From: Candidatus Obscuribacterium magneticum
GTDB lineage: Bacteria; Elusimicrobiota; Elusimicrobia; F11
Length of the DNA stretch: 64,000 nt
Reading direction: 5' to 3'
NCBI GenBank assembly: GCA_020523905.1
Contig: JAJAPZ010000001.1
Coordinates: 62,001 to 126,000 of the forward strand
Shown here: positions 1 through 64,000 of the stretch, one piece after another
How the letters are laid out: every line of letters starts with the position of its first letter
Numbering within the stretch: position 1 is the stretch's first letter
Translations under genes and position numbers: made by a program
The notes under the pieces: generated by a model
What the model was told of the DNA's origin: nothing
Seen by the model: only the letters and a program-made list of their open reading frames with translations
Database searches by the model: none

Positions 1-3000
1 ACGCTCGATCGCATCGTTTATAAATTCTCTGATACGCCCCTCATTGGCGAGCCCGTTGTAATCGTCGATCAGCGTTTCTTCGCTTTTTTCCAATGCTATG
101 GCGAGTTCGGACTCGCCCCGAGGCACCAGAACGAGATTGTCGATTCCGGGGTTTCCCGTTGAGGAGAGTCCACCCTTGTCAATGAGCCAAACCCGAATAT
201 TGGGGCTCTTGCCATCGGTGATCTTCACGACGAATTGAGATGGATTGGGGTCCGAAATAAAATGCCCCCCCAACTTCATCCATGTTTCCACGCAGACTCG
301 GACGATTTCGGTTTGAATAGCGAAGAGCTGGCCTGAAGTGGTATGCAGACGATTTCGGCCCGAATAATGATCGATCAAAATCTCCTGAAAATTCGGTCCT
401 GTAAATAAGGGCCCGGTGACGACGACCCTGCCGTCCGGCAATACCCCGATAAAATCATTGGGATTTCCCAGAAGAAATTTTGCAAGACGCGCTTGAGTTT
501 GATGAATGATCTCGGATTCACCGTTCCGCAAACTCGCTTTCATAATGAGGTTCATCGGTGGAAATGAGGGATTCCGAAAGGTGACGTGCCAGGCGTAAGC
601 GACCCGGTTACTTCCCGAGTGATAATAAGCGATGCTGACCTTTTTGATGGCCAAGGCTCGAGCGTGTTGACCGTAGAGGCGTCTAAGAGTTTTTTCGACG
701 ACGCGTGTGTCCCGAATGAACTGGGTAAAAATCGCTTCATTATAAGGCCCAAGGACGGGAGAGGGTTCAAATTCCAATTCGAATTGGCCCGGACGGGATC
801 TGGCGGTTCGGACGTAATCCACGAATTGTTCCAACAATTTACCAGCGGCATGAAGTGATTCCAATGCGGATTTATTTGTGTCGGTTAAATGATGATTGGA
901 TTCCACATCCATGATCAGCCGCTCCAGCCCGGCCTGAATTTGATAAACAGTGTCGAAATTGCGCTCGATATTGCGAGCGGGCACTTCCCGGTGGTCGCTC
1001 AATTCGATTTTACTGATGTCTAACAGCGATAATATTTGACTGCGAGAGCCTTCGATTTTTTTCACCACCCCGGACCAGCGGGAATCCTCTCCCAGGATTC
1101 GCCCTCCTTCCTTTAGATGGAACATGCACTCCTGCAGCCAACCTAAAGGATTTTCAGAAACGGGATAGGCGTTCTGCAGCTGGTGGGCCGGCAATTGGTG
1201 CGTGATCCTCTTTCGAAACGCGAGAAGGGTTCCGCTTGGAACAGGAGCCGATGTCCAAGGGACCTCTTCGGGATCCCCTTTCTTCCAAAAATAAGCTTGC
1301 GGGACGGCTTCGCATCGATCGACGGTTAACAAGCCCATATCGTCTGCTCGGGAAAATATTTCATAAAGGCCGACGCCTTTCCCCTGAGCGAGGTTTCGAA
1401 ATGAAACACCATGTTTGACAGCTTCATGGATGGGAACGTGCAAGCCATCCTCCGATACAAACCCGGCTCCGCGATCAAGCAGGATGAAAGTGAAAGTTGC
1501 GTGTTTTTCATCCATAAACTTTAAACGCATCAAAAAGGCGCCCTTCCCTTCTCCATGCTTGAGAAGATTATCGAGGGCGTTATGCGCCATACGCTGAGAA
1601 GTCTCCAGTTCGGAAGCGTTCATCAACGCTCTTATTTTTTCAAAGGCTTCGTTCGCCCGCTTTTCCAATTCGTTGAATGTCCCGGCGGCGATGGATTGGA
1701 AATCGCGGTTGAAACCCCGGTGAGTGAAGAATAGCTCCTGTAACCGAGCCATGTTCTTGCGGCAGGAAAGTTCGAGCCGCCCTTCGGCCGTCCAGCTCAA
1801 ACCGGACCAGAGAGATTGCAAAGCCTCCTGGTCAGACTTCGGTAGTCCTGTCCAGGCCAGCGGTCCTTCATATGCTTCTGATCCAGGCCGATCTCTGAAC
1901 CATTTTCGTGCGGCCGCGACGATATACTGGAAACATTTTTTGAAATAACGGTAATGCCTTTCCTTTTCCTTGTGACGCGGCGGGGCCGCGCAGATCGATT
2001 CGATGGTCTCATCGACATCAAAAATTGTTGATACGCCCCGGATGAATACCCGGGGGAGCCCATCCTTATCGGAGGGTTCGCCCAATCCCAAATCAACAGC
2101 CAAGACGTCCGTCTCCATTCCTTCCCGATTGACCAGCGCATCAGCCGCTTCAATGGCGAGCGACCGCAGCTTCATCTGAAACCGTTTCCGTTCTTCCGCG
2201 GTTAGAGGGCGGAGGGGGGCGACACGCAGGGCCATTAAATAATCATCCAGAAATAGACGAGCCCGCAACGGGGGGTCATCCGCCCGCATCAAAGGCACCG
2301 ATGCAATTTCGGATTGAATCGATAAAGATGAGGATGATTTCGATCCAAACTTTTTCACGACGATAAGGCGGATTTCGTGTGCGTTTTGAAATTCCGGACT
2401 GTCAATTTTTATGGGTTGTTCAACGAAATAAGGGACCTTCGCTCCGTTTAAATCTACGGTCGGAGGCTTAAGCTCCCCGCCCGCCGGCAAACCGTACGCT
2501 GACAAGAGTTGCATTTGCCGTTGGCGGTCCCGGCTCATATCAAGTGTTTTTCTTGAAGGAACGATTAGCGTGTCCGTCTTTTCGATTTGAAGGCGCAGGA
2601 AGTCGGACGGCTCCACGATGGCGTGCAAAAACAGCGGCCTTTCGAACACATCAAGAAACAATTTTCCCCCTTGAATCGCGAGGGCCCGCTTTAAAACGGT
2701 GTGTTTCTCACCGTCTGAACTTTCCATTAACTCCAAATCACCTTCATTGACTAAATAGAAGCGAACGCTTTGGTTGATGCTGCGAAACTGGCTGTTTACA
2801 TGTTCAAAAAAGACGGCGTTGCCCTGCACGCGGGCAGGGTCGTTGAATAAGGCGATATGAATATCTTCGTTGGGGACGACGGAGACTTTGCATTCGCCGT
2901 TAAAAGGAACCCCCCGTTCGCCCAAGGCCTCGATCGCTTGAATGCGATTTTCGTCGAAATCGTCGGAAACCGCCAATCCTCCAGAGACGCCTGGAACCTG

Positions 3001-6000
3001 ATGAAAAACAAGGTGGCAACCTTGAAACACTTTCCCGCCGATCTCAAGATCCCGGCGTTTTCGTCCGATCGAAGGATTGATCCAAATGCTTTGGCCGTGT
3101 TGGAGCGGAAGATAATCCAGAACCTGCTGGTCGCCGAATACGACGCTCGCGCTCATCGCGATATCATAACGGGGCACGATGTCTTCGGGATATATATTGG
3201 GTGTGATAGCTTCTAAAGTTGCGGGTCGTTTAATTCCAGCCAAACGAATTAAAAGTTCGTTGGCGCGGTCATCGGCTCGAACGAGGATTTTCGCGTCGAA
3301 GTCATCGGTCCGGAAGGATGTCTCTCGACAGATATTAAAAACGCGGGGGCCTTCGACAAAAATAAAATCTTCGTTACAAGAGTCGATCTCGTATCGGATT
3401 TTTTCCGCCGTTTCGCTCCAGGGGGCCCTCCCCGAATATTCAGGGTTTTCCTGCAGGGTGATCATGGGCTGAGGTCCGTGGATGACAAACGCCCTGTGCT
3501 GTGGGGTCAATTTTTCAACCAACGCCTCAATGAAAAAGGAATTGAACGAAGGTCGATCTCCATCCACCGCAATGAGAAGCGGTCCGTGCTTTCGTAATTT
3601 CTTTTCGACGAGATACTCAACGATCCCTTCAATTTCCCGTTCCTGTGCTTGGGATTTCCGTCCTGGAATTCCCGATGTCCGTTCGACAATGGATTTCGCC
3701 CGCTGTTTGGAGGAATGTTCCGTGGAATTCCCGCCGTGTCTCTCGACATCGGCACTGTCTCTTAACCCCCTGATTTCCTCACTCGTCAGCGGCGCCGGGT
3801 GGATAAAGAAGTTGTAGATCCCATGCCCGAGGACGTTGGGGAGATAAACCGAAAAGAGCAGCGCCTTCTGCCATCCGCGCAGTTGAAGCCAGGGATTGAT
3901 GAGGGCCAGGCCAAAGGCCACCCCGATCGCGAAATAACCGATGGCGTAAATCAAAATCTCCGTGATGTTTCCGGTGAATAAGAGCCCCGTTCCCCAAGTG
4001 ATGAGGATGGGGACGCTGAGGACAAAAATTTGGATGGCGGAAAGCCCGACGATGCGCAGCGCGTGTTTCCGCCACGGCCCGGGGTGATCGGGAATAAGCA
4101 CATCGGGCCGGAAGGTGGTTAGGAATTCGTAATCAGGAGCGAAGAGAACTTCCGTCCAAAATTTATTTGTCCATCCACGCCGTTTCGCCTCCGCCCGTGT
4201 GCGGTTGGCGACAAGCATGGAGGAGGGATCACTCTCTTCGGTGAGTGCCCCATTCTCCGCTGGCGTTTGCACCTGCTTCTTAACCCTGTCCCCTAGAGAA
4301 CCGGTACCGCTTCTTTCTCCCCCTTCGGTGTCAATCCCTCGGGAGGCCAGGATGCGTTTGAAGGCCCTGTCGATATCGCCGCCCGGGAAGGGATACTGGT
4401 CCCGGTGCTGGGAGAGCGCATGAAGAAATGATTCGATCCGCTCCGAAAGTTTTGTCTCCCGTAGCATTTTTAATAATTGGGGGTCGCCCTTTAACAATAG
4501 ATCAACCCACAACCTGATTTCCTTGAGGCCTACGTCGTCATCTAAATATCGAGCTATGGCATTTATGGGTTCGATACTGACCCGGCGATTTTCATGCGAC
4601 CGCGCGCGGGCGGACCCTAATTGGCTGTCCAGGGCTAGGAGAATAGATTTAGCGTTGGCAATTTCCAGCCCCAAATTTTTGGGGATTTGATCAGATTCAG
4701 CAGCTAATTTTTTCACCCTAAACGTTTGGCTCCCGAGTCGACTCATACAGTCGGATAAACTTCCGATGAGTTCAGAGGGGCGGGATGCCACAAAATCGAT
4801 GATGCGCTCAAGTATGGGCATGAGCTCTTCGGCAACTTCAATGAAGGTTGGCGAAACGCTGTGGAGGTAGCGGAGAATGGCGCCGACATCCTGGCCTTTG
4901 TCACGGTATTGGAGGACCCTATCCATGAGAATCCATCCATAATTTGTAAAATCAAATGTTCTCGGTTTTTTCAATGCCATCAGCTTTTCATCGTATCGAT
5001 CGGCCGGCGGCAAATCGGACATCGCCTGGGCGAGAGAACGGAAAGATTCAAGCATCCGCGCGCACACAAGCAAAACATCGTCGCCTAAAAAACGGTGGTA
5101 AAGCGGATCGTACTTAAATCCCGAAAAGGTAACCGCGGAATCTCTAAATGCGTAAATGCATAAGTGTCGCATGTCATGAATGAATTCCTCCACGTTTCCA
5201 GGAATGTTTCCATACCAGAGGCCGGGAAGAATGACTTCAACCAACGTCCGCCCCCGTTCCCAGTCTTCATTGGTGAACTCGCGGTCTCCAGCTTTGAGTT
5301 CTGGAGAAACAACCCGCGCCGAAGATGACGCGGGTTTCCTTCTCCCCCAAATGAGATTCCATAACCAGTTGACGAATAAAAATACCATGAAGACTGGTGC
5401 CCCGGAAGAAGAGGTGGCCCCTTGAGAACCGGTACCGATTTTTTTCTTGAGGCGGTTGATTTTGATGCGGATGTCAGCGATGGCGTTGGAAACATCCATG
5501 TCCGAAAGACGGGGACCCAACTCCCGAGATAGCTGCTGATATTCTCCGTCATGGGAATCGGTGAAGAAGTTGATTAAAACGTCGGCGGCCAGGGTTTGCT
5601 GGCGGTAATTGGCGCTGAAGGATCCGTAAACAATGGGGTCTTCAATCGTGTCCATCATGTGGATTAAGATTGTTTTCCACTCTTCGGGCGTCAAGGCTTG
5701 ATAGAGGGATTTTCGTTCGTCTCCCACGAGTTGGAAAAAGTATTCGAAGAAAACGGCGTTTCGATAGAGGGCCGGGTTTTTGTTTTCCAAAGCGCGGAAG
5801 ATCTCCCCTTTGTGTGCTTTAAGCCACACCGGCGTCACCGCCCGCCGGAGGGCGAGGCTGCTATGGAGGGTGAGTTTCTCGGAGTGCGTTTGATGTTTGG
5901 AGGAGACCTGGGACGGAATGATGATGGGGTATCCGGAATGGGGATCGGCGATGACCTCCAGGCCTTTAAAGGGCGAGCCCAAAAGCCGATCCCGAAGGAC

Positions 6001-9000
6001 GGCCACCTGCCCGCCGGATAATTTTTCTTGAAATTCTTTTATCTGGAGCTCGAGCGCCCGCGCTTCTTCAGGAGCCAATTCCTTCGACGCCTCCTTTTTC
6101 ATTTCCGATAACGTTTCGTCCAAGGCGGCTTTTAGGAGGGGCGTTTGTGTCCAGAGTTCGGCCTGCCGCCAAAGGGAGACCGCGGCCCATTCGTTGTGCC
6201 GTGTGACGGCGGCGGAGTGAAAGGGGTTTTGCTTAAGAACGTAACGCACTCCCAGGGGGAAGGCGACCGTCAAGATAAGTAGAAGGGAGGCCCAGGCCGC
6301 AAAAGTATTCCGGATTTTTCGGGGAGTCACTTCCCTGAATGCCACCTTGATGAATTTTTCAAATGTCCAGTAAAACCATGAATAGGGAAGACCGATCATC
6401 ACCGCTGTGATTCCGACGTACATAATGGGATTAAAAGGGATGCCCAGGCTTTGGATGACGACGATGACCGTTCTTAAATCCAGGAAGGGGTAAGAGATGA
6501 GTCCGAGAATGGCGATCAAACAGGCAAGTCCTGTGAGATGGAGAAATCCATACAATAGAATGAATAGCGGGATCCAGAAGAACCGGGTCCAATGGAAAAC
6601 ACATCGGATCCCGTCTGACACCTTTTCAATCCAAGCTTCATTAACGGGAACGTCCCTGACAAGATAGAGAGCTCTCGTGGACAAGGCATAGACACTGACA
6701 AACGGAGCGGCAGCGATATTGGAGGCGTTTTGGATCAGGAACTTACCAATGCGGGCTTTGTAAACCAGATAACCGTACAGCAGGCCCCAAAGGAAAAGAA
6801 ATGTGGGAATAATATATTGATAAAAGAGCGGGATAAACGTTTGCACGAAAAAGATTCGTATCGGCGCCAGAAAAGCCCATATCCAAACGAAGAATTCCTT
6901 CAGATGATGCAGTGGAATGGCCATGATATAATGCAACCCCTCATAAGCCCATTGACAAACGCCCCAGACCAGATTCACCAAATCTCCCAAATAGAGAAAA
7001 TTGACAAAGCTCAACACCTCTTTGAACCAGATCGCCCACGCATTTAAGAAGCTGAGGTCCAGGTGAAGAACCAGGCCGGCGAAGATGGCAATGAAGAAAC
7101 TGGCGAAGGCGATGGCCAGTCCAAGATGGGACAAAACGGGCCGAAGCAGTCCCCACAGGATCACCACCCGGCTGTGGGAACGAGGTTTAAGGCCCCCGAT
7201 CTCTTTTTGATTGGTCCTCCCGATAAAACCGTTAAATATCCAATTGAGAATAAGATAAAGGGCGACCATGAAGTTTTCCCGCGCCTTGACGAAAGGATAG
7301 AGTGTCGGCGGGGGGCGATACGAGTAAAGGACGCCGGGTTTTTGGGGAGACGAATACACGCGCCCCCACAGCGTGTGAGGAAACACGGAGATTAAATAGA
7401 GAAGACCTAAGATGGGTTCGCGGTCTTTGAACGAATCCTCAGCACGGGAGGCTTTTTTATTTCCCCCCCAAAAACTTTGAATGAAAGTTACAGCTTCGGC
7501 CCAGCGTTTTTTAATGAGGGTTCGGTAGGTCGCCCAGATAAAAGGAAATATTCGGGGTTCAGCCAGATGCAGGTTTTGTTTTTCTCCCCGGATAACCTCG
7601 TGCCGGAAAGCGAGTGAGAGAAGCTTCAGCGCCGCCAGGAGGTTTAGATCGTCAGGCATTCGTGAGCTGAGCAGAAGCGTGTTGTTTTCGAGATCGAACT
7701 CATACCGCCCATCAGGAAGGGGGGCGATTTGCCGCCAATGGATCAAACGCATTTGCCAAGGCAGCCAGCTTTTGTCGATAAAGGGTTCCAGTTTAACGGT
7801 GACGCGCACGCGGAGGAATTCAATGAGGGGCTTAAGCCCCGGCTGGTTAAGCTGCTCAAGTTGATTTATAAGAACCCCTTTGCCGAATTCATTTTCTGAA
7901 GGGTCTCGGAAGGGGGGCCTTTGGGTCATCTCGCGCGAGTCCACCCGTTGCGAAGGATGGGTTTTGGCGGCAAATCCCAGGAGGGTCCCCCATTTGTTGT
8001 TCAATGCAAATAATAGGCGATCGCACAAGTCAAGCCCGAACCATCGGCACAAAGCTCGAAGAACACTCGTGGGGATGCTGACGACACAGCGGAGGGTGAA
8101 CAAGGGCGCCCGGCGTAGAGAGTCGGCGAGGATCTGTAAAAAAATTGACATGGGGCCTTTGCTTTGAACCTGGAGCCTCATTTGCTGAGGATTCATGGAC
8201 CATCTTGAGGGGCGCCGCCGAGGCAGCTCGAGAGCTCTTAGGAGAAAGCGAATCTCGGGTTGGGATAAATCCCAGCCGAGGTCGCGAGCGGTTTTCATGA
8301 GGGAATCCCAGGTTTCTCTCCGTGTGGAACGCGCCGCGCGGCTGGCCACTTCCGTTTTGAGGGCGGTGACCAGAGCGACCAAATCCTCTTGGCCGGGGAT
8401 TTTCCTCAGCACCTTTTCCAAGAGGATCAGCCGGAACCATGGGTTCTTCCTCTCTTCTTTGAAGCTGAGGGAGATCAACTCATCGTACGCCCTCTGGATT
8501 TCAGCCCAATTGGTTTGGGGAAGAGTTTTATTCAAGCCGTAGGGAAGCGGGCTCAAAGGAATAATCCCCTTTTCTCCCTGGATGGATCCTTTCAAATTTG
8601 CCAGGAGACCTTTATAAACGGGATCAACCAGATACCGAATGAGGAGGAAACAGAGAACCGCCCCGGTCGGTCCCCACGCCAAAAGCCCCATAACAAGCCA
8701 GAATCCATAGGAGAAGATGAACCTCGTCGTGTCAAAGCTGAGGACCCCGTAAATCACTTTTTTGATTAGTGGAGTTCGGTCAAAAATGATTTCCCTCCCA
8801 GGGTGGGGAGGGGAAAGGGGAGGGGTTAGGACGGAAGCCCCCCTCCTGTCTCGCCACGGCGAGTCGCCTGTGGCGACCTCCCCCCTTGAGCGGGGAGGAA
8901 CTGTGGAGTTACTGGAAGGCAAGTGGGCGGAGAACCGCGCATGGAAACTACGGCTATAGTCTTCGAGAAGATTTTGGATGGGCTCCTTGAAAATGTCTCG

Positions 9001-12000
9001 CCAACTTTTCAGGCGAGCGATCCCCAGCTCTTGTTGAAAGAGATCGAGGAAATCCGCCGTCGCTTTTTTAATCGAGATCTCTCCTGACAAGAGGGTGACA
9101 ATCAAACGGTCAATTTTCCCTTTCGTGGTTGGAGCGATGGATTTGCGCTCTCTTCTCTTTTGCTCACCCTTCACGAGCAGACCGGCTAAAATGAGGAACA
9201 GCCTTAAATCGGCTGCGGATCGGATTCGGAAGTCACGAATGTCACTTTTAAGATCCGCGGTTGGTCGATTCGCCAGACCTTGATTCTTCAATAAGTGCGT
9301 CTTTTGAAATCCGCGAGACACCAAGGATTTTAAGATTTCTTTCTCAGCGCGAAGATTCCAAGCGTTGAGAGAACTATCCGCCAGGGAAGGAATCCAGGAA
9401 AAGAAGTTCACGAACATGTCACGCTCCAGGTCGGGTCGGCCTGGTTGACGTGTCTTAGTAAGAATCCATTTAAGGAGAAATAGAAGAAGGGTGTATCCCA
9501 CCACAAAGAGGAGGAGACGGCCCTCTCCCACGTTGATGAATTTTTGATTTGGAAGAATATGAATGTTTATAAGGATGCCCGCCGCCAGTAAACCGATGAT
9601 GAGTGCGAGACCGACGATTGTTGTTAATCGGCTCTCAAACCGGCGTTGTTGCGCTCTCTTCTGGCGACCCGTCAATTCAGTGGCGGCGGTTTCGCTGATG
9701 CCCAGCGATTTCGTGATGTCCTTGATAGAAAGGCTGGCGGATAAGGCATTGAAGCTTAAGAGAACGCCCCAAGGGACATACCAGGGTATACCGGCGTTAT
9801 AAGTCAAGGCGATGGCTGTAAAGAGTATCAGCAGCTCCAATCCGTAAGCTGCCAATTCCGATTTGAACCCCTTTATCTTATGAATCAATTCATGATGGAA
9901 GGAGAAAACGAGCCCTGCCAAAGTGAAAAGATAGCCCACGGCAGCCAACCCAACTCCCCATATTCGCTCTCTTCCGCCGCTTCTTATTAACCGCGCCAGG
10001 GTGAGATTAAAGATCTTAAAATTGAAGTGGATTTGGTTTGATTTGGTGTCGACATAGAGTAATCCCGGTTCTTTCGATAGCACGGGGAAAATCTTCCCGT
10101 GCAGAATCAATTCCGCGATGTGCCATGAAAAGGCGCGGATACAAAGGGAAAAGGTGATGACCGCGAAAGCCAGAAGGAGAGAGAGGGAAGTGTGAATCCC
10201 CTGCGCGGCAATGAAAACGCTGAGAAATGCAACTACAAAGGTTTGGCTGGCTTTGCTCGAAGGGGCTGGCCGAGCGGACACCGTTGGCGGGGACTCCTCC
10301 GGCTCCAGCAGGTTGTCGGTCTGCACCTGGCGGATTTTTCCATCGGCCGACTTTTGGAATTGGACGTAGAAGATGGCCGAGGGATGTCGCGTGAATCCTT
10401 TTTTCGGCACCCGGATGACGACGTGGACGTTGAGGAAAACATCATAGGGCATGGCGGTGTCGGCGGACCGGGGATCCGGCGGCAGGTAGCGGGACGACGG
10501 GGATTTGGGCCGTTGAATGGCGGGGCTCCATTCGTCGACAAGAATATGGATAATTTTTCCCTCCCAGACCGGTAGCACTGGAAGGGTGAGGTGTTGACCG
10601 ATCGTGAGAAGGATCTCGGTTTTTTGGACGAAGGTGACGAAGGGCTCCGGTTCCACCGGTTTTTGGCTCCATAACCCTTCTATGAATTTGTCCCAGGCCC
10701 TTCCCGCCTTGGCTTTCGACGCCGCCATCACCGCGTGGGTGAACTTGGGCATGACGGTCTTGTTGAATCTCATTTCCACCCCTTGACAACTCAGGGCCGT
10801 TCCAGCGGGATTTTCAAAAGCGAGGATGGTGGCGATGTCGTCGTATTCGAGCTCAAACCCCCGGTAAAAGGGGTCCAATCCGAACCTCAGTTGCACGATC
10901 CGTCTTTCCACGGGATCCAAAATGTCGGCCATTTGATCCAATACGCGCGCCTGAACTTCGGGTTCCTGTGAAAAGAACATTTCAAGAGAGGCCTTGGACT
11001 GCGGATCGGCGAAGGCTTTCCCAAAAAGGAGATCCGAGTCCTTCGCATTCTCCATGGGCGCATCCAGAGACTTCACACGTCTTTCCATGGTGCGTTTCTG
11101 GCCCCGGTGTTGTTTCCAGAGCGTTTTGATTTGCGTGTCGAGGTATCTCGCAAACAGGGACGTCAATTTTGCGGATCGGTAATCCTTTGCAATCTTTTCC
11201 GCTGTTTTGATGATCTCCGCTGCCCGGGCGACGTCCCCTTTTCGGTAATTCCCTATGATTTCAAGAAGGGCTCGATTATATCCCTGTTCCTGTCGGCGAA
11301 TGGTCGACCCTTTCGCGAGACCGGCAAGCTCAAATTGAAGGCGTTTTTGTTGGAAGGGGTCACTCGCCGCGGCGAGTGACCCCATTCCGAGGATTTCGAG
11401 TTGGGCTTTCGTTTCCTCCGACTTGGCGGCCAGGATTTCAATTTCGCTCTCAAGCGTTTTTTGTCTTTCTTCCAACGTGGCGGCGATACGTTCTCCTTCT
11501 GTCTTGTCTTTCAGGGATTCAAAAGGTATCCGCATCGACTCCGGCGGATCAAAGTTGTAACCCAACTTGAGAAGGGCATCACGGGCGGCATCCATCAAGT
11601 TCTCCATGGGGATCCCGTACGGGCGCCGGTCGCTTTGGAGATATTCAGCGTAGCGTTTGGCGATATGATGCATCACCTTTTCTTCGGGCCACAGGCCGGG
11701 TTGCGATTCGCTTCCCAGAAATTCAAGGACGATCCCATCCCGCTGGGCAAGACGCCGGAAATGCTCATCCTGGAGCCGCCGGGCTTTTAAAATGTCGAAC
11801 CGTTCTGCCGTATCGAGGGCAGGCATCTTACGGCCGATCAATCGACGGGATTCCTTTTTTGCCAGCAACCGGATGGGGGCGTAGACCCGCTTCAACATGT
11901 TGTTATAAAGGGTGGAAAGGAGCGGCTGCCCGATCTCAGCCTGCGTGGCTTGAGCCAGACTCTTCATCAAAGCATCCGTCGTGTGGGGTTCGCATCGGAT

Positions 12001-15000
12001 CATCGTTTCGAAGAGAAAGTCCGCCGTGTCTTCTGTCGACATGAGTCCGGGCAGGTAAGTGGCAAGTCTAAAAATAGGGATGAGGATGTTGGAAAGAGTG
12101 GCCTCGTCTCGATCGTAGGATCGAAGACCTTCGATAAAAACCCGGACGATCGCCGGTGAACTTAGGTTCGTTGTCGGACTTTCCATGGCGGTGTGAAGCG
12201 CTCGTTCATACGTGAGAGAGATCTTCTCGGCCGCCGGCTGGGTCGACGCGAGGCGAAGGGCCAACGTCAGTATCGTGGCTGCCGTGCTGCGAGGTTTTCC
12301 AAGATCTTTAATTCGTTCGGCGACATTTCTGTCGCCTGAAGAGTCGTCCCTGATCGCTTGAGCTTCCGTTTCAAAGGGGCGGATGAGGAAAAATAGCTGC
12401 CCCAGTCGGCTTGAATCATCCAAAACTGTTTTTAGGTGTTCGACCACCCCCGGATAGCCTTCCATCCACAGTTGAACCGTTTTTCTCGATGCAAGCAACT
12501 TTTCGGCTTCCGGTGACAAATCGCGAGCCGTGTTTGACATTTCGTCAAAAGAAACCCCCGTCAGGTAATCCGCCAGGAGCCTTTGGAGGGTGGCGAGGGG
12601 AAGGAGGCCGTCGCCCCAGCGTGGAATGTTCCTTGAATTAAACAGGAAAAGGCGGGAGATGACCTGGATGTCAAAGGATTCGAATATTTGCCGGCGCCGC
12701 GCCCATCGGAAAAAAGCCGGCGTGAGGGCCTTCTCGTCCCATCCGGCTTTTTGAAGCATCGCCTGCCACCGGCTCGCCAGAGGGGCGTTGTCGCGGATGG
12801 TTTTTCTGATCTTTGAATAGGCCCCGTGCGTCTTATTATTTTTATAGCGGAAGAGCACCTCTTTGATTTTTTCGGCGCCGTATTCTCCGTTGGTGGTTTG
12901 GCTGACCTGACTGTAATCCGGCTGGAGGGAGGACGCCAAAGCCAGGGCGACCGCTTTTTCATCGGGGGTGAGAATGTCTGTTTGGTGAGTGGCGTCCCCG
13001 AGAAGTTGCCGGGCCTCATCCCGTTGGGCGGGATCGGCGAGAAGAGATTCCATGAGATAGGAAAACATGAATCGATCAAGGAGACCGGTCAGGACTTGAG
13101 ATCTTTTACGGGTTTCTTTGTAGGCCTCTTCAAGCCCGAGTTTACGATTGGCCGTTTGCGAAAGATATTCGAGGACATTCATGGGACGCCCTTCCGGGGA
13201 CACCGCGGGGAGGCCCCAGAGAACGTCGCGGATCGGTTTTAAGGAGTCGTCGGCCCACGGTTGTTGGGTTTGTGAACTGAAGGGGACGGCGTCTTTCCGG
13301 ACCGCTTGGATGAGGATGATGGCCAAGCGGACGGGGATGATCCTGAGGAACAAAAGAGCCAGCGTCGTCGAAATCCATTTTTTCTTTTCGGCCGGAGATG
13401 TCGGCATATGGGCCCGATACCAATCTTCCAAGGTCGGTTTCTCTTTCCCCCCCTCGTTTCCTTGGAGGTATATGGCTGTTAAAAATGGTGTTGAGGCCAG
13501 GGCCATCGTCGGGTCGATGATGAGGGCAAAAATCAGAAAGACCGCGGCGATGAAAAAGGCGAAGAGACCTTGGGCTTTGCGCATGTGGATCCAGGCCCGA
13601 GAGAATTTCCTGTTCCACTGCCGGGCAAATTCGATAAATGCCTTGGGGTCGGGATCCCCTTTCCACCGGATTATTTGGCGGGTGTCATAAAGCAGGTGGA
13701 TTGCGAGCGCGAAATAGAGTGGGATTTGGAAAGGAATGATCTGGGCCAGGTTGATAACGGGAACGAGAAGGTAGACCGAGAACACAAGGGCGTGGGTCAA
13801 GGCGTTCGGGAGCGGCGAGCCGCGGATGCGGTTGTCAGGGTGGTTTTCTTCGAGTTTGAGATGGAACCAGGTTAATATGGTCAACCAAGAACCGGCCAAC
13901 GCGTAGCTGACAATTCCAGTAGACCCCAAGTCGAACGGAATTCCTTGCGAGAAAATAAAAGTCGCAAGGGTTCCGAAATGGAGAAGCCCAATGGCCAATC
14001 CGCCTTCGGCGAGAGCCGAGGCCAGTCCAATCATCAGTGTCCAGAATGGATGAGCGTTGACCCAGGCACGGCGGTATTTGGTGAGCCAGAGAAAACCGAG
14101 CGAGTTTGGAAAACGGAATTCATCGGCCACCGCCGAAGCTTCGATAACGCTCAAACCGCCCGCCCCCTGGATTTTTTGAACGGTGTATTCGGGCTTAGAT
14201 GTTGAGGCCCGGAGTGTTTCCACTATTGTATTGAGTGACTCTAATTTCCCTTCCAGTTCACCGCGCTCGTTGAGGAGTTTGCGCTGGCCATCAGAAATCT
14301 TCATGGTATAGCCTTCGGACGTCCAAATCCTTCGATCGATGGGATCCGTTTGGAATTTATTCTCGCTAAGCGCTGTTTGAATCCGTGTTCGTTCCTCCTC
14401 AAAAGTACTTGCCATGATTTCACTTGGCGAATTTAGTGGTTGCCGAATCAGTTTTTGGTGCAGTTGATAAGCTTCATCAAAATTCAAAGACAAGGCATAT
14501 CGTTTCACGCCTCTCATGAATTGCGCCCATTTGTTACCAATCGACCAAAGTTCAGCCAGAGAGGGGTTTGCCCCCGGTTTACTCCCCAGGCTGTTGACCA
14601 GAGAGTAGTTCATACCCAACCATCCTTGTTCAGCCTTATAAGATTTTAGAAGCTCATCGGGAGTTTGTAACGTTGGATCCACGCCGAGGTAACGGATGGG
14701 TTTTAATGCGAGCTCAATGAGCGTGCCTGGATTGCGGTTACCCCACCGTTTGAAGTCTTTTACAAATTCCCGAGATTCGACCGTTTTGTAGAGGACATAA
14801 GCAATGATTCGTCGTTGGGTCAGGAGGTAGGAATCTCCAAAGGTTACATCTAGCCCCTGTCCCCATATTAACTCGAAGTGTATTTTGGCGTAATAGATCA
14901 GTTCATTTTTCAAGGCTTCGATGACTATTTGAAGTTCCGATTCCATTTGTTTCACTTGAGCTATTTTTTTGGCCGGTGAAGCCGTGGCGACGGAAGGCAG

Positions 15001-18000
15001 CGCCGCCGAGGCCGTCAGATAGGCAAGAAGTTTAAGGAGTTCGCGGCGGGTGGGGCCGTGCCTTCTTCGCTCGATGTGCTGGGCGCCGAAGGCGATGACT
15101 CGTTGAACGAGGTGTTCGACCGGTGAGGGATGAGCCGCGACCAAATCCGGGACTTGTTGTTCATTCAGCCGATATAGCTGAACAAGCACACGGAATAATT
15201 CCGATCTATTTTCAGAGGAAGCAGTGGACTGGGATTCAAGCCGGCGGACGAATTTTTGGCCGATTTCGAACGGAAGAACCAGGCGGCCGCGCCTTCTTTC
15301 CTGGAGGACTTCCGAGGCGACAATTTCCGCCTGCCTTCGGATGAAAGCGATCATTTCCAGCTCATTCCTTTGTTCAGCAAGGGAGAAAGGGGGGTGGGTG
15401 ATGTCGCCTTGTCCCGTGTGGATCGGCGTTGGTATGGAAGGTTTCTCTTGAGTTTTCCTTTGACGCCCTCTACTTATGGTTTTTGCAGGTAACGCGGATT
15501 CCCTTCGCCCCCAGATGCGATTCCATAACCAGGTGACGAAGAAAAATACCATGAAAACCGGCGCTCCGGTGCCGGGTGAAGCGAAGGTGTCCTCTTTTAC
15601 GTCTACATAGAGGAAAGATCCCCATTTGGATAAGAGAGTCATGAGGTCGTTTTGCGGTAATGTGATCTTTTGGGTGCGGATCCAGGAAAGGCGGACTCCC
15701 TTTTGGCCTTTCACTTTGGCTTCTCCCTTGAGAACATCCCTTTGTGATCGATTTATCGTTATTGTTCCGGGTTTCTTTGCCGGATCTATTTCGGGTGACG
15801 GTTTTTCTGTCACTGAAGCCGGATGGGCAAATTTCCACTCTCTGACATGGCCTCGGGGGCGTAGTCCATGGATTCTCGCGAGTACCAATACGACATATTC
15901 AGTAACCCCAAACCGTTTGCCCATTTCTTTCAAAGAAGCCTCCAAAACAGGGAGCCGCTTAATTTTTTCACACATTTTTTTAAATTGTTTAAGATATTCG
16001 CTGAGTTCTCTCTCGGCTTTTGTAAGTGGTCTTTTGGGCAGGGACCTGTGGGAGCGGCGTTTGTTAATAGCGTCAAGGTCTAATTCTTCTCCGTGCGATT
16101 CACTATCGGAGATGTCCGTCTCTCCGTTTGTTTCGTCGGAGGACTGCCCCCCGTGGTCAGGTTCACCGTCAATTGAAAGGAAGGCGTCCGGGAGGCTGGG
16201 CCAAATGGCGTGTAGAAGAAAAATAAAAACATTTAGTCCGGTGTGAATGAGAACGTTCATGCCGTAGGAATTAAGAATGAGATAAGTGAGGGTGAGAACG
16301 GAGGTGCCCAGGGCCTGGATGAAGAGACGAAGGAAGATCTCCCTGCTTACGTGCGATGGGAGGAGGTGTTGGCTTGGCGAGAGAGCTAAGTCTGGCGGCC
16401 CGCGGGCCGCGCGCTCGCGTGCCACTTGAAGAGATTTCGCGATGGTGCCGGGTAGGTGCAACGCGAAGAACAGCAAGGCGACAACCCAAGAGTTTGATTC
16501 CCAGACACCCATCATCAGCGATCGGAACACGGCTTCTTCCCAGAGAGGTGAGATGACAAAGGCCGTCCCGTAAATCACCAGGCCGGCGGCCCAGCCAGTC
16601 AATTTGAAATGCTTCACTACCCATTCCGCCGCCTGCTGAAAAATGGACAAAGTTGGTTGATGAATTGGACTGTCGATTTTGTTTCCTTCGTCGTTGAATC
16701 GGAACTCGCGTGCTACGGCATCGGCTTCAGCCGGGGTGAGCCCGCCTTGACGGAAAACGTCGATCATTTGAGCGCGGGGGCCGTGCTGATAGCGCCAGGC
16801 ATCGAATGTCGTGTTGACGGCAAAGGCGGAAGCTCTTCTCATGTCTAAGCCCGCCCGCCAAAACGCCACGGCCAGGACTTCCTGAAAATAAGCGAATCGA
16901 GGATCCAGGAGAACCCGGTTTCCGGATGTGAAATCATCGTCATAAACGAAGGAGAAAGCCTGCGGCTTAACGTGGAGCTTCCGACTCGCCGCGTCTTCGA
17001 ATGAGGCGCGCCCCTCTTGAATTTCCCAGTCCAAAGCGTATTGAAGCAGAAAGGAGATGGGGTCCGAGAGTTGTCTTTCTTGAAGGACTCGCGCCACCAG
17101 GTGGTGATCGAACAAATCTTTTTGGATGCCGGCAACAAGCTCTTTTTCCATCGCCGCCGGACGGGACGCGTGATGAAAGCTGGTGCGGACATGCCGCAGG
17201 TGCCTTTTTAAAGGTTCTTCACAGGCGTTCATGACATTGTCGTATTCCCGGGTCGTCCAGCCTTGAGATTGGAGATAGCGAAACATTTCCGCATAACCGA
17301 CGCTTTCCGCGAGGAAGTGGATGGCGATAATGGAGCGCACAAGATCGGGGGTGGTGCCAGAAAACTGGGGAGCCTCTTTCAGTTCCCGGATGGATCGCAT
17401 GATGAGGCGAATGGGTTGGGGGTCTCGGACGTGAACATTTTCCTTGACCAGAAGGCCTCGGAGATAGTCCCGGGTGCGTCGAGCGAGCGGGGATTGGGAG
17501 GCCTTGTATTTGTTCATCAGCGTGATGAAGGAATGAATGAGTTCCATATTGAAGACCAAATACGGCTGACCGTTCTCATCGACCCCGGTGCCGGCCGTTC
17601 CCCCGACGTCGGAAACGGCGGAGGCCGGATGGGTGGCCAAATTTGCTTTAAATTTTCCAACCATAGCTTCAACGGAGGCGGCGTATTCATAACCTCCGCT
17701 CTTTATTTCACCCACCAGTTCTTCCATGACAGCGGCGACTTCGAGCCAGTGCGGAGGGAAAGGTTCGGAAGGCGAGGCTTCGTGCTTCTGAGCCATAAGA
17801 ATGAGGCCATTCTCAAGAATCCCCGAAGGGGTCGCTCCCCCTCCCTTCACCAAAGCATGAGCAAGGCGGGAAGGCATGGTTATCCATGGCCAGAATTTGG
17901 TGTTAAAAAGAATGAGGAGTGAAACCAGGAGGAGAATCCAGGGGAAGGGCCCGATGTTTATGTTTTTATTCAAGAGATCGCCGATGATGGCGCCCGATGA

Positions 18001-20022
18001 AAGGGCCGCCGTGATGAGGGATCCTTTCACCAGAACCACATCCTTAAATGTGAAATCGGGGTTGTAGAGAACGTCCACGTGGGCTTCGCGGCCCAGGAAC
18101 CGGAGGGCGTATTTTCCGGCCCACTTGAACCTGTCCCGCGCCCACGTCCACGCCGGGCTCACGCGCGGGAAGCCGATTCCCAAACGAAAGTCCTCGGCGC
18201 CGAATAAAATTTTGGCCCGGCCCTCAGCTTCATTAGAAAGGGGTTCATTGGCTAGGAACAGCTTTTCGCCTTCGAACAATTTATCGAGCGGCGTTTTTTC
18301 CTGGGTGAAAACGCTGAGGGTGGCGGAGCCCGCCTTCGCTGAAGCTCCGCCCGCCACGGCGGGCGAGGCGGGCGAGCCGCTTTCGGACTCAATTTTGGTG
18401 ATCTTGGGAGCGAAGGTGATGGTAGTAAGCCCCGCGTCTTGAAGGAGGCGGTTCATCCCCTGAGAGTGAAAGCCTCCCGTGACAAGGACGGCCACGTTTG
18501 CGTTTTTTTCTGATATGGCTTTGAGAAGGTTCTCGGTCATAGCGCGGTCCCGCGCTTCGGCTTCTTTGTAGAAGGATTCGAAAGTCGTCATCCCTGCGAA
18601 AGCAGGGATCCAGGTATTAAACCTGTTTCTGGATTCCGGCGTTCGCCGGAATGACGATTTGTATTCTGCCCATTCCTCCGGCGTCAGGGCGAAATCGATG
18701 AGTTTGGTGGTGAGGTAAAGATGCCGGGACTCTTGGATGAGAGATTTTTCTTCCTCTGTTCGGGCCAATCGGGCGTAGGCCGCCTCTTCCATCTTCTTGA
18801 GGTCAGCCAACAGTTTGTCCCCATCAATACTGTCGGCCAGAAGGACGTATTGAAGATAGGAGGACATCGCTTTGTATTTCGACATGCCGATGCCGGATTT
18901 CTCGCACAGCTCTTTTAGGGCTTGGTAAAAGTCGGCGTGGTTCATCTGCCCCAGGCGAAAAGAAGCGGTTAATTCCGTTAAGGATTGAATTTGGGCTTCG
19001 GACAATTTTGAGACCAGTTCCTTAATGAGGAAGCTCCGCTCGGCCTCGACCCGGGTGAAGTCAAGGGACGACTCGAGGGACAACGCCTCCATAAACAATT
19101 GCGCATTAATCCATGTCAAGCTTTCGCCGGAATGACGTGTGGCCAAGATTTTTACGTACTCACCTAGACTCAGTGAACCCTTGCGATAGGCCTGGATTTT
19201 CGAATCAAAATCAGCCAGTGATTTGTTGAAGGCGTTCGCCTTCTTTTTGTCCAAGGCCTTATCTATTTCTTCCAATTGTCCTTTAAGTCCCTTTCGCATT
19301 CGCCATGATTCTTGGACGGCTTTGACGTTGGCGGTGTAATGGGGCCGATCGTCCACGCCAACGAACGGCGTAAAGGAGTTCTCATGGGTGAAGGCGGTGT
19401 GGATGGGGCCTGAGATTTCGTTTTCTTTCAAGAGATAGTCGGCGACTTTCCGGATCGTCTCTTTGTCCGGGAATGCGCGGAAGGCGGAGAGGTCGATGGG
19501 ATTAAAGGCGCCTTCCAACGCCACGAGATCGATGCGTCCCCGATCTATGAGCTCCCGAAGCGTGTTGCCGATGTTCGTTTGCGCTTCTTCGTTCATGTGG
19601 ACGTCTTGAATGTGGAGGAGAATGCGGCTTGGGCCCGTTGAAGCGTTGGAGGAAGGCCGTGTCACTTTGCGGATGTTTCCATAGGTTTGAGGTAGGATGG
19701 CCAAAAGATCTTTCAGGTTTCTTGGGGCGTCATTCGAAATCCATTTTTCAGTCCTTCTCTGAGTTATCGCCGACATTGCTTTCCCCGTCATGTCGGGGGT
19801 CAATCGGTTGAGGAGGGAAGCGGGCGAAGGGGTGTTTAAGACCGCCGGCATTTGGGCCAGTTGGAGGGAGCGGCCATTTTGATCGGATGAGTGCTCGAGC
19901 GCCTTTCGCCGCTCGGTCCAGATGGAGACCTGGGGTTTATGGGCCCACGCGCAATTGGTGCAGAAAAATGTGATGAGAAGAAAAAGGGAGAGTCCCTTTT
20001 TGATTGTTTTAGGGGCGTCCAT
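1..20022 (-). CDS. Giant exported membrane protein, mirror copy, truncated by window start
   Basis: Starts at ATG 20022 (minus strand) and is open to base 1: 6,674 codons, identical to codons 1-6674 of the copy at 40777. Its domains map by x -> 60799-x (for example CPBP motif EExxxR near 16535, HExxH near 9892, GHKL region near 1280-1720). Only the first of the three repeated membrane modules (3781-4218) falls inside this arm. Confidence 0.9.
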   Translation of the reverse strand, partial: MDAPKTIKKGLSLFLLITFFCTNCAWAHKPQVSIWTERRKALEHSSDQNGRSLQLAQMPAVLNTPSPASLLNRLTPDMTGKAMSAITQRRTEKWISNDAPRNLKDLLAILPQTYGNIRKVTRPSSNASTGPSRILLHIQDVHMNEEAQTNIGNTLRELIDRGRIDLVALEGAFNPIDLSAFRAFPDKETIRKVADYLLKENEISGPIHTAFTHENSFTPFVGVDDRPHYTANVKAVQESWRMRKGLKGQLEEIDKALDKKKANAFNKSLADFDSKIQAYRKGSLSLGEYVKILATRHSGESLTWINAQLFMEALSLESSLDFTRVEAERSFLIKELVSKLSEAQIQSLTELTASFRLGQMNHADFYQALKELCEKSGIGMSKYKAMSSYLQYVLLADSIDGDKLLADLKKMEEAAYARLARTEEEKSLIQESRHLYLTTKLIDFALTPEEWAEYKSSFRRTPESRNRFNTWIPAFAGMTTFESFYKEAEARDRAMTENLLKAISEKNANVAVLVTGGFHSQGMNRLLQDAGLTTITFAPKITKIESESGSPASPAVAGGASAKAGSATLSVFTQEKTPLDKLFEGEKLFLANEPLSNEAEGRAKILFGAEDFRLGIGFPRVSPAWTWARDRFKWAGKYALRFLGREAHVDVLYNPDFTFKDVVLVKGSLITAALSSGAIIGDLLNKNINIGPFPWILLLVSLLILFNTKFWPWITMPSRLAHALVKGGGATPSGILENGLILMAQKHEASPSEPFPPHWLEVAAVMEELVGEIKSGGYEYAASVEAMVGKFKANLATHPASAVSDVGGTAGTGVDENGQPYLVFNMELIHSFITLMNKYKASQSPLARRTRDYLRGLLVKENVHVRDPQPIRLIMRSIRELKEAPQFSGTTPDLVRSIIAIHFLAESVGYAEMFRYLQSQGWTTREYDNVMNACEEPLKRHLRHVRTSFHHASRPAAMEKELVAGIQKDLFDHHLVARVLQERQLSDPISFLLQYALDWEIQEGRASFEDAASRKLHVKPQAFSFVYDDDFTSGNRVLLDPRFAYFQEVLAVAFWRAGLDMRRASAFAVNTTFDAWRYQHGPRAQMIDVFRQGGLTPAEADAVAREFRFNDEGNKIDSPIHQPTLSIFQQAAEWVVKHFKLTGWAAGLVIYGTAFVISPLWEEAVFRSLMMGVWESNSWVVALLFFALHLPGTIAKSLQVARERAARGPPDLALSPSQHLLPSHVSREIFLRLFIQALGTSVLTLTYLILNSYGMNVLIHTGLNVFIFLLHAIWPSLPDAFLSIDGEPDHGGQSSDETNGETDISDSESHGEELDLDAINKRRSHRSLPKRPLTKAERELSEYLKQFKKMCEKIKRLPVLEASLKEMGKRFGVTEYVVLVLARIHGLRPRGHVREWKFAHPASVTEKPSPEIDPAKKPGTITINRSQRDVLKGEAKVKGQKGVRLSWIRTQKITLPQNDLMTLLSKWGSFLYVDVKEDTFASPGTGAPVFMVFFFVTWLWNRIWGRRESALPAKTISRGRQRKTQEKPSIPTPIHTGQGDITHPPFSLAEQRNELEMIAFIRRQAEIVASEVLQERRRGRLVLPFEIGQKFVRRLESQSTASSENRSELFRVLVQLYRLNEQQVPDLVAAHPSPVEHLVQRVIAFGAQHIERRRHGPTRRELLKLLAYLTASAALPSVATASPAKKIAQVKQMESELQIVIEALKNELIYYAKIHFELIWGQGLDVTFGDSYLLTQRRIIAYVLYKTVESREFVKDFKRWGNRNPGTLIELALKPIRYLGVDPTLQTPDELLKSYKAEQGWLGMNYSLVNSLGSKPGANPSLAELWSIGNKWAQFMRGVKRYALSLNFDEAYQLHQKLIRQPLNSPSEIMASTFEEERTRIQTALSENKFQTDPIDRRIWTSEGYTMKISDGQRKLLNERGELEGKLESLNTIVETLRASTSKPEYTVQKIQGAGGLSVIEASAVADEFRFPNSLGFLWLTKYRRAWVNAHPFWTLMIGLASALAEGGLAIGLLHFGTLATFIFSQGIPFDLGSTGIVSYALAGSWLTILTWFHLKLEENHPDNRIRGSPLPNALTHALVFSVYLLVPVINLAQIIPFQIPLYFALAIHLLYDTRQIIRWKGDPDPKAFIEFARQWNRKFSRAWIHMRKAQGLFAFFIAAVFLIFALIIDPTMALASTPFLTAIYLQGNEGGKEKPTLEDWYRAHMPTSPAEKKKWISTTLALLFLRIIPVRLAIILIQAVRKDAVPFSSQTQQPWADDSLKPIRDVLWGLPAVSPEGRPMNVLEYLSQTANRKLGLEEAYKETRKRSQVLTGLLDRFMFSYLMESLLADPAQRDEARQLLGDATHQTDILTPDEKAVALALASSLQPDYSQVSQTTNGEYGAEKIKEVLFRYKNNKTHGAYSKIRKTIRDNAPLASRWQAMLQKAGWDEKALTPAFFRWARRRQIFESFDIQVISRLFLFNSRNIPRWGDGLLPLATLQRLLADYLTGVSFDEMSNTARDLSPEAEKLLASRKTVQLWMEGYPGVVEHLKTVLDDSSRLGQLFFLIRPFETEAQAIRDDSSGDRNVAERIKDLGKPRSTAATILTLALRLASTQPAAEKISLTYERALHTAMESPTTNLSSPAIVRVFIEGLRSYDRDEATLSNILIPIFRLATYLPGLMSTEDTADFLFETMIRCEPHTTDALMKSLAQATQAEIGQPLLSTLYNNMLKRVYAPIRLLAKKESRRLIGRKMPALDTAERFDILKARRLQDEHFRRLAQRDGIVLEFLGSESQPGLWPEEKVMHHIAKRYAEYLQSDRRPYGIPMENLMDAARDALLKLGYNFDPPESMRIPFESLKDKTEGERIAATLEERQKTLESEIEILAAKSEETKAQLEILGMGSLAAASDPFQQKRLQFELAGLAKGSTIRRQEQGYNRALLEIIGNYRKGDVARAAEIIKTAEKIAKDYRSAKLTSLFARYLDTQIKTLWKQHRGQKRTMERRVKSLDAPMENAKDSDLLFGKAFADPQSKASLEMFFSQEPEVQARVLDQMADILDPVERRIVQLRFGLDPFYRGFELEYDDIATILAFENPAGTALSCQGVEMRFNKTVMPKFTHAVMAASKAKAGRAWDKFIEGLWSQKPVEPEPFVTFVQKTEILLTIGQHLTLPVLPVWEGKIIHILVDEWSPAIQRPKSPSSRYLPPDPRSADTAMPYDVFLNVHVVIRVPKKGFTRHPSAIFYVQFQKSADGKIRQVQTDNLLEPEESPPTVSARPAPSSKASQTFVVAFLSVFIAAQGIHTSLSLLLAFAVITFSLCIRAFSWHIAELILHGKIFPVLSKEPGLLYVDTKSNQIHFNFKIFNLTLARLIRSGGRERIWGVGLAAVGYLFTLAGLVFSFHHELIHKIKGFKSELAAYGLELLILFTAIALTYNAGIPWYVPWGVLLSFNALSASLSIKDITKSLGISETAATELTGRQKRAQQRRFESRLTTIVGLALIIGLLAAGILINIHILPNQKFINVGEGRLLLFVVGYTLLLFLLKWILTKTRQPGRPDLERDMFVNFFSWIPSLADSSLNAWNLRAEKEILKSLVSRGFQKTHLLKNQGLANRPTADLKSDIRDFRIRSAADLRLFLILAGLLVKGEQKRRERKSIAPTTKGKIDRLIVTLLSGEISIKKATADFLDLFQQELGIARLKSWRDIFKEPIQNLLEDYSRSFHARFSAHLPSSNSTVPPRSRGEVATGDSPWRDRRGASVLTPPLSPPHPGREIIFDRTPLIKKVIYGVLSFDTTRFIFSYGFWLVMGLLAWGPTGAVLCFLLIRYLVDPVYKGLLANLKGSIQGEKGIIPLSPLPYGLNKTLPQTNWAEIQRAYDELISLSFKEERKNPWFRLILLEKVLRKIPGQEDLVALVTALKTEVASRAARSTRRETWDSLMKTARDLGWDLSQPEIRFLLRALELPRRRPSRWSMNPQQMRLQVQSKGPMSIFLQILADSLRRAPLFTLRCVVSIPTSVLRALCRWFGLDLCDRLLFALNNKWGTLLGFAAKTHPSQRVDSREMTQRPPFRDPSENEFGKGVLINQLEQLNQPGLKPLIEFLRVRVTVKLEPFIDKSWLPWQMRLIHWRQIAPLPDGRYEFDLENNTLLLSSRMPDDLNLLAALKLLSLAFRHEVIRGEKQNLHLAEPRIFPFIWATYRTLIKKRWAEAVTFIQSFWGGNKKASRAEDSFKDREPILGLLYLISVFPHTLWGRVYSSPQKPGVLYSYRPPPTLYPFVKARENFMVALYLILNWIFNGFIGRTNQKEIGGLKPRSHSRVVILWGLLRPVLSHLGLAIAFASFFIAIFAGLVLHLDLSFLNAWAIWFKEVLSFVNFLYLGDLVNLVWGVCQWAYEGLHYIMAIPLHHLKEFFVWIWAFLAPIRIFFVQTFIPLFYQYIIPTFLFLWGLLYGYLVYKARIGKFLIQNASNIAAAPFVSVYALSTRALYLVRDVPVNEAWIEKVSDGIRCVFHWTRFFWIPLFILLYGFLHLTGLACLIAILGLISYPFLDLRTVIVVIQSLGIPFNPIMYVGITAVMIGLPYSWFYWTFEKFIKVAFREVTPRKIRNTFAAWASLLLILTVAFPLGVRYVLKQNPFHSAAVTRHNEWAAVSLWRQAELWTQTPLLKAALDETLSEMKKEASKELAPEEARALELQIKEFQEKLSGGQVAVLRDRLLGSPFKGLEVIADPHSGYPIIIPSQVSSKHQTHSEKLTLHSSLALRRAVTPVWLKAHKGEIFRALENKNPALYRNAVFFEYFFQLVGDERKSLYQALTPEEWKTILIHMMDTIEDPIVYGSFSANYRQQTLAADVLINFFTDSHDGEYQQLSRELGPRLSDMDVSNAIADIRIKINRLKKKIGTGSQGATSSSGAPVFMVFLFVNWLWNLIWGRRKPASSSARVVSPELKAGDREFTNEDWERGRTLVEVILPGLWYGNIPGNVEEFIHDMRHLCIYAFRDSAVTFSGFKYDPLYHRFLGDDVLLVCARMLESFRSLAQAMSDLPPADRYDEKLMALKKPRTFDFTNYGWILMDRVLQYRDKGQDVGAILRYLHSVSPTFIEVAEELMPILERIIDFVASRPSELIGSLSDCMSRLGSQTFRVKKLAAESDQIPKNLGLEIANAKSILLALDSQLGSARARSHENRRVSIEPINAIARYLDDDVGLKEIRLWVDLLLKGDPQLLKMLRETKLSERIESFLHALSQHRDQYPFPGGDIDRAFKRILASRGIDTEGGERSGTGSLGDRVKKQVQTPAENGALTEESDPSSMLVANRTRAEAKRRGWTNKFWTEVLFAPDYEFLTTFRPDVLIPDHPGPWRKHALRIVGLSAIQIFVLSVPILITWGTGLLFTGNITEILIYAIGYFAIGVAFGLALINPWLQLRGWQKALLFSVYLPNVLGHGIYNFFIHPAPLTSEEIRGLRDSADVERHGGNSTEHSSKQRAKSIVERTSGIPGRKSQAQEREIEGIVEYLVEKKLRKHGPLLIAVDGDRPSFNSFFIEALVEKLTPQHRAFVIHGPQPMITLQENPEYSGRAPWSETAEKIRYEIDSCNEDFIFVEGPRVFNICRETSFRTDDFDAKILVRADDRANELLIRLAGIKRPATLEAITPNIYPEDIVPRYDIAMSASVVFGDQQVLDYLPLQHGQSIWINPSIGRKRRDLEIGGKVFQGCHLVFHQVPGVSGGLAVSDDFDENRIQAIEALGERGVPFNGECKVSVVPNEDIHIALFNDPARVQGNAVFFEHVNSQFRSINQSVRFYLVNEGDLELMESSDGEKHTVLKRALAIQGGKLFLDVFERPLFLHAIVEPSDFLRLQIEKTDTLIVPSRKTLDMSRDRQRQMQLLSAYGLPAGGELKPPTVDLNGAKVPYFVEQPIKIDSPEFQNAHEIRLIVVKKFGSKSSSSLSIQSEIASVPLMRADDPPLRARLFLDDYLMALRVAPLRPLTAEERKRFQMKLRSLAIEAADALVNREGMETDVLAVDLGLGEPSDKDGLPRVFIRGVSTIFDVDETIESICAAPPRHKEKERHYRYFKKCFQYIVAAARKWFRDRPGSEAYEGPLAWTGLPKSDQEALQSLWSGLSWTAEGRLELSCRKNMARLQELFFTHRGFNRDFQSIAAGTFNELEKRANEAFEKIRALMNASELETSQRMAHNALDNLLKHGEGKGAFLMRLKFMDEKHATFTFILLDRGAGFVSEDGLHVPIHEAVKHGVSFRNLAQGKGVGLYEIFSRADDMGLLTVDRCEAVPQAYFWKKGDPEEVPWTSAPVPSGTLLAFRKRITHQLPAHQLQNAYPVSENPLGWLQECMFHLKEGGRILGEDSRWSGVVKKIEGSRSQILSLLDISKIELSDHREVPARNIERNFDTVYQIQAGLERLIMDVESNHHLTDTNKSALESLHAAGKLLEQFVDYVRTARSRPGQFELEFEPSPVLGPYNEAIFTQFIRDTRVVEKTLRRLYGQHARALAIKKVSIAYYHSGSNRVAYAWHVTFRNPSFPPMNLIMKASLRNGESEIIHQTQARLAKFLLGNPNDFIGVLPDGRVVVTGPLFTGPNFQEILIDHYSGRNRLHTTSGQLFAIQTEIVRVCVETWMKLGGHFISDPNPSQFVVKITDGKSPNIRVWLIDKGGLSSTGNPGIDNLVLVPRGESELAIALEKSEETLIDDYNGLANEGRIREFINDAIER

Positions 20023-20160
20023 TCCGGCTCCAATAATGTTGTGGAAACATTGGAGCCAGTATAAATATACGGGATTAAAATCCTATTAAGATTTGGTAAC
20101 GGAGATGTAAATTTTTAGGAAGGGAGTTAGGATGAAAATAGTTGACGACCAACAGTTTGT

Positions 20161-21432
20161 TTAAAGGCGTGTGATTCGCTGTGTTCCTTTTAATGAAATT
20201 GTGTTTCCGGCCGCTGCCATGGGGATTTCCATTTTCTCGCAGAGTTCTTTGAGGTCGCCCTCCGGATTGGTCAGGGTCGCGGAGATTGTTCCGGCGACCT
20301 CGGTCGGAAGGCCGTCGGTGTAGAGAAGATACGCTGTTCCCTTGTACTGGCCGGAGACGGTGAGAGGGGCCATCAGGCTTTGTACGGCGGGGTCGATCGC
20401 CTGAAGCGTGAAAGTCAGGGGTGTTTCCCATTCGATCACGGAGCAGAAGCCGGCCGGCGTCCGTTCGAATCGGGCGAGTCGGAATGTGACGTTCGGATTG
20501 GAGGCGATTTTGAATATCCAGAGAGGAAGGGAGAAAGAAAGCGGTTGCGTCCACTGGGCGCCGGGTCGCACCCGGTCCTTGGGGAATCGGAAATAAAGGC
20601 CGACGTCGCCGATGGAGACATCCATTTCGGAAAGCGAATTTAAGAATTGTTCGGCCGGGTCAACCCGCGCCGGTTCGGGTTCCGGCGGTTCTTCACCGCC
20701 GGGTCCCCAATATCCCTGCTGGTATTTCTGGGCCTTTTCCGCCTGCTCCTGGCGAAGGCGGGCTTGATGCTTTGCCGTGTTGGCCATGTGCTCGTAATCG
20801 TCCAAGGAGAGACCTCCCGATACCTGTCCGCCCGAGGAATTCAGTTGCGTGGAACGAGTCCACTCGGCCAATTTGGCGGCCGGTGTCTCAAGGGGCGCGG
20901 GCAACCCCGGCAAGCCACTAAAGAGCAGTTGGGAATAGCTCTTCACAAAAGAGGTGTTTCCGCCTGAATCCCTGTCTTTGGCGACAATGGAACTTTGGAA
21001 TTGGCTGCTCACGATCTTTGCTCCGAGGGCGCCGGCGGCGTCTGCCCCCTCGGGCAGGACCGTTGAAAGCTGTAAGTTGAGGATTCCCTGCGTGCGGATT
21101 TCTTCTCCTTTTCGTACGTTGTATTTCAGCTTCCCCCCCAGCAGCCTTGTGCTGAGGTCTGGAATGAGGACAACGCTGAGAGGGACGCCGACAAGAAGAA
21201 GGAGAGAGAGTGTGATACCCAAGGGCAGCCCCGAGTGCGACTCCTGGGCCAGTTGGGTCAGTTTGATCTCGGCCTGCTTTTGGGCCGGGTCCTTCCATTT
21301 TTCAAAAATGACGCCGCATTGCTGGCATTGCGGAACTTCGACAGGATGAACAAAATGACATGCGGGGCATTCCTTTTTTAAAGGCGAAGGTTTCGGGGGC
21401 GGTGACGTATCAGGGGCTGGCTTTTTCTCCAT
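20161..21432 (-). CDS. Zinc-ribbon membrane protein, mirror copy
   Basis: Identical to 39367-40638: CxxC-CxxC ribbon, one membrane helix and a large extracytoplasmic domain. Confidence 0.7.
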   Translation of the reverse strand: MEKKPAPDTSPPPKPSPLKKECPACHFVHPVEVPQCQQCGVIFEKWKDPAQKQAEIKLTQLAQESHSGLPLGITLSLLLLVGVPLSVVLIPDLSTRLLGGKLKYNVRKGEEIRTQGILNLQLSTVLPEGADAAGALGAKIVSSQFQSSIVAKDRDSGGNTSFVKSYSQLLFSGLPGLPAPLETPAAKLAEWTRSTQLNSSGGQVSGGLSLDDYEHMANTAKHQARLRQEQAEKAQKYQQGYWGPGGEEPPEPEPARVDPAEQFLNSLSEMDVSIGDVGLYFRFPKDRVRPGAQWTQPLSFSLPLWIFKIASNPNVTFRLARFERTPAGFCSVIEWETPLTFTLQAIDPAVQSLMAPLTVSGQYKGTAYLLYTDGLPTEVAGTISATLTNPEGDLKELCEKMEIPMAAAGNTISLKGTQRITRL

Positions 21433-21490
21433 CAACTAGAGAATAGGATTATCAGTTGTTTTCATCAACGGTTTTAACCAGGATCGCCGG

Positions 21491-21625
21491 TTAAGATTTC
21501 AATTCTTTGGGGAGCCGCTCGATTTTCGACGCGAGAATGAAATCGTTTTGCAACGATGGAGCGCCGCCCTCGCACGGCCGGCGTTTGCTTTTGGAGAGTT
21601 CCTCTAATCCGACGGTCGTGCTCAT
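21491..21625 (-). pseudogene. Truncated pterin dehydratase-like remnant, mirror copy
   Basis: Identical to 39174-39308, with only the PCEGG N-terminal region present. Confidence 0.4.
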
Positions 21626-21633
21626 TCCGGACC

Positions 21634-22518
21634 TCACGCGAGAGCCGGGTGCAGGAGGGAGCTCCAATCCTGTTTTTTCGCCCATTTTTCGAAGGTGTGC
21701 CATCCCACCACATGATAAGCGCTCCGGAGCTTTCGGATATTAACCGAATAGCCGACGCGGTTGAACCACTCGTACATCTTGGCGAAATCCTCATTGGTGG
21801 CCCGCACCTGCTCGAGCGGCGTTTCGACGTAGGTGATCGTCCTTCCCGTGACATCGGAAAGGATCTGGGCCACCCGGGATCCGCTCGGCTCATCCGATGC
21901 GATCTCGATGCGCTGGCCTATAAATCTCGCCGGGTGCTCAATGATGTGAGCGGCGAAGCGGCCAATATCGGCCACGGCGATATGTTGGAGTTTTCGATCC
22001 GGCGGCAAAGCCATCGCCAGCTTGCCCGCCTGGAGCCCGGGCAGCCACCAGGGGCTCGTGTAGTTTTCCATAAAAAAGACGGGAGCGATGATGGTGAAGG
22101 GGATCCCGGAGGCCCGCAGGTATTCTTCAATCCTCGTTTTGCTGTCAAAGTGAGGGATACCGGTCATTTTGTCGGCCCCTGCGACCGACGTAAATAATAG
22201 ATGTTTTATGCCGGCCCTTTTTAGGGCGTCAATGACAGCTATTCCCTGGTGAACCTCCGCCTCAGTGCCCTTTTCGTAGGGGGTCGTCATGACGAAGGCG
22301 GATTCGACGCCCGTCGCCGCTCGTTCCACGGACGAGGGGTCGTCGAAACTGCCGATGGCGATCTCGGCTCCCAACGATCTCAATTCCAGAGTGGCCGGCC
22401 CTTCTTTGCGCGAAAAAGACCGAACGGGATAGCCTTTCTTTAAAAAAGCGTGAGCCACCGCCCCGCCCTGTTTTCCCGAAGCGCCTGTGACCAAAACCTT
22501 CTTCAATTGTGTTTTCAT
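21634..22518 (-). CDS. NmrA-like NAD(P)-binding protein, mirror copy
   Basis: Identical to 38281-39165, with TGASGKQGG Rossmann motif and the same Shine-Dalgarno site. Confidence 0.85.
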   Translation of the reverse strand: MKTQLKKVLVTGASGKQGGAVAHAFLKKGYPVRSFSRKEGPATLELRSLGAEIAIGSFDDPSSVERAATGVESAFVMTTPYEKGTEAEVHQGIAVIDALKRAGIKHLLFTSVAGADKMTGIPHFDSKTRIEEYLRASGIPFTIIAPVFFMENYTSPWWLPGLQAGKLAMALPPDRKLQHIAVADIGRFAAHIIEHPARFIGQRIEIASDEPSGSRVAQILSDVTGRTITYVETPLEQVRATNEDFAKMYEWFNRVGYSVNIRKLRSAYHVVGWHTFEKWAKKQDWSSLLHPALA

Positions 22519-22662
22519 ACGACCCTCCTCCGCTTGTCAATTTTGTTTCTTTAACTTTTTAAACGCAGAGGTGATCCAGGAAGTTCCCATCTCCCAAAGC
22601 GGAGTTGAGGTTGGGAAATATTCTTAGGCAGGAGGGAAAATCAAAGAGGAGTAAAGAAAGGT

Positions 22663-22851
22663 TTATTTTGTTGTTGCTTTGCGGTGGGGCCGGTAGGAAA
22701 TTTTTGAAGCTGGGATTCGTTGGACATGGCCATCTTTCAATACGAAGATCGGTTGACCAAGCTGTTTGTGCTCTTTGAGAACTTTCCGGACAGCTCTTTT
22801 CATGGCATCTAGGGCCTGTTGAGCCAGATGAGATATGGCGGTTCGTGTCAT
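22663..22851 (-). CDS. Small partner of the zeta-like toxin, mirror copy
   Basis: Identical to 37948-38136, coupled to the zeta-like gene by the ATGA overlap. Confidence 0.65.
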   Translation of the reverse strand: MTRTAISHLAQQALDAMKRAVRKVLKEHKQLGQPIFVLKDGHVQRIPASKISYRPHRKATTK

Positions 22852-23438
22852 TTTTTTTCCTTTGAAAAAGCCTCTTGTCTTAACTTCTTAAAAGTATCCG
22901 GATCAATTTCCTGAAACTGCTCAGAATTGCCCGATGCAATCAGCTTCGGAGTGGAACCCGAATTCTCTACTATTGTAACTGAATCGGCCAACGGTTGGTA
23001 GAGGGAAAATAGGTTTATAAGTCCCGCTTTATAACGTCGTCGAACATCCTTTTCTGGCACATTATGGCCGCCGCTCTTCACCCGTTCCTCAATCCGTTTC
23101 AAGGCCAACTCAACACTCGAGACCCACAAAAAATAAATATGTATCTCGTACCCTTGCTCTTTGAGTTTTCGAAGCAGGTGGCTGTACGTTTTTCCAGCCA
23201 GGGTCGTCTCGAAAGCAAACGTGCGACGTTGCAAGGCAAATTCACGGATTTGAGTTAGCTGCAGCCGTCCTGCTTTCATGTTGGCGGAGACCGGAGAAAG
23301 CGGCGAGAGCCCTTGCGCAATCAAATCAGCGTTTACAAAGAGGTCGCACTTAGCTACGGAGGGTAAGAATTCCTTTGCGAACGTCGTTTTCCCAGATCCG
23401 TTGGGACCGGCAATGATGTGAAGTTTCGGTGATGACAT
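22848..23438 (-). CDS. Zeta-toxin-like P-loop kinase, mirror copy
   Basis: Identical to 37361-37951, with AGPNGSGKTT Walker A and FETTLAGKTY motifs and the same AGGAGG. Confidence 0.83.
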   Translation of the reverse strand: MSSPKLHIIAGPNGSGKTTFAKEFLPSVAKCDLFVNADLIAQGLSPLSPVSANMKAGRLQLTQIREFALQRRTFAFETTLAGKTYSHLLRKLKEQGYEIHIYFLWVSSVELALKRIEERVKSGGHNVPEKDVRRRYKAGLINLFSLYQPLADSVTIVENSGSTPKLIASGNSEQFQEIDPDTFKKLRQEAFSKEKK

Positions 23439-23457
23439 TAAATCCTCCTATGTTTCT

Positions 23458-23764
23458 TCATAGGATTGCTTCAAGATAGGGTCTCATGATTTTTTCTACC
23501 CGGCAGATTCGGGCGTATTTAAGGAGTGTATCCGCGGTGAACCCTCTTCTCTCCCGGCAGAACTTGAGAGCTTCGATGGCGACATTAAGGCCGACTTTGT
23601 TTCGAAACTTAAAGCAGTCGGCCGCGGTTTTTTCCAGCGAATAAACCTTGATGGGAACACCATCCACTTGGTGCGTTTCGATCCCGCTTGAAAAGGCGGG
23701 TTTGGGCGGCGGTAAAGTCGTGTTCAGCCTTTCTTATCCATTCCTTAACGATCCGGCTGCTCAT
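23458..23764 (-). pseudogene. Recombined HEPN/AbiEi remnant, mirror copy
   Basis: Identical to 37035-37341 with the same AACCC junction. Confidence 0.8.
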
Positions 23765-24089
23765 ACAGGACGCGTCCTTTTTCCATGATGTCCTCGAGAA
23801 AGAAATCCCCCTCACGAATCCGCCAAGGAATGTCGTCAGCGGACCGCACCACAATATCCACAGGGAAGGGCCTGGGCACTAAAGCGCTGGAGGCTTTCAT
23901 GGATGCTTCGTGTCTTTGTTTTCGGGAACGGTCATTGACAACAAGCAGGAAATCAACGTCGCTGTCGGCGTTGTGACGCCCATGAGCATAAGAACCAAAG
24001 AGAATGATCTTCTCAGGACGAACCGCCTCGGCCATTTTCAGGGCCGCCTGTCTGATTTGCTGATACTTGATTTTCCGAGATTTTGACAT
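23745..24089 (-). CDS. MNT-type nucleotidyltransferase, copy 2, mirror
   Basis: Identical to 36710-37054, an orphan MNT antitoxin-like protein next to the recombined HEPN/AbiEi remnant. Confidence 0.8.
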   Translation of the reverse strand: MSKSRKIKYQQIRQAALKMAEAVRPEKIILFGSYAHGRHNADSDVDFLLVVNDRSRKQRHEASMKASSALVPRPFPVDIVVRSADDIPWRIREGDFFLEDIMEKGRVLYEQPDR

Positions 24090-24173
24090 GGTGGCTAATT
24101 CTACCTATTGCGACCGCTTGTTTAGAAATAAAATTAGCGGAGGCGAAGGGTCAATTCGCCCCCCTTCCTTCGG

Positions 24174-25079
24174 TCAGATTTTCAATCGCTCGTACCGGGC
24201 TTTAACCAACGTGACCCAATCGTTCTTGAGGTAAGCGCTGAGGTCGGAACCTTGGATCATGGAGATTATCGTTGGCCTTATTTCTTTAAGCTTTTCGAAA
24301 ATATTTTCCACGCTTTTCTCTTCTAATTCAAGATTTTGAGCCAACTTGTCGAAATCAAGACGGGTCAACTTATTTTTCTTTCCATTGATCGCAAGAGCCG
24401 ATTCGTCCTCTCGAGGAATGAACAACCTTGAGGAGACAAAGTCGTAGCAAGGGGCGAGCTTTATGTCGTTCCCTTTCTCGACAAGAGCCCAATTTTTTAA
24501 ATGCATGTCCCCGTTTCCAATAAGAAAGTTAAAAATAATCCTCTCGTAGAAGTTGATGAGTTCGAGGAAGACGTTCGTGGCATGCGCTCGTATCGCTTTT
24601 CCCACCTTTTCTAAGGAGCCGTTATATTTTTCGTCCGTCGCAACTTGTAAGAGTTGAGCCATGTCTTCTTTATGGAGTCTCTCCCCCTTTGGCAGACTGT
24701 CAAAGCGATTTATGAGATAGGCCGGCGTCCCGTCCGCCATGGGAAGAACAGCGTGGGGTGGCACATCCATTTCCATCTTTTCGGCCATATCCATGCAGAG
24801 GTTTTCAACCAGGGTAATTTGTGGATATTCCACGATGTCTGGTTTCAAAATATGTGTTCCCTTCCCCTGGGCAATTTCTATTTGCCTTGTTTTCTTGTTT
24901 AAAACGACGGACGCCTTTTTTTGGACCCCCGAAAGGGACATTTTCCCAACGGCACGGCGAACGTGTTCGGGAAGGTCTTCCATTCCGAAGGGGATTTGAG
25001 GGACCCAGGGGACATTAAAGAGTTTTCGGATCCTTCTGTGTAATTCTTCCGATGCCGCCGCGGATGTTTTTGATTTCAT
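24174..25079 (-). CDS. hipT: HipT-like kinase toxin, mirror copy
   Basis: Identical to 35720-36625, with SLSGVQKK and GNGDMHLKN motifs intact. Confidence 0.85.
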   Translation of the reverse strand: MKSKTSAAASEELHRRIRKLFNVPWVPQIPFGMEDLPEHVRRAVGKMSLSGVQKKASVVLNKKTRQIEIAQGKGTHILKPDIVEYPQITLVENLCMDMAEKMEMDVPPHAVLPMADGTPAYLINRFDSLPKGERLHKEDMAQLLQVATDEKYNGSLEKVGKAIRAHATNVFLELINFYERIIFNFLIGNGDMHLKNWALVEKGNDIKLAPCYDFVSSRLFIPREDESALAINGKKNKLTRLDFDKLAQNLELEEKSVENIFEKLKEIRPTIISMIQGSDLSAYLKNDWVTLVKARYERLKI

Positions 25080-25083
25080 AATG

Positions 25084-25431
25084 TCAATCCTCGGGGAGAA
25101 CCGTGACGGCGCCGACGGTGTCCGACCCCGTATGGAGCAGCAGGTCGAACTTATCATCCGGGTCAAGCTTAAGCGTCTGTAACGTCAACTCCAGAAGCCA
25201 GCCTTCAGGCAAAAGCCCTTCAAAGAACGGGAATAGCGTTTTGGAGCGGTATTTTTCCTTCTGTAGAGGCATCGCGAGGCTGATCGGACTGGCTCCCGGT
25301 TTCTGGAGATAACCTGAGTCGTATTCGAATTCAAAACCGCTGCCGGGCCCCTCCGGATCTTTAGAAATCCGTCCCGCCAGATCCTTCCCGTAAAAGACGA
25401 GGGCGGACTGTTTAGTATTATTTTTTGTCAT
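25084..25431 (-). CDS. hipS: HipS-like antitoxin, mirror copy
   Basis: Identical to 35368-35715 (FFEGLLPEG hallmark). Overlaps hipB by 14 nt and precedes hipT by 4 nt. Confidence 0.85.
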   Translation of the reverse strand: MTKNNTKQSALVFYGKDLAGRISKDPEGPGSGFEFEYDSGYLQKPGASPISLAMPLQKEKYRSKTLFPFFEGLLPEGWLLELTLQTLKLDPDDKFDLLLHTGSDTVGAVTVLPED

Positions 25432-25636
25432 CGCTGGCCCTTGGCAGATCGACCGGCCCCAGGCATTTTCCGAAGAGGCGCAGGATTTTGTTCACGGCGT
25501 CCGTTCGGAAGGAGCGTTTCGTCCCTTGCTCGAGGTCCCTGATCAATCGCAAACCAACTCCAGCTTTTTTCGCCAACCGGATTTGCGTTAATCCGGCGCT
25601 CTTTCTTTTTTCGCGAATGGTATCGGCTAACTTCAT
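25418..25636 (-). CDS. hipB: HipB-like antitoxin/repressor, mirror copy
   Basis: Identical to 35163-35381: a single XRE helix-turn-helix downstream of the mirrored operators. Confidence 0.85.
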   Translation of the reverse strand: MKLADTIREKRKSAGLTQIRLAKKAGVGLRLIRDLEQGTKRSFRTDAVNKILRLFGKCLGPVDLPRASDDKK

Positions 25637-25649
25637 CCTTTCCTCTTGT

Positions 25650-25800
25650 TATACCGCTAAAGGTATAAAACTTCGTTTTTAGTATTCGACTATTTGCGCT
25701 AATTTATGGGTTATTTCGATTATTTTATACCCTATTAGGTATAAAAACAAGCGGAATTTCAAACAAACCGGGGAGTTAAAATTATACCTAAAAGGGTATA
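25650..25800. promoter_or_regulatory. Three HipB-type operators, mirror copies
   Basis: TATACC-N6-GGTATA sites at 25650-25667, 25726-25743 and 25783-25800, the mirrors of O3, O2 and O1. Confidence 0.75.
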
Positions 25801-25817
25801 GATTGGATCAATGAGTT

Positions 25818-26093
25818 TCAGTCATCCGCCATTTCAGAAAAATTATTGGCTGTTGTTTTATCTGGTTTGGATCGAACATAGGTGCTTCCATTGGCCCGAA
25901 CAGCAACCGCATTGATGACCCGCTCAGCTCGCACCAACTGAATTACTTCCAATTTCCCGACCCAGCCTTCCCCCTCCAGTAGGTATTTTTCAAGGGAGCC
26001 TTTTTTCCCGCGTTCCGTATCAATGACCTTTGTTCGATTCTCGTCATAGTAGATTGTGGTTTTCCCTTTTCCTTTTTCCGCCCGTATAAACAT
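25818..26093 (-). CDS. Small DUF3892-like protein, mirror copy
   Basis: Identical to the protein at 34706-34981, with the same purine-rich ribosome-binding site. Confidence 0.5.
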   Translation of the reverse strand: MFIRAEKGKGKTTIYYDENRTKVIDTERGKKGSLEKYLLEGEGWVGKLEVIQLVRAERVINAVAVRANGSTYVRSKPDKTTANNFSEMADD

Positions 26094-26117
26094 AACGTGC
26101 ACCCCCCTTAATAGGAT

Positions 26118-26540
26118 TTATTCTTTCTCAGAGAATATTTTATCAACAGAAAGCAACACGTCTGTAAAGTGATGCGCTGTGTGAGCCACAAATAAGCTCC
26201 CTCGTGCCTTAACGCTCATACCAGCTCTCTTCTTGTATTGTTTATATTGCTCTGGTGAAACAACGAGCTGGACTTGAGTGATGCCACTCGCTCCGGCAAA
26301 ACCGAGTTCATCTCTTCCAGGTTCGACGCATATGGGCTTTTGCAGGTCTAACACCCAATAAGATTGTGGTCTGTTCCAAGGTGGAGCCAGGTCCGGATTG
26401 ATTGACGTTTCTCTTTTTAATACACCCTCCAACTCAACGATGGCTGGTTCATAAGGGATGCAAGGTGTTGGGCCATTTGAATTGGCCAAGATCAAATGAG
26501 GGATCAACAAAATTATGAAAGTTTGAATAAATAGAGACAT
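26118..26540 (-). CDS. Exported DUF4431-like protein, mirror copy
   Basis: Identical to the protein at 34259-34681, with signal peptide and C-terminal AHTAHHFTDVLL intact. Confidence 0.6.
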   Translation of the reverse strand: MSLFIQTFIILLIPHLILANSNGPTPCIPYEPAIVELEGVLKRETSINPDLAPPWNRPQSYWVLDLQKPICVEPGRDELGFAGASGITQVQLVVSPEQYKQYKKRAGMSVKARGSLFVAHTAHHFTDVLLSVDKIFSEKE

Positions 26541-26557
26541 AATGGCCCCGTTATTCG

Positions 26558-27076
26558 TTATAGATTGATTTGAAGGCCCATCGATTCCTTCATGGCCAAA
26601 AGCGCTTCGGCGTTTCCCTTTGCGTCATCGACCGGATTGTGCGTGTGTTTTGTTTTTCTGAGGCGCTTAAAGTTCGCGTGGACATCTTTAACAAGTCCCT
26701 TGTATAGAGAGCCGAGATTCGTGGAGCTGTACCCGAAAGGATTCTCCCCAACGAAATGGTGGAAGTACCAGTTGATAAATTGCCAATCGTAGCCGTTGTT
26801 ATCAGAGATAAACCTGGGGGTGTCCTTGGCATTCTCCTTAATCCAGTTCCTGAATTTCCCCATCACCTTGGCGGGATCGTCAAATTTAAGGGTTTCTTCT
26901 CGAGAAAACCCGCTGACCGCCAAAGCCTCGGGGATCCATTTGTCTGATAGGGGCTTTAATTGCCCATAGAAGGTCCGTTTTAGTTCCGGTTCCACGATGA
27001 CAGCCCCAAAGCAGATCATGGAATGATCGCCGGGGATGGGGCCGTCGGATTCCACATCGACCATGATGTATGTCAT
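26558..27076 (-). CDS. DEDDh-type exonuclease, mirror copy
   Basis: Identical to the protein at 33723-34241, with the same DVE and HNPVDD catalytic motifs and the same overlap with AbiEii. Confidence 0.75.
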   Translation of the reverse strand: MTYIMVDVESDGPIPGDHSMICFGAVIVEPELKRTFYGQLKPLSDKWIPEALAVSGFSREETLKFDDPAKVMGKFRNWIKENAKDTPRFISDNNGYDWQFINWYFHHFVGENPFGYSSTNLGSLYKGLVKDVHANFKRLRKTKHTHNPVDDAKGNAEALLAMKESMGLQINL

Positions 27077-27999
27077 TTTGTTTTCACCTGTATCCAGGGC
27101 CCCGGCGCTTTCCATTGGAGCAAGTTCGATTTATCTTCTTTGGCGGCATTAATAATCGGGATTAGAAAGGATTTTACTTGTTCCATGACGACCTTCAATT
27201 CGCCAGGAGCGTCGATAAGACGCGATTTTTTAATAAAGGTTTTCCAATGATTATTTTTCTCTGGTGAATCGATGAAGACGTTTGAAAAAGCGGTTAGGTC
27301 CGCCGACAATGTTGTTCCCCTCGAAGAAAAAGTTTTGATGATCGCCTGGCCGAGAATGCCGCCATCAAAATCAAATAGGTCCGCCAGAAGGGCGATATCA
27401 TAAAAGTCCTTCATCCGGGTATTGAGAAGCCCATGCTTTGCTATGGCGTGGAGTTTTTCCGCCATCACCGTTTCGCGCGGATACCCCTTAAGATGGGGCG
27501 CTGGGAATCCAAGAATGCTTGGATAGTCGATTTCGATTGGTTTCGGAAAAATGGAATCTCCAAAGCCGATGTCGATTTGCATCGGAGCTCTTGCCTTCGC
27601 AAGGAAGCCGGTCAGTTTCAGGCGAATACCCAAATATTCACCTCCTGCCATAATGGAGTCTCCCTTGACGCTTTTTGGGTCAAACATCATCCCGTCCGGA
27701 TCCACCGGTGTTTCGCAGACATCTTTGGCCACTTGAACCATCTTTTCTACGGAATTTTCCAGTTGACCAAGTAGATCAATATCTCTCGTTGCGCGAGAAC
27801 GCGGCGCTTTCCAAACCACGAACATAAGCGCCCCTTTTAGGATTACTTTATCGCGATGCTTTGATATTCCCAGTCGGTAAAGGAAGCGTTCTATCGCGTA
27901 GTAATGAAAGAGGTCTTCAAAGGGACGGCCTGTTTCTTTCGCATGGTTCTGAAGGCGCTGCCTCACGGAGGCAGGGATATTTGTCGGTGGCTTCTTCAT
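27073..27999 (-). CDS. abiEii: AbiEii-type nucleotidyltransferase toxin, mirror copy
   Basis: Identical to the toxin at 32800-33726, with RATRDIDLLG and AEKLHAIAKHG motifs intact and the same 4-nt overlaps on both sides. Confidence 0.87.
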   Translation of the reverse strand: MKKPPTNIPASVRQRLQNHAKETGRPFEDLFHYYAIERFLYRLGISKHRDKVILKGALMFVVWKAPRSRATRDIDLLGQLENSVEKMVQVAKDVCETPVDPDGMMFDPKSVKGDSIMAGGEYLGIRLKLTGFLAKARAPMQIDIGFGDSIFPKPIEIDYPSILGFPAPHLKGYPRETVMAEKLHAIAKHGLLNTRMKDFYDIALLADLFDFDGGILGQAIIKTFSSRGTTLSADLTAFSNVFIDSPEKNNHWKTFIKKSRLIDAPGELKVVMEQVKSFLIPIINAAKEDKSNLLQWKAPGPWIQVKTK

Positions 28000-28604
28000 A
28001 GAATTGCCTGGAGGTAGGGAGTCATGATTTTTTCAACCCGGCAGATGCGGGCATATTTTAGAAGTGGGTCCGCGGTAAACCCCTTCTTCTCTCGGCAATC
28101 CTTGAGGGCTTCAATGGCCACATCAAGGCCCACTTTATTACGGAACTTAAAGCAGTCAGCCACGGTTTTTTCCAGCGAATAAACTTTGATGGGAACACCA
28201 TCCACTCGGTGCGTTTCGATCCCGCTTGAAAAGGCGGGTTCAGAAAGCCAGACAAACTGGCATGGCGGATATTTGATGCGCGGTTTTCTGGCCCCCGATT
28301 TAAGCGCGATGTCAACCGCATGTGGGATTTGCGTGGTTATATTGTGGAATGAGAGGGCGGAGATGAGGCAGAGAACACCTTGAGGGATCTTAAGTGCCAC
28401 GGTCGTCAGGTCCGGTTGGGAGAGCTGCTCGGCTTCCGACAGACGATAAAGCCCCCGCTCCATGGGCTCCACCACCCCCTTCTCCCTCATTGCGTACAGG
28501 GTGCGGGGATGGATTCCCATATAGATAGCCTTGGAGGTTTGTAGCATCCCCCCATTCTTTTTGAATAGCTCCGTTTCTTTTTTGAATTCTTTTTGTTTTT
28601 TCAT
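27996..28604 (-). CDS. abiEi: AbiEi-type antitoxin, mirror copy
   Basis: Identical to the protein at 32195-32803: winged-helix N-terminus and YSLEKTVADCFKFR C-terminal segment. Coupled by a 4-nt overlap to AbiEii at 27073-27999. Confidence 0.85.
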   Translation of the reverse strand: MKKQKEFKKETELFKKNGGMLQTSKAIYMGIHPRTLYAMREKGVVEPMERGLYRLSEAEQLSQPDLTTVALKIPQGVLCLISALSFHNITTQIPHAVDIALKSGARKPRIKYPPCQFVWLSEPAFSSGIETHRVDGVPIKVYSLEKTVADCFKFRNKVGLDVAIEALKDCREKKGFTADPLLKYARICRVEKIMTPYLQAIL

Positions 28605-28885
28605 GGTGGTTATATGTGCCTATACTTATATATATCTATAGACATTATTATCCATTTCCCATCTTAAGTCAAGGGGCAAGGTGATCGGGGAATTGCTGAA
28701 TACCGATAAATTGCCATCTTCTTGTGGTTCGGAGCCAGGTGGGCTTGGTCGCCACGGCGACCTTGCCCGCCGCGGCGGGCGGGGCGTTGGGTCATCTTGA
28801 TGTCGGCGTGGCAAAGAATGGGTGAAAGGTGTCCCTTGGAGAACCGGTACCGATCCATGGAGGTTATGAATTAGGCGTGGAGCAT

Positions 28886-29266
28886 CTACTTCAAATGCTG
28901 ACTGATGAATTTTAGAGCTTCTTCTGCGGCCTTAAGGGCATTCTTGGCTTCATTTCGGCTTGGCTCTTCTCCGGGGATATCGGGTGGTGGCAGCATAATC
29001 CGTTAATGGTTCGATAATGTCTCGAATAAGCTCCATCGAACCATCAATTTTTGACGCTTGCGTGAGAAGTTCTCCCAAATCATGAGACTTGGGAAACCGG
29101 TGTTTTTTAGAGGTCAAAAAGGCCTTCAGAAGTTTTTCAACGGTCTGTTGGCAATGAAAACAGACAACATCGCTGAGCGATTTGCGGCGGTTGCGCAGGA
29201 GGGTTTGGGCGGCGGTAAAGTCGTGTCAGCCTTTTTTATCCATTCCTTAACGATCCGGCTGCTCAT
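28886..29266 (-). pseudogene. HEPN-domain protein, frameshifted, mirror copy
   Basis: Same HEPN body with the same two single-base indels as 31533-31913. The shared errors show that the arms are copies of one consensus rather than independently sequenced alleles. Confidence 0.7.
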
Positions 29267-29591
29267 AAAGGACTCGTCCTTTTTCAATGATGTCTTCGAG
29301 AAAAAAATCCCCCTCACGAATCCGCCAAGGAATGTCGTCAGCGGATCGAACGACAATATCCACGGGGAAGGGCCTGGGAACCAACGTGCGGGAGGCTTTC
29401 ATGGATGTTTCGTGTCTCTGCTTCCGGGATCGGTCCTTAACAACGAGCAAAAAATCCACATCGCTGTCAGCGTTGGGACGCCCATTAGCATAAGAACCAA
29501 AGAGGATGATCTTCTCAGGACGAACAGCCTCGGCCATTTTGGCCGCCGCTCGCTTTATTTGAGGGTACGGAATCCTTTTGAACTTCGACAT
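29247..29591 (-). CDS. MNT-type nucleotidyltransferase, copy 1, mirror
   Basis: Identical to the protein at 31208-31552 (GSx10DxD nucleotidyltransferase motif). It overlaps the start of the disrupted HEPN gene at 28886-29266. Confidence 0.82.
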   Translation of the reverse strand: MSKFKRIPYPQIKRAAAKMAEAVRPEKIILFGSYANGRPNADSDVDFLLVVKDRSRKQRHETSMKASRTLVPRPFPVDIVVRSADDIPWRIREGDFFLEDIIEKGRVLYEQPDR

Positions 29592-29699
29592 GCGTACAAT
29601 TCTACTTATTGCGATTGCTTATTGAGAGGAAATTTGAGGCGACCATTCGTGAAGTTAAAGATGGGTCGTTTGGGTCTGGATGGGTCAAGATGAAGTATT

Positions 29700-30194
29700 T
29701 TAAAATAGCAGGCGATATGTATTACCCTTGTTATCTTTGCAGGCTCCATACCCCCCACCTTTAAAAGAGTCGAGAATAAACTCACAATCCACAACTGTAC
29801 CCTTTTCACTCTTTGAAATTGCTGTTCCATTAGCCTGTCTATTACGAGTGGTTCCAAAAACCGAACTAGAACCAGAATGGTTTGAGTTGGAGTCTACCGA
29901 TGAGAAAATTTGCCCCCAATGTTCACTACCCCCGTAAACAACTTTATAATACCCATAAGCCACCTCATCTTTAGAAAGAAATACGTGGAAAGGGCCGCCC
30001 GTATTACTTTTCACCCAATATTCAACTTTGATTAAATCACCATTATTCACGTTTACTAGTGAGCCCGTGCTGACAGGAATCTTTTCTGTTTGGCGTAATG
30101 CAGAAGGTTTCCCATAACATGCGAAAATGAGAAGGCATGGAGTAAAAAATAAGAGGTAGGTTATTTTACCAAGCATACATGTATTACCTAACAT
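29700..30194 (-). CDS. Small putative lipoprotein, mirror copy
   Basis: Identical to the protein at 30605-31099: a short signal peptide ending in IFAC, then a polar Ser/Gly/Asn-rich domain of unknown function. The alternative start on this arm is at 30176. Confidence 0.6.
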   Translation of the reverse strand: MLGNTCMLGKITYLLFFTPCLLIFACYGKPSALRQTEKIPVSTGSLVNVNNGDLIKVEYWVKSNTGGPFHVFLSKDEVAYGYYKVVYGGSEHWGQIFSSVDSNSNHSGSSSVFGTTRNRQANGTAISKSEKGTVVDCEFILDSFKGGGYGACKDNKGNTYRLLF

Positions 30195-30295
30195 ATCTTA
30201 TGGGTAATTCCTTTTTCTCTTGAGGGACTTATCGGTTTGGTCCATAGACTATAGTCCATGGTCTATGGACTATAATTTTTCTTCGCAAAATTATT

Positions 30296-30367
30296 TCGGA
30301 GCGGGGGGAATTGAACCCCCGACCTCACCCACCCCAAGGGTGCGCGCTACCACTACGCTACGCTCCG
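30296..30367 (-). tRNA. tRNA-Pro(GGG), mirror copy
   Basis: Exact mirror of the tRNA at 30432-30503, with the same cloverleaf and anticodon GGG. The two copies diverge from the axis and are separated by 64 bp. Confidence 0.93.
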
Positions 30368-30431
30368 ATTTGGTGCCTGTGCTGACAACTGACTCGCCGC
30401 GGCGAGTCAGTTGTCAGCACAGGCACCAAAT
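30368..30431. repeat. Axis of the giant palindrome, between two tRNA-Pro copies
   Basis: This 64-bp segment is a perfect palindrome joining the arms with no spacer. Its centre is TGACTCGCCGCGGCGAGTCA. The inner core CTCGCCGCGGCGAG recurs at 49423-49436 (mirror 11363-11376) inside the giant gene, so the turn-round point coincides with a member of a GC-rich palindromic repeat family. Such a hairpin could template polymerase strand switching or misguide an assembler. Confidence 0.9.
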
Positions 30432-30503
30432 CGGAGCGTAGCGTAGTGGTAGCGCGCACCCTTGGGGTGGGTGAGGTCGGGGGTTCAATTCCCCCCGCTC
30501 CGA
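30432..30503 (+). tRNA. tRNA-Pro(GGG)
   Basis: A 72-nt cloverleaf. The acceptor stem CGGAGCG pairs with CGCTCCG at 30496-30502, with discriminator A at 30503. The D arm has GTGGTAG in its loop. The anticodon stem CACCC/GGGTG encloses loop TTGGGGT, giving anticodon GGG (proline). The variable loop is AGGTC. The T arm GGGGG/CCCCC encloses TTCAATT. The 3' CCA is not encoded. It is the first gene outward from the palindrome axis and adjoins the toxin-antitoxin island, a classic position for an integration site, although I see no integrase or duplicated tRNA 3' end on this arm. Confidence 0.93.
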
Positions 30504-30525
30504 AATAATTTTGCGAAGAAAAATT

Positions 30526-30557
30526 ATAGTCCATAGACCATGGACTATAGTCTATGG
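30526..30557. repeat. Two interleaved inverted repeats downstream of tRNA-Pro
   Basis: ATAGTCCAT (30526-30534) pairs with ATGGACTAT (30540-30548), and CCATAGAC (30531-30538) pairs with GTCTATGG (30550-30557). The stems overlap, so they are mutually exclusive. There is no T-run afterwards, so a simple intrinsic terminator is not supported. A tRNA 3' processing or repeat element is possible. Mirror copy at 30242-30273. Confidence 0.6.
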
Positions 30558-30604
30558 ACCAAACCGATAAGTCCCTCAAGAGAAAAAGGAATTACCCATA
30601 AGAT

Positions 30605-31099
30605 ATGTTAGGTAATACATGTATGCTTGGTAAAATAACCTACCTCTTATTTTTTACTCCATGCCTTCTCATTTTCGCATGTTATGGGAAACCTTCTGCA
30701 TTACGCCAAACAGAAAAGATTCCTGTCAGCACGGGCTCACTAGTAAACGTGAATAATGGTGATTTAATCAAAGTTGAATATTGGGTGAAAAGTAATACGG
30801 GCGGCCCTTTCCACGTATTTCTTTCTAAAGATGAGGTGGCTTATGGGTATTATAAAGTTGTTTACGGGGGTAGTGAACATTGGGGGCAAATTTTCTCATC
30901 GGTAGACTCCAACTCAAACCATTCTGGTTCTAGTTCGGTTTTTGGAACCACTCGTAATAGACAGGCTAATGGAACAGCAATTTCAAAGAGTGAAAAGGGT
31001 ACAGTTGTGGATTGTGAGTTTATTCTCGACTCTTTTAAAGGTGGGGGGTATGGAGCCTGCAAAGATAACAAGGGTAATACATATCGCCTGCTATTTTAA
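30605..31099 (+). CDS. Small putative lipoprotein of unknown function
   Basis: 164 codons from ATG 30605, or 158 from the in-frame ATG at 30623. The second start gives a cleaner signal peptide (MLGK, then hydrophobic YLLFFTPCLLIFAC). The cysteine after IFA fits a weak lipobox, so the mature protein may be lipid-anchored at a membrane. The mature part is polar and Ser/Gly/Asn-rich. Its C-terminal third contains a TVVDCEF segment and ends near CKDNKGNTYRL. I do not recognise a characterised family. It stands alone between the tRNA and the first toxin-antitoxin pair, and no strong ribosome-binding site is visible before either start. Confidence 0.6.
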   Translation: MLGNTCMLGKITYLLFFTPCLLIFACYGKPSALRQTEKIPVSTGSLVNVNNGDLIKVEYWVKSNTGGPFHVFLSKDEVAYGYYKVVYGGSEHWGQIFSSVDSNSNHSGSSSVFGTTRNRQANGTAISKSEKGTVVDCEFILDSFKGGGYGACKDNKGNTYRLLF

Positions 31100-31207
31100 A
31101 ATACTTCATCTTGACCCATCCAGACCCAAACGACCCATCTTTAACTTCACGAATGGTCGCCTCAAATTTCCTCTCAATAAGCAATCGCAATAAGTAGAAT
31201 TGTACGC

Positions 31208-31552
31208 ATGTCGAAGTTCAAAAGGATTCCGTACCCTCAAATAAAGCGAGCGGCGGCCAAAATGGCCGAGGCTGTTCGTCCTGAGAAGATCATCCTCTTT
31301 GGTTCTTATGCTAATGGGCGTCCCAACGCTGACAGCGATGTGGATTTTTTGCTCGTTGTTAAGGACCGATCCCGGAAGCAGAGACACGAAACATCCATGA
31401 AAGCCTCCCGCACGTTGGTTCCCAGGCCCTTCCCCGTGGATATTGTCGTTCGATCCGCTGACGACATTCCTTGGCGGATTCGTGAGGGGGATTTTTTTCT
31501 CGAAGACATCATTGAAAAAGGACGAGTCCTTTATGAGCAGCCGGATCGTTAA
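31208..31552 (+). CDS. MNT-type nucleotidyltransferase (toxin-antitoxin partner), copy 1
   Basis: A 114-residue minimal nucleotidyltransferase. The diagnostic motif GSYANGRPNADSDVDFLLVV (residues about 32-51) has the GS loop and the DxD metal-binding aspartates. A third acidic position lies in PVDIVV further on. In MNT/HEPN pairs the MNT protein is the antitoxin, which AMPylates the HEPN RNase. The HEPN reading frame begins at 31533, overlapping this gene by 20 nt, so they were one operon. A close paralogue sits at 36710, and similarity extends into the upstream leader (CGCAATA.GTAGAATT in both), showing a segmental duplication about 5.5 kb apart. The ATG is well placed but has no obvious Shine-Dalgarno sequence. 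Confidence 0.82.
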   Translation: MSKFKRIPYPQIKRAAAKMAEAVRPEKIILFGSYANGRPNADSDVDFLLVVKDRSRKQRHETSMKASRTLVPRPFPVDIVVRSADDIPWRIREGDFFLEDIIEKGRVLYEQPDR

Positions 31553-31913
31553 GGAATGGATAAAAAAGGCTGACACGACTTTACCGCCGCCCAAACCCTC
31601 CTGCGCAACCGCCGCAAATCGCTCAGCGATGTTGTCTGTTTTCATTGCCAACAGACCGTTGAAAAACTTCTGAAGGCCTTTTTGACCTCTAAAAAACACC
31701 GGTTTCCCAAGTCTCATGATTTGGGAGAACTTCTCACGCAAGCGTCAAAAATTGATGGTTCGATGGAGCTTATTCGAGACATTATCGAACCATTAACGGA
31801 TTATGCTGCCACCACCCGATATCCCCGGAGAAGAGCCAAGCCGAAATGAAGCCAAGAATGCCCTTAAGGCCGCAGAAGAAGCTCTAAAATTCATCAGTCA
31901 GCATTTGAAGTAG
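31533..31913 (+). pseudogene. HEPN-domain protein, disrupted by two frameshifts
   Basis: Starts MSSRIVKEWIKKA in the frame overlapping the MNT gene. The homologous stretch at 37035 reads GCTGAACACGAC, whereas here it is GCTGACACGAC, so one A is missing and the frame changes near 31574. After the shift a clear HEPN body continues (DFTAAQTLLRNRRK, CFHCQQTVEKLLKAFL, then FPKSHDLGELL). A second indel, an extra C in the CCCC run near 31825, is needed to reach the C-terminal PGEEPSRNEAKNAL and the stop at 31911. HEPN proteins paired with MNT partners are usually RNases. As written the gene is dead, but both indels are single bases, one in a homopolymer, so sequencing error is possible. Confidence 0.7.
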
Positions 31914-31947
31914 ATGCTCCACGCCTAATTCATAACCTCCATGGATC

Positions 31948-31960
31948 GGTACCGGTTCTC
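31948..31960 (+). repeat. Dispersed GGTACCGGTTCTC element, intergenic copy
   Basis: Reads CGGTACCGGTTCTC followed by nAGGG. The same element occurs at 55363-55375 and 56491-56503 in the giant gene (mirrors 28839-28851, 5424-5436 and 4296-4308). The intergenic copy shows it is a mobile or dispersed motif rather than a protein-level repeat. Confidence 0.7.
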
Positions 31961-32018
31961 CAAGGGACACCTTTCACCCATTCTTTGCCACGCCGACATC
32001 AAGATGACCCAACGCCCC

Positions 32019-32052
32019 GCCCGCCGCGGCGGGCAAGGTCGCCGTGGCGACC
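32019..32052. repeat. Paired GC-rich REP-like palindromes
   Basis: GCCCGCCGCGGCGGGC at 32019-32034 is a perfect palindrome. GGTCGCCGTGGCGACC at 32037-32052 is a 7-bp stem with a 2-nt loop. They lie in the 281-bp stretch between the HEPN remnant and the AbiEi gene, which also has a GGTACCGGTTCTC element at 31948-31960 and no credible gene. Related CGCC/GGCG hairpins occur in the giant gene. Mirror 28747-28780. Confidence 0.8.
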
Positions 32053-32194
32053 AAGCCCACCTGGCTCCGAACCACAAGAAGATGGCAATTTATCGGTATT
32101 CAGCAATTCCCCGATCACCTTGCCCCTTGACTTAAGATGGGAAATGGATAATAATGTCTATAGATATATATAAGTATAGGCACATATAACCACC

Positions 32195-32803
32195 ATGAAA
32201 AAACAAAAAGAATTCAAAAAAGAAACGGAGCTATTCAAAAAGAATGGGGGGATGCTACAAACCTCCAAGGCTATCTATATGGGAATCCATCCCCGCACCC
32301 TGTACGCAATGAGGGAGAAGGGGGTGGTGGAGCCCATGGAGCGGGGGCTTTATCGTCTGTCGGAAGCCGAGCAGCTCTCCCAACCGGACCTGACGACCGT
32401 GGCACTTAAGATCCCTCAAGGTGTTCTCTGCCTCATCTCCGCCCTCTCATTCCACAATATAACCACGCAAATCCCACATGCGGTTGACATCGCGCTTAAA
32501 TCGGGGGCCAGAAAACCGCGCATCAAATATCCGCCATGCCAGTTTGTCTGGCTTTCTGAACCCGCCTTTTCAAGCGGGATCGAAACGCACCGAGTGGATG
32601 GTGTTCCCATCAAAGTTTATTCGCTGGAAAAAACCGTGGCTGACTGCTTTAAGTTCCGTAATAAAGTGGGCCTTGATGTGGCCATTGAAGCCCTCAAGGA
32701 TTGCCGAGAGAAGAAGGGGTTTACCGCGGACCCACTTCTAAAATATGCCCGCATCTGCCGGGTTGAAAAAATCATGACTCCCTACCTCCAGGCAATTCTA
32801 TGA
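32195..32803 (+). CDS. abiEi: AbiEi-type antitoxin/transcriptional regulator (type IV TA)
   Basis: A 202-residue protein. The N-terminal part (about residues 15-60; GGMLQTSKAIYMGIHPRTLY, then RGLYRL) is the winged-helix domain of AbiEi antitoxins. The C-terminal part contains the family-typical GVPIKVYSLEKTVADCFKFR segment and ends in KYARICRVEKIMTPYLQAIL. In the AbiE family this protein represses its own operon and neutralises the AbiEii nucleotidyltransferase. It overlaps the next gene by 4 nt (ATGA), so the two are translationally coupled. No clear ribosome-binding site precedes the ATG. A fragment of a second copy survives at 37096-37341. Confidence 0.85.
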   Translation: MKKQKEFKKETELFKKNGGMLQTSKAIYMGIHPRTLYAMREKGVVEPMERGLYRLSEAEQLSQPDLTTVALKIPQGVLCLISALSFHNITTQIPHAVDIALKSGARKPRIKYPPCQFVWLSEPAFSSGIETHRVDGVPIKVYSLEKTVADCFKFRNKVGLDVAIEALKDCREKKGFTADPLLKYARICRVEKIMTPYLQAIL

Positions 32804-33726
32804 AGAAGCCACCGACAAATATCCCTGCCTCCGTGAGGCAGCGCCTTCAGAACCATGCGAAAGAAACAGGCCGTCCCTTTGAAGACCTCTTTCATTACTA
32901 CGCGATAGAACGCTTCCTTTACCGACTGGGAATATCAAAGCATCGCGATAAAGTAATCCTAAAAGGGGCGCTTATGTTCGTGGTTTGGAAAGCGCCGCGT
33001 TCTCGCGCAACGAGAGATATTGATCTACTTGGTCAACTGGAAAATTCCGTAGAAAAGATGGTTCAAGTGGCCAAAGATGTCTGCGAAACACCGGTGGATC
33101 CGGACGGGATGATGTTTGACCCAAAAAGCGTCAAGGGAGACTCCATTATGGCAGGAGGTGAATATTTGGGTATTCGCCTGAAACTGACCGGCTTCCTTGC
33201 GAAGGCAAGAGCTCCGATGCAAATCGACATCGGCTTTGGAGATTCCATTTTTCCGAAACCAATCGAAATCGACTATCCAAGCATTCTTGGATTCCCAGCG
33301 CCCCATCTTAAGGGGTATCCGCGCGAAACGGTGATGGCGGAAAAACTCCACGCCATAGCAAAGCATGGGCTTCTCAATACCCGGATGAAGGACTTTTATG
33401 ATATCGCCCTTCTGGCGGACCTATTTGATTTTGATGGCGGCATTCTCGGCCAGGCGATCATCAAAACTTTTTCTTCGAGGGGAACAACATTGTCGGCGGA
33501 CCTAACCGCTTTTTCAAACGTCTTCATCGATTCACCAGAGAAAAATAATCATTGGAAAACCTTTATTAAAAAATCGCGTCTTATCGACGCTCCTGGCGAA
33601 TTGAAGGTCGTCATGGAACAAGTAAAATCCTTTCTAATCCCGATTATTAATGCCGCCAAAGAAGATAAATCGAACTTGCTCCAATGGAAAGCGCCGGGGC
33701 CCTGGATACAGGTGAAAACAAAATGA
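32800..33726 (+). CDS. abiEii: AbiEii-type nucleotidyltransferase toxin (type IV TA)
   Basis: A 308-residue protein of the AbiEii/AbiGii toxin family. Visible motifs are LKGALMFVVW followed by RATRDIDLLG (residues about 54-80, the nucleotidyltransferase GG/GA and DxD region), then VMAEKLHAIAKHGLLNTRMKDFYDIALL (about 180-207) with the AEKL and R-KDFYD signature of the family. AbiEii toxins are cytoplasmic and transfer nucleotides, blocking growth or phage propagation. The length is typical. It is coupled to AbiEi upstream and to the exonuclease downstream, each by a 4-nt overlap, so the exonuclease is probably part of the same transcript. No lesion is visible and it should be functional. Confidence 0.87.
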   Translation: MKKPPTNIPASVRQRLQNHAKETGRPFEDLFHYYAIERFLYRLGISKHRDKVILKGALMFVVWKAPRSRATRDIDLLGQLENSVEKMVQVAKDVCETPVDPDGMMFDPKSVKGDSIMAGGEYLGIRLKLTGFLAKARAPMQIDIGFGDSIFPKPIEIDYPSILGFPAPHLKGYPRETVMAEKLHAIAKHGLLNTRMKDFYDIALLADLFDFDGGILGQAIIKTFSSRGTTLSADLTAFSNVFIDSPEKNNHWKTFIKKSRLIDAPGELKVVMEQVKSFLIPIINAAKEDKSNLLQWKAPGPWIQVKTK

Positions 33727-34241
33727 CATACATCATGGTCGATGTGGAATCCGACGGCCCCATCCCCGGCGATCATTCCATGATCTGCTTTGGGGCTGTC
33801 ATCGTGGAACCGGAACTAAAACGGACCTTCTATGGGCAATTAAAGCCCCTATCAGACAAATGGATCCCCGAGGCTTTGGCGGTCAGCGGGTTTTCTCGAG
33901 AAGAAACCCTTAAATTTGACGATCCCGCCAAGGTGATGGGGAAATTCAGGAACTGGATTAAGGAGAATGCCAAGGACACCCCCAGGTTTATCTCTGATAA
34001 CAACGGCTACGATTGGCAATTTATCAACTGGTACTTCCACCATTTCGTTGGGGAGAATCCTTTCGGGTACAGCTCCACGAATCTCGGCTCTCTATACAAG
34101 GGACTTGTTAAAGATGTCCACGCGAACTTTAAGCGCCTCAGAAAAACAAAACACACGCACAATCCGGTCGATGACGCAAAGGGAAACGCCGAAGCGCTTT
34201 TGGCCATGAAGGAATCGATGGGCCTTCAAATCAATCTATAA
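33723..34241 (+). CDS. DEDDh-type 3'-5' exonuclease
   Basis: 172 residues from ATG 33723, chosen because it overlaps the AbiEii stop (ATGA) and places VDVESDGP at residues 6-13. An upstream in-frame start at 33684 would add unrelated residues. Motif I is D7-V-E9. A middle aspartate lies in ISDNNGYDWQFINWYF. Motif III is H146-NPVD-D151, the HxxxxD form that marks the DEDDh class (DnaQ epsilon, RNase T, oligoribonuclease type). The expected activity is metal-dependent 3'-5' hydrolysis of single-stranded DNA or RNA. Its tight coupling to a type IV toxin operon suggests a defence accessory role, but that is inference. A housekeeping exoribonuclease is the alternative. Confidence 0.75.
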   Translation: MTYIMVDVESDGPIPGDHSMICFGAVIVEPELKRTFYGQLKPLSDKWIPEALAVSGFSREETLKFDDPAKVMGKFRNWIKENAKDTPRFISDNNGYDWQFINWYFHHFVGENPFGYSSTNLGSLYKGLVKDVHANFKRLRKTKHTHNPVDDAKGNAEALLAMKESMGLQINL

Positions 34242-34258
34242 CGAATAACGGGGCCATT

Positions 34259-34681
34259 ATGTCTCTATTTATTCAAACTTTCATAATTTTGTTGATCCCT
34301 CATTTGATCTTGGCCAATTCAAATGGCCCAACACCTTGCATCCCTTATGAACCAGCCATCGTTGAGTTGGAGGGTGTATTAAAAAGAGAAACGTCAATCA
34401 ATCCGGACCTGGCTCCACCTTGGAACAGACCACAATCTTATTGGGTGTTAGACCTGCAAAAGCCCATATGCGTCGAACCTGGAAGAGATGAACTCGGTTT
34501 TGCCGGAGCGAGTGGCATCACTCAAGTCCAGCTCGTTGTTTCACCAGAGCAATATAAACAATACAAGAAGAGAGCTGGTATGAGCGTTAAGGCACGAGGG
34601 AGCTTATTTGTGGCTCACACAGCGCATCACTTTACAGACGTGTTGCTTTCTGTTGATAAAATATTCTCTGAGAAAGAATAA
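34259..34681 (+). CDS. Exported DUF4431-like protein
   Basis: 140 residues. The N-terminus MSLFIQTFIILLIPHLILANS is a signal peptide with likely cleavage after LANS or LA, so the protein is exported. The mature domain reads VELEGVLKRETS, SYWVLDLQKPICV, then TQVQLVV, and ends KARGSLFVAHTAHHFTDVLLSV. This pattern (a small beta-rich domain with a single-cysteine PICV strand and a G-LF-AHTxHH-TxVLL end) matches my recollection of DUF4431. Function unknown. It follows the exonuclease by 17 nt and may be co-transcribed with it. Confidence 0.6.
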   Translation: MSLFIQTFIILLIPHLILANSNGPTPCIPYEPAIVELEGVLKRETSINPDLAPPWNRPQSYWVLDLQKPICVEPGRDELGFAGASGITQVQLVVSPEQYKQYKKRAGMSVKARGSLFVAHTAHHFTDVLLSVDKIFSEKE

Positions 34682-34705
34682 ATCCTATTAAGGGGGGTGC
34701 ACGTT

Positions 34706-34981
34706 ATGTTTATACGGGCGGAAAAAGGAAAAGGGAAAACCACAATCTACTATGACGAGAATCGAACAAAGGTCATTGATACGGAACGCGGGAAAAAAGG
34801 CTCCCTTGAAAAATACCTACTGGAGGGGGAAGGCTGGGTCGGGAAATTGGAAGTAATTCAGTTGGTGCGAGCTGAGCGGGTCATCAATGCGGTTGCTGTT
34901 CGGGCCAATGGAAGCACCTATGTTCGATCCAAACCAGATAAAACAACAGCCAATAATTTTTCTGAAATGGCGGATGACTGA
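34706..34981 (+). CDS. Small DUF3892-like protein
   Basis: 91 residues from ATG 34706, preferred over GTG 34697 because AAGGGGGG at 34690-34697 is then a well-spaced Shine-Dalgarno site. The N-terminal half is basic and polar (KGKGKTTIYYDENRTKVID). The C-terminal half (RVINAVAVRANGSTYVRSKP, then NNFSEM) resembles the short DUF3892 family, in which a strand followed by Y-R-pD precedes a conserved asparagine. Function unknown and no membrane segment. It ends 17 bp before the first HipB-type operator. The MFIRAEKGKG start does not suggest a DNA-binding domain. Confidence 0.5.
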   Translation: MFIRAEKGKGKTTIYYDENRTKVIDTERGKKGSLEKYLLEGEGWVGKLEVIQLVRAERVINAVAVRANGSTYVRSKPDKTTANNFSEMADD

Positions 34982-34998
34982 AACTCATTGATCCAATC

Positions 34999-35016
34999 TA
35001 TACCCTTTTAGGTATA
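34999..35016. promoter_or_regulatory. HipB-type operator O1
   Basis: Perfect half-sites TATACC and GGTATA separated by six bases (CTTTTA). First of three identical-architecture sites upstream of the hip genes. Centre at 35007.5, 57 bp from O2. Confidence 0.75.
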
Positions 35017-35055
35017 ATTTTAACTCCCCGGTTTGTTTGAAATTCCGCTTGTTTT

Positions 35056-35073
35056 TATACCTAATAGGGTATA
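35056..35073. promoter_or_regulatory. HipB-type operator O2
   Basis: TATACC-N6-GGTATA with spacer TAATAG. Both half-sites are perfect. Centre at 35064.5, 76 bp from O3. Confidence 0.75.
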
Positions 35074-35131
35074 AAATAATCGAAATAACCCATAAATTAG
35101 CGCAAATAGTCGAATACTAAAAACGAAGTTT

Positions 35132-35149
35132 TATACCTTTAGCGGTATA
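35132..35149. promoter_or_regulatory. HipB-type operator O3
   Basis: TATACC-N6-GGTATA with spacer TTTAGC, ending 13 bp before the hipB start codon and therefore overlapping the likely promoter or leader. Binding here should repress the hip transcript directly. Known HipB operators are short inverted repeats of a similar kind (TATCC/GGATA). Confidence 0.78.
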
Positions 35150-35162
35150 ACAAGAGGAAAGG

Positions 35163-35381
35163 ATGAAGTTAGCCGATACCATTCGCGAAAAAAGAAAGAG
35201 CGCCGGATTAACGCAAATCCGGTTGGCGAAAAAAGCTGGAGTTGGTTTGCGATTGATCAGGGACCTCGAGCAAGGGACGAAACGCTCCTTCCGAACGGAC
35301 GCCGTGAACAAAATCCTGCGCCTCTTCGGAAAATGCCTGGGGCCGGTCGATCTGCCAAGGGCCAGCGATGACAAAAAATAA
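35163..35381 (+). CDS. hipB: HipB-like antitoxin/autorepressor (XRE helix-turn-helix)
   Basis: 72 residues, essentially one XRE-family helix-turn-helix: LADTIREKRKSAGLTQIRLA, then GVGLRLIRDLEQGTKRSFR with the recognition helix at about residues 29-40. It is preceded by AGAGGAAAGG as ribosome-binding site and by three TATACC-N6-GGTATA operators, consistent with autorepression as in other HipB proteins. Its stop lies 14 nt inside the next gene (HipS), so translation is coupled. The gene order B-S-T matches the tripartite HipBST modules, in which HipB represses the operon and binds the complex. Confidence 0.85.
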   Translation: MKLADTIREKRKSAGLTQIRLAKKAGVGLRLIRDLEQGTKRSFRTDAVNKILRLFGKCLGPVDLPRASDDKK

Positions 35382-35715
35382 TACTAAACAGTCCGCCCTC
35401 GTCTTTTACGGGAAGGATCTGGCGGGACGGATTTCTAAAGATCCGGAGGGGCCCGGCAGCGGTTTTGAATTCGAATACGACTCAGGTTATCTCCAGAAAC
35501 CGGGAGCCAGTCCGATCAGCCTCGCGATGCCTCTACAGAAGGAAAAATACCGCTCCAAAACGCTATTCCCGTTCTTTGAAGGGCTTTTGCCTGAAGGCTG
35601 GCTTCTGGAGTTGACGTTACAGACGCTTAAGCTTGACCCGGATGATAAGTTCGACCTGCTGCTCCATACGGGGTCGGACACCGTCGGCGCCGTCACGGTT
35701 CTCCCCGAGGATTGA
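35368..35715 (+). CDS. hipS: HipS-like antitoxin (stand-alone HipA N-terminal domain)
   Basis: 115 residues corresponding to only the N-subdomain 1 of HipA kinases: ALVFYGKDLAGRI near the start (VYxxGxxVGxL-type), FEFEYDSGYLQ, PISLAMPL at about 50-57, then LFPFFEGLLPEGWLLE at about 67-82 (FFxxLLPEG is the hallmark) and GSDTVGAVTVLPE at the end. It stops before the kinase core, which begins as a separate gene 4 nt later. In the E. coli O127 HipBST system this small protein, not HipB, neutralises the kinase HipT. The same role is inferred here from order, size and domain split. Confidence 0.85.
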   Translation: MTKNNTKQSALVFYGKDLAGRISKDPEGPGSGFEFEYDSGYLQKPGASPISLAMPLQKEKYRSKTLFPFFEGLLPEGWLLELTLQTLKLDPDDKFDLLLHTGSDTVGAVTVLPED

Positions 35716-35719
35716 CATT

Positions 35720-36625
35720 ATGAAATCAAAAACATCCGCGGCGGCATCGGAAGAATTACACAGAAGGATCCGAAAACTCTTTAATGTCCCCTGGGTCCCT
35801 CAAATCCCCTTCGGAATGGAAGACCTTCCCGAACACGTTCGCCGTGCCGTTGGGAAAATGTCCCTTTCGGGGGTCCAAAAAAAGGCGTCCGTCGTTTTAA
35901 ACAAGAAAACAAGGCAAATAGAAATTGCCCAGGGGAAGGGAACACATATTTTGAAACCAGACATCGTGGAATATCCACAAATTACCCTGGTTGAAAACCT
36001 CTGCATGGATATGGCCGAAAAGATGGAAATGGATGTGCCACCCCACGCTGTTCTTCCCATGGCGGACGGGACGCCGGCCTATCTCATAAATCGCTTTGAC
36101 AGTCTGCCAAAGGGGGAGAGACTCCATAAAGAAGACATGGCTCAACTCTTACAAGTTGCGACGGACGAAAAATATAACGGCTCCTTAGAAAAGGTGGGAA
36201 AAGCGATACGAGCGCATGCCACGAACGTCTTCCTCGAACTCATCAACTTCTACGAGAGGATTATTTTTAACTTTCTTATTGGAAACGGGGACATGCATTT
36301 AAAAAATTGGGCTCTTGTCGAGAAAGGGAACGACATAAAGCTCGCCCCTTGCTACGACTTTGTCTCCTCAAGGTTGTTCATTCCTCGAGAGGACGAATCG
36401 GCTCTTGCGATCAATGGAAAGAAAAATAAGTTGACCCGTCTTGATTTCGACAAGTTGGCTCAAAATCTTGAATTAGAAGAGAAAAGCGTGGAAAATATTT
36501 TCGAAAAGCTTAAAGAAATAAGGCCAACGATAATCTCCATGATCCAAGGTTCCGACCTCAGCGCTTACCTCAAGAACGATTGGGTCACGTTGGTTAAAGC
36601 CCGGTACGAGCGATTGAAAATCTGA
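35720..36625 (+). CDS. hipT: HipT-like serine/threonine kinase toxin
   Basis: 301 residues from ATG 35720, 4 nt after HipS. A longer in-frame start at 35633 would read through the HipS coding region and is rejected. This is the HipA C-terminal kinase core without N-subdomain 1. Visible features: MSLSGVQKKASVVL (about residues 51-64), the glycine-rich loop region with an S-x-S pair like the autophosphorylation site of HipT; THILKPD (ATP-binding K); FLIGNGDMHLKNWAL (about 186-200) with the catalytic GDxHxKN; and LAPCYDFVSSRLF with the metal-binding D. HipT of E. coli O127 phosphorylates TrpS and HipA phosphorylates GltX. The target here cannot be told from sequence. All catalytic positions look intact. 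Confidence 0.85.
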   Translation: MKSKTSAAASEELHRRIRKLFNVPWVPQIPFGMEDLPEHVRRAVGKMSLSGVQKKASVVLNKKTRQIEIAQGKGTHILKPDIVEYPQITLVENLCMDMAEKMEMDVPPHAVLPMADGTPAYLINRFDSLPKGERLHKEDMAQLLQVATDEKYNGSLEKVGKAIRAHATNVFLELINFYERIIFNFLIGNGDMHLKNWALVEKGNDIKLAPCYDFVSSRLFIPREDESALAINGKKNKLTRLDFDKLAQNLELEEKSVENIFEKLKEIRPTIISMIQGSDLSAYLKNDWVTLVKARYERLKI

Positions 36626-36709
36626 CCGAAGGAAGGGGGGCGAATTGACCCTTCGCCTCCGCTAATTTTATTTCTAAACAAGCGGTCGCAATAGGTAGAA
36701 TTAGCCACC

Positions 36710-37054
36710 ATGTCAAAATCTCGGAAAATCAAGTATCAGCAAATCAGACAGGCGGCCCTGAAAATGGCCGAGGCGGTTCGTCCTGAGAAGATCATTCTCT
36801 TTGGTTCTTATGCTCATGGGCGTCACAACGCCGACAGCGACGTTGATTTCCTGCTTGTTGTCAATGACCGTTCCCGAAAACAAAGACACGAAGCATCCAT
36901 GAAAGCCTCCAGCGCTTTAGTGCCCAGGCCCTTCCCTGTGGATATTGTGGTGCGGTCCGCTGACGACATTCCTTGGCGGATTCGTGAGGGGGATTTCTTT
37001 CTCGAGGACATCATGGAAAAAGGACGCGTCCTGTATGAGCAGCCGGATCGTTAA
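36710..37054 (+). CDS. MNT-type nucleotidyltransferase, copy 2
   Basis: A 114-residue paralogue of the protein at 31208, differing at scattered positions (GSYAHGRHNADSDVDFLLVV for the motif). The GS and DxD residues are retained, so it could still bind nucleotide. Its HEPN partner has been destroyed: only the first 22 or so codons remain at 37035 before a recombination junction. An orphan MNT antitoxin left after loss of its toxin is the simplest reading. The upstream leader is also duplicated from copy 1. No clear ribosome-binding site is visible. Confidence 0.8.
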   Translation: MSKSRKIKYQQIRQAALKMAEAVRPEKIILFGSYAHGRHNADSDVDFLLVVNDRSRKQRHEASMKASSALVPRPFPVDIVVRSADDIPWRIREGDFFLEDIMEKGRVLYEQPDR

Positions 37055-37341
37055 GGAATGGATAAGAAAGGCTGAACACGACTTTACCGCCGCCCAAACC
37101 CGCCTTTTCAAGCGGGATCGAAACGCACCAAGTGGATGGTGTTCCCATCAAGGTTTATTCGCTGGAAAAAACCGCGGCCGACTGCTTTAAGTTTCGAAAC
37201 AAAGTCGGCCTTAATGTCGCCATCGAAGCTCTCAAGTTCTGCCGGGAGAGAAGAGGGTTCACCGCGGATACACTCCTTAAATACGCCCGAATCTGCCGGG
37301 TAGAAAAAATCATGAGACCCTATCTTGAAGCAATCCTATGA
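37035..37341 (+). pseudogene. Recombined HEPN/AbiEi remnant
   Basis: From ATG 37035 the sequence encodes the HEPN N-terminus MSSRIVKEWIRKAEHDFTAAQT. At AACCC (37097-37101) it switches to the C-terminal third of an AbiEi gene (PAFSSGIETHQVDGVPIKVY... to the stop at 37341) in a different frame. The HEPN frame then runs out at 37190. The homologous HEPN at 31533 and AbiEi at 32195 both carry AACCC at the corresponding point, so a deletion through a 5-bp microhomology between adjacent HEPN and AbiEi genes explains the structure. The AbiEi part could give a 69-residue peptide from ATG 37132, but it lacks the helix-turn-helix. The following zeta-type gene starts 19 bp later. Confidence 0.8.
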
Positions 37342-37360
37342 AGAAACATAGGAGGATTTA

Positions 37361-37951
37361 ATGTCATCACCGAAACTTCACATCATTGCCGGTCCCAACG
37401 GATCTGGGAAAACGACGTTCGCAAAGGAATTCTTACCCTCCGTAGCTAAGTGCGACCTCTTTGTAAACGCTGATTTGATTGCGCAAGGGCTCTCGCCGCT
37501 TTCTCCGGTCTCCGCCAACATGAAAGCAGGACGGCTGCAGCTAACTCAAATCCGTGAATTTGCCTTGCAACGTCGCACGTTTGCTTTCGAGACGACCCTG
37601 GCTGGAAAAACGTACAGCCACCTGCTTCGAAAACTCAAAGAGCAAGGGTACGAGATACATATTTATTTTTTGTGGGTCTCGAGTGTTGAGTTGGCCTTGA
37701 AACGGATTGAGGAACGGGTGAAGAGCGGCGGCCATAATGTGCCAGAAAAGGATGTTCGACGACGTTATAAAGCGGGACTTATAAACCTATTTTCCCTCTA
37801 CCAACCGTTGGCCGATTCAGTTACAATAGTAGAGAATTCGGGTTCCACTCCGAAGCTGATTGCATCGGGCAATTCTGAGCAGTTTCAGGAAATTGATCCG
37901 GATACTTTTAAGAAGTTAAGACAAGAGGCTTTTTCAAAGGAAAAAAAATGA
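37361..37951 (+). CDS. Zeta-toxin-like P-loop kinase
   Basis: 196 residues. The Walker A motif IIAGPNGSGKTTFAKEF lies at about residues 8-24. NADLIAQGLSP follows at about 37-47, then FAFETTLAGKTY (about 74-85), a FETT element typical of the zeta-toxin/UDP-GlcNAc kinase group. An arginine-rich lid (RRRYKAGLINLF) lies at about 132-146. Zeta toxins phosphorylate UDP-N-acetylglucosamine and block peptidoglycan synthesis; the substrate here is inferred. A strong AGGAGG is positioned before the ATG at 37361. It overlaps the next small gene by 4 nt (ATGA). The short form fits chromosomal zeta-like proteins rather than the larger plasmid zeta. Confidence 0.83.
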   Translation: MSSPKLHIIAGPNGSGKTTFAKEFLPSVAKCDLFVNADLIAQGLSPLSPVSANMKAGRLQLTQIREFALQRRTFAFETTLAGKTYSHLLRKLKEQGYEIHIYFLWVSSVELALKRIEERVKSGGHNVPEKDVRRRYKAGLINLFSLYQPLADSVTIVENSGSTPKLIASGNSEQFQEIDPDTFKKLRQEAFSKEKK

Positions 37952-38136
37952 CACGAACCGCCATATCTCATCTGGCTCAACAGGCCCTAGATGCCATGAA
38001 AAGAGCTGTCCGGAAAGTTCTCAAAGAGCACAAACAGCTTGGTCAACCGATCTTCGTATTGAAAGATGGCCATGTCCAACGAATCCCAGCTTCAAAAATT
38101 TCCTACCGGCCCCACCGCAAAGCAACAACAAAATAA
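37948..38136 (+). CDS. Small partner of the zeta-like toxin, probable antitoxin
   Basis: 62 residues, basic and mostly helical at the N-terminus (HLAQQALDAMKRAVRKVLKE), then a short strand-turn-strand segment GQPIFVLKDGHVQRIPASKI. Small proteins with a PIxVxxDGxVxxIP pattern are commonly encoded directly downstream of chromosomal zeta-type kinases, and the 4-nt ATGA overlap supports a paired function. Antitoxin activity is inference. It does not resemble the epsilon antitoxin. Confidence 0.65.
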   Translation: MTRTAISHLAQQALDAMKRAVRKVLKEHKQLGQPIFVLKDGHVQRIPASKISYRPHRKATTK

Positions 38137-38280
38137 ACCTTTCTTTACTCCTCTTTGATTTTCCCTCCTGCCTAAGAATATTTCCCAACCTCAACTCCGC
38201 TTTGGGAGATGGGAACTTCCTGGATCACCTCTGCGTTTAAAAAGTTAAAGAAACAAAATTGACAAGCGGAGGAGGGTCGT

Positions 38281-39165
38281 ATGAAAACACAATTGAAGAA
38301 GGTTTTGGTCACAGGCGCTTCGGGAAAACAGGGCGGGGCGGTGGCTCACGCTTTTTTAAAGAAAGGCTATCCCGTTCGGTCTTTTTCGCGCAAAGAAGGG
38401 CCGGCCACTCTGGAATTGAGATCGTTGGGAGCCGAGATCGCCATCGGCAGTTTCGACGACCCCTCGTCCGTGGAACGAGCGGCGACGGGCGTCGAATCCG
38501 CCTTCGTCATGACGACCCCCTACGAAAAGGGCACTGAGGCGGAGGTTCACCAGGGAATAGCTGTCATTGACGCCCTAAAAAGGGCCGGCATAAAACATCT
38601 ATTATTTACGTCGGTCGCAGGGGCCGACAAAATGACCGGTATCCCTCACTTTGACAGCAAAACGAGGATTGAAGAATACCTGCGGGCCTCCGGGATCCCC
38701 TTCACCATCATCGCTCCCGTCTTTTTTATGGAAAACTACACGAGCCCCTGGTGGCTGCCCGGGCTCCAGGCGGGCAAGCTGGCGATGGCTTTGCCGCCGG
38801 ATCGAAAACTCCAACATATCGCCGTGGCCGATATTGGCCGCTTCGCCGCTCACATCATTGAGCACCCGGCGAGATTTATAGGCCAGCGCATCGAGATCGC
38901 ATCGGATGAGCCGAGCGGATCCCGGGTGGCCCAGATCCTTTCCGATGTCACGGGAAGGACGATCACCTACGTCGAAACGCCGCTCGAGCAGGTGCGGGCC
39001 ACCAATGAGGATTTCGCCAAGATGTACGAGTGGTTCAACCGCGTCGGCTATTCGGTTAATATCCGAAAGCTCCGGAGCGCTTATCATGTGGTGGGATGGC
39101 ACACCTTCGAAAAATGGGCGAAAAAACAGGATTGGAGCTCCCTCCTGCACCCGGCTCTCGCGTGA
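38281..39165 (+). CDS. NmrA-like NAD(P)-binding oxidoreductase/regulator
   Basis: 294 residues. The Rossmann signature VLVTGASGKQGGAVAHAFL (residues about 8-26) is followed by VRSFSRK, where the arginine is placed as in NADP-preferring short-chain atypical reductases. The middle contains FVMTTPYEKG and HLLFTSVAGADK, and the body KTRIEEYLRASGIPFTIIAPVFFMENY is characteristic of NmrA/HSCARG and azoreductase-like proteins, in which the YxxxK tyrosine is missing. Such proteins sense NAD(P) redox state or act as quinone reductases, and I cannot choose between these. A good Shine-Dalgarno sequence (GGAGGAGGG) precedes the ATG. A 144-bp gap without a gene separates it from the toxin-antitoxin island, and it looks like ordinary genome content. 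Confidence 0.85.
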   Translation: MKTQLKKVLVTGASGKQGGAVAHAFLKKGYPVRSFSRKEGPATLELRSLGAEIAIGSFDDPSSVERAATGVESAFVMTTPYEKGTEAEVHQGIAVIDALKRAGIKHLLFTSVAGADKMTGIPHFDSKTRIEEYLRASGIPFTIIAPVFFMENYTSPWWLPGLQAGKLAMALPPDRKLQHIAVADIGRFAAHIIEHPARFIGQRIEIASDEPSGSRVAQILSDVTGRTITYVETPLEQVRATNEDFAKMYEWFNRVGYSVNIRKLRSAYHVVGWHTFEKWAKKQDWSSLLHPALA

Positions 39166-39173
39166 GGTCCGGA

Positions 39174-39308
39174 ATGAGCACGACCGTCGGATTAGAGGAA
39201 CTCTCCAAAAGCAAACGCCGGCCGTGCGAGGGCGGCGCTCCATCGTTGCAAAACGATTTCATTCTCGCGTCGAAAATCGAGCGGCTCCCCAAAGAATTGA
39301 AATCTTAA
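39174..39308 (+). pseudogene. Truncated pterin-4a-carbinolamine dehydratase-like remnant
   Basis: 44 residues from ATG 39174, beginning 8 bp after the NmrA-like stop. The segment KSKRRPCEGGAPSLQNDFI resembles the N-terminus of 4a-hydroxytetrahydrobiopterin dehydratases (K-C-x-PCEGGxPPL). The frame stops after KELKS, well before the catalytic HHP region of the usual protein of about 95-110 residues. It is either a decayed gene or a short peptide of no known role. Confidence 0.4.
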
Positions 39309-39366
39309 CCGGCGATCCTGGTTAAAACCGTTGATGAAAACAACTGATAATCCTATTCTCTAGTTG

Positions 39367-40638
39367 ATGGAGAAAAAGCCAGCCCCTGATACGTCACCGC
39401 CCCCGAAACCTTCGCCTTTAAAAAAGGAATGCCCCGCATGTCATTTTGTTCATCCTGTCGAAGTTCCGCAATGCCAGCAATGCGGCGTCATTTTTGAAAA
39501 ATGGAAGGACCCGGCCCAAAAGCAGGCCGAGATCAAACTGACCCAACTGGCCCAGGAGTCGCACTCGGGGCTGCCCTTGGGTATCACACTCTCTCTCCTT
39601 CTTCTTGTCGGCGTCCCTCTCAGCGTTGTCCTCATTCCAGACCTCAGCACAAGGCTGCTGGGGGGGAAGCTGAAATACAACGTACGAAAAGGAGAAGAAA
39701 TCCGCACGCAGGGAATCCTCAACTTACAGCTTTCAACGGTCCTGCCCGAGGGGGCAGACGCCGCCGGCGCCCTCGGAGCAAAGATCGTGAGCAGCCAATT
39801 CCAAAGTTCCATTGTCGCCAAAGACAGGGATTCAGGCGGAAACACCTCTTTTGTGAAGAGCTATTCCCAACTGCTCTTTAGTGGCTTGCCGGGGTTGCCC
39901 GCGCCCCTTGAGACACCGGCCGCCAAATTGGCCGAGTGGACTCGTTCCACGCAACTGAATTCCTCGGGCGGACAGGTATCGGGAGGTCTCTCCTTGGACG
40001 ATTACGAGCACATGGCCAACACGGCAAAGCATCAAGCCCGCCTTCGCCAGGAGCAGGCGGAAAAGGCCCAGAAATACCAGCAGGGATATTGGGGACCCGG
40101 CGGTGAAGAACCGCCGGAACCCGAACCGGCGCGGGTTGACCCGGCCGAACAATTCTTAAATTCGCTTTCCGAAATGGATGTCTCCATCGGCGACGTCGGC
40201 CTTTATTTCCGATTCCCCAAGGACCGGGTGCGACCCGGCGCCCAGTGGACGCAACCGCTTTCTTTCTCCCTTCCTCTCTGGATATTCAAAATCGCCTCCA
40301 ATCCGAACGTCACATTCCGACTCGCCCGATTCGAACGGACGCCGGCCGGCTTCTGCTCCGTGATCGAATGGGAAACACCCCTGACTTTCACGCTTCAGGC
40401 GATCGACCCCGCCGTACAAAGCCTGATGGCCCCTCTCACCGTCTCCGGCCAGTACAAGGGAACAGCGTATCTTCTCTACACCGACGGCCTTCCGACCGAG
40501 GTCGCCGGAACAATCTCCGCGACCCTGACCAATCCGGAGGGCGACCTCAAAGAACTCTGCGAGAAAATGGAAATCCCCATGGCAGCGGCCGGAAACACAA
40601 TTTCATTAAAAGGAACACAGCGAATCACACGCCTTTAA
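39367..40638 (+). CDS. Zinc-ribbon, single-pass membrane protein of unknown function
   Basis: 423 residues from ATG 39367 (TTG 39364 directly before it is less likely). The N-terminus is proline-rich (DTSPPPKPSPLKK). A zinc ribbon, CPACHFVHPVEVPQCQQCG, follows at about residues 20-40 (two CxxC knuckles). A transmembrane helix, LPLGITLSLLLLVGVPLSVVLI, lies at about 68-89. A large C-terminal domain of about 330 residues follows, with a Gln/Glu/Ala-rich linker (RLRQEQAEKAQKYQQGYWG) and proline-rich EEPPEPEPARV, ending in beta-rich sequence (GQYKGTAYLLYTDGLPTEVA). The topology suggests a cytoplasmic ribbon and an extracytoplasmic C-domain. It lies 138 bp upstream of the giant gene in the same direction, but a separate leader precedes that gene. 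Family not recognised. Confidence 0.7.
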   Translation: MEKKPAPDTSPPPKPSPLKKECPACHFVHPVEVPQCQQCGVIFEKWKDPAQKQAEIKLTQLAQESHSGLPLGITLSLLLLVGVPLSVVLIPDLSTRLLGGKLKYNVRKGEEIRTQGILNLQLSTVLPEGADAAGALGAKIVSSQFQSSIVAKDRDSGGNTSFVKSYSQLLFSGLPGLPAPLETPAAKLAEWTRSTQLNSSGGQVSGGLSLDDYEHMANTAKHQARLRQEQAEKAQKYQQGYWGPGGEEPPEPEPARVDPAEQFLNSLSEMDVSIGDVGLYFRFPKDRVRPGAQWTQPLSFSLPLWIFKIASNPNVTFRLARFERTPAGFCSVIEWETPLTFTLQAIDPAVQSLMAPLTVSGQYKGTAYLLYTDGLPTEVAGTISATLTNPEGDLKELCEKMEIPMAAAGNTISLKGTQRITRL

Positions 40639-40687
40639 ACAAACTGTTGGTCGTCAACTATTTTCATCCTAACTCCCTTCCTAAAAA

Positions 40688-40716
40688 TTTACATCTCCGT
40701 TACCAAATCTTAATAG
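40688..40716 (+). promoter_or_regulatory. Possible promoter of the giant gene
   Basis: TTTACA at 40688-40693 and TAATAG at 40711-40716 have a 17-bp spacer and resemble a sigma-70 promoter. An alternative -10, TATACT, lies at 40736-40741 without a matching -35. Judged by eye only. Mirror 20083-20111. Confidence 0.3.
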
Positions 40717-40741
40717 GATTTTAATCCCGTATATTTATACT

Positions 40742-40773
40742 GGCTCCAATGTTTCCACAACATTATTGGAGCC
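40742..40773 (+). promoter_or_regulatory. Leader hairpin covering the giant gene's Shine-Dalgarno site
   Basis: GGCTCCAAT (40742-40750) pairs perfectly with ATTGGAGCC (40765-40773), leaving a 14-nt loop. The 3' strand contains GGAG (40768-40771), the only plausible ribosome-binding site for ATG 40777, so the closed stem would hide it. This could throttle translation of an extremely costly protein. Mirror 20026-20057. Confidence 0.6.
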
Positions 40774-40776
40774 GGA

Positions 40777-40857
40777 ATGGACGCCCCTAAAACAATCAAA
40801 AAGGGACTCTCCCTTTTTCTTCTCATCACATTTTTCTGCACCAATTGCGCGTGGGCC
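40777..40857 (+). other. Signal peptide of the giant protein
   Basis: Residues 1-27: a lysine-containing n-region (KTIKK), a hydrophobic core (LSLFLLITFF) and an A-W-A cleavage box before H28. It directs the N-terminal domain across the cytoplasmic membrane. Confidence 0.75.
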
Positions 40858-43800
40858 CATAAACCCCAGGTCTCCATCTGGACCGAGCGGCGAAAGGCGC
40901 TCGAGCACTCATCCGATCAAAATGGCCGCTCCCTCCAACTGGCCCAAATGCCGGCGGTCTTAAACACCCCTTCGCCCGCTTCCCTCCTCAACCGATTGAC
41001 CCCCGACATGACGGGGAAAGCAATGTCGGCGATAACTCAGAGAAGGACTGAAAAATGGATTTCGAATGACGCCCCAAGAAACCTGAAAGATCTTTTGGCC
41101 ATCCTACCTCAAACCTATGGAAACATCCGCAAAGTGACACGGCCTTCCTCCAACGCTTCAACGGGCCCAAGCCGCATTCTCCTCCACATTCAAGACGTCC
41201 ACATGAACGAAGAAGCGCAAACGAACATCGGCAACACGCTTCGGGAGCTCATAGATCGGGGACGCATCGATCTCGTGGCGTTGGAAGGCGCCTTTAATCC
41301 CATCGACCTCTCCGCCTTCCGCGCATTCCCGGACAAAGAGACGATCCGGAAAGTCGCCGACTATCTCTTGAAAGAAAACGAAATCTCAGGCCCCATCCAC
41401 ACCGCCTTCACCCATGAGAACTCCTTTACGCCGTTCGTTGGCGTGGACGATCGGCCCCATTACACCGCCAACGTCAAAGCCGTCCAAGAATCATGGCGAA
41501 TGCGAAAGGGACTTAAAGGACAATTGGAAGAAATAGATAAGGCCTTGGACAAAAAGAAGGCGAACGCCTTCAACAAATCACTGGCTGATTTTGATTCGAA
41601 AATCCAGGCCTATCGCAAGGGTTCACTGAGTCTAGGTGAGTACGTAAAAATCTTGGCCACACGTCATTCCGGCGAAAGCTTGACATGGATTAATGCGCAA
41701 TTGTTTATGGAGGCGTTGTCCCTCGAGTCGTCCCTTGACTTCACCCGGGTCGAGGCCGAGCGGAGCTTCCTCATTAAGGAACTGGTCTCAAAATTGTCCG
41801 AAGCCCAAATTCAATCCTTAACGGAATTAACCGCTTCTTTTCGCCTGGGGCAGATGAACCACGCCGACTTTTACCAAGCCCTAAAAGAGCTGTGCGAGAA
41901 ATCCGGCATCGGCATGTCGAAATACAAAGCGATGTCCTCCTATCTTCAATACGTCCTTCTGGCCGACAGTATTGATGGGGACAAACTGTTGGCTGACCTC
42001 AAGAAGATGGAAGAGGCGGCCTACGCCCGATTGGCCCGAACAGAGGAAGAAAAATCTCTCATCCAAGAGTCCCGGCATCTTTACCTCACCACCAAACTCA
42101 TCGATTTCGCCCTGACGCCGGAGGAATGGGCAGAATACAAATCGTCATTCCGGCGAACGCCGGAATCCAGAAACAGGTTTAATACCTGGATCCCTGCTTT
42201 CGCAGGGATGACGACTTTCGAATCCTTCTACAAAGAAGCCGAAGCGCGGGACCGCGCTATGACCGAGAACCTTCTCAAAGCCATATCAGAAAAAAACGCA
42301 AACGTGGCCGTCCTTGTCACGGGAGGCTTTCACTCTCAGGGGATGAACCGCCTCCTTCAAGACGCGGGGCTTACTACCATCACCTTCGCTCCCAAGATCA
42401 CCAAAATTGAGTCCGAAAGCGGCTCGCCCGCCTCGCCCGCCGTGGCGGGCGGAGCTTCAGCGAAGGCGGGCTCCGCCACCCTCAGCGTTTTCACCCAGGA
42501 AAAAACGCCGCTCGATAAATTGTTCGAAGGCGAAAAGCTGTTCCTAGCCAATGAACCCCTTTCTAATGAAGCTGAGGGCCGGGCCAAAATTTTATTCGGC
42601 GCCGAGGACTTTCGTTTGGGAATCGGCTTCCCGCGCGTGAGCCCGGCGTGGACGTGGGCGCGGGACAGGTTCAAGTGGGCCGGAAAATACGCCCTCCGGT
42701 TCCTGGGCCGCGAAGCCCACGTGGACGTTCTCTACAACCCCGATTTCACATTTAAGGATGTGGTTCTGGTGAAAGGATCCCTCATCACGGCGGCCCTTTC
42801 ATCGGGCGCCATCATCGGCGATCTCTTGAATAAAAACATAAACATCGGGCCCTTCCCCTGGATTCTCCTCCTGGTTTCACTCCTCATTCTTTTTAACACC
42901 AAATTCTGGCCATGGATAACCATGCCTTCCCGCCTTGCTCATGCTTTGGTGAAGGGAGGGGGAGCGACCCCTTCGGGGATTCTTGAGAATGGCCTCATTC
43001 TTATGGCTCAGAAGCACGAAGCCTCGCCTTCCGAACCTTTCCCTCCGCACTGGCTCGAAGTCGCCGCTGTCATGGAAGAACTGGTGGGTGAAATAAAGAG
43101 CGGAGGTTATGAATACGCCGCCTCCGTTGAAGCTATGGTTGGAAAATTTAAAGCAAATTTGGCCACCCATCCGGCCTCCGCCGTTTCCGACGTCGGGGGA
43201 ACGGCCGGCACCGGGGTCGATGAGAACGGTCAGCCGTATTTGGTCTTCAATATGGAACTCATTCATTCCTTCATCACGCTGATGAACAAATACAAGGCCT
43301 CCCAATCCCCGCTCGCTCGACGCACCCGGGACTATCTCCGAGGCCTTCTGGTCAAGGAAAATGTTCACGTCCGAGACCCCCAACCCATTCGCCTCATCAT
43401 GCGATCCATCCGGGAACTGAAAGAGGCTCCCCAGTTTTCTGGCACCACCCCCGATCTTGTGCGCTCCATTATCGCCATCCACTTCCTCGCGGAAAGCGTC
43501 GGTTATGCGGAAATGTTTCGCTATCTCCAATCTCAAGGCTGGACGACCCGGGAATACGACAATGTCATGAACGCCTGTGAAGAACCTTTAAAAAGGCACC
43601 TGCGGCATGTCCGCACCAGCTTTCATCACGCGTCCCGTCCGGCGGCGATGGAAAAAGAGCTTGTTGCCGGCATCCAAAAAGATTTGTTCGATCACCACCT
43701 GGTGGCGCGAGTCCTTCAAGAAAGACAACTCTCGGACCCCATCTCCTTTCTGCTTCAATACGCTTTGGACTGGGAAATTCAAGAGGGGCGCGCCTCATTC

Positions 43801-46800
43801 GAAGACGCGGCGAGTCGGAAGCTCCACGTTAAGCCGCAGGCTTTCTCCTTCGTTTATGACGATGATTTCACATCCGGAAACCGGGTTCTCCTGGATCCTC
43901 GATTCGCTTATTTTCAGGAAGTCCTGGCCGTGGCGTTTTGGCGGGCGGGCTTAGACATGAGAAGAGCTTCCGCCTTTGCCGTCAACACGACATTCGATGC
44001 CTGGCGCTATCAGCACGGCCCCCGCGCTCAAATGATCGACGTTTTCCGTCAAGGCGGGCTCACCCCGGCTGAAGCCGATGCCGTAGCACGCGAGTTCCGA
44101 TTCAACGACGAAGGAAACAAAATCGACAGTCCAATTCATCAACCAACTTTGTCCATTTTTCAGCAGGCGGCGGAATGGGTAGTGAAGCATTTCAAATTGA
44201 CTGGCTGGGCCGCCGGCCTGGTGATTTACGGGACGGCCTTTGTCATCTCACCTCTCTGGGAAGAAGCCGTGTTCCGATCGCTGATGATGGGTGTCTGGGA
44301 ATCAAACTCTTGGGTTGTCGCCTTGCTGTTCTTCGCGTTGCACCTACCCGGCACCATCGCGAAATCTCTTCAAGTGGCACGCGAGCGCGCGGCCCGCGGG
44401 CCGCCAGACTTAGCTCTCTCGCCAAGCCAACACCTCCTCCCATCGCACGTAAGCAGGGAGATCTTCCTTCGTCTCTTCATCCAGGCCCTGGGCACCTCCG
44501 TTCTCACCCTCACTTATCTCATTCTTAATTCCTACGGCATGAACGTTCTCATTCACACCGGACTAAATGTTTTTATTTTTCTTCTACACGCCATTTGGCC
44601 CAGCCTCCCGGACGCCTTCCTTTCAATTGACGGTGAACCTGACCACGGGGGGCAGTCCTCCGACGAAACAAACGGAGAGACGGACATCTCCGATAGTGAA
44701 TCGCACGGAGAAGAATTAGACCTTGACGCTATTAACAAACGCCGCTCCCACAGGTCCCTGCCCAAAAGACCACTTACAAAAGCCGAGAGAGAACTCAGCG
44801 AATATCTTAAACAATTTAAAAAAATGTGTGAAAAAATTAAGCGGCTCCCTGTTTTGGAGGCTTCTTTGAAAGAAATGGGCAAACGGTTTGGGGTTACTGA
44901 ATATGTCGTATTGGTACTCGCGAGAATCCATGGACTACGCCCCCGAGGCCATGTCAGAGAGTGGAAATTTGCCCATCCGGCTTCAGTGACAGAAAAACCG
45001 TCACCCGAAATAGATCCGGCAAAGAAACCCGGAACAATAACGATAAATCGATCACAAAGGGATGTTCTCAAGGGAGAAGCCAAAGTGAAAGGCCAAAAGG
45101 GAGTCCGCCTTTCCTGGATCCGCACCCAAAAGATCACATTACCGCAAAACGACCTCATGACTCTCTTATCCAAATGGGGATCTTTCCTCTATGTAGACGT
45201 AAAAGAGGACACCTTCGCTTCACCCGGCACCGGAGCGCCGGTTTTCATGGTATTTTTCTTCGTCACCTGGTTATGGAATCGCATCTGGGGGCGAAGGGAA
45301 TCCGCGTTACCTGCAAAAACCATAAGTAGAGGGCGTCAAAGGAAAACTCAAGAGAAACCTTCCATACCAACGCCGATCCACACGGGACAAGGCGACATCA
45401 CCCACCCCCCTTTCTCCCTTGCTGAACAAAGGAATGAGCTGGAAATGATCGCTTTCATCCGAAGGCAGGCGGAAATTGTCGCCTCGGAAGTCCTCCAGGA
45501 AAGAAGGCGCGGCCGCCTGGTTCTTCCGTTCGAAATCGGCCAAAAATTCGTCCGCCGGCTTGAATCCCAGTCCACTGCTTCCTCTGAAAATAGATCGGAA
45601 TTATTCCGTGTGCTTGTTCAGCTATATCGGCTGAATGAACAACAAGTCCCGGATTTGGTCGCGGCTCATCCCTCACCGGTCGAACACCTCGTTCAACGAG
45701 TCATCGCCTTCGGCGCCCAGCACATCGAGCGAAGAAGGCACGGCCCCACCCGCCGCGAACTCCTTAAACTTCTTGCCTATCTGACGGCCTCGGCGGCGCT
45801 GCCTTCCGTCGCCACGGCTTCACCGGCCAAAAAAATAGCTCAAGTGAAACAAATGGAATCGGAACTTCAAATAGTCATCGAAGCCTTGAAAAATGAACTG
45901 ATCTATTACGCCAAAATACACTTCGAGTTAATATGGGGACAGGGGCTAGATGTAACCTTTGGAGATTCCTACCTCCTGACCCAACGACGAATCATTGCTT
46001 ATGTCCTCTACAAAACGGTCGAATCTCGGGAATTTGTAAAAGACTTCAAACGGTGGGGTAACCGCAATCCAGGCACGCTCATTGAGCTCGCATTAAAACC
46101 CATCCGTTACCTCGGCGTGGATCCAACGTTACAAACTCCCGATGAGCTTCTAAAATCTTATAAGGCTGAACAAGGATGGTTGGGTATGAACTACTCTCTG
46201 GTCAACAGCCTGGGGAGTAAACCGGGGGCAAACCCCTCTCTGGCTGAACTTTGGTCGATTGGTAACAAATGGGCGCAATTCATGAGAGGCGTGAAACGAT
46301 ATGCCTTGTCTTTGAATTTTGATGAAGCTTATCAACTGCACCAAAAACTGATTCGGCAACCACTAAATTCGCCAAGTGAAATCATGGCAAGTACTTTTGA
46401 GGAGGAACGAACACGGATTCAAACAGCGCTTAGCGAGAATAAATTCCAAACGGATCCCATCGATCGAAGGATTTGGACGTCCGAAGGCTATACCATGAAG
46501 ATTTCTGATGGCCAGCGCAAACTCCTCAACGAGCGCGGTGAACTGGAAGGGAAATTAGAGTCACTCAATACAATAGTGGAAACACTCCGGGCCTCAACAT
46601 CTAAGCCCGAATACACCGTTCAAAAAATCCAGGGGGCGGGCGGTTTGAGCGTTATCGAAGCTTCGGCGGTGGCCGATGAATTCCGTTTTCCAAACTCGCT
46701 CGGTTTTCTCTGGCTCACCAAATACCGCCGTGCCTGGGTCAACGCTCATCCATTCTGGACACTGATGATTGGACTGGCCTCGGCTCTCGCCGAAGGCGGA

Positions 46801-49800
46801 TTGGCCATTGGGCTTCTCCATTTCGGAACCCTTGCGACTTTTATTTTCTCGCAAGGAATTCCGTTCGACTTGGGGTCTACTGGAATTGTCAGCTACGCGT
46901 TGGCCGGTTCTTGGTTGACCATATTAACCTGGTTCCATCTCAAACTCGAAGAAAACCACCCTGACAACCGCATCCGCGGCTCGCCGCTCCCGAACGCCTT
47001 GACCCACGCCCTTGTGTTCTCGGTCTACCTTCTCGTTCCCGTTATCAACCTGGCCCAGATCATTCCTTTCCAAATCCCACTCTATTTCGCGCTCGCAATC
47101 CACCTGCTTTATGACACCCGCCAAATAATCCGGTGGAAAGGGGATCCCGACCCCAAGGCATTTATCGAATTTGCCCGGCAGTGGAACAGGAAATTCTCTC
47201 GGGCCTGGATCCACATGCGCAAAGCCCAAGGTCTCTTCGCCTTTTTCATCGCCGCGGTCTTTCTGATTTTTGCCCTCATCATCGACCCGACGATGGCCCT
47301 GGCCTCAACACCATTTTTAACAGCCATATACCTCCAAGGAAACGAGGGGGGGAAAGAGAAACCGACCTTGGAAGATTGGTATCGGGCCCATATGCCGACA
47401 TCTCCGGCCGAAAAGAAAAAATGGATTTCGACGACGCTGGCTCTTTTGTTCCTCAGGATCATCCCCGTCCGCTTGGCCATCATCCTCATCCAAGCGGTCC
47501 GGAAAGACGCCGTCCCCTTCAGTTCACAAACCCAACAACCGTGGGCCGACGACTCCTTAAAACCGATCCGCGACGTTCTCTGGGGCCTCCCCGCGGTGTC
47601 CCCGGAAGGGCGTCCCATGAATGTCCTCGAATATCTTTCGCAAACGGCCAATCGTAAACTCGGGCTTGAAGAGGCCTACAAAGAAACCCGTAAAAGATCT
47701 CAAGTCCTGACCGGTCTCCTTGATCGATTCATGTTTTCCTATCTCATGGAATCTCTTCTCGCCGATCCCGCCCAACGGGATGAGGCCCGGCAACTTCTCG
47801 GGGACGCCACTCACCAAACAGACATTCTCACCCCCGATGAAAAAGCGGTCGCCCTGGCTTTGGCGTCCTCCCTCCAGCCGGATTACAGTCAGGTCAGCCA
47901 AACCACCAACGGAGAATACGGCGCCGAAAAAATCAAAGAGGTGCTCTTCCGCTATAAAAATAATAAGACGCACGGGGCCTATTCAAAGATCAGAAAAACC
48001 ATCCGCGACAACGCCCCTCTGGCGAGCCGGTGGCAGGCGATGCTTCAAAAAGCCGGATGGGACGAGAAGGCCCTCACGCCGGCTTTTTTCCGATGGGCGC
48101 GGCGCCGGCAAATATTCGAATCCTTTGACATCCAGGTCATCTCCCGCCTTTTCCTGTTTAATTCAAGGAACATTCCACGCTGGGGCGACGGCCTCCTTCC
48201 CCTCGCCACCCTCCAAAGGCTCCTGGCGGATTACCTGACGGGGGTTTCTTTTGACGAAATGTCAAACACGGCTCGCGATTTGTCACCGGAAGCCGAAAAG
48301 TTGCTTGCATCGAGAAAAACGGTTCAACTGTGGATGGAAGGCTATCCGGGGGTGGTCGAACACCTAAAAACAGTTTTGGATGATTCAAGCCGACTGGGGC
48401 AGCTATTTTTCCTCATCCGCCCCTTTGAAACGGAAGCTCAAGCGATCAGGGACGACTCTTCAGGCGACAGAAATGTCGCCGAACGAATTAAAGATCTTGG
48501 AAAACCTCGCAGCACGGCAGCCACGATACTGACGTTGGCCCTTCGCCTCGCGTCGACCCAGCCGGCGGCCGAGAAGATCTCTCTCACGTATGAACGAGCG
48601 CTTCACACCGCCATGGAAAGTCCGACAACGAACCTAAGTTCACCGGCGATCGTCCGGGTTTTTATCGAAGGTCTTCGATCCTACGATCGAGACGAGGCCA
48701 CTCTTTCCAACATCCTCATCCCTATTTTTAGACTTGCCACTTACCTGCCCGGACTCATGTCGACAGAAGACACGGCGGACTTTCTCTTCGAAACGATGAT
48801 CCGATGCGAACCCCACACGACGGATGCTTTGATGAAGAGTCTGGCTCAAGCCACGCAGGCTGAGATCGGGCAGCCGCTCCTTTCCACCCTTTATAACAAC
48901 ATGTTGAAGCGGGTCTACGCCCCCATCCGGTTGCTGGCAAAAAAGGAATCCCGTCGATTGATCGGCCGTAAGATGCCTGCCCTCGATACGGCAGAACGGT
49001 TCGACATTTTAAAAGCCCGGCGGCTCCAGGATGAGCATTTCCGGCGTCTTGCCCAGCGGGATGGGATCGTCCTTGAATTTCTGGGAAGCGAATCGCAACC
49101 CGGCCTGTGGCCCGAAGAAAAGGTGATGCATCATATCGCCAAACGCTACGCTGAATATCTCCAAAGCGACCGGCGCCCGTACGGGATCCCCATGGAGAAC
49201 TTGATGGATGCCGCCCGTGATGCCCTTCTCAAGTTGGGTTACAACTTTGATCCGCCGGAGTCGATGCGGATACCTTTTGAATCCCTGAAAGACAAGACAG
49301 AAGGAGAACGTATCGCCGCCACGTTGGAAGAAAGACAAAAAACGCTTGAGAGCGAAATTGAAATCCTGGCCGCCAAGTCGGAGGAAACGAAAGCCCAACT
49401 CGAAATCCTCGGAATGGGGTCACTCGCCGCGGCGAGTGACCCCTTCCAACAAAAACGCCTTCAATTTGAGCTTGCCGGTCTCGCGAAAGGGTCGACCATT
49501 CGCCGACAGGAACAGGGATATAATCGAGCCCTTCTTGAAATCATAGGGAATTACCGAAAAGGGGACGTCGCCCGGGCAGCGGAGATCATCAAAACAGCGG
49601 AAAAGATTGCAAAGGATTACCGATCCGCAAAATTGACGTCCCTGTTTGCGAGATACCTCGACACGCAAATCAAAACGCTCTGGAAACAACACCGGGGCCA
49701 GAAACGCACCATGGAAAGACGTGTGAAGTCTCTGGATGCGCCCATGGAGAATGCGAAGGACTCGGATCTCCTTTTTGGGAAAGCCTTCGCCGATCCGCAG

Positions 49801-52800
49801 TCCAAGGCCTCTCTTGAAATGTTCTTTTCACAGGAACCCGAAGTTCAGGCGCGCGTATTGGATCAAATGGCCGACATTTTGGATCCCGTGGAAAGACGGA
49901 TCGTGCAACTGAGGTTCGGATTGGACCCCTTTTACCGGGGGTTTGAGCTCGAATACGACGACATCGCCACCATCCTCGCTTTTGAAAATCCCGCTGGAAC
50001 GGCCCTGAGTTGTCAAGGGGTGGAAATGAGATTCAACAAGACCGTCATGCCCAAGTTCACCCACGCGGTGATGGCGGCGTCGAAAGCCAAGGCGGGAAGG
50101 GCCTGGGACAAATTCATAGAAGGGTTATGGAGCCAAAAACCGGTGGAACCGGAGCCCTTCGTCACCTTCGTCCAAAAAACCGAGATCCTTCTCACGATCG
50201 GTCAACACCTCACCCTTCCAGTGCTACCGGTCTGGGAGGGAAAAATTATCCATATTCTTGTCGACGAATGGAGCCCCGCCATTCAACGGCCCAAATCCCC
50301 GTCGTCCCGCTACCTGCCGCCGGATCCCCGGTCCGCCGACACCGCCATGCCCTATGATGTTTTCCTCAACGTCCACGTCGTCATCCGGGTGCCGAAAAAA
50401 GGATTCACGCGACATCCCTCGGCCATCTTCTACGTCCAATTCCAAAAGTCGGCCGATGGAAAAATCCGCCAGGTGCAGACCGACAACCTGCTGGAGCCGG
50501 AGGAGTCCCCGCCAACGGTGTCCGCTCGGCCAGCCCCTTCGAGCAAAGCCAGCCAAACCTTTGTAGTTGCATTTCTCAGCGTTTTCATTGCCGCGCAGGG
50601 GATTCACACTTCCCTCTCTCTCCTTCTGGCTTTCGCGGTCATCACCTTTTCCCTTTGTATCCGCGCCTTTTCATGGCACATCGCGGAATTGATTCTGCAC
50701 GGGAAGATTTTCCCCGTGCTATCGAAAGAACCGGGATTACTCTATGTCGACACCAAATCAAACCAAATCCACTTCAATTTTAAGATCTTTAATCTCACCC
50801 TGGCGCGGTTAATAAGAAGCGGCGGAAGAGAGCGAATATGGGGAGTTGGGTTGGCTGCCGTGGGCTATCTTTTCACTTTGGCAGGGCTCGTTTTCTCCTT
50901 CCATCATGAATTGATTCATAAGATAAAGGGGTTCAAATCGGAATTGGCAGCTTACGGATTGGAGCTGCTGATACTCTTTACAGCCATCGCCTTGACTTAT
51001 AACGCCGGTATACCCTGGTATGTCCCTTGGGGCGTTCTCTTAAGCTTCAATGCCTTATCCGCCAGCCTTTCTATCAAGGACATCACGAAATCGCTGGGCA
51101 TCAGCGAAACCGCCGCCACTGAATTGACGGGTCGCCAGAAGAGAGCGCAACAACGCCGGTTTGAGAGCCGATTAACAACAATCGTCGGTCTCGCACTCAT
51201 CATCGGTTTACTGGCGGCGGGCATCCTTATAAACATTCATATTCTTCCAAATCAAAAATTCATCAACGTGGGAGAGGGCCGTCTCCTCCTCTTTGTGGTG
51301 GGATACACCCTTCTTCTATTTCTCCTTAAATGGATTCTTACTAAGACACGTCAACCAGGCCGACCCGACCTGGAGCGTGACATGTTCGTGAACTTCTTTT
51401 CCTGGATTCCTTCCCTGGCGGATAGTTCTCTCAACGCTTGGAATCTTCGCGCTGAGAAAGAAATCTTAAAATCCTTGGTGTCTCGCGGATTTCAAAAGAC
51501 GCACTTATTGAAGAATCAAGGTCTGGCGAATCGACCAACCGCGGATCTTAAAAGTGACATTCGTGACTTCCGAATCCGATCCGCAGCCGATTTAAGGCTG
51601 TTCCTCATTTTAGCCGGTCTGCTCGTGAAGGGTGAGCAAAAGAGAAGAGAGCGCAAATCCATCGCTCCAACCACGAAAGGGAAAATTGACCGTTTGATTG
51701 TCACCCTCTTGTCAGGAGAGATCTCGATTAAAAAAGCGACGGCGGATTTCCTCGATCTCTTTCAACAAGAGCTGGGGATCGCTCGCCTGAAAAGTTGGCG
51801 AGACATTTTCAAGGAGCCCATCCAAAATCTTCTCGAAGACTATAGCCGTAGTTTCCATGCGCGGTTCTCCGCCCACTTGCCTTCCAGTAACTCCACAGTT
51901 CCTCCCCGCTCAAGGGGGGAGGTCGCCACAGGCGACTCGCCGTGGCGAGACAGGAGGGGGGCTTCCGTCCTAACCCCTCCCCTTTCCCCTCCCCACCCTG
52001 GGAGGGAAATCATTTTTGACCGAACTCCACTAATCAAAAAAGTGATTTACGGGGTCCTCAGCTTTGACACGACGAGGTTCATCTTCTCCTATGGATTCTG
52101 GCTTGTTATGGGGCTTTTGGCGTGGGGACCGACCGGGGCGGTTCTCTGTTTCCTCCTCATTCGGTATCTGGTTGATCCCGTTTATAAAGGTCTCCTGGCA
52201 AATTTGAAAGGATCCATCCAGGGAGAAAAGGGGATTATTCCTTTGAGCCCGCTTCCCTACGGCTTGAATAAAACTCTTCCCCAAACCAATTGGGCTGAAA
52301 TCCAGAGGGCGTACGATGAGTTGATCTCCCTCAGCTTCAAAGAAGAGAGGAAGAACCCATGGTTCCGGCTGATCCTCTTGGAAAAGGTGCTGAGGAAAAT
52401 CCCCGGCCAAGAGGATTTGGTCGCTCTGGTCACCGCCCTCAAAACGGAAGTGGCCAGCCGCGCGGCGCGTTCCACACGGAGAGAAACCTGGGATTCCCTC
52501 ATGAAAACCGCTCGCGACCTCGGCTGGGATTTATCCCAACCCGAGATTCGCTTTCTCCTAAGAGCTCTCGAGCTGCCTCGGCGGCGCCCCTCAAGATGGT
52601 CCATGAATCCTCAGCAAATGAGGCTCCAGGTTCAAAGCAAAGGCCCCATGTCAATTTTTTTACAGATCCTCGCCGACTCTCTACGCCGGGCGCCCTTGTT
52701 CACCCTCCGCTGTGTCGTCAGCATCCCCACGAGTGTTCTTCGAGCTTTGTGCCGATGGTTCGGGCTTGACTTGTGCGATCGCCTATTATTTGCATTGAAC

Positions 52801-55800
52801 AACAAATGGGGGACCCTCCTGGGATTTGCCGCCAAAACCCATCCTTCGCAACGGGTGGACTCGCGCGAGATGACCCAAAGGCCCCCCTTCCGAGACCCTT
52901 CAGAAAATGAATTCGGCAAAGGGGTTCTTATAAATCAACTTGAGCAGCTTAACCAGCCGGGGCTTAAGCCCCTCATTGAATTCCTCCGCGTGCGCGTCAC
53001 CGTTAAACTGGAACCCTTTATCGACAAAAGCTGGCTGCCTTGGCAAATGCGTTTGATCCATTGGCGGCAAATCGCCCCCCTTCCTGATGGGCGGTATGAG
53101 TTCGATCTCGAAAACAACACGCTTCTGCTCAGCTCACGAATGCCTGACGATCTAAACCTCCTGGCGGCGCTGAAGCTTCTCTCACTCGCTTTCCGGCACG
53201 AGGTTATCCGGGGAGAAAAACAAAACCTGCATCTGGCTGAACCCCGAATATTTCCTTTTATCTGGGCGACCTACCGAACCCTCATTAAAAAACGCTGGGC
53301 CGAAGCTGTAACTTTCATTCAAAGTTTTTGGGGGGGAAATAAAAAAGCCTCCCGTGCTGAGGATTCGTTCAAAGACCGCGAACCCATCTTAGGTCTTCTC
53401 TATTTAATCTCCGTGTTTCCTCACACGCTGTGGGGGCGCGTGTATTCGTCTCCCCAAAAACCCGGCGTCCTTTACTCGTATCGCCCCCCGCCGACACTCT
53501 ATCCTTTCGTCAAGGCGCGGGAAAACTTCATGGTCGCCCTTTATCTTATTCTCAATTGGATATTTAACGGTTTTATCGGGAGGACCAATCAAAAAGAGAT
53601 CGGGGGCCTTAAACCTCGTTCCCACAGCCGGGTGGTGATCCTGTGGGGACTGCTTCGGCCCGTTTTGTCCCATCTTGGACTGGCCATCGCCTTCGCCAGT
53701 TTCTTCATTGCCATCTTCGCCGGCCTGGTTCTTCACCTGGACCTCAGCTTCTTAAATGCGTGGGCGATCTGGTTCAAAGAGGTGTTGAGCTTTGTCAATT
53801 TTCTCTATTTGGGAGATTTGGTGAATCTGGTCTGGGGCGTTTGTCAATGGGCTTATGAGGGGTTGCATTATATCATGGCCATTCCACTGCATCATCTGAA
53901 GGAATTCTTCGTTTGGATATGGGCTTTTCTGGCGCCGATACGAATCTTTTTCGTGCAAACGTTTATCCCGCTCTTTTATCAATATATTATTCCCACATTT
54001 CTTTTCCTTTGGGGCCTGCTGTACGGTTATCTGGTTTACAAAGCCCGCATTGGTAAGTTCCTGATCCAAAACGCCTCCAATATCGCTGCCGCTCCGTTTG
54101 TCAGTGTCTATGCCTTGTCCACGAGAGCTCTCTATCTTGTCAGGGACGTTCCCGTTAATGAAGCTTGGATTGAAAAGGTGTCAGACGGGATCCGATGTGT
54201 TTTCCATTGGACCCGGTTCTTCTGGATCCCGCTATTCATTCTATTGTATGGATTTCTCCATCTCACAGGACTTGCCTGTTTGATCGCCATTCTCGGACTC
54301 ATCTCTTACCCCTTCCTGGATTTAAGAACGGTCATCGTCGTCATCCAAAGCCTGGGCATCCCTTTTAATCCCATTATGTACGTCGGAATCACAGCGGTGA
54401 TGATCGGTCTTCCCTATTCATGGTTTTACTGGACATTTGAAAAATTCATCAAGGTGGCATTCAGGGAAGTGACTCCCCGAAAAATCCGGAATACTTTTGC
54501 GGCCTGGGCCTCCCTTCTACTTATCTTGACGGTCGCCTTCCCCCTGGGAGTGCGTTACGTTCTTAAGCAAAACCCCTTTCACTCCGCCGCCGTCACACGG
54601 CACAACGAATGGGCCGCGGTCTCCCTTTGGCGGCAGGCCGAACTCTGGACACAAACGCCCCTCCTAAAAGCCGCCTTGGACGAAACGTTATCGGAAATGA
54701 AAAAGGAGGCGTCGAAGGAATTGGCTCCTGAAGAAGCGCGGGCGCTCGAGCTCCAGATAAAAGAATTTCAAGAAAAATTATCCGGCGGGCAGGTGGCCGT
54801 CCTTCGGGATCGGCTTTTGGGCTCGCCCTTTAAAGGCCTGGAGGTCATCGCCGATCCCCATTCCGGATACCCCATCATCATTCCGTCCCAGGTCTCCTCC
54901 AAACATCAAACGCACTCCGAGAAACTCACCCTCCATAGCAGCCTCGCCCTCCGGCGGGCGGTGACGCCGGTGTGGCTTAAAGCACACAAAGGGGAGATCT
55001 TCCGCGCTTTGGAAAACAAAAACCCGGCCCTCTATCGAAACGCCGTTTTCTTCGAATACTTTTTCCAACTCGTGGGAGACGAACGAAAATCCCTCTATCA
55101 AGCCTTGACGCCCGAAGAGTGGAAAACAATCTTAATCCACATGATGGACACGATTGAAGACCCCATTGTTTACGGATCCTTCAGCGCCAATTACCGCCAG
55201 CAAACCCTGGCCGCCGACGTTTTAATCAACTTCTTCACCGATTCCCATGACGGAGAATATCAGCAGCTATCTCGGGAGTTGGGTCCCCGTCTTTCGGACA
55301 TGGATGTTTCCAACGCCATCGCTGACATCCGCATCAAAATCAACCGCCTCAAGAAAAAAATCGGTACCGGTTCTCAAGGGGCCACCTCTTCTTCCGGGGC
55401 ACCAGTCTTCATGGTATTTTTATTCGTCAACTGGTTATGGAATCTCATTTGGGGGAGAAGGAAACCCGCGTCATCTTCGGCGCGGGTTGTTTCTCCAGAA
55501 CTCAAAGCTGGAGACCGCGAGTTCACCAATGAAGACTGGGAACGGGGGCGGACGTTGGTTGAAGTCATTCTTCCCGGCCTCTGGTATGGAAACATTCCTG
55601 GAAACGTGGAGGAATTCATTCATGACATGCGACACTTATGCATTTACGCATTTAGAGATTCCGCGGTTACCTTTTCGGGATTTAAGTACGATCCGCTTTA
55701 CCACCGTTTTTTAGGCGACGATGTTTTGCTTGTGTGCGCGCGGATGCTTGAATCTTTCCGTTCTCTCGCCCAGGCGATGTCCGATTTGCCGCCGGCCGAT

Positions 55801-58800
55801 CGATACGATGAAAAGCTGATGGCATTGAAAAAACCGAGAACATTTGATTTTACAAATTATGGATGGATTCTCATGGATAGGGTCCTCCAATACCGTGACA
55901 AAGGCCAGGATGTCGGCGCCATTCTCCGCTACCTCCACAGCGTTTCGCCAACCTTCATTGAAGTTGCCGAAGAGCTCATGCCCATACTTGAGCGCATCAT
56001 CGATTTTGTGGCATCCCGCCCCTCTGAACTCATCGGAAGTTTATCCGACTGTATGAGTCGACTCGGGAGCCAAACGTTTAGGGTGAAAAAATTAGCTGCT
56101 GAATCTGATCAAATCCCCAAAAATTTGGGGCTGGAAATTGCCAACGCTAAATCTATTCTCCTAGCCCTGGACAGCCAATTAGGGTCCGCCCGCGCGCGGT
56201 CGCATGAAAATCGCCGGGTCAGTATCGAACCCATAAATGCCATAGCTCGATATTTAGATGACGACGTAGGCCTCAAGGAAATCAGGTTGTGGGTTGATCT
56301 ATTGTTAAAGGGCGACCCCCAATTATTAAAAATGCTACGGGAGACAAAACTTTCGGAGCGGATCGAATCATTTCTTCATGCGCTCTCCCAGCACCGGGAC
56401 CAGTATCCCTTCCCGGGCGGCGATATCGACAGGGCCTTCAAACGCATCCTGGCCTCCCGAGGGATTGACACCGAAGGGGGAGAAAGAAGCGGTACCGGTT
56501 CTCTAGGGGACAGGGTTAAGAAGCAGGTGCAAACGCCAGCGGAGAATGGGGCACTCACCGAAGAGAGTGATCCCTCCTCCATGCTTGTCGCCAACCGCAC
56601 ACGGGCGGAGGCGAAACGGCGTGGATGGACAAATAAATTTTGGACGGAAGTTCTCTTCGCTCCTGATTACGAATTCCTAACCACCTTCCGGCCCGATGTG
56701 CTTATTCCCGATCACCCCGGGCCGTGGCGGAAACACGCGCTGCGCATCGTCGGGCTTTCCGCCATCCAAATTTTTGTCCTCAGCGTCCCCATCCTCATCA
56801 CTTGGGGAACGGGGCTCTTATTCACCGGAAACATCACGGAGATTTTGATTTACGCCATCGGTTATTTCGCGATCGGGGTGGCCTTTGGCCTGGCCCTCAT
56901 CAATCCCTGGCTTCAACTGCGCGGATGGCAGAAGGCGCTGCTCTTTTCGGTTTATCTCCCCAACGTCCTCGGGCATGGGATCTACAACTTCTTTATCCAC
57001 CCGGCGCCGCTGACGAGTGAGGAAATCAGGGGGTTAAGAGACAGTGCCGATGTCGAGAGACACGGCGGGAATTCCACGGAACATTCCTCCAAACAGCGGG
57101 CGAAATCCATTGTCGAACGGACATCGGGAATTCCAGGACGGAAATCCCAAGCACAGGAACGGGAAATTGAAGGGATCGTTGAGTATCTCGTCGAAAAGAA
57201 ATTACGAAAGCACGGACCGCTTCTCATTGCGGTGGATGGAGATCGACCTTCGTTCAATTCCTTTTTCATTGAGGCGTTGGTTGAAAAATTGACCCCACAG
57301 CACAGGGCGTTTGTCATCCACGGACCTCAGCCCATGATCACCCTGCAGGAAAACCCTGAATATTCGGGGAGGGCCCCCTGGAGCGAAACGGCGGAAAAAA
57401 TCCGATACGAGATCGACTCTTGTAACGAAGATTTTATTTTTGTCGAAGGCCCCCGCGTTTTTAATATCTGTCGAGAGACATCCTTCCGGACCGATGACTT
57501 CGACGCGAAAATCCTCGTTCGAGCCGATGACCGCGCCAACGAACTTTTAATTCGTTTGGCTGGAATTAAACGACCCGCAACTTTAGAAGCTATCACACCC
57601 AATATATATCCCGAAGACATCGTGCCCCGTTATGATATCGCGATGAGCGCGAGCGTCGTATTCGGCGACCAGCAGGTTCTGGATTATCTTCCGCTCCAAC
57701 ACGGCCAAAGCATTTGGATCAATCCTTCGATCGGACGAAAACGCCGGGATCTTGAGATCGGCGGGAAAGTGTTTCAAGGTTGCCACCTTGTTTTTCATCA
57801 GGTTCCAGGCGTCTCTGGAGGATTGGCGGTTTCCGACGATTTCGACGAAAATCGCATTCAAGCGATCGAGGCCTTGGGCGAACGGGGGGTTCCTTTTAAC
57901 GGCGAATGCAAAGTCTCCGTCGTCCCCAACGAAGATATTCATATCGCCTTATTCAACGACCCTGCCCGCGTGCAGGGCAACGCCGTCTTTTTTGAACATG
58001 TAAACAGCCAGTTTCGCAGCATCAACCAAAGCGTTCGCTTCTATTTAGTCAATGAAGGTGATTTGGAGTTAATGGAAAGTTCAGACGGTGAGAAACACAC
58101 CGTTTTAAAGCGGGCCCTCGCGATTCAAGGGGGAAAATTGTTTCTTGATGTGTTCGAAAGGCCGCTGTTTTTGCACGCCATCGTGGAGCCGTCCGACTTC
58201 CTGCGCCTTCAAATCGAAAAGACGGACACGCTAATCGTTCCTTCAAGAAAAACACTTGATATGAGCCGGGACCGCCAACGGCAAATGCAACTCTTGTCAG
58301 CGTACGGTTTGCCGGCGGGCGGGGAGCTTAAGCCTCCGACCGTAGATTTAAACGGAGCGAAGGTCCCTTATTTCGTTGAACAACCCATAAAAATTGACAG
58401 TCCGGAATTTCAAAACGCACACGAAATCCGCCTTATCGTCGTGAAAAAGTTTGGATCGAAATCATCCTCATCTTTATCGATTCAATCCGAAATTGCATCG
58501 GTGCCTTTGATGCGGGCGGATGACCCCCCGTTGCGGGCTCGTCTATTTCTGGATGATTATTTAATGGCCCTGCGTGTCGCCCCCCTCCGCCCTCTAACCG
58601 CGGAAGAACGGAAACGGTTTCAGATGAAGCTGCGGTCGCTCGCCATTGAAGCGGCTGATGCGCTGGTCAATCGGGAAGGAATGGAGACGGACGTCTTGGC
58701 TGTTGATTTGGGATTGGGCGAACCCTCCGATAAGGATGGGCTCCCCCGGGTATTCATCCGGGGCGTATCAACAATTTTTGATGTCGATGAGACCATCGAA

Positions 58801-61800
58801 TCGATCTGCGCGGCCCCGCCGCGTCACAAGGAAAAGGAAAGGCATTACCGTTATTTCAAAAAATGTTTCCAGTATATCGTCGCGGCCGCACGAAAATGGT
58901 TCAGAGATCGGCCTGGATCAGAAGCATATGAAGGACCGCTGGCCTGGACAGGACTACCGAAGTCTGACCAGGAGGCTTTGCAATCTCTCTGGTCCGGTTT
59001 GAGCTGGACGGCCGAAGGGCGGCTCGAACTTTCCTGCCGCAAGAACATGGCTCGGTTACAGGAGCTATTCTTCACTCACCGGGGTTTCAACCGCGATTTC
59101 CAATCCATCGCCGCCGGGACATTCAACGAATTGGAAAAGCGGGCGAACGAAGCCTTTGAAAAAATAAGAGCGTTGATGAACGCTTCCGAACTGGAGACTT
59201 CTCAGCGTATGGCGCATAACGCCCTCGATAATCTTCTCAAGCATGGAGAAGGGAAGGGCGCCTTTTTGATGCGTTTAAAGTTTATGGATGAAAAACACGC
59301 AACTTTCACTTTCATCCTGCTTGATCGCGGAGCCGGGTTTGTATCGGAGGATGGCTTGCACGTTCCCATCCATGAAGCTGTCAAACATGGTGTTTCATTT
59401 CGAAACCTCGCTCAGGGGAAAGGCGTCGGCCTTTATGAAATATTTTCCCGAGCAGACGATATGGGCTTGTTAACCGTCGATCGATGCGAAGCCGTCCCGC
59501 AAGCTTATTTTTGGAAGAAAGGGGATCCCGAAGAGGTCCCTTGGACATCGGCTCCTGTTCCAAGCGGAACCCTTCTCGCGTTTCGAAAGAGGATCACGCA
59601 CCAATTGCCGGCCCACCAGCTGCAGAACGCCTATCCCGTTTCTGAAAATCCTTTAGGTTGGCTGCAGGAGTGCATGTTCCATCTAAAGGAAGGAGGGCGA
59701 ATCCTGGGAGAGGATTCCCGCTGGTCCGGGGTGGTGAAAAAAATCGAAGGCTCTCGCAGTCAAATATTATCGCTGTTAGACATCAGTAAAATCGAATTGA
59801 GCGACCACCGGGAAGTGCCCGCTCGCAATATCGAGCGCAATTTCGACACTGTTTATCAAATTCAGGCCGGGCTGGAGCGGCTGATCATGGATGTGGAATC
59901 CAATCATCATTTAACCGACACAAATAAATCCGCATTGGAATCACTTCATGCCGCTGGTAAATTGTTGGAACAATTCGTGGATTACGTCCGAACCGCCAGA
60001 TCCCGTCCGGGCCAATTCGAATTGGAATTTGAACCCTCTCCCGTCCTTGGGCCTTATAATGAAGCGATTTTTACCCAGTTCATTCGGGACACACGCGTCG
60101 TCGAAAAAACTCTTAGACGCCTCTACGGTCAACACGCTCGAGCCTTGGCCATCAAAAAGGTCAGCATCGCTTATTATCACTCGGGAAGTAACCGGGTCGC
60201 TTACGCCTGGCACGTCACCTTTCGGAATCCCTCATTTCCACCGATGAACCTCATTATGAAAGCGAGTTTGCGGAACGGTGAATCCGAGATCATTCATCAA
60301 ACTCAAGCGCGTCTTGCAAAATTTCTTCTGGGAAATCCCAATGATTTTATCGGGGTATTGCCGGACGGCAGGGTCGTCGTCACCGGGCCCTTATTTACAG
60401 GACCGAATTTTCAGGAGATTTTGATCGATCATTATTCGGGCCGAAATCGTCTGCATACCACTTCAGGCCAGCTCTTCGCTATTCAAACCGAAATCGTCCG
60501 AGTCTGCGTGGAAACATGGATGAAGTTGGGGGGGCATTTTATTTCGGACCCCAATCCATCTCAATTCGTCGTGAAGATCACCGATGGCAAGAGCCCCAAT
60601 ATTCGGGTTTGGCTCATTGACAAGGGTGGACTCTCCTCAACGGGAAACCCCGGAATCGACAATCTCGTTCTGGTGCCTCGGGGCGAGTCCGAACTCGCCA
60701 TAGCATTGGAAAAAAGCGAAGAAACGCTGATCGACGATTACAACGGGCTCGCCAATGAGGGGCGTATCAGAGAATTTATAAACGATGCGATCGAGCGTTT
60801 TGAACCAAAAAGGTTGATATTCCGCCTCATCGGCAATATGAACCTCGACGACCTGCCTCCATCGCATCAATTTGAATATTCGTTGGATCCAAAAGCTCTC
60901 GTTTTGGGCGTTCGTAAAGCTTTGGGGAAAGACGGAGCTTGCAGTTTTTGGCGCAATTACCTTCTTACCCGAGTTGATTTCGATGCATTCCGCTGCGAAA
61001 AAGTCGATTTGATTGATGCTGAAGTCAATCGTTTCCTCGCCGACCCGATTGGATATTGGGAGGAAGGAAAGGCAATGGGGTCAGGCTCAACTCTTGTGGC
61101 CAACCGCACACGTGCCGTAGCGGCAAGGCGGGGGTGGACAAATAGATTCTGGACCGAGGTTCTCTTCGCTCCGGACTACGAATTCGTCACCAGCTTCCGG
61201 CCCGACGTCTTTCTTCCCGATCACCCCGGGCCGTGGTGGAAACATGCCCTGCGTACCGTGGGCCTTTCCGCTATTCACGCTTTTGTCCTTAGCGTGCCCG
61301 TCCTCATCACCTGGGGATCGGGACTCCTATTTACCCATAGCTTCGCCGAGATTCTGATTTATGCGCTGGGGTATTCCGCCATTGGGGTGACCTTAGGGAT
61401 GGCCCTCATCAACCCGTGGCTTCAACTGCGCTGGTGGCAGAAGGCGCTTCTCTTTTCCGTTTACCTTCCCAACGTCCTGGGGCACGGCCTCTACAACCTT
61501 ATCTTTCGTCTGGCACCACTCACAGCGGAAGAACCTCGAGGATTAGATCCGGATTCCAAAACCAGAGAAGACCTGGAAGTGGCGCAATTAATCACGAAGG
61601 CGGCAGAAAAAGTGGTGCCGGAAATTATTAGCGCCCAAAATAGCGCCCTGCCGTTAACGGATGAAGAAATAGCCCGAAGCTTTTGGAGCAAGATTCATGC
61701 CACCGTCCGTCCTCAACAAATGGAGTTGGTGCGGTGCGTCCTGGGATCCTTATTGGCGGCAACCGGTAAGGGCCTTCCTCTCGTGACTTCATCCGCGAGG

Positions 61801-64000
61801 CGGGATTCTTCGCCCTTCCTCCAGCAAATTCTGGAAGCGGCCGGCCGGAACCCCGAATCAAGAAAGGGAGGGATGACGCGTCGATTGTTCATGGAAATCG
61901 TCGCTATGATGGGCAGAGCGGGCGGCGCGCCTGTCAATTCGGCATCGCCTCTAATTGAAAAATGGATTAGCGGGGAGGAAAACCGAAAAAAAATTGTCGA
62001 GCACATCCGGCCGATGCTCGTTCAAATCATCCAATCCGCCTTTGCCAGGAGGCAAATAATTTCCAGACCCTCGAGCGATCCCCGGTTTGTTGTTTCTCGG
62101 GGAGACGAAAGATGGAAGATTGCGGGCGAACTCAGCGGGCTGGCGTACCATCCTTTTGTTCCGATAGAAATCACCAATGACCCCGTGAAAACAAAACTTT
62201 TTGAGTCCGTATGGGGCCCCCTGGGCCGTTCCTTTGAGAAAGAGCTGCATGCATGGGTCACGGGAAACAATTCAACCGTTGTTGATCTTTGGACTCTAGC
62301 CAAAAAAATAACCGATGTGGAATCATTTAAGGGGGAACCGAAAGAACCTGATCCCCAGAGACCCTACGGTTGGAGGACATTGGCCCAAGTGTGGATGCAG
62401 GATGTCTACATAAGCTATGTATCCCAATCCTCTCGGGCTCAAAGCGTATTCTTCGACATGAGTCGCTATCCCTACCATCCGGATCGAAGGGCGGGGTGGG
62501 AACTTGTTTCGATTGTGGACGGACTGATTGCCGGAGGATTTCATTCCACAGGAACGGGAAGTGGGATGGAGGCTTTAAAAAGAGTCTGGATAAGATGGGA
62601 CGAGCTAAATACCTCTATTAAAGCGCTCCTAATATCTTTGTCCCCTGAAGAAGCTCAGAACTGGTCCAAGGCTATTCCCTCTTCTGAACGTTTTTCAATC
62701 CGCCCACCCACATCTCACGGCCAACCGATGACCGCCATCGATTACCTCGAACGTCATCTTCAAAACGAAATTAAACGGGTCAAAAGAGATCTGGCTGAAA
62801 TAAAGCGAGCGGGGTACGACGACGTGCTCAGAAAAGTCTTTCGGCCAGAGGGCTATTTCACCTCGAACAAAAACGAAAGGAAACTCCTGAATGATGGCGA
62901 ACGATTGATGAACCGGAAAGATGAACTTGAGGCCCGCCTCGCCACGGTTCTGACCTGGAAAAAAGCCCTGGCGAAGGGATCAGAGGCGAAGGGGTCAGGT
63001 CTTGTCGTGACCAGACCTGACCCCTTCGCCTCCTTTGGATTAATCGCCAACCGCACTCGGGGGCAGGCGGAGCGGCGCGGGTTAAACCCGTACGGATTCC
63101 GGACGGAAGTGCTCTTCGCTCCCGATTACGAATTCATCGCCACCTTCCGGCCCGACGTCCTTCTTCCCGATCACCCCGGGCCATTGTGGAAACACATCCT
63201 CCGCGCAGTGGGGTTTTCTCTCATCCAAACCTTTGTCTTCAGTGTTCCCCTCCTGACCACCTGGGGAACGGGGCTCTTATTCACGGGGAGCACCGCCGAG
63301 ATACTGATCTACACCCTGGGATATTTCGCCATCGGGGTGGCCTTTGGCCTGGCCCTCGCCAACCCCTGGCTCCAACTGCGTTGGTGGCAAAAGGCGCTCC
63401 TCTTCTCCGTCTATCTCCCGAACGTCTTCGGGCACATGCTGTACAACCTCGTCTTCCGATTCGCGCCCCTAACGTTGGAAGAGAAACCGGCGACAGGAAC
63501 CGATCCCATCGCCATTTTCAAAAGCGAGATTCGGGGGAAGCTGGTGGAATTATCCAAATCGCTCAAGCAAATGCGGTTTCAATCCTACGGCAATGATAAC
63601 AAGAGAATTTTAAAAATCCTTTCCCAAACCACGGAATTACGGCACGATCTCGCCAAATTTATTGAAGAGAAGGGAGATCCGAAGTTAGACACGTTGAAAG
63701 ATTATCTGGCTGGAGTGATTCCACCGAGGCGGCTTACACGGATGGAACATTATTTCGGGGAGGAAGAACCCTGGCGAGTAAGGCTAACATATCGAAGAGA
63801 TTACACTGCGGAGATAATTGATATCTTTGTTGAGTCAATTGATGGGAACCCTCAACTTCTAGAGGCCCCATCGCATGACCGTTCCTTCATAAACAGGATC
63901 ATTGACAAGGCAAAGGTCCGGGCCGAATTGAACCGGGCTGGCGCAACAAGCATGTTTCCTTTCTATCTCGATGTCGGTTATGGTCGGCCTTCGGCTCCTC
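40777..64000 (+). CDS. Giant exported multi-domain membrane protein, 3' end beyond the window
   Basis: Open from ATG 40777 to the last base without a stop: at least 7,741 codons. There is an in-frame TAG upstream near 40711, and ATG 40777 is the first start after it, 5 nt after GGAG. Sampled positions from 41281 to 63961 stay in one phase and give sensible protein throughout. The first 27 residues are a signal peptide (KK, then LSLFLLITFF, AWA cleavage). Order of recognisable parts: TraB/Tiki-like (about 130-540), CPBP protease (about 1140-1265), Tat-like segment (1658), membrane blocks (about 1980-2180, 3260-3520, 3750-3800, 4200-4600), sigma-R4-like (about 3020-3095), HExxH (3377), kinase-like (about 5470-5600), GHKL fold (about 6120-6240), and three membrane modules (5269, 6773, 7422). 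An Omnitrophota-type giant protein is the best comparison. Overall function unknown. Confidence 0.9.
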   Translation, partial: MDAPKTIKKGLSLFLLITFFCTNCAWAHKPQVSIWTERRKALEHSSDQNGRSLQLAQMPAVLNTPSPASLLNRLTPDMTGKAMSAITQRRTEKWISNDAPRNLKDLLAILPQTYGNIRKVTRPSSNASTGPSRILLHIQDVHMNEEAQTNIGNTLRELIDRGRIDLVALEGAFNPIDLSAFRAFPDKETIRKVADYLLKENEISGPIHTAFTHENSFTPFVGVDDRPHYTANVKAVQESWRMRKGLKGQLEEIDKALDKKKANAFNKSLADFDSKIQAYRKGSLSLGEYVKILATRHSGESLTWINAQLFMEALSLESSLDFTRVEAERSFLIKELVSKLSEAQIQSLTELTASFRLGQMNHADFYQALKELCEKSGIGMSKYKAMSSYLQYVLLADSIDGDKLLADLKKMEEAAYARLARTEEEKSLIQESRHLYLTTKLIDFALTPEEWAEYKSSFRRTPESRNRFNTWIPAFAGMTTFESFYKEAEARDRAMTENLLKAISEKNANVAVLVTGGFHSQGMNRLLQDAGLTTITFAPKITKIESESGSPASPAVAGGASAKAGSATLSVFTQEKTPLDKLFEGEKLFLANEPLSNEAEGRAKILFGAEDFRLGIGFPRVSPAWTWARDRFKWAGKYALRFLGREAHVDVLYNPDFTFKDVVLVKGSLITAALSSGAIIGDLLNKNINIGPFPWILLLVSLLILFNTKFWPWITMPSRLAHALVKGGGATPSGILENGLILMAQKHEASPSEPFPPHWLEVAAVMEELVGEIKSGGYEYAASVEAMVGKFKANLATHPASAVSDVGGTAGTGVDENGQPYLVFNMELIHSFITLMNKYKASQSPLARRTRDYLRGLLVKENVHVRDPQPIRLIMRSIRELKEAPQFSGTTPDLVRSIIAIHFLAESVGYAEMFRYLQSQGWTTREYDNVMNACEEPLKRHLRHVRTSFHHASRPAAMEKELVAGIQKDLFDHHLVARVLQERQLSDPISFLLQYALDWEIQEGRASFEDAASRKLHVKPQAFSFVYDDDFTSGNRVLLDPRFAYFQEVLAVAFWRAGLDMRRASAFAVNTTFDAWRYQHGPRAQMIDVFRQGGLTPAEADAVAREFRFNDEGNKIDSPIHQPTLSIFQQAAEWVVKHFKLTGWAAGLVIYGTAFVISPLWEEAVFRSLMMGVWESNSWVVALLFFALHLPGTIAKSLQVARERAARGPPDLALSPSQHLLPSHVSREIFLRLFIQALGTSVLTLTYLILNSYGMNVLIHTGLNVFIFLLHAIWPSLPDAFLSIDGEPDHGGQSSDETNGETDISDSESHGEELDLDAINKRRSHRSLPKRPLTKAERELSEYLKQFKKMCEKIKRLPVLEASLKEMGKRFGVTEYVVLVLARIHGLRPRGHVREWKFAHPASVTEKPSPEIDPAKKPGTITINRSQRDVLKGEAKVKGQKGVRLSWIRTQKITLPQNDLMTLLSKWGSFLYVDVKEDTFASPGTGAPVFMVFFFVTWLWNRIWGRRESALPAKTISRGRQRKTQEKPSIPTPIHTGQGDITHPPFSLAEQRNELEMIAFIRRQAEIVASEVLQERRRGRLVLPFEIGQKFVRRLESQSTASSENRSELFRVLVQLYRLNEQQVPDLVAAHPSPVEHLVQRVIAFGAQHIERRRHGPTRRELLKLLAYLTASAALPSVATASPAKKIAQVKQMESELQIVIEALKNELIYYAKIHFELIWGQGLDVTFGDSYLLTQRRIIAYVLYKTVESREFVKDFKRWGNRNPGTLIELALKPIRYLGVDPTLQTPDELLKSYKAEQGWLGMNYSLVNSLGSKPGANPSLAELWSIGNKWAQFMRGVKRYALSLNFDEAYQLHQKLIRQPLNSPSEIMASTFEEERTRIQTALSENKFQTDPIDRRIWTSEGYTMKISDGQRKLLNERGELEGKLESLNTIVETLRASTSKPEYTVQKIQGAGGLSVIEASAVADEFRFPNSLGFLWLTKYRRAWVNAHPFWTLMIGLASALAEGGLAIGLLHFGTLATFIFSQGIPFDLGSTGIVSYALAGSWLTILTWFHLKLEENHPDNRIRGSPLPNALTHALVFSVYLLVPVINLAQIIPFQIPLYFALAIHLLYDTRQIIRWKGDPDPKAFIEFARQWNRKFSRAWIHMRKAQGLFAFFIAAVFLIFALIIDPTMALASTPFLTAIYLQGNEGGKEKPTLEDWYRAHMPTSPAEKKKWISTTLALLFLRIIPVRLAIILIQAVRKDAVPFSSQTQQPWADDSLKPIRDVLWGLPAVSPEGRPMNVLEYLSQTANRKLGLEEAYKETRKRSQVLTGLLDRFMFSYLMESLLADPAQRDEARQLLGDATHQTDILTPDEKAVALALASSLQPDYSQVSQTTNGEYGAEKIKEVLFRYKNNKTHGAYSKIRKTIRDNAPLASRWQAMLQKAGWDEKALTPAFFRWARRRQIFESFDIQVISRLFLFNSRNIPRWGDGLLPLATLQRLLADYLTGVSFDEMSNTARDLSPEAEKLLASRKTVQLWMEGYPGVVEHLKTVLDDSSRLGQLFFLIRPFETEAQAIRDDSSGDRNVAERIKDLGKPRSTAATILTLALRLASTQPAAEKISLTYERALHTAMESPTTNLSSPAIVRVFIEGLRSYDRDEATLSNILIPIFRLATYLPGLMSTEDTADFLFETMIRCEPHTTDALMKSLAQATQAEIGQPLLSTLYNNMLKRVYAPIRLLAKKESRRLIGRKMPALDTAERFDILKARRLQDEHFRRLAQRDGIVLEFLGSESQPGLWPEEKVMHHIAKRYAEYLQSDRRPYGIPMENLMDAARDALLKLGYNFDPPESMRIPFESLKDKTEGERIAATLEERQKTLESEIEILAAKSEETKAQLEILGMGSLAAASDPFQQKRLQFELAGLAKGSTIRRQEQGYNRALLEIIGNYRKGDVARAAEIIKTAEKIAKDYRSAKLTSLFARYLDTQIKTLWKQHRGQKRTMERRVKSLDAPMENAKDSDLLFGKAFADPQSKASLEMFFSQEPEVQARVLDQMADILDPVERRIVQLRFGLDPFYRGFELEYDDIATILAFENPAGTALSCQGVEMRFNKTVMPKFTHAVMAASKAKAGRAWDKFIEGLWSQKPVEPEPFVTFVQKTEILLTIGQHLTLPVLPVWEGKIIHILVDEWSPAIQRPKSPSSRYLPPDPRSADTAMPYDVFLNVHVVIRVPKKGFTRHPSAIFYVQFQKSADGKIRQVQTDNLLEPEESPPTVSARPAPSSKASQTFVVAFLSVFIAAQGIHTSLSLLLAFAVITFSLCIRAFSWHIAELILHGKIFPVLSKEPGLLYVDTKSNQIHFNFKIFNLTLARLIRSGGRERIWGVGLAAVGYLFTLAGLVFSFHHELIHKIKGFKSELAAYGLELLILFTAIALTYNAGIPWYVPWGVLLSFNALSASLSIKDITKSLGISETAATELTGRQKRAQQRRFESRLTTIVGLALIIGLLAAGILINIHILPNQKFINVGEGRLLLFVVGYTLLLFLLKWILTKTRQPGRPDLERDMFVNFFSWIPSLADSSLNAWNLRAEKEILKSLVSRGFQKTHLLKNQGLANRPTADLKSDIRDFRIRSAADLRLFLILAGLLVKGEQKRRERKSIAPTTKGKIDRLIVTLLSGEISIKKATADFLDLFQQELGIARLKSWRDIFKEPIQNLLEDYSRSFHARFSAHLPSSNSTVPPRSRGEVATGDSPWRDRRGASVLTPPLSPPHPGREIIFDRTPLIKKVIYGVLSFDTTRFIFSYGFWLVMGLLAWGPTGAVLCFLLIRYLVDPVYKGLLANLKGSIQGEKGIIPLSPLPYGLNKTLPQTNWAEIQRAYDELISLSFKEERKNPWFRLILLEKVLRKIPGQEDLVALVTALKTEVASRAARSTRRETWDSLMKTARDLGWDLSQPEIRFLLRALELPRRRPSRWSMNPQQMRLQVQSKGPMSIFLQILADSLRRAPLFTLRCVVSIPTSVLRALCRWFGLDLCDRLLFALNNKWGTLLGFAAKTHPSQRVDSREMTQRPPFRDPSENEFGKGVLINQLEQLNQPGLKPLIEFLRVRVTVKLEPFIDKSWLPWQMRLIHWRQIAPLPDGRYEFDLENNTLLLSSRMPDDLNLLAALKLLSLAFRHEVIRGEKQNLHLAEPRIFPFIWATYRTLIKKRWAEAVTFIQSFWGGNKKASRAEDSFKDREPILGLLYLISVFPHTLWGRVYSSPQKPGVLYSYRPPPTLYPFVKARENFMVALYLILNWIFNGFIGRTNQKEIGGLKPRSHSRVVILWGLLRPVLSHLGLAIAFASFFIAIFAGLVLHLDLSFLNAWAIWFKEVLSFVNFLYLGDLVNLVWGVCQWAYEGLHYIMAIPLHHLKEFFVWIWAFLAPIRIFFVQTFIPLFYQYIIPTFLFLWGLLYGYLVYKARIGKFLIQNASNIAAAPFVSVYALSTRALYLVRDVPVNEAWIEKVSDGIRCVFHWTRFFWIPLFILLYGFLHLTGLACLIAILGLISYPFLDLRTVIVVIQSLGIPFNPIMYVGITAVMIGLPYSWFYWTFEKFIKVAFREVTPRKIRNTFAAWASLLLILTVAFPLGVRYVLKQNPFHSAAVTRHNEWAAVSLWRQAELWTQTPLLKAALDETLSEMKKEASKELAPEEARALELQIKEFQEKLSGGQVAVLRDRLLGSPFKGLEVIADPHSGYPIIIPSQVSSKHQTHSEKLTLHSSLALRRAVTPVWLKAHKGEIFRALENKNPALYRNAVFFEYFFQLVGDERKSLYQALTPEEWKTILIHMMDTIEDPIVYGSFSANYRQQTLAADVLINFFTDSHDGEYQQLSRELGPRLSDMDVSNAIADIRIKINRLKKKIGTGSQGATSSSGAPVFMVFLFVNWLWNLIWGRRKPASSSARVVSPELKAGDREFTNEDWERGRTLVEVILPGLWYGNIPGNVEEFIHDMRHLCIYAFRDSAVTFSGFKYDPLYHRFLGDDVLLVCARMLESFRSLAQAMSDLPPADRYDEKLMALKKPRTFDFTNYGWILMDRVLQYRDKGQDVGAILRYLHSVSPTFIEVAEELMPILERIIDFVASRPSELIGSLSDCMSRLGSQTFRVKKLAAESDQIPKNLGLEIANAKSILLALDSQLGSARARSHENRRVSIEPINAIARYLDDDVGLKEIRLWVDLLLKGDPQLLKMLRETKLSERIESFLHALSQHRDQYPFPGGDIDRAFKRILASRGIDTEGGERSGTGSLGDRVKKQVQTPAENGALTEESDPSSMLVANRTRAEAKRRGWTNKFWTEVLFAPDYEFLTTFRPDVLIPDHPGPWRKHALRIVGLSAIQIFVLSVPILITWGTGLLFTGNITEILIYAIGYFAIGVAFGLALINPWLQLRGWQKALLFSVYLPNVLGHGIYNFFIHPAPLTSEEIRGLRDSADVERHGGNSTEHSSKQRAKSIVERTSGIPGRKSQAQEREIEGIVEYLVEKKLRKHGPLLIAVDGDRPSFNSFFIEALVEKLTPQHRAFVIHGPQPMITLQENPEYSGRAPWSETAEKIRYEIDSCNEDFIFVEGPRVFNICRETSFRTDDFDAKILVRADDRANELLIRLAGIKRPATLEAITPNIYPEDIVPRYDIAMSASVVFGDQQVLDYLPLQHGQSIWINPSIGRKRRDLEIGGKVFQGCHLVFHQVPGVSGGLAVSDDFDENRIQAIEALGERGVPFNGECKVSVVPNEDIHIALFNDPARVQGNAVFFEHVNSQFRSINQSVRFYLVNEGDLELMESSDGEKHTVLKRALAIQGGKLFLDVFERPLFLHAIVEPSDFLRLQIEKTDTLIVPSRKTLDMSRDRQRQMQLLSAYGLPAGGELKPPTVDLNGAKVPYFVEQPIKIDSPEFQNAHEIRLIVVKKFGSKSSSSLSIQSEIASVPLMRADDPPLRARLFLDDYLMALRVAPLRPLTAEERKRFQMKLRSLAIEAADALVNREGMETDVLAVDLGLGEPSDKDGLPRVFIRGVSTIFDVDETIESICAAPPRHKEKERHYRYFKKCFQYIVAAARKWFRDRPGSEAYEGPLAWTGLPKSDQEALQSLWSGLSWTAEGRLELSCRKNMARLQELFFTHRGFNRDFQSIAAGTFNELEKRANEAFEKIRALMNASELETSQRMAHNALDNLLKHGEGKGAFLMRLKFMDEKHATFTFILLDRGAGFVSEDGLHVPIHEAVKHGVSFRNLAQGKGVGLYEIFSRADDMGLLTVDRCEAVPQAYFWKKGDPEEVPWTSAPVPSGTLLAFRKRITHQLPAHQLQNAYPVSENPLGWLQECMFHLKEGGRILGEDSRWSGVVKKIEGSRSQILSLLDISKIELSDHREVPARNIERNFDTVYQIQAGLERLIMDVESNHHLTDTNKSALESLHAAGKLLEQFVDYVRTARSRPGQFELEFEPSPVLGPYNEAIFTQFIRDTRVVEKTLRRLYGQHARALAIKKVSIAYYHSGSNRVAYAWHVTFRNPSFPPMNLIMKASLRNGESEIIHQTQARLAKFLLGNPNDFIGVLPDGRVVVTGPLFTGPNFQEILIDHYSGRNRLHTTSGQLFAIQTEIVRVCVETWMKLGGHFISDPNPSQFVVKITDGKSPNIRVWLIDKGGLSSTGNPGIDNLVLVPRGESELAIALEKSEETLIDDYNGLANEGRIREFINDAIERFEPKRLIFRLIGNMNLDDLPPSHQFEYSLDPKALVLGVRKALGKDGACSFWRNYLLTRVDFDAFRCEKVDLIDAEVNRFLADPIGYWEEGKAMGSGSTLVANRTRAVAARRGWTNRFWTEVLFAPDYEFVTSFRPDVFLPDHPGPWWKHALRTVGLSAIHAFVLSVPVLITWGSGLLFTHSFAEILIYALGYSAIGVTLGMALINPWLQLRWWQKALLFSVYLPNVLGHGLYNLIFRLAPLTAEEPRGLDPDSKTREDLEVAQLITKAAEKVVPEIISAQNSALPLTDEEIARSFWSKIHATVRPQQMELVRCVLGSLLAATGKGLPLVTSSARRDSSPFLQQILEAAGRNPESRKGGMTRRLFMEIVAMMGRAGGAPVNSASPLIEKWISGEENRKKIVEHIRPMLVQIIQSAFARRQIISRPSSDPRFVVSRGDERWKIAGELSGLAYHPFVPIEITNDPVKTKLFESVWGPLGRSFEKELHAWVTGNNSTVVDLWTLAKKITDVESFKGEPKEPDPQRPYGWRTLAQVWMQDVYISYVSQSSRAQSVFFDMSRYPYHPDRRAGWELVSIVDGLIAGGFHSTGTGSGMEALKRVWIRWDELNTSIKALLISLSPEEAQNWSKAIPSSERFSIRPPTSHGQPMTAIDYLERHLQNEIKRVKRDLAEIKRAGYDDVLRKVFRPEGYFTSNKNERKLLNDGERLMNRKDELEARLATVLTWKKALAKGSEAKGSGLVVTRPDPFASFGLIANRTRGQAERRGLNPYGFRTEVLFAPDYEFIATFRPDVLLPDHPGPLWKHILRAVGFSLIQTFVFSVPLLTTWGTGLLFTGSTAEILIYTLGYFAIGVAFGLALANPWLQLRWWQKALLFSVYLPNVFGHMLYNLVFRFAPLTLEEKPATGTDPIAIFKSEIRGKLVELSKSLKQMRFQSYGNDNKRILKILSQTTELRHDLAKFIEEKGDPKLDTLKDYLAGVIPPRRLTRMEHYFGEEEPWRVRLTYRRDYTAEIIDIFVESIDGNPQLLEAPSHDRSFINRIIDKAKVRAELNRAGATSMFPFYLDVGYGRPSAP
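41662..41679 (+). repeat. Partial dispersed repeat in the giant gene
   Basis: CGTCATTCCGGCGAAAGC, the 5' half-element of the repeat that is complete at 42143. In frame (RHSGES). Mirror 19120-19137. Confidence 0.6.
42143..42213 (+). repeat. Complete dispersed repeat inserted in frame
   Basis: 71 bp bounded by CGTCATTCCGGCGAACGCCG and the inverted end CGCAGGGATGACG, with TCCAG...CTGGA inner repeats. This is the well-known 'sharply palindromic' dispersed element type that translates as WIPAFAGMT. Here it is read through as part of the giant protein (KSSFRRTPESRNRFNTW, then IPAFAGMTT). Mirror 18586-18656. Confidence 0.85.
42421..42477 (+). repeat. GC-rich palindromic repeat in frame
   Basis: GCCCGCC-GT-GGCGGGC (42435-42450) followed by GGAGC...GCTCC (42451-42474). 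Translated as a low-complexity Ala/Gly/Ser stretch (SPASPAVAGGASAKAGSA) between the TraB-like domain and the next segment. Mirror 18322-18378. Confidence 0.75.
44176..44613 (+). other. CPBP (CAAX/Abi-type) intramembrane protease domain
   Basis: All three family motifs are present in order and spacing: WEEAVFRSLMMG (E1162, E1163, R1167; EExxxR), FFALH (F1185, H1189; FxxxH), and HTGLN (H1260, N1264; HxxxN). They lie on hydrophobic helices (WAAGLVIYGTAFVISPLW, WVVALLFFALHL, LTLTYLILNSY). CPBP members are glutamyl intramembrane proteases of the Rce1 type, involved in prenyl-protein or peptide maturation. Intact motifs suggest activity. A proline/arginine-rich insert separates motifs 2 and 3. Confidence 0.75.
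45223..45306 (+). other. GAPVFMVFFF-WLWN-IWGRR membrane-anchor module, copy 1
   Basis: Residues about 1483-1510: a single hydrophobic helix ending in WLWNRIWGRR. A near-identical copy at 55387-55470 reads WLWNLIWGRR. Nucleotide identity is also high, so this is a copied cassette. Confidence 0.65.
45733..45810 (+). other. Internal twin-arginine-like signal segment
   Basis: Residues about 1653-1678: GPTRRELLKLLAYLTASAAL followed by PSVATAS. T-R-R-E-L-L-K is close to the S/T-R-R-x-F/L-L-K Tat consensus, with a moderately hydrophobic h-region and an A-T-A box. An export signal 1,650 residues into a protein hints at fusion of formerly separate genes, or at a membrane re-entry helix. Confidence 0.4.
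46722..47310 (+). other. Multi-pass membrane block
   Basis: About five to six hydrophobic helices, among them PFWTLMIGLASALAEGGLAI, SYALAGSWLTILTWF, THALVFSVYLLVPVINL, PLYFALAIHLLY and GLFAFFIAAVFLIFALI. No transporter signature is visible. Confidence 0.65.
49416..49443 (+). repeat. 28-bp perfect palindrome in frame
   Basis: Half-site GGGGTCACTCGCCG and its exact complement. Translated as GSLAAASDP in a coiled-coil-like region. It shares ACTCGCCGCGGCGAGT with the axis of the giant inverted repeat at 30399/30400. A decayed relative (GGGGCACTCACC...GAGTGATCCC) lies at 56548-56574. Mirror 11356-11383. Confidence 0.85.
49840..50055 (+). other. Sigma-70 region-4-like segment in the giant protein
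   Basis: Residues about 3022-3095: ILDPVERRIVQLRFGLD, then EYDDIATILAF and GVEMRFNKTVMPKF. The order L-x-x-x-E-R-x-I-V-x-L-R-F-G-L, 'I-A-x-x-L' and a final basic helix copies region 4 of sigma factors (ERxVIxLRFGL, EIGxxLGVT, RVRQIExxALxKL). The stretch is soluble, not membrane-spanning. Similarity noted by eye; DNA binding in an exported protein would be surprising. Confidence 0.4.
50551..51330 (+). other. Membrane block with an HExxH motif
   Basis: Several helices flank FSFHHELIHKIKG (H3377, E3378, H3381). HELIH sits at the end of the helix GLAAVGYLFTLAGLVFSF and before GLELLILFTAIALTYN, with a glutamate in KSELAAY seven residues after the motif as a possible further ligand. This arrangement resembles membrane zinc metallopeptidases such as M48 or M50. 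Assignment to a family is not possible by eye. Confidence 0.45.
51900..52007 (+). repeat. Long dispersed repeat inserted in frame
   Basis: Contains CCTCCCC...GGGGAGG, GTCGCCACAGGCGAC, CTCGCCGTGGCGAG and a final CCCCTCCCC...GGGAGGG, i.e. a string of nested hairpins. It is read as STVPPRSRGEVATGDSPWRD, then RRGASVLTPPLSPPHPGRE, a translation typical of such repeats. It joins two hydrophobic/soluble parts of the giant protein. Mirror 8792-8899. Confidence 0.8.
53386..54570 (+). other. Large multi-pass membrane block
   Basis: About ten hydrophobic helices in about 395 residues, for example GLAIAFASFFIAIFAGLVLH, TFIPLFYQYIIPTFLFLWGL, FFWIPLFILLYGFLHLTGLA, AILGLISYPFL and AWASLLLILTVAFPLGV. Rich in W, F and Y. 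It is followed at 54570 by a soluble, charged region. Confidence 0.7.
55363..55375 (+). repeat. Dispersed GGTACCGGTTCTC element, in frame
   Basis: Encodes GTGS just before the second WLWN anchor. Same frame as the copy at 56491. Mirror 5424-5436. Confidence 0.7.
55387..55470 (+). other. GAPVFMVFLF-WLWN-IWGRR membrane-anchor module, copy 2
   Basis: Residues about 4871-4898, next to the in-frame GGTACCGGTTCTC element at 55363. Copy of the module at 45223. Mirror 5329-5412. Confidence 0.65.
56491..56503 (+). repeat. Dispersed GGTACCGGTTCTC element, in frame
   Basis: Encodes GTGS, 84 nt before the first repeated membrane module. Mirror 4296-4308. Confidence 0.7.
56581..57024 (+). other. Repeated membrane module A
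   Basis: Residues 5269-5416. Begins LVANRTRAEAKRRGW, continues WTEVLFAPDYEF, RPDVLIPDHPGPW, two to three membrane helices (SAIQIFVLSVPILITWGTGL, ILIYAIGYFAIGVAFGLALI), then NPWLQLRGWQKALLFSVYLP and PAPLT. Highly similar to modules B (61093) and C (63040) at protein and DNA level. No known family recognised. Mirror 3775-4218. Confidence 0.85.
57190..57560 (+). other. Degenerate nucleoside-kinase-like region
   Basis: GPLLIAVDGDRPSFNSFFIE (residues about 5480-5499) aligns by eye with the start of uridine/cytidylate kinase-type P-loops (I-DG-xGSGKST-xxE), but GSGKST is replaced by RPSFNS. Later IFVEGPRVF and KILVRADDRANELLIRL echo the EG and lid regions. If correct, this is a non-ATP-binding relic reused as a scaffold. 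Low confidence. Confidence 0.3.
59080..59520 (+). other. GHKL (HATPase_c-like) ATP-binding fold
   Basis: N-box-like AHNALDNLLKHGEGKG (N6152, K6155, H6156), a G1 box LLDRGAGF (D6183, G6185, G6187) and a G2 box QGKGVGLYEI (G6214, G6216, G6218) in the correct order, with an ATP lid between them. The position of the usual N-box glutamate, four before N6152, is N6148. This suggests nucleotide binding with altered or absent hydrolysis/phosphotransfer. No H-box dimerisation domain with a phosphorylatable histidine is obvious upstream. Mirror 1279-1719. Confidence 0.6.
61093..61530 (+). other. Repeated membrane module B
   Basis: Residues 6773-6918, LVANRTRAVAARRGWTNRFW to LAPLTAEE. Same layout as modules A and C. 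Immediately preceded by GGGGTCAGGCTCAACTCTT, a sequence resembling the palindromic repeat before module C. Lies in the single-copy part of the window. Confidence 0.85.
62983..63032 (+). repeat. 20-bp-stem hairpin repeat in frame before module C
   Basis: GAGGCGAAGGGGTCAGGTCT (62983-63002) pairs perfectly with its complement at 63013-63032 around a 10-nt loop. A diverged tandem start (GGCGAAGGGATCAG) lies just upstream. Translated in frame as EAKGSGLVVTRPDPFAS. The GGGGTCAGGTCT type resembles REP elements mobilised by REP-associated transposases, but no such transposase is in the window. Confidence 0.85.
63040..63480 (+). other. Repeated membrane module C
   Basis: Residues 7422-7568, LIANRTRGQAERRGLN to FAPLTLEE. 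Same conserved FAPDYEF, PDHPGP, WGTGLLFTG and NPWLQLRWWQKALLFSVYLP stretches. Directly follows the hairpin repeat at 62983-63032. Confidence 0.85.

Follow-up and report, generated by a model that had tools for sequence, protein, structure and literature searches.

Giant proteins are already known from both Elusimicrobiota and Omnitrophota (PMC11573180; PMC12057145; PMC10066038). A protein of Ca. Velamenicoccus archaeovorus in Omnitrophota reaches 39,678 aa (PMC10066038), and giants of sister phyla have been suggested to act in predation (PMC10066038; PMC12057145). For Elusimicrobiota, huge proteins (>5,000 aa) were counted in UniProt (PMC11573180), and giant genes of Elusimicrobia are cited in PMC12057145. 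With middles that resemble nothing recognisable, the giant genes of both phyla have resisted interpretation.

The gene described here lies in the window, i.e., the whole stretch of 64,000 nucleotides that was analysed. It resembles the Omnitrophota giants in its frame of more than 20 kb, its multiple predicted transmembrane (TM) helices, its few recognisable domains, and its poor conservation. Unlike those giants, it has an Elusimicrobiota host rather than an Omnitrophota genome. In the present case, a head domain, a promoter box, and a C-terminal tag unite many such genes per genome. These genes form a large and apparently undescribed family with a common box, start domain, and end tag, and with a middle that differs from gene to gene. 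The common ends and the box offer a handle on such proteins.

The giant reading frame and its contig

A single frame runs without a stop through 7,741 codons from 40777 to 63999 (Table 1). Traced past the window on contig C49, it closes with a TAA at window-equivalent position 77,073, which results in 12,098 residues and a gene of 36.3 kb. The start codon is accompanied by a GGAG Shine-Dalgarno sequence and a signal peptide. The coding pattern is steady across the 36.3 kb (G+C by codon position 0.57/0.41/0.58), and codon position 2 has the lowest G+C in every 1,500-bp tile. The initial annotation, which had reported a frame open to the window end with a proper start, a signal peptide, and plausible protein wherever it was sampled, and had proposed extending the contig to the stop, is thereby confirmed: the open frame is real and represents one intact gene. 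Frames of this length do not occur by chance. Readthrough beyond the TAA was ruled out; a separate, by eye SGNH-hydrolase-like gene begins just downstream and shares the frame by happenstance.

Positions 1-60798 of the window form a perfect inverted repeat in which position x pairs with 60799-x (0 mismatches over 30,399 positions), and tRNA-Pro genes flank its centre. C49 measures 184,798 bp (2 x 92,399) and is mirrored end to end where compared (50,198 of 92,399 positions, 0 mismatches). We read this symmetry as a fold-back of the assembly, which doubles the gene on paper and leaves the frame itself unaffected. Two genes in a tail-to-tail mirror were considered and discarded, the perfect symmetry of contig and window being a fold-back artefact; since C49 is self-mirrored, there is one gene copy, and the minus-strand frame is the same gene. 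Another contig, C82 (99,198 bp), also looks folded back, being symmetric without a spacer at the family matches examined. Both contigs may inflate the contamination estimate of the MAG, which stands at 13%. Outside the window, the C49 arm carries on the other strand (68520-81932) a 4,471-residue frame with a signal-peptide-like start and an FlgD-like C-terminal end; head and tag are absent from it (tail score -10.8).

Table 1. Positions of features in the window. Residue numbers refer to the giant protein.
Feature	Position	Strand	Remarks
Perfect inverted repeat	1..60798	.	no spacer; centre 30399/30400
Mirror-image copy of giant gene	1..20022	-	assembly artefact
Promoter box TTACATCTCCGTTACCAAATCTTAATAGGATTTTAA	40689..40724	+	four half-sites at 0/11/21/32
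Hairpin	40740..40775	+	12-bp stem; encloses Shine-Dalgarno GGAG (40768-40771); z = -3.2
Giant ORF	40777..64000	+	runs on past window to TAA, window-equivalent 77,073 (12,098 aa)
Signal peptide	40777..40857	+	residues 1-27; predicted cut after CAWA
Conserved head, EreA/ChaN/Tiki-like fold	40858..42576	+	residues 28-600
Dispersed-repeat-like stretch (ESRNR...WIPAFAGMT)	42163..42216	+	in frame within variable head loop
CPBP/Rce1-like intramembrane protease domain	44218..44574	+	residues 1148-1266; E 3e-5; E 1.4e-6
Membrane module copy 1	56545..56976	+	residues 5257-5400; 71-82% identical to copies 2, 3
Weak GHKL/HATPase_c-like stretch	59203..59448	+	residues 6143-6224; E 0.039, under Pfam cut-off
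Membrane module copy 2	61087..61485	+	residues 6771-6903
Membrane module copy 3	62995..63435	+	residues 7407-7553

A multi-copy family with common ends and promoter box

Matches to the giant's first 600 residues were present in 20 of 98 relatives (own genome counted). A 106-residue head probe gave 14-36 matches per genome in ten family-bearing genomes, including 21 in the own genome (two of them mirror duplicates), and seven in one more distant genome. Heads recur at the starts of long frames, and 82 of 85 members that were inspected have a hydrophobic N-terminal stretch. In a genome of 100% completeness, 25 members account for 84,138 codons, corresponding to 7.0% of 3.6 Mb. With 12,098 aa, the giant is the longest member found; a 4,771-aa protein of a relative has the head and the C-terminal end in common with it. 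More distant head homologues elsewhere in the phylum start frames of up to 12,027 codons. Among those readable to their stop, several have ILGAA, ILSAA, MLAAA, or MLMSA as their last residues; the remainder agree poorly with the tag. For an orthologous giant pair (from another genus, not this gene), dN/dS was 0.32 over 8,424 codons and 0.20-0.48 in all 17 bins, indicating that family giants are under selection along their length.

Named relatives were Elusimicrobia in 49 of 51 cases, and the remaining two, from Omnitrophota, are distant (26-28% identity). An Omnitrophota origin was therefore dismissed, and the host was placed in Elusimicrobiota. The initial annotation was right about a giant, multi-membrane-spanning protein with a signal peptide; the phylum that it named for such giants, Omnitrophota, is not that of the host. 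It had also called the architecture unrecognised. In the literature searched, we found no described family with a common promoter, head, and tag (bioRxiv was outside the scope, and a preprint is possible). The architecture is no one-off: many copies with shared ends make up the family, and the giant is the longest seen among them.

The head comprises about 570 residues, with D140, H142, E170, G516, G517, and H519 conserved. An alignment of 42 heads retained the motifs HIQDVH, ALEG, and GGFH, with H142 and E170 invariant and H519 kept in at least 90% of the sequences. Foldseek searches with the AlphaFold model (mean pLDDT 80.6) returned weak matches (best E = 0.02, probability 0.90); the top-ranked structures were EreC-like, with 3B55, 2RAD, and EreC among the early ones and HopBA1 at rank 15. 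Pfam PF04187 (ChaN) scored 23.6 bits on the giant, below the gathering score of 27.7, and matched 24 of 42 members at E <= 0.01. Sequence searches of the head against the PDB gave no match, and NCBIfam holds no family matching it. Hence, "EreA/ChaN-like" is a lead with support, membership not being settled; the conserved H-E-H presumably corresponds to the catalytic residues of the EreA/ChaN/Tiki superfamily. The in-frame stretch in the variable loop of the giant's head resembles a dispersed intergenic repeat. Similar-looking insertions occur in the same loop of other members, and a second repeat-like stretch, PLSPPHPGRE, is read in frame in the giant at 51979-51993.

Upstream of family starts lie half-sites (TTAC/TTAA) with 11-bp spacing, and the full box, as at the giant, is formed by four TTAM/TTAA half-sites at 0/11/21/32. 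Pairs of period 11 precede 62 of 82 members compared to 5.6% of other frames; periods 11 and 10 were enriched, periods 7, 8, 9, and 12 were not. Searched genome-wide in three genomes and blind to the family, the four-site pattern gave 38 distinct sites, 32 of which precede head-bearing family genes, against 0 control matches. Of the other six, two precede genes with another head, two precede MiaB/RimO-type methylthiotransferase genes, one precedes a gene for another secreted-looking protein, and one lies at a contig edge. The second head type is represented by L185/L191 (G001:C19) and L172/L192 (G002:C12); the radical-SAM methylthiotransferases, RimO- and MiaB/MtaB-like by eye, are L187/L203 (G002:C50) and L196 (G000:C104). 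Although it lacks the family head, the G001 protein found through its box (L185/L191) closes at 8,109 residues with a tag of 16.4 bits, which we regard as the best single test linking box and tag. Across the class, nine of 108 genomes have the box; all nine are family-bearing, and no genome lacking the family has it. The strict box was missing in this search from family-bearing genomes of the families f4 and f12; f4 genomes carry a repeat variant, TTACAAAAAGT, upstream. Tandem direct repeats with 11-bp spacing, as found here, characterise an OmpR/PhoB-type box. Between box and start of the giant, a predicted hairpin would cover the Shine-Dalgarno sequence.

To characterise the C-terminus, 74 complete members were aligned flush at the stop and compared with 232 other frames from the same loci. 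This revealed a tag of the pattern R-x-I-x2-[QSA]-A at the very end. Terminal alanine was found in 62 of 74 members (84%) versus 21 of 232 controls (9%; p = 3e-34), arginine at -7 in 51% versus 10%, and a hydrophobic residue at -15 in 72% versus 25%. Leave-one-out scores exceeded 4 bits for 81% of members and for 0.8% of 1,906 control frames. All four alanine codons and all three stops are in use, and this diversity places the conservation at the protein level. The giant's own end, ...IDSATAAAKAA, scores 17.7 bits, the giant itself being part of the training set. The tag persists after unrelated or disordered-looking preceding sequence, and one of the two distant Omnitrophota head relatives ends in ...LREYLVAA. 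A C-terminal domain homologous across all members was considered and rejected: no more than 24 of 77 were recovered by an iterative profile, and our claim is confined to the last 15-20 residues. The C-terminal alignment of members is diverse, at 14-22% identity.

The variable middle

Middles are mostly unique: of the giant's sequence after the head, just 18% matches other members. At least one TM segment was predicted in the middles of 73 of 74 complete members, and 20-31 hydrophobic segments in the giant (simple scale, two thresholds). Regarding the protease and GHKL domains noted initially, the CPBP domain holds, and GHKL is reduced to a weak trace. Beyond the window, Pfam/NCBIfam searches revealed WD40 at residues ~9612-9801, and TrmB (~10677-10828) and AroE (~11105-11375), both under equivalog cut-offs; PPDK was a marginal NCBIfam match, also below cut-off. 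By eye, the AroE-like part lacks the NTDG aspartate (NELG) and retains the lysine; elsewhere in the own genome, it best matches a head-carrying frame of 3,117 aa (C33, L122). Middles of nine other members contain AAA, helicase, protein kinase, transketolase, CheR, and glycosyltransferase domains. By sequence, the middle is gene-specific, membrane-spanning, and built of shuffled and eroded domains. Some of these resemble cytoplasmic enzymes, which is odd for an exported chain and counts against the explanation that we favour.

Proposed function and comparison with known systems

We consider it probable that the giant is an intact export protein of 12,098 residues from a co-regulated, many-copy family of giant and presumably envelope-directed mosaics in Elusimicrobiota. 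Box, signal peptide, head, gene-specific middle, and tag are legible in the sequence, and box, head, and tag occur together. From these we infer how the system might work. A predicted OmpR/PhoB-type regulator would turn the family on via the half-sites spaced by 11 bp, and the signal peptide would hand the nascent chain to Sec. Outside the inner membrane, the head would fold as a putative hydrolase (conserved H-E-H), and the middle would cross the membrane by way of its hydrophobic segments. The tag, a predicted C-terminal amphipathic helix with a free terminal alanine, could be read by a carboxylate-recognising partner, with a PDZ/tail-specific protease or an assembly factor as candidates, and would thus mark the completed chain for sorting or maturation. 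As a surface repertoire, the variable middles may serve in contacting other cells. More tentatively, the family might represent a new route of export or maturation, i.e., a dedicated giant-mosaic regulon, taking up several percent of the genome, whose new C-terminal sorting tag is read by one machine and whose middles are freely exchangeable cargo.

Given the mirror-image artefact in C49 and the contamination of the MAG, the frame could instead be an assembly chimera or a decaying fragment of a polyprotein, which we consider highly improbable. Its codon phase is constant, head and tag sit at opposite ends of one frame with the box ahead of the start, another genus has a homologue with the same ends, further members reach 8,100-10,900 aa, and the orthologous giant pair is under purifying selection. 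It is known that C-motifs recognised by ClpX end in LAA. A small-residue end with a free alanine carboxylate would suit an ssrA/ClpX-like degradation signal that clears mislocalised giants rather than sorting or maturing them. However, position -3 of the tag is S, I, R, or Q and not L, position -2 is Q, S, or A, and the arginine at -7 and the hydrophobic residues at -5, -11, and -15 reach far upstream, so that we regard this role as unlikely. An equally doubtful alternative is a polymorphic-toxin or predation system, in which a conserved leader would deliver a variable effector payload to other cells. The conserved head, hypervariable middle, and many copies would agree with it, as would the predatory roles proposed in the sister phyla; polymorphic toxins, however, vary at the C-terminus, which is conserved here, and none of the Pfam matches found in the middles is a toxin domain.

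For the export family that we favour, ends and box define membership without the middle and predict members blind, as for the 8,109-aa protein, and the box would indicate which giants switch on together. The purpose of giant bacterial genes is thereby turned into testable questions on one regulator and one C-terminal tag.

The Elusimicrobiota giants of PMC11573180 and PMC12057145 share phylum and size class with the family and very likely include members of it; as far as searched, these papers deal with prevalence and describe no family united by its ends, box, and tag. Polymorphic toxin systems (PMC3482391) are likewise exported, as the family would be, with a conserved N-terminus and a hypervariable remainder, but the family has a conserved C-terminus and no swappable toxin tip. 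With the EreA/ChaN (Tiki) superfamily (EreC 6XCQ, B. cereus 3B55/2RAD, HopBA1 5T09, PF04187), the head shares the H, E, and GGFH motifs; it is strongly divergent, contains a large helical insert, is fused to giant mosaics, and matches under formal cut-offs. PEP-CTERM and GlyGly-CTERM are short C-terminal signals common to otherwise unrelated exported proteins. The tag is alike in being such a signal; unlike them, it has no TM anchor with a basic cluster, and would instead be an amphipathic helix ending flush in alanine.

Follow-up and report, generated by a model that had tools for sequence, protein, structure and literature searches.

The window, by which is meant the whole stretch of 64,000 nucleotides that was analysed, contains a giant open reading frame on the forward strand (40777..63999, +). 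The frame begins with the ATG at 40777, the closest in-frame upstream stop being 21 codons away, is still open at the window end and continues past it to position 45726 of contig G000:C49. On the contig a stop is reached after 12,098 codons, 7,741 of which are in the window, and the encoded protein is therefore 12,098 aa long. An alternative genetic code is unneeded, the frame being open under table 11, and its absence from the first list of ORFs is explained solely by its extending past the window end. The protein starts with a putative Sec signal peptide read from the translation (KK, GLSLFLLITFFC, AWA; 40777..40857, +), followed by a ChaN/TIKI/EreA-like N-terminal module (residues 100-600; 41074..42576, +) and two hydrophobic helices revealed by hydropathy (residues 662-706; 42760..42894, +). 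The score of the module against PF04187 was 23.1 bits, below the cut-off of 27.7 bits; D140, H142, E170, R491 and H519 are invariant in 31 aligned sequences. Homologues of the module were found in 69 of 334 genomes of the phylum, mostly at the start of very long ORFs and with several copies per genome, and the module may be a further hydrolase of these giants. The C-terminal third of the giant (L005; G000:C49 45729-58799) contains WD40 repeats, a TrmB-like methyltransferase and a shikimate-dehydrogenase-like part, and residues 2926-3067 (window 49552-49977) matched sigma-70 weakly and well short of the cut-off (TIGR02937, E 0.0027). Upstream of the giant, window 32195-37948 is occupied by a run of toxin-antitoxin-like genes of the AbiEi/AbiEii, HipA-like, nucleotidyltransferase and zeta-toxin-like types, with some stretches duplicated.

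The region is part of an inverted duplication. Positions 1-30399 and 30400-60798 of the window form a perfect inverted repeat, 100% complementary and with no spacer, and a mirror copy of the giant ORF is present on the reverse strand (1..20022, -). The contig is 184,798 bases long, the coordinates of paired matches sum to 184,799 and one pair of contig stretches beyond the window is also exactly complementary; the palindrome appears to span the full contig. The duplication is probably an assembly fold-back and may alternatively be a hairpin-type replicon end. A search of plasmid records gave no match. Because the duplication is perfect, the mirror copy provides no independent evidence. The fold-back duplicates the giant ORF and does not generate it.

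Residues 1118-1288 of the giant protein (44128..44640, +) comprise a CPBP/Rce1-like core domain recognized by PF02517, by a homologue in a second genome (G002:C69), by an AF2 model and by a profile match to 4cad. An earlier note on this DNA, in which the span 44176-44613 (residues 1134-1279) was marked, had described EExxxR, FxxxH and HxxxN motifs, intact and in order, within residues 1162-1264, and the motifs were indeed found as EEAVFR from 1162 (E1162, E1163 and R1167; 44260..44277, +), FFALH at 1185-1189 (F1185 and H1189; 44329..44343, +) and HTGLN at 1260-1264 (H1260 and N1264; 44554..44568, +). Motif 1 is invariant in the window, G002 and 16 CPBPs from viral contigs; the histidine of motif 2 is likewise invariant and its phenylalanine nearly so, and both residues of motif 3 are invariant. 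The motifs by themselves are weak evidence in so long a protein, since all three in order and with similar spacing occurred in 5 of 300 whole-protein shuffles (and in 1 of 100,000 domain shuffles). The search with the CPBP profile that the earlier note had asked for yielded 24.3 bits (E 4e-5) with a 1,399-aa piece and 29.1 bits (E 2.1e-6) in a search of the whole genome, both above the curated cut-off of 22.4 bits. Chance is made very unlikely by this score together with the second-genome homologue, in which every catalytic position is retained. The domain almost certainly belongs to the CPBP family of intramembrane glutamic endopeptidases related to Rce1, and the view that a CPBP domain with intact motifs is embedded in a giant exported membrane protein is upheld by the Pfam score, the homologue, the AF2 model and the profile match.

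Of the 340 genomes of the phylum, one other, G002, yielded a close relative of the domain; this genome belongs to the same family and another genus (contig G002:C69, public as JAKLIS010000160.1, 'Elusimicrobia bacterium isolate RA.bin92'); viral contigs searched with patterns gave no close relative. The G002 contig is a single 1,516-codon frame that runs off either end; it begins within the ChaN-like module and includes the CPBP domain. The two domains are 39% identical, with about 61% of the positions changed and every catalytic position kept, a conservation that rests on two sequences since one homologue is known. The most conserved block surrounds motif 1 (13 of 20 columns identical). The PF02517 score of the G002 homologue was 19.8 bits, slightly below the cut-off. 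The sequences linking the ChaN module to the CPBP domain showed no similarity between the window and G002, and conservation does not extend into the flanks of the domain. Conservation of the motif block combined with the dissimilar inter-module stretch indicates that the catalytic domain was retained while its neighbours were exchanged.

Hydropathy revealed four membrane helices in the domain, the first running into EExxxR, and no further hydrophobic helix in the approximately 430 residues upstream of the four in the window protein. In the G002 homologue the first of the four helices is less hydrophobic and, again by hydropathy, no run of three helices lies ahead of the motif. The motifs are placed on separate membrane helices by hydropathy and by the AF2 model (helices H26-57, H61-90, H106-133 and H136-159). 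Additional helices precede the motif helix in long stand-alone members of the family and in the CPBPs of two giants from other families described below (G173 and G175). Rce1 has eight helices. Six core segments are common to Rce1 and APH-1 (PMC6588880), compared with only four hydrophobic helices here. Since the flanking helices are absent in both genomes, the domain is classed as a reduced CPBP core and not as a complete Rce1-type enzyme; the description of the domain as complete in the earlier note is thus correct for the set of motifs but not for the usual set of helices. Both genera have this reduced core, and in both the motifs are intact and motifs 2 and 3 lie the same long distance apart. 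In a model for myxosortase the substrate enters between TM2 and TM4 (PMC11980579), which together with the six segments shared by Rce1 and APH-1 suggests that a domain consisting of the core only may not work alone.

An AF2 model built from the two close sequences alone was too poor for use (pLDDT 55.7). A second alignment, composed of the two close sequences and the 16 CPBPs from viral contigs, in which the columns E, E, F, R, H, H and N are invariant, gave a fairly confident model with pLDDT of 80.1 and pTM of 0.71. The best BFVD matches to this model were predicted CAAX proteases with probabilities of 1.00, 1.00 and 0.98, and the profile of the alignment matched MmRce1 (4cad) with an E-value of 6e-8; because the sequences added were themselves CPBPs, neither the model nor this profile tests the CPBP assignment independently, as the Pfam score does. 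The profile built from the two close sequences alone aligned the motifs correctly but weakly with those of other CPBPs of the phylum (E 0.007, probability 5%). A Foldseek search of the PDB with the model gave no significant match. The top VIA row was APH-1B with a Z of 5.9, in a range (below 13 for helical bundles) that may reflect a common arrangement; MmRce1 was not among the fold-search rows, an absence that excludes nothing. APH-1 is a known relative of the CPBP family. Overall, the model is only compatible with the motif residues meeting in the membrane.

The domain resembles CPBP/Rce1-like proteins (PF02517; MmRce1, 4cad) in having the same motifs in the same order on hydrophobic helices. 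It differs from the MmRce1 type in having four helices, without the three normally ahead of the motif-1 helix, in the approximately 70 residues that separate motif 2 from motif 3, and in being embedded in a protein of 12,098 aa. The myxosortase MrtX, a sorting protease of the CPBP family, shares the motifs and targets exported proteins bearing a signature, a hydrophobic helix and arginines; unlike the domain described here, it is a separate enzyme with a full set of helices, and its substrate motif contains an invariant cysteine that is absent from the cassettes described below. As in fusions of PrsW with toxins, a membrane peptidase and its presumed cargo occur in one chain, but the PrsW domain is N-terminal, has eight helices and carries other motifs, whereas the peptidase here is internal and reduced. 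Giant genes are a known feature of the Elusimicrobiota (PMC12057145). The giants of Elusimicrobiota and Omnitrophota share with the window ORF great length, export, multiple membrane passes and few annotated domains; the window giant is distinguished from them by the embedded CPBP core, and Pfam found no adhesin or carbohydrate-active domain in it.

A 30-aa cassette, glycine-rich at first, then hydrophobic and then Arg-Arg, starts approximately 217 residues beyond the last motif of the domain (residues 1481-1510; 45217..45306, +). A second copy (residues 4869-4898; 55381-55470) is 70% identical and matches at 70 of 90 nucleotides. Comparison with the MYXO-CTERM signature showed that both cassettes have a hydrophobic stretch and RR and that the signature cysteine is absent. 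The cassette was not found at a convincing score in the other giants of the family and, being present only in the window giant, is rejected as a general cleavage tag of the family. It is very unlikely that the four-helix core would cut both cassettes in cis and convert the giant export product into defined surface units; if true, this would be a bacterial membrane polyprotein equipped with its own intramembrane protease. A membrane repeat of approximately 150 aa occurs three times in the giant (residues 5257-5416, 6771-6923 and 7407-7569; window 56545-57024, 61087-61545 and 62995-63483), the copies being approximately 70-82% identical and each ending in HxxxN, and one distant copy is found in a giant of G001. 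Considered as degenerate CPBPs, the repeats have neither EExxxR nor a Pfam match.

The earlier note had raised the possibility that the giant processes itself after export, in which case the core would cut its carrier in cis at membrane segments and free smaller units. The protease does share its chain with domains that are otherwise separable, and the repeated cassette follows its last motif. Precedents exist as well: the N-terminal PrsW peptidases, which are distantly related to the CPBP family, are proposed to free fused toxin domains (PMC3482391), and a CPBP sortase cleaves tags at the C terminus, internal tags also being known (PMC11980579). Other giants of the Elusimicrobiota embed CPBPs. 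A giant ORF of G173 (L047-L049, G173:C13:1-41282), at least 13,760 codons in one frame, encodes two CPBPs and an M48 peptidase beside GGDEF, sigma-70, methyltransferase, cation efflux, WD40, HEAT and glycosyltransferase domains, while a frame of at least 2,423 codons in G175 (L050:3-7271, -), open at both contig ends, unites MFS, ATP-grasp, CPBP and sigma-70 regions 2 and 4; the GGDEF and sigma-70 domains of such giants would seem to require release. Since the G173 and G175 giants carry full CPBPs, protease capture by giants recurs. Against self-processing, ChaN-type giants reaching 5,396 aa are present in the same-family genomes G001 and G003 (completeness 100% and 99%), neither of which gave a PF02517 match; this indicates that an embedded protease is not a trait of the class and argues against a general role in maturation. 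Most of the related giants lack such a domain. The other ChaN-type ORFs of the window's own genome are also without CPBP, the whole-genome PF02517 search having found only one embedded copy; the other CPBP of that genome is a separate 441-codon frame on the same contig (L001:1198-1932), above the PF02517 cut-off, in which QD replaces EE in motif 1. The M48 peptidases of the family are all stand-alone genes and, as same-family giants lack CPBP, such giants in general need no embedded protease. The restriction of the cassette to one giant and the unconserved flanks of the domain in G002 also stand against cleavage in cis. Self-processing is thus unsupported as a general mechanism and is unlikely for this giant, although a cis role of the protease in its carrier is conceivable given the recurrent capture.

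The domain could instead be used without proteolysis, the CPBP fold serving as a membrane anchor or scaffold as does APH-1 in gamma-secretase. Relatives in PF02517 include non-proteases, and pure scaffolds usually lose some catalytic positions. The missing flanking helices and the presence of the non-proteolytic APH-1 in the superfamily (PMC6588880) would fit a scaffold, which is nevertheless rather improbable given that both genomes keep all the catalytic positions though approximately 61% of positions differ. Giants are mosaics that hold many captured enzyme domains, and a CPBP gene absorbed by gene fusion could persist with no selected role; retention of the reduced core, its long stretch between motifs 2 and 3 and its intact motifs in two genera makes such hitch-hiking very improbable. 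Least credible are chance motifs or an assembly chimaera, a probability close to negligible. A perfectly palindromic contig makes one or more assembly defects probable, and shuffled proteins can contain the motifs, but the Pfam score is over the cut-off, the ChaN module and the CPBP domain share one frame in an independent genome and the domain lies over 13 kb from the centre of the palindrome.

The best explanation is that the CPBP domain, reduced to its four motif-bearing helices, is one module of a giant multi-pass protein of mosaic make-up that is exported. By the catalytic roles described for CPBP motif residues (PMC11980579), E1162 and H1189 would activate water, H1260 and N1264 would form the oxyanion hole, and a peptide bond would be cut at or in the membrane. 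The substrates may be segments of the carrier itself or membrane proteins met by the carrier; the domain, its motifs, their conservation in a second genome, the embedding and the number of helices are observed, and the activity, substrate and topology of the core are those that we infer. The most likely reading, with a probability of about one half, is that the core is active and acts locally, and is not a general maturation enzyme of the giants. The locus offers a defined natural comparison between a giant with an intact protease core and relatives without one, which bears on whether and how the giant proteins of uncultured bacteria mature. If active, the domain would show how small a set of helices can suffice for a CPBP protease.
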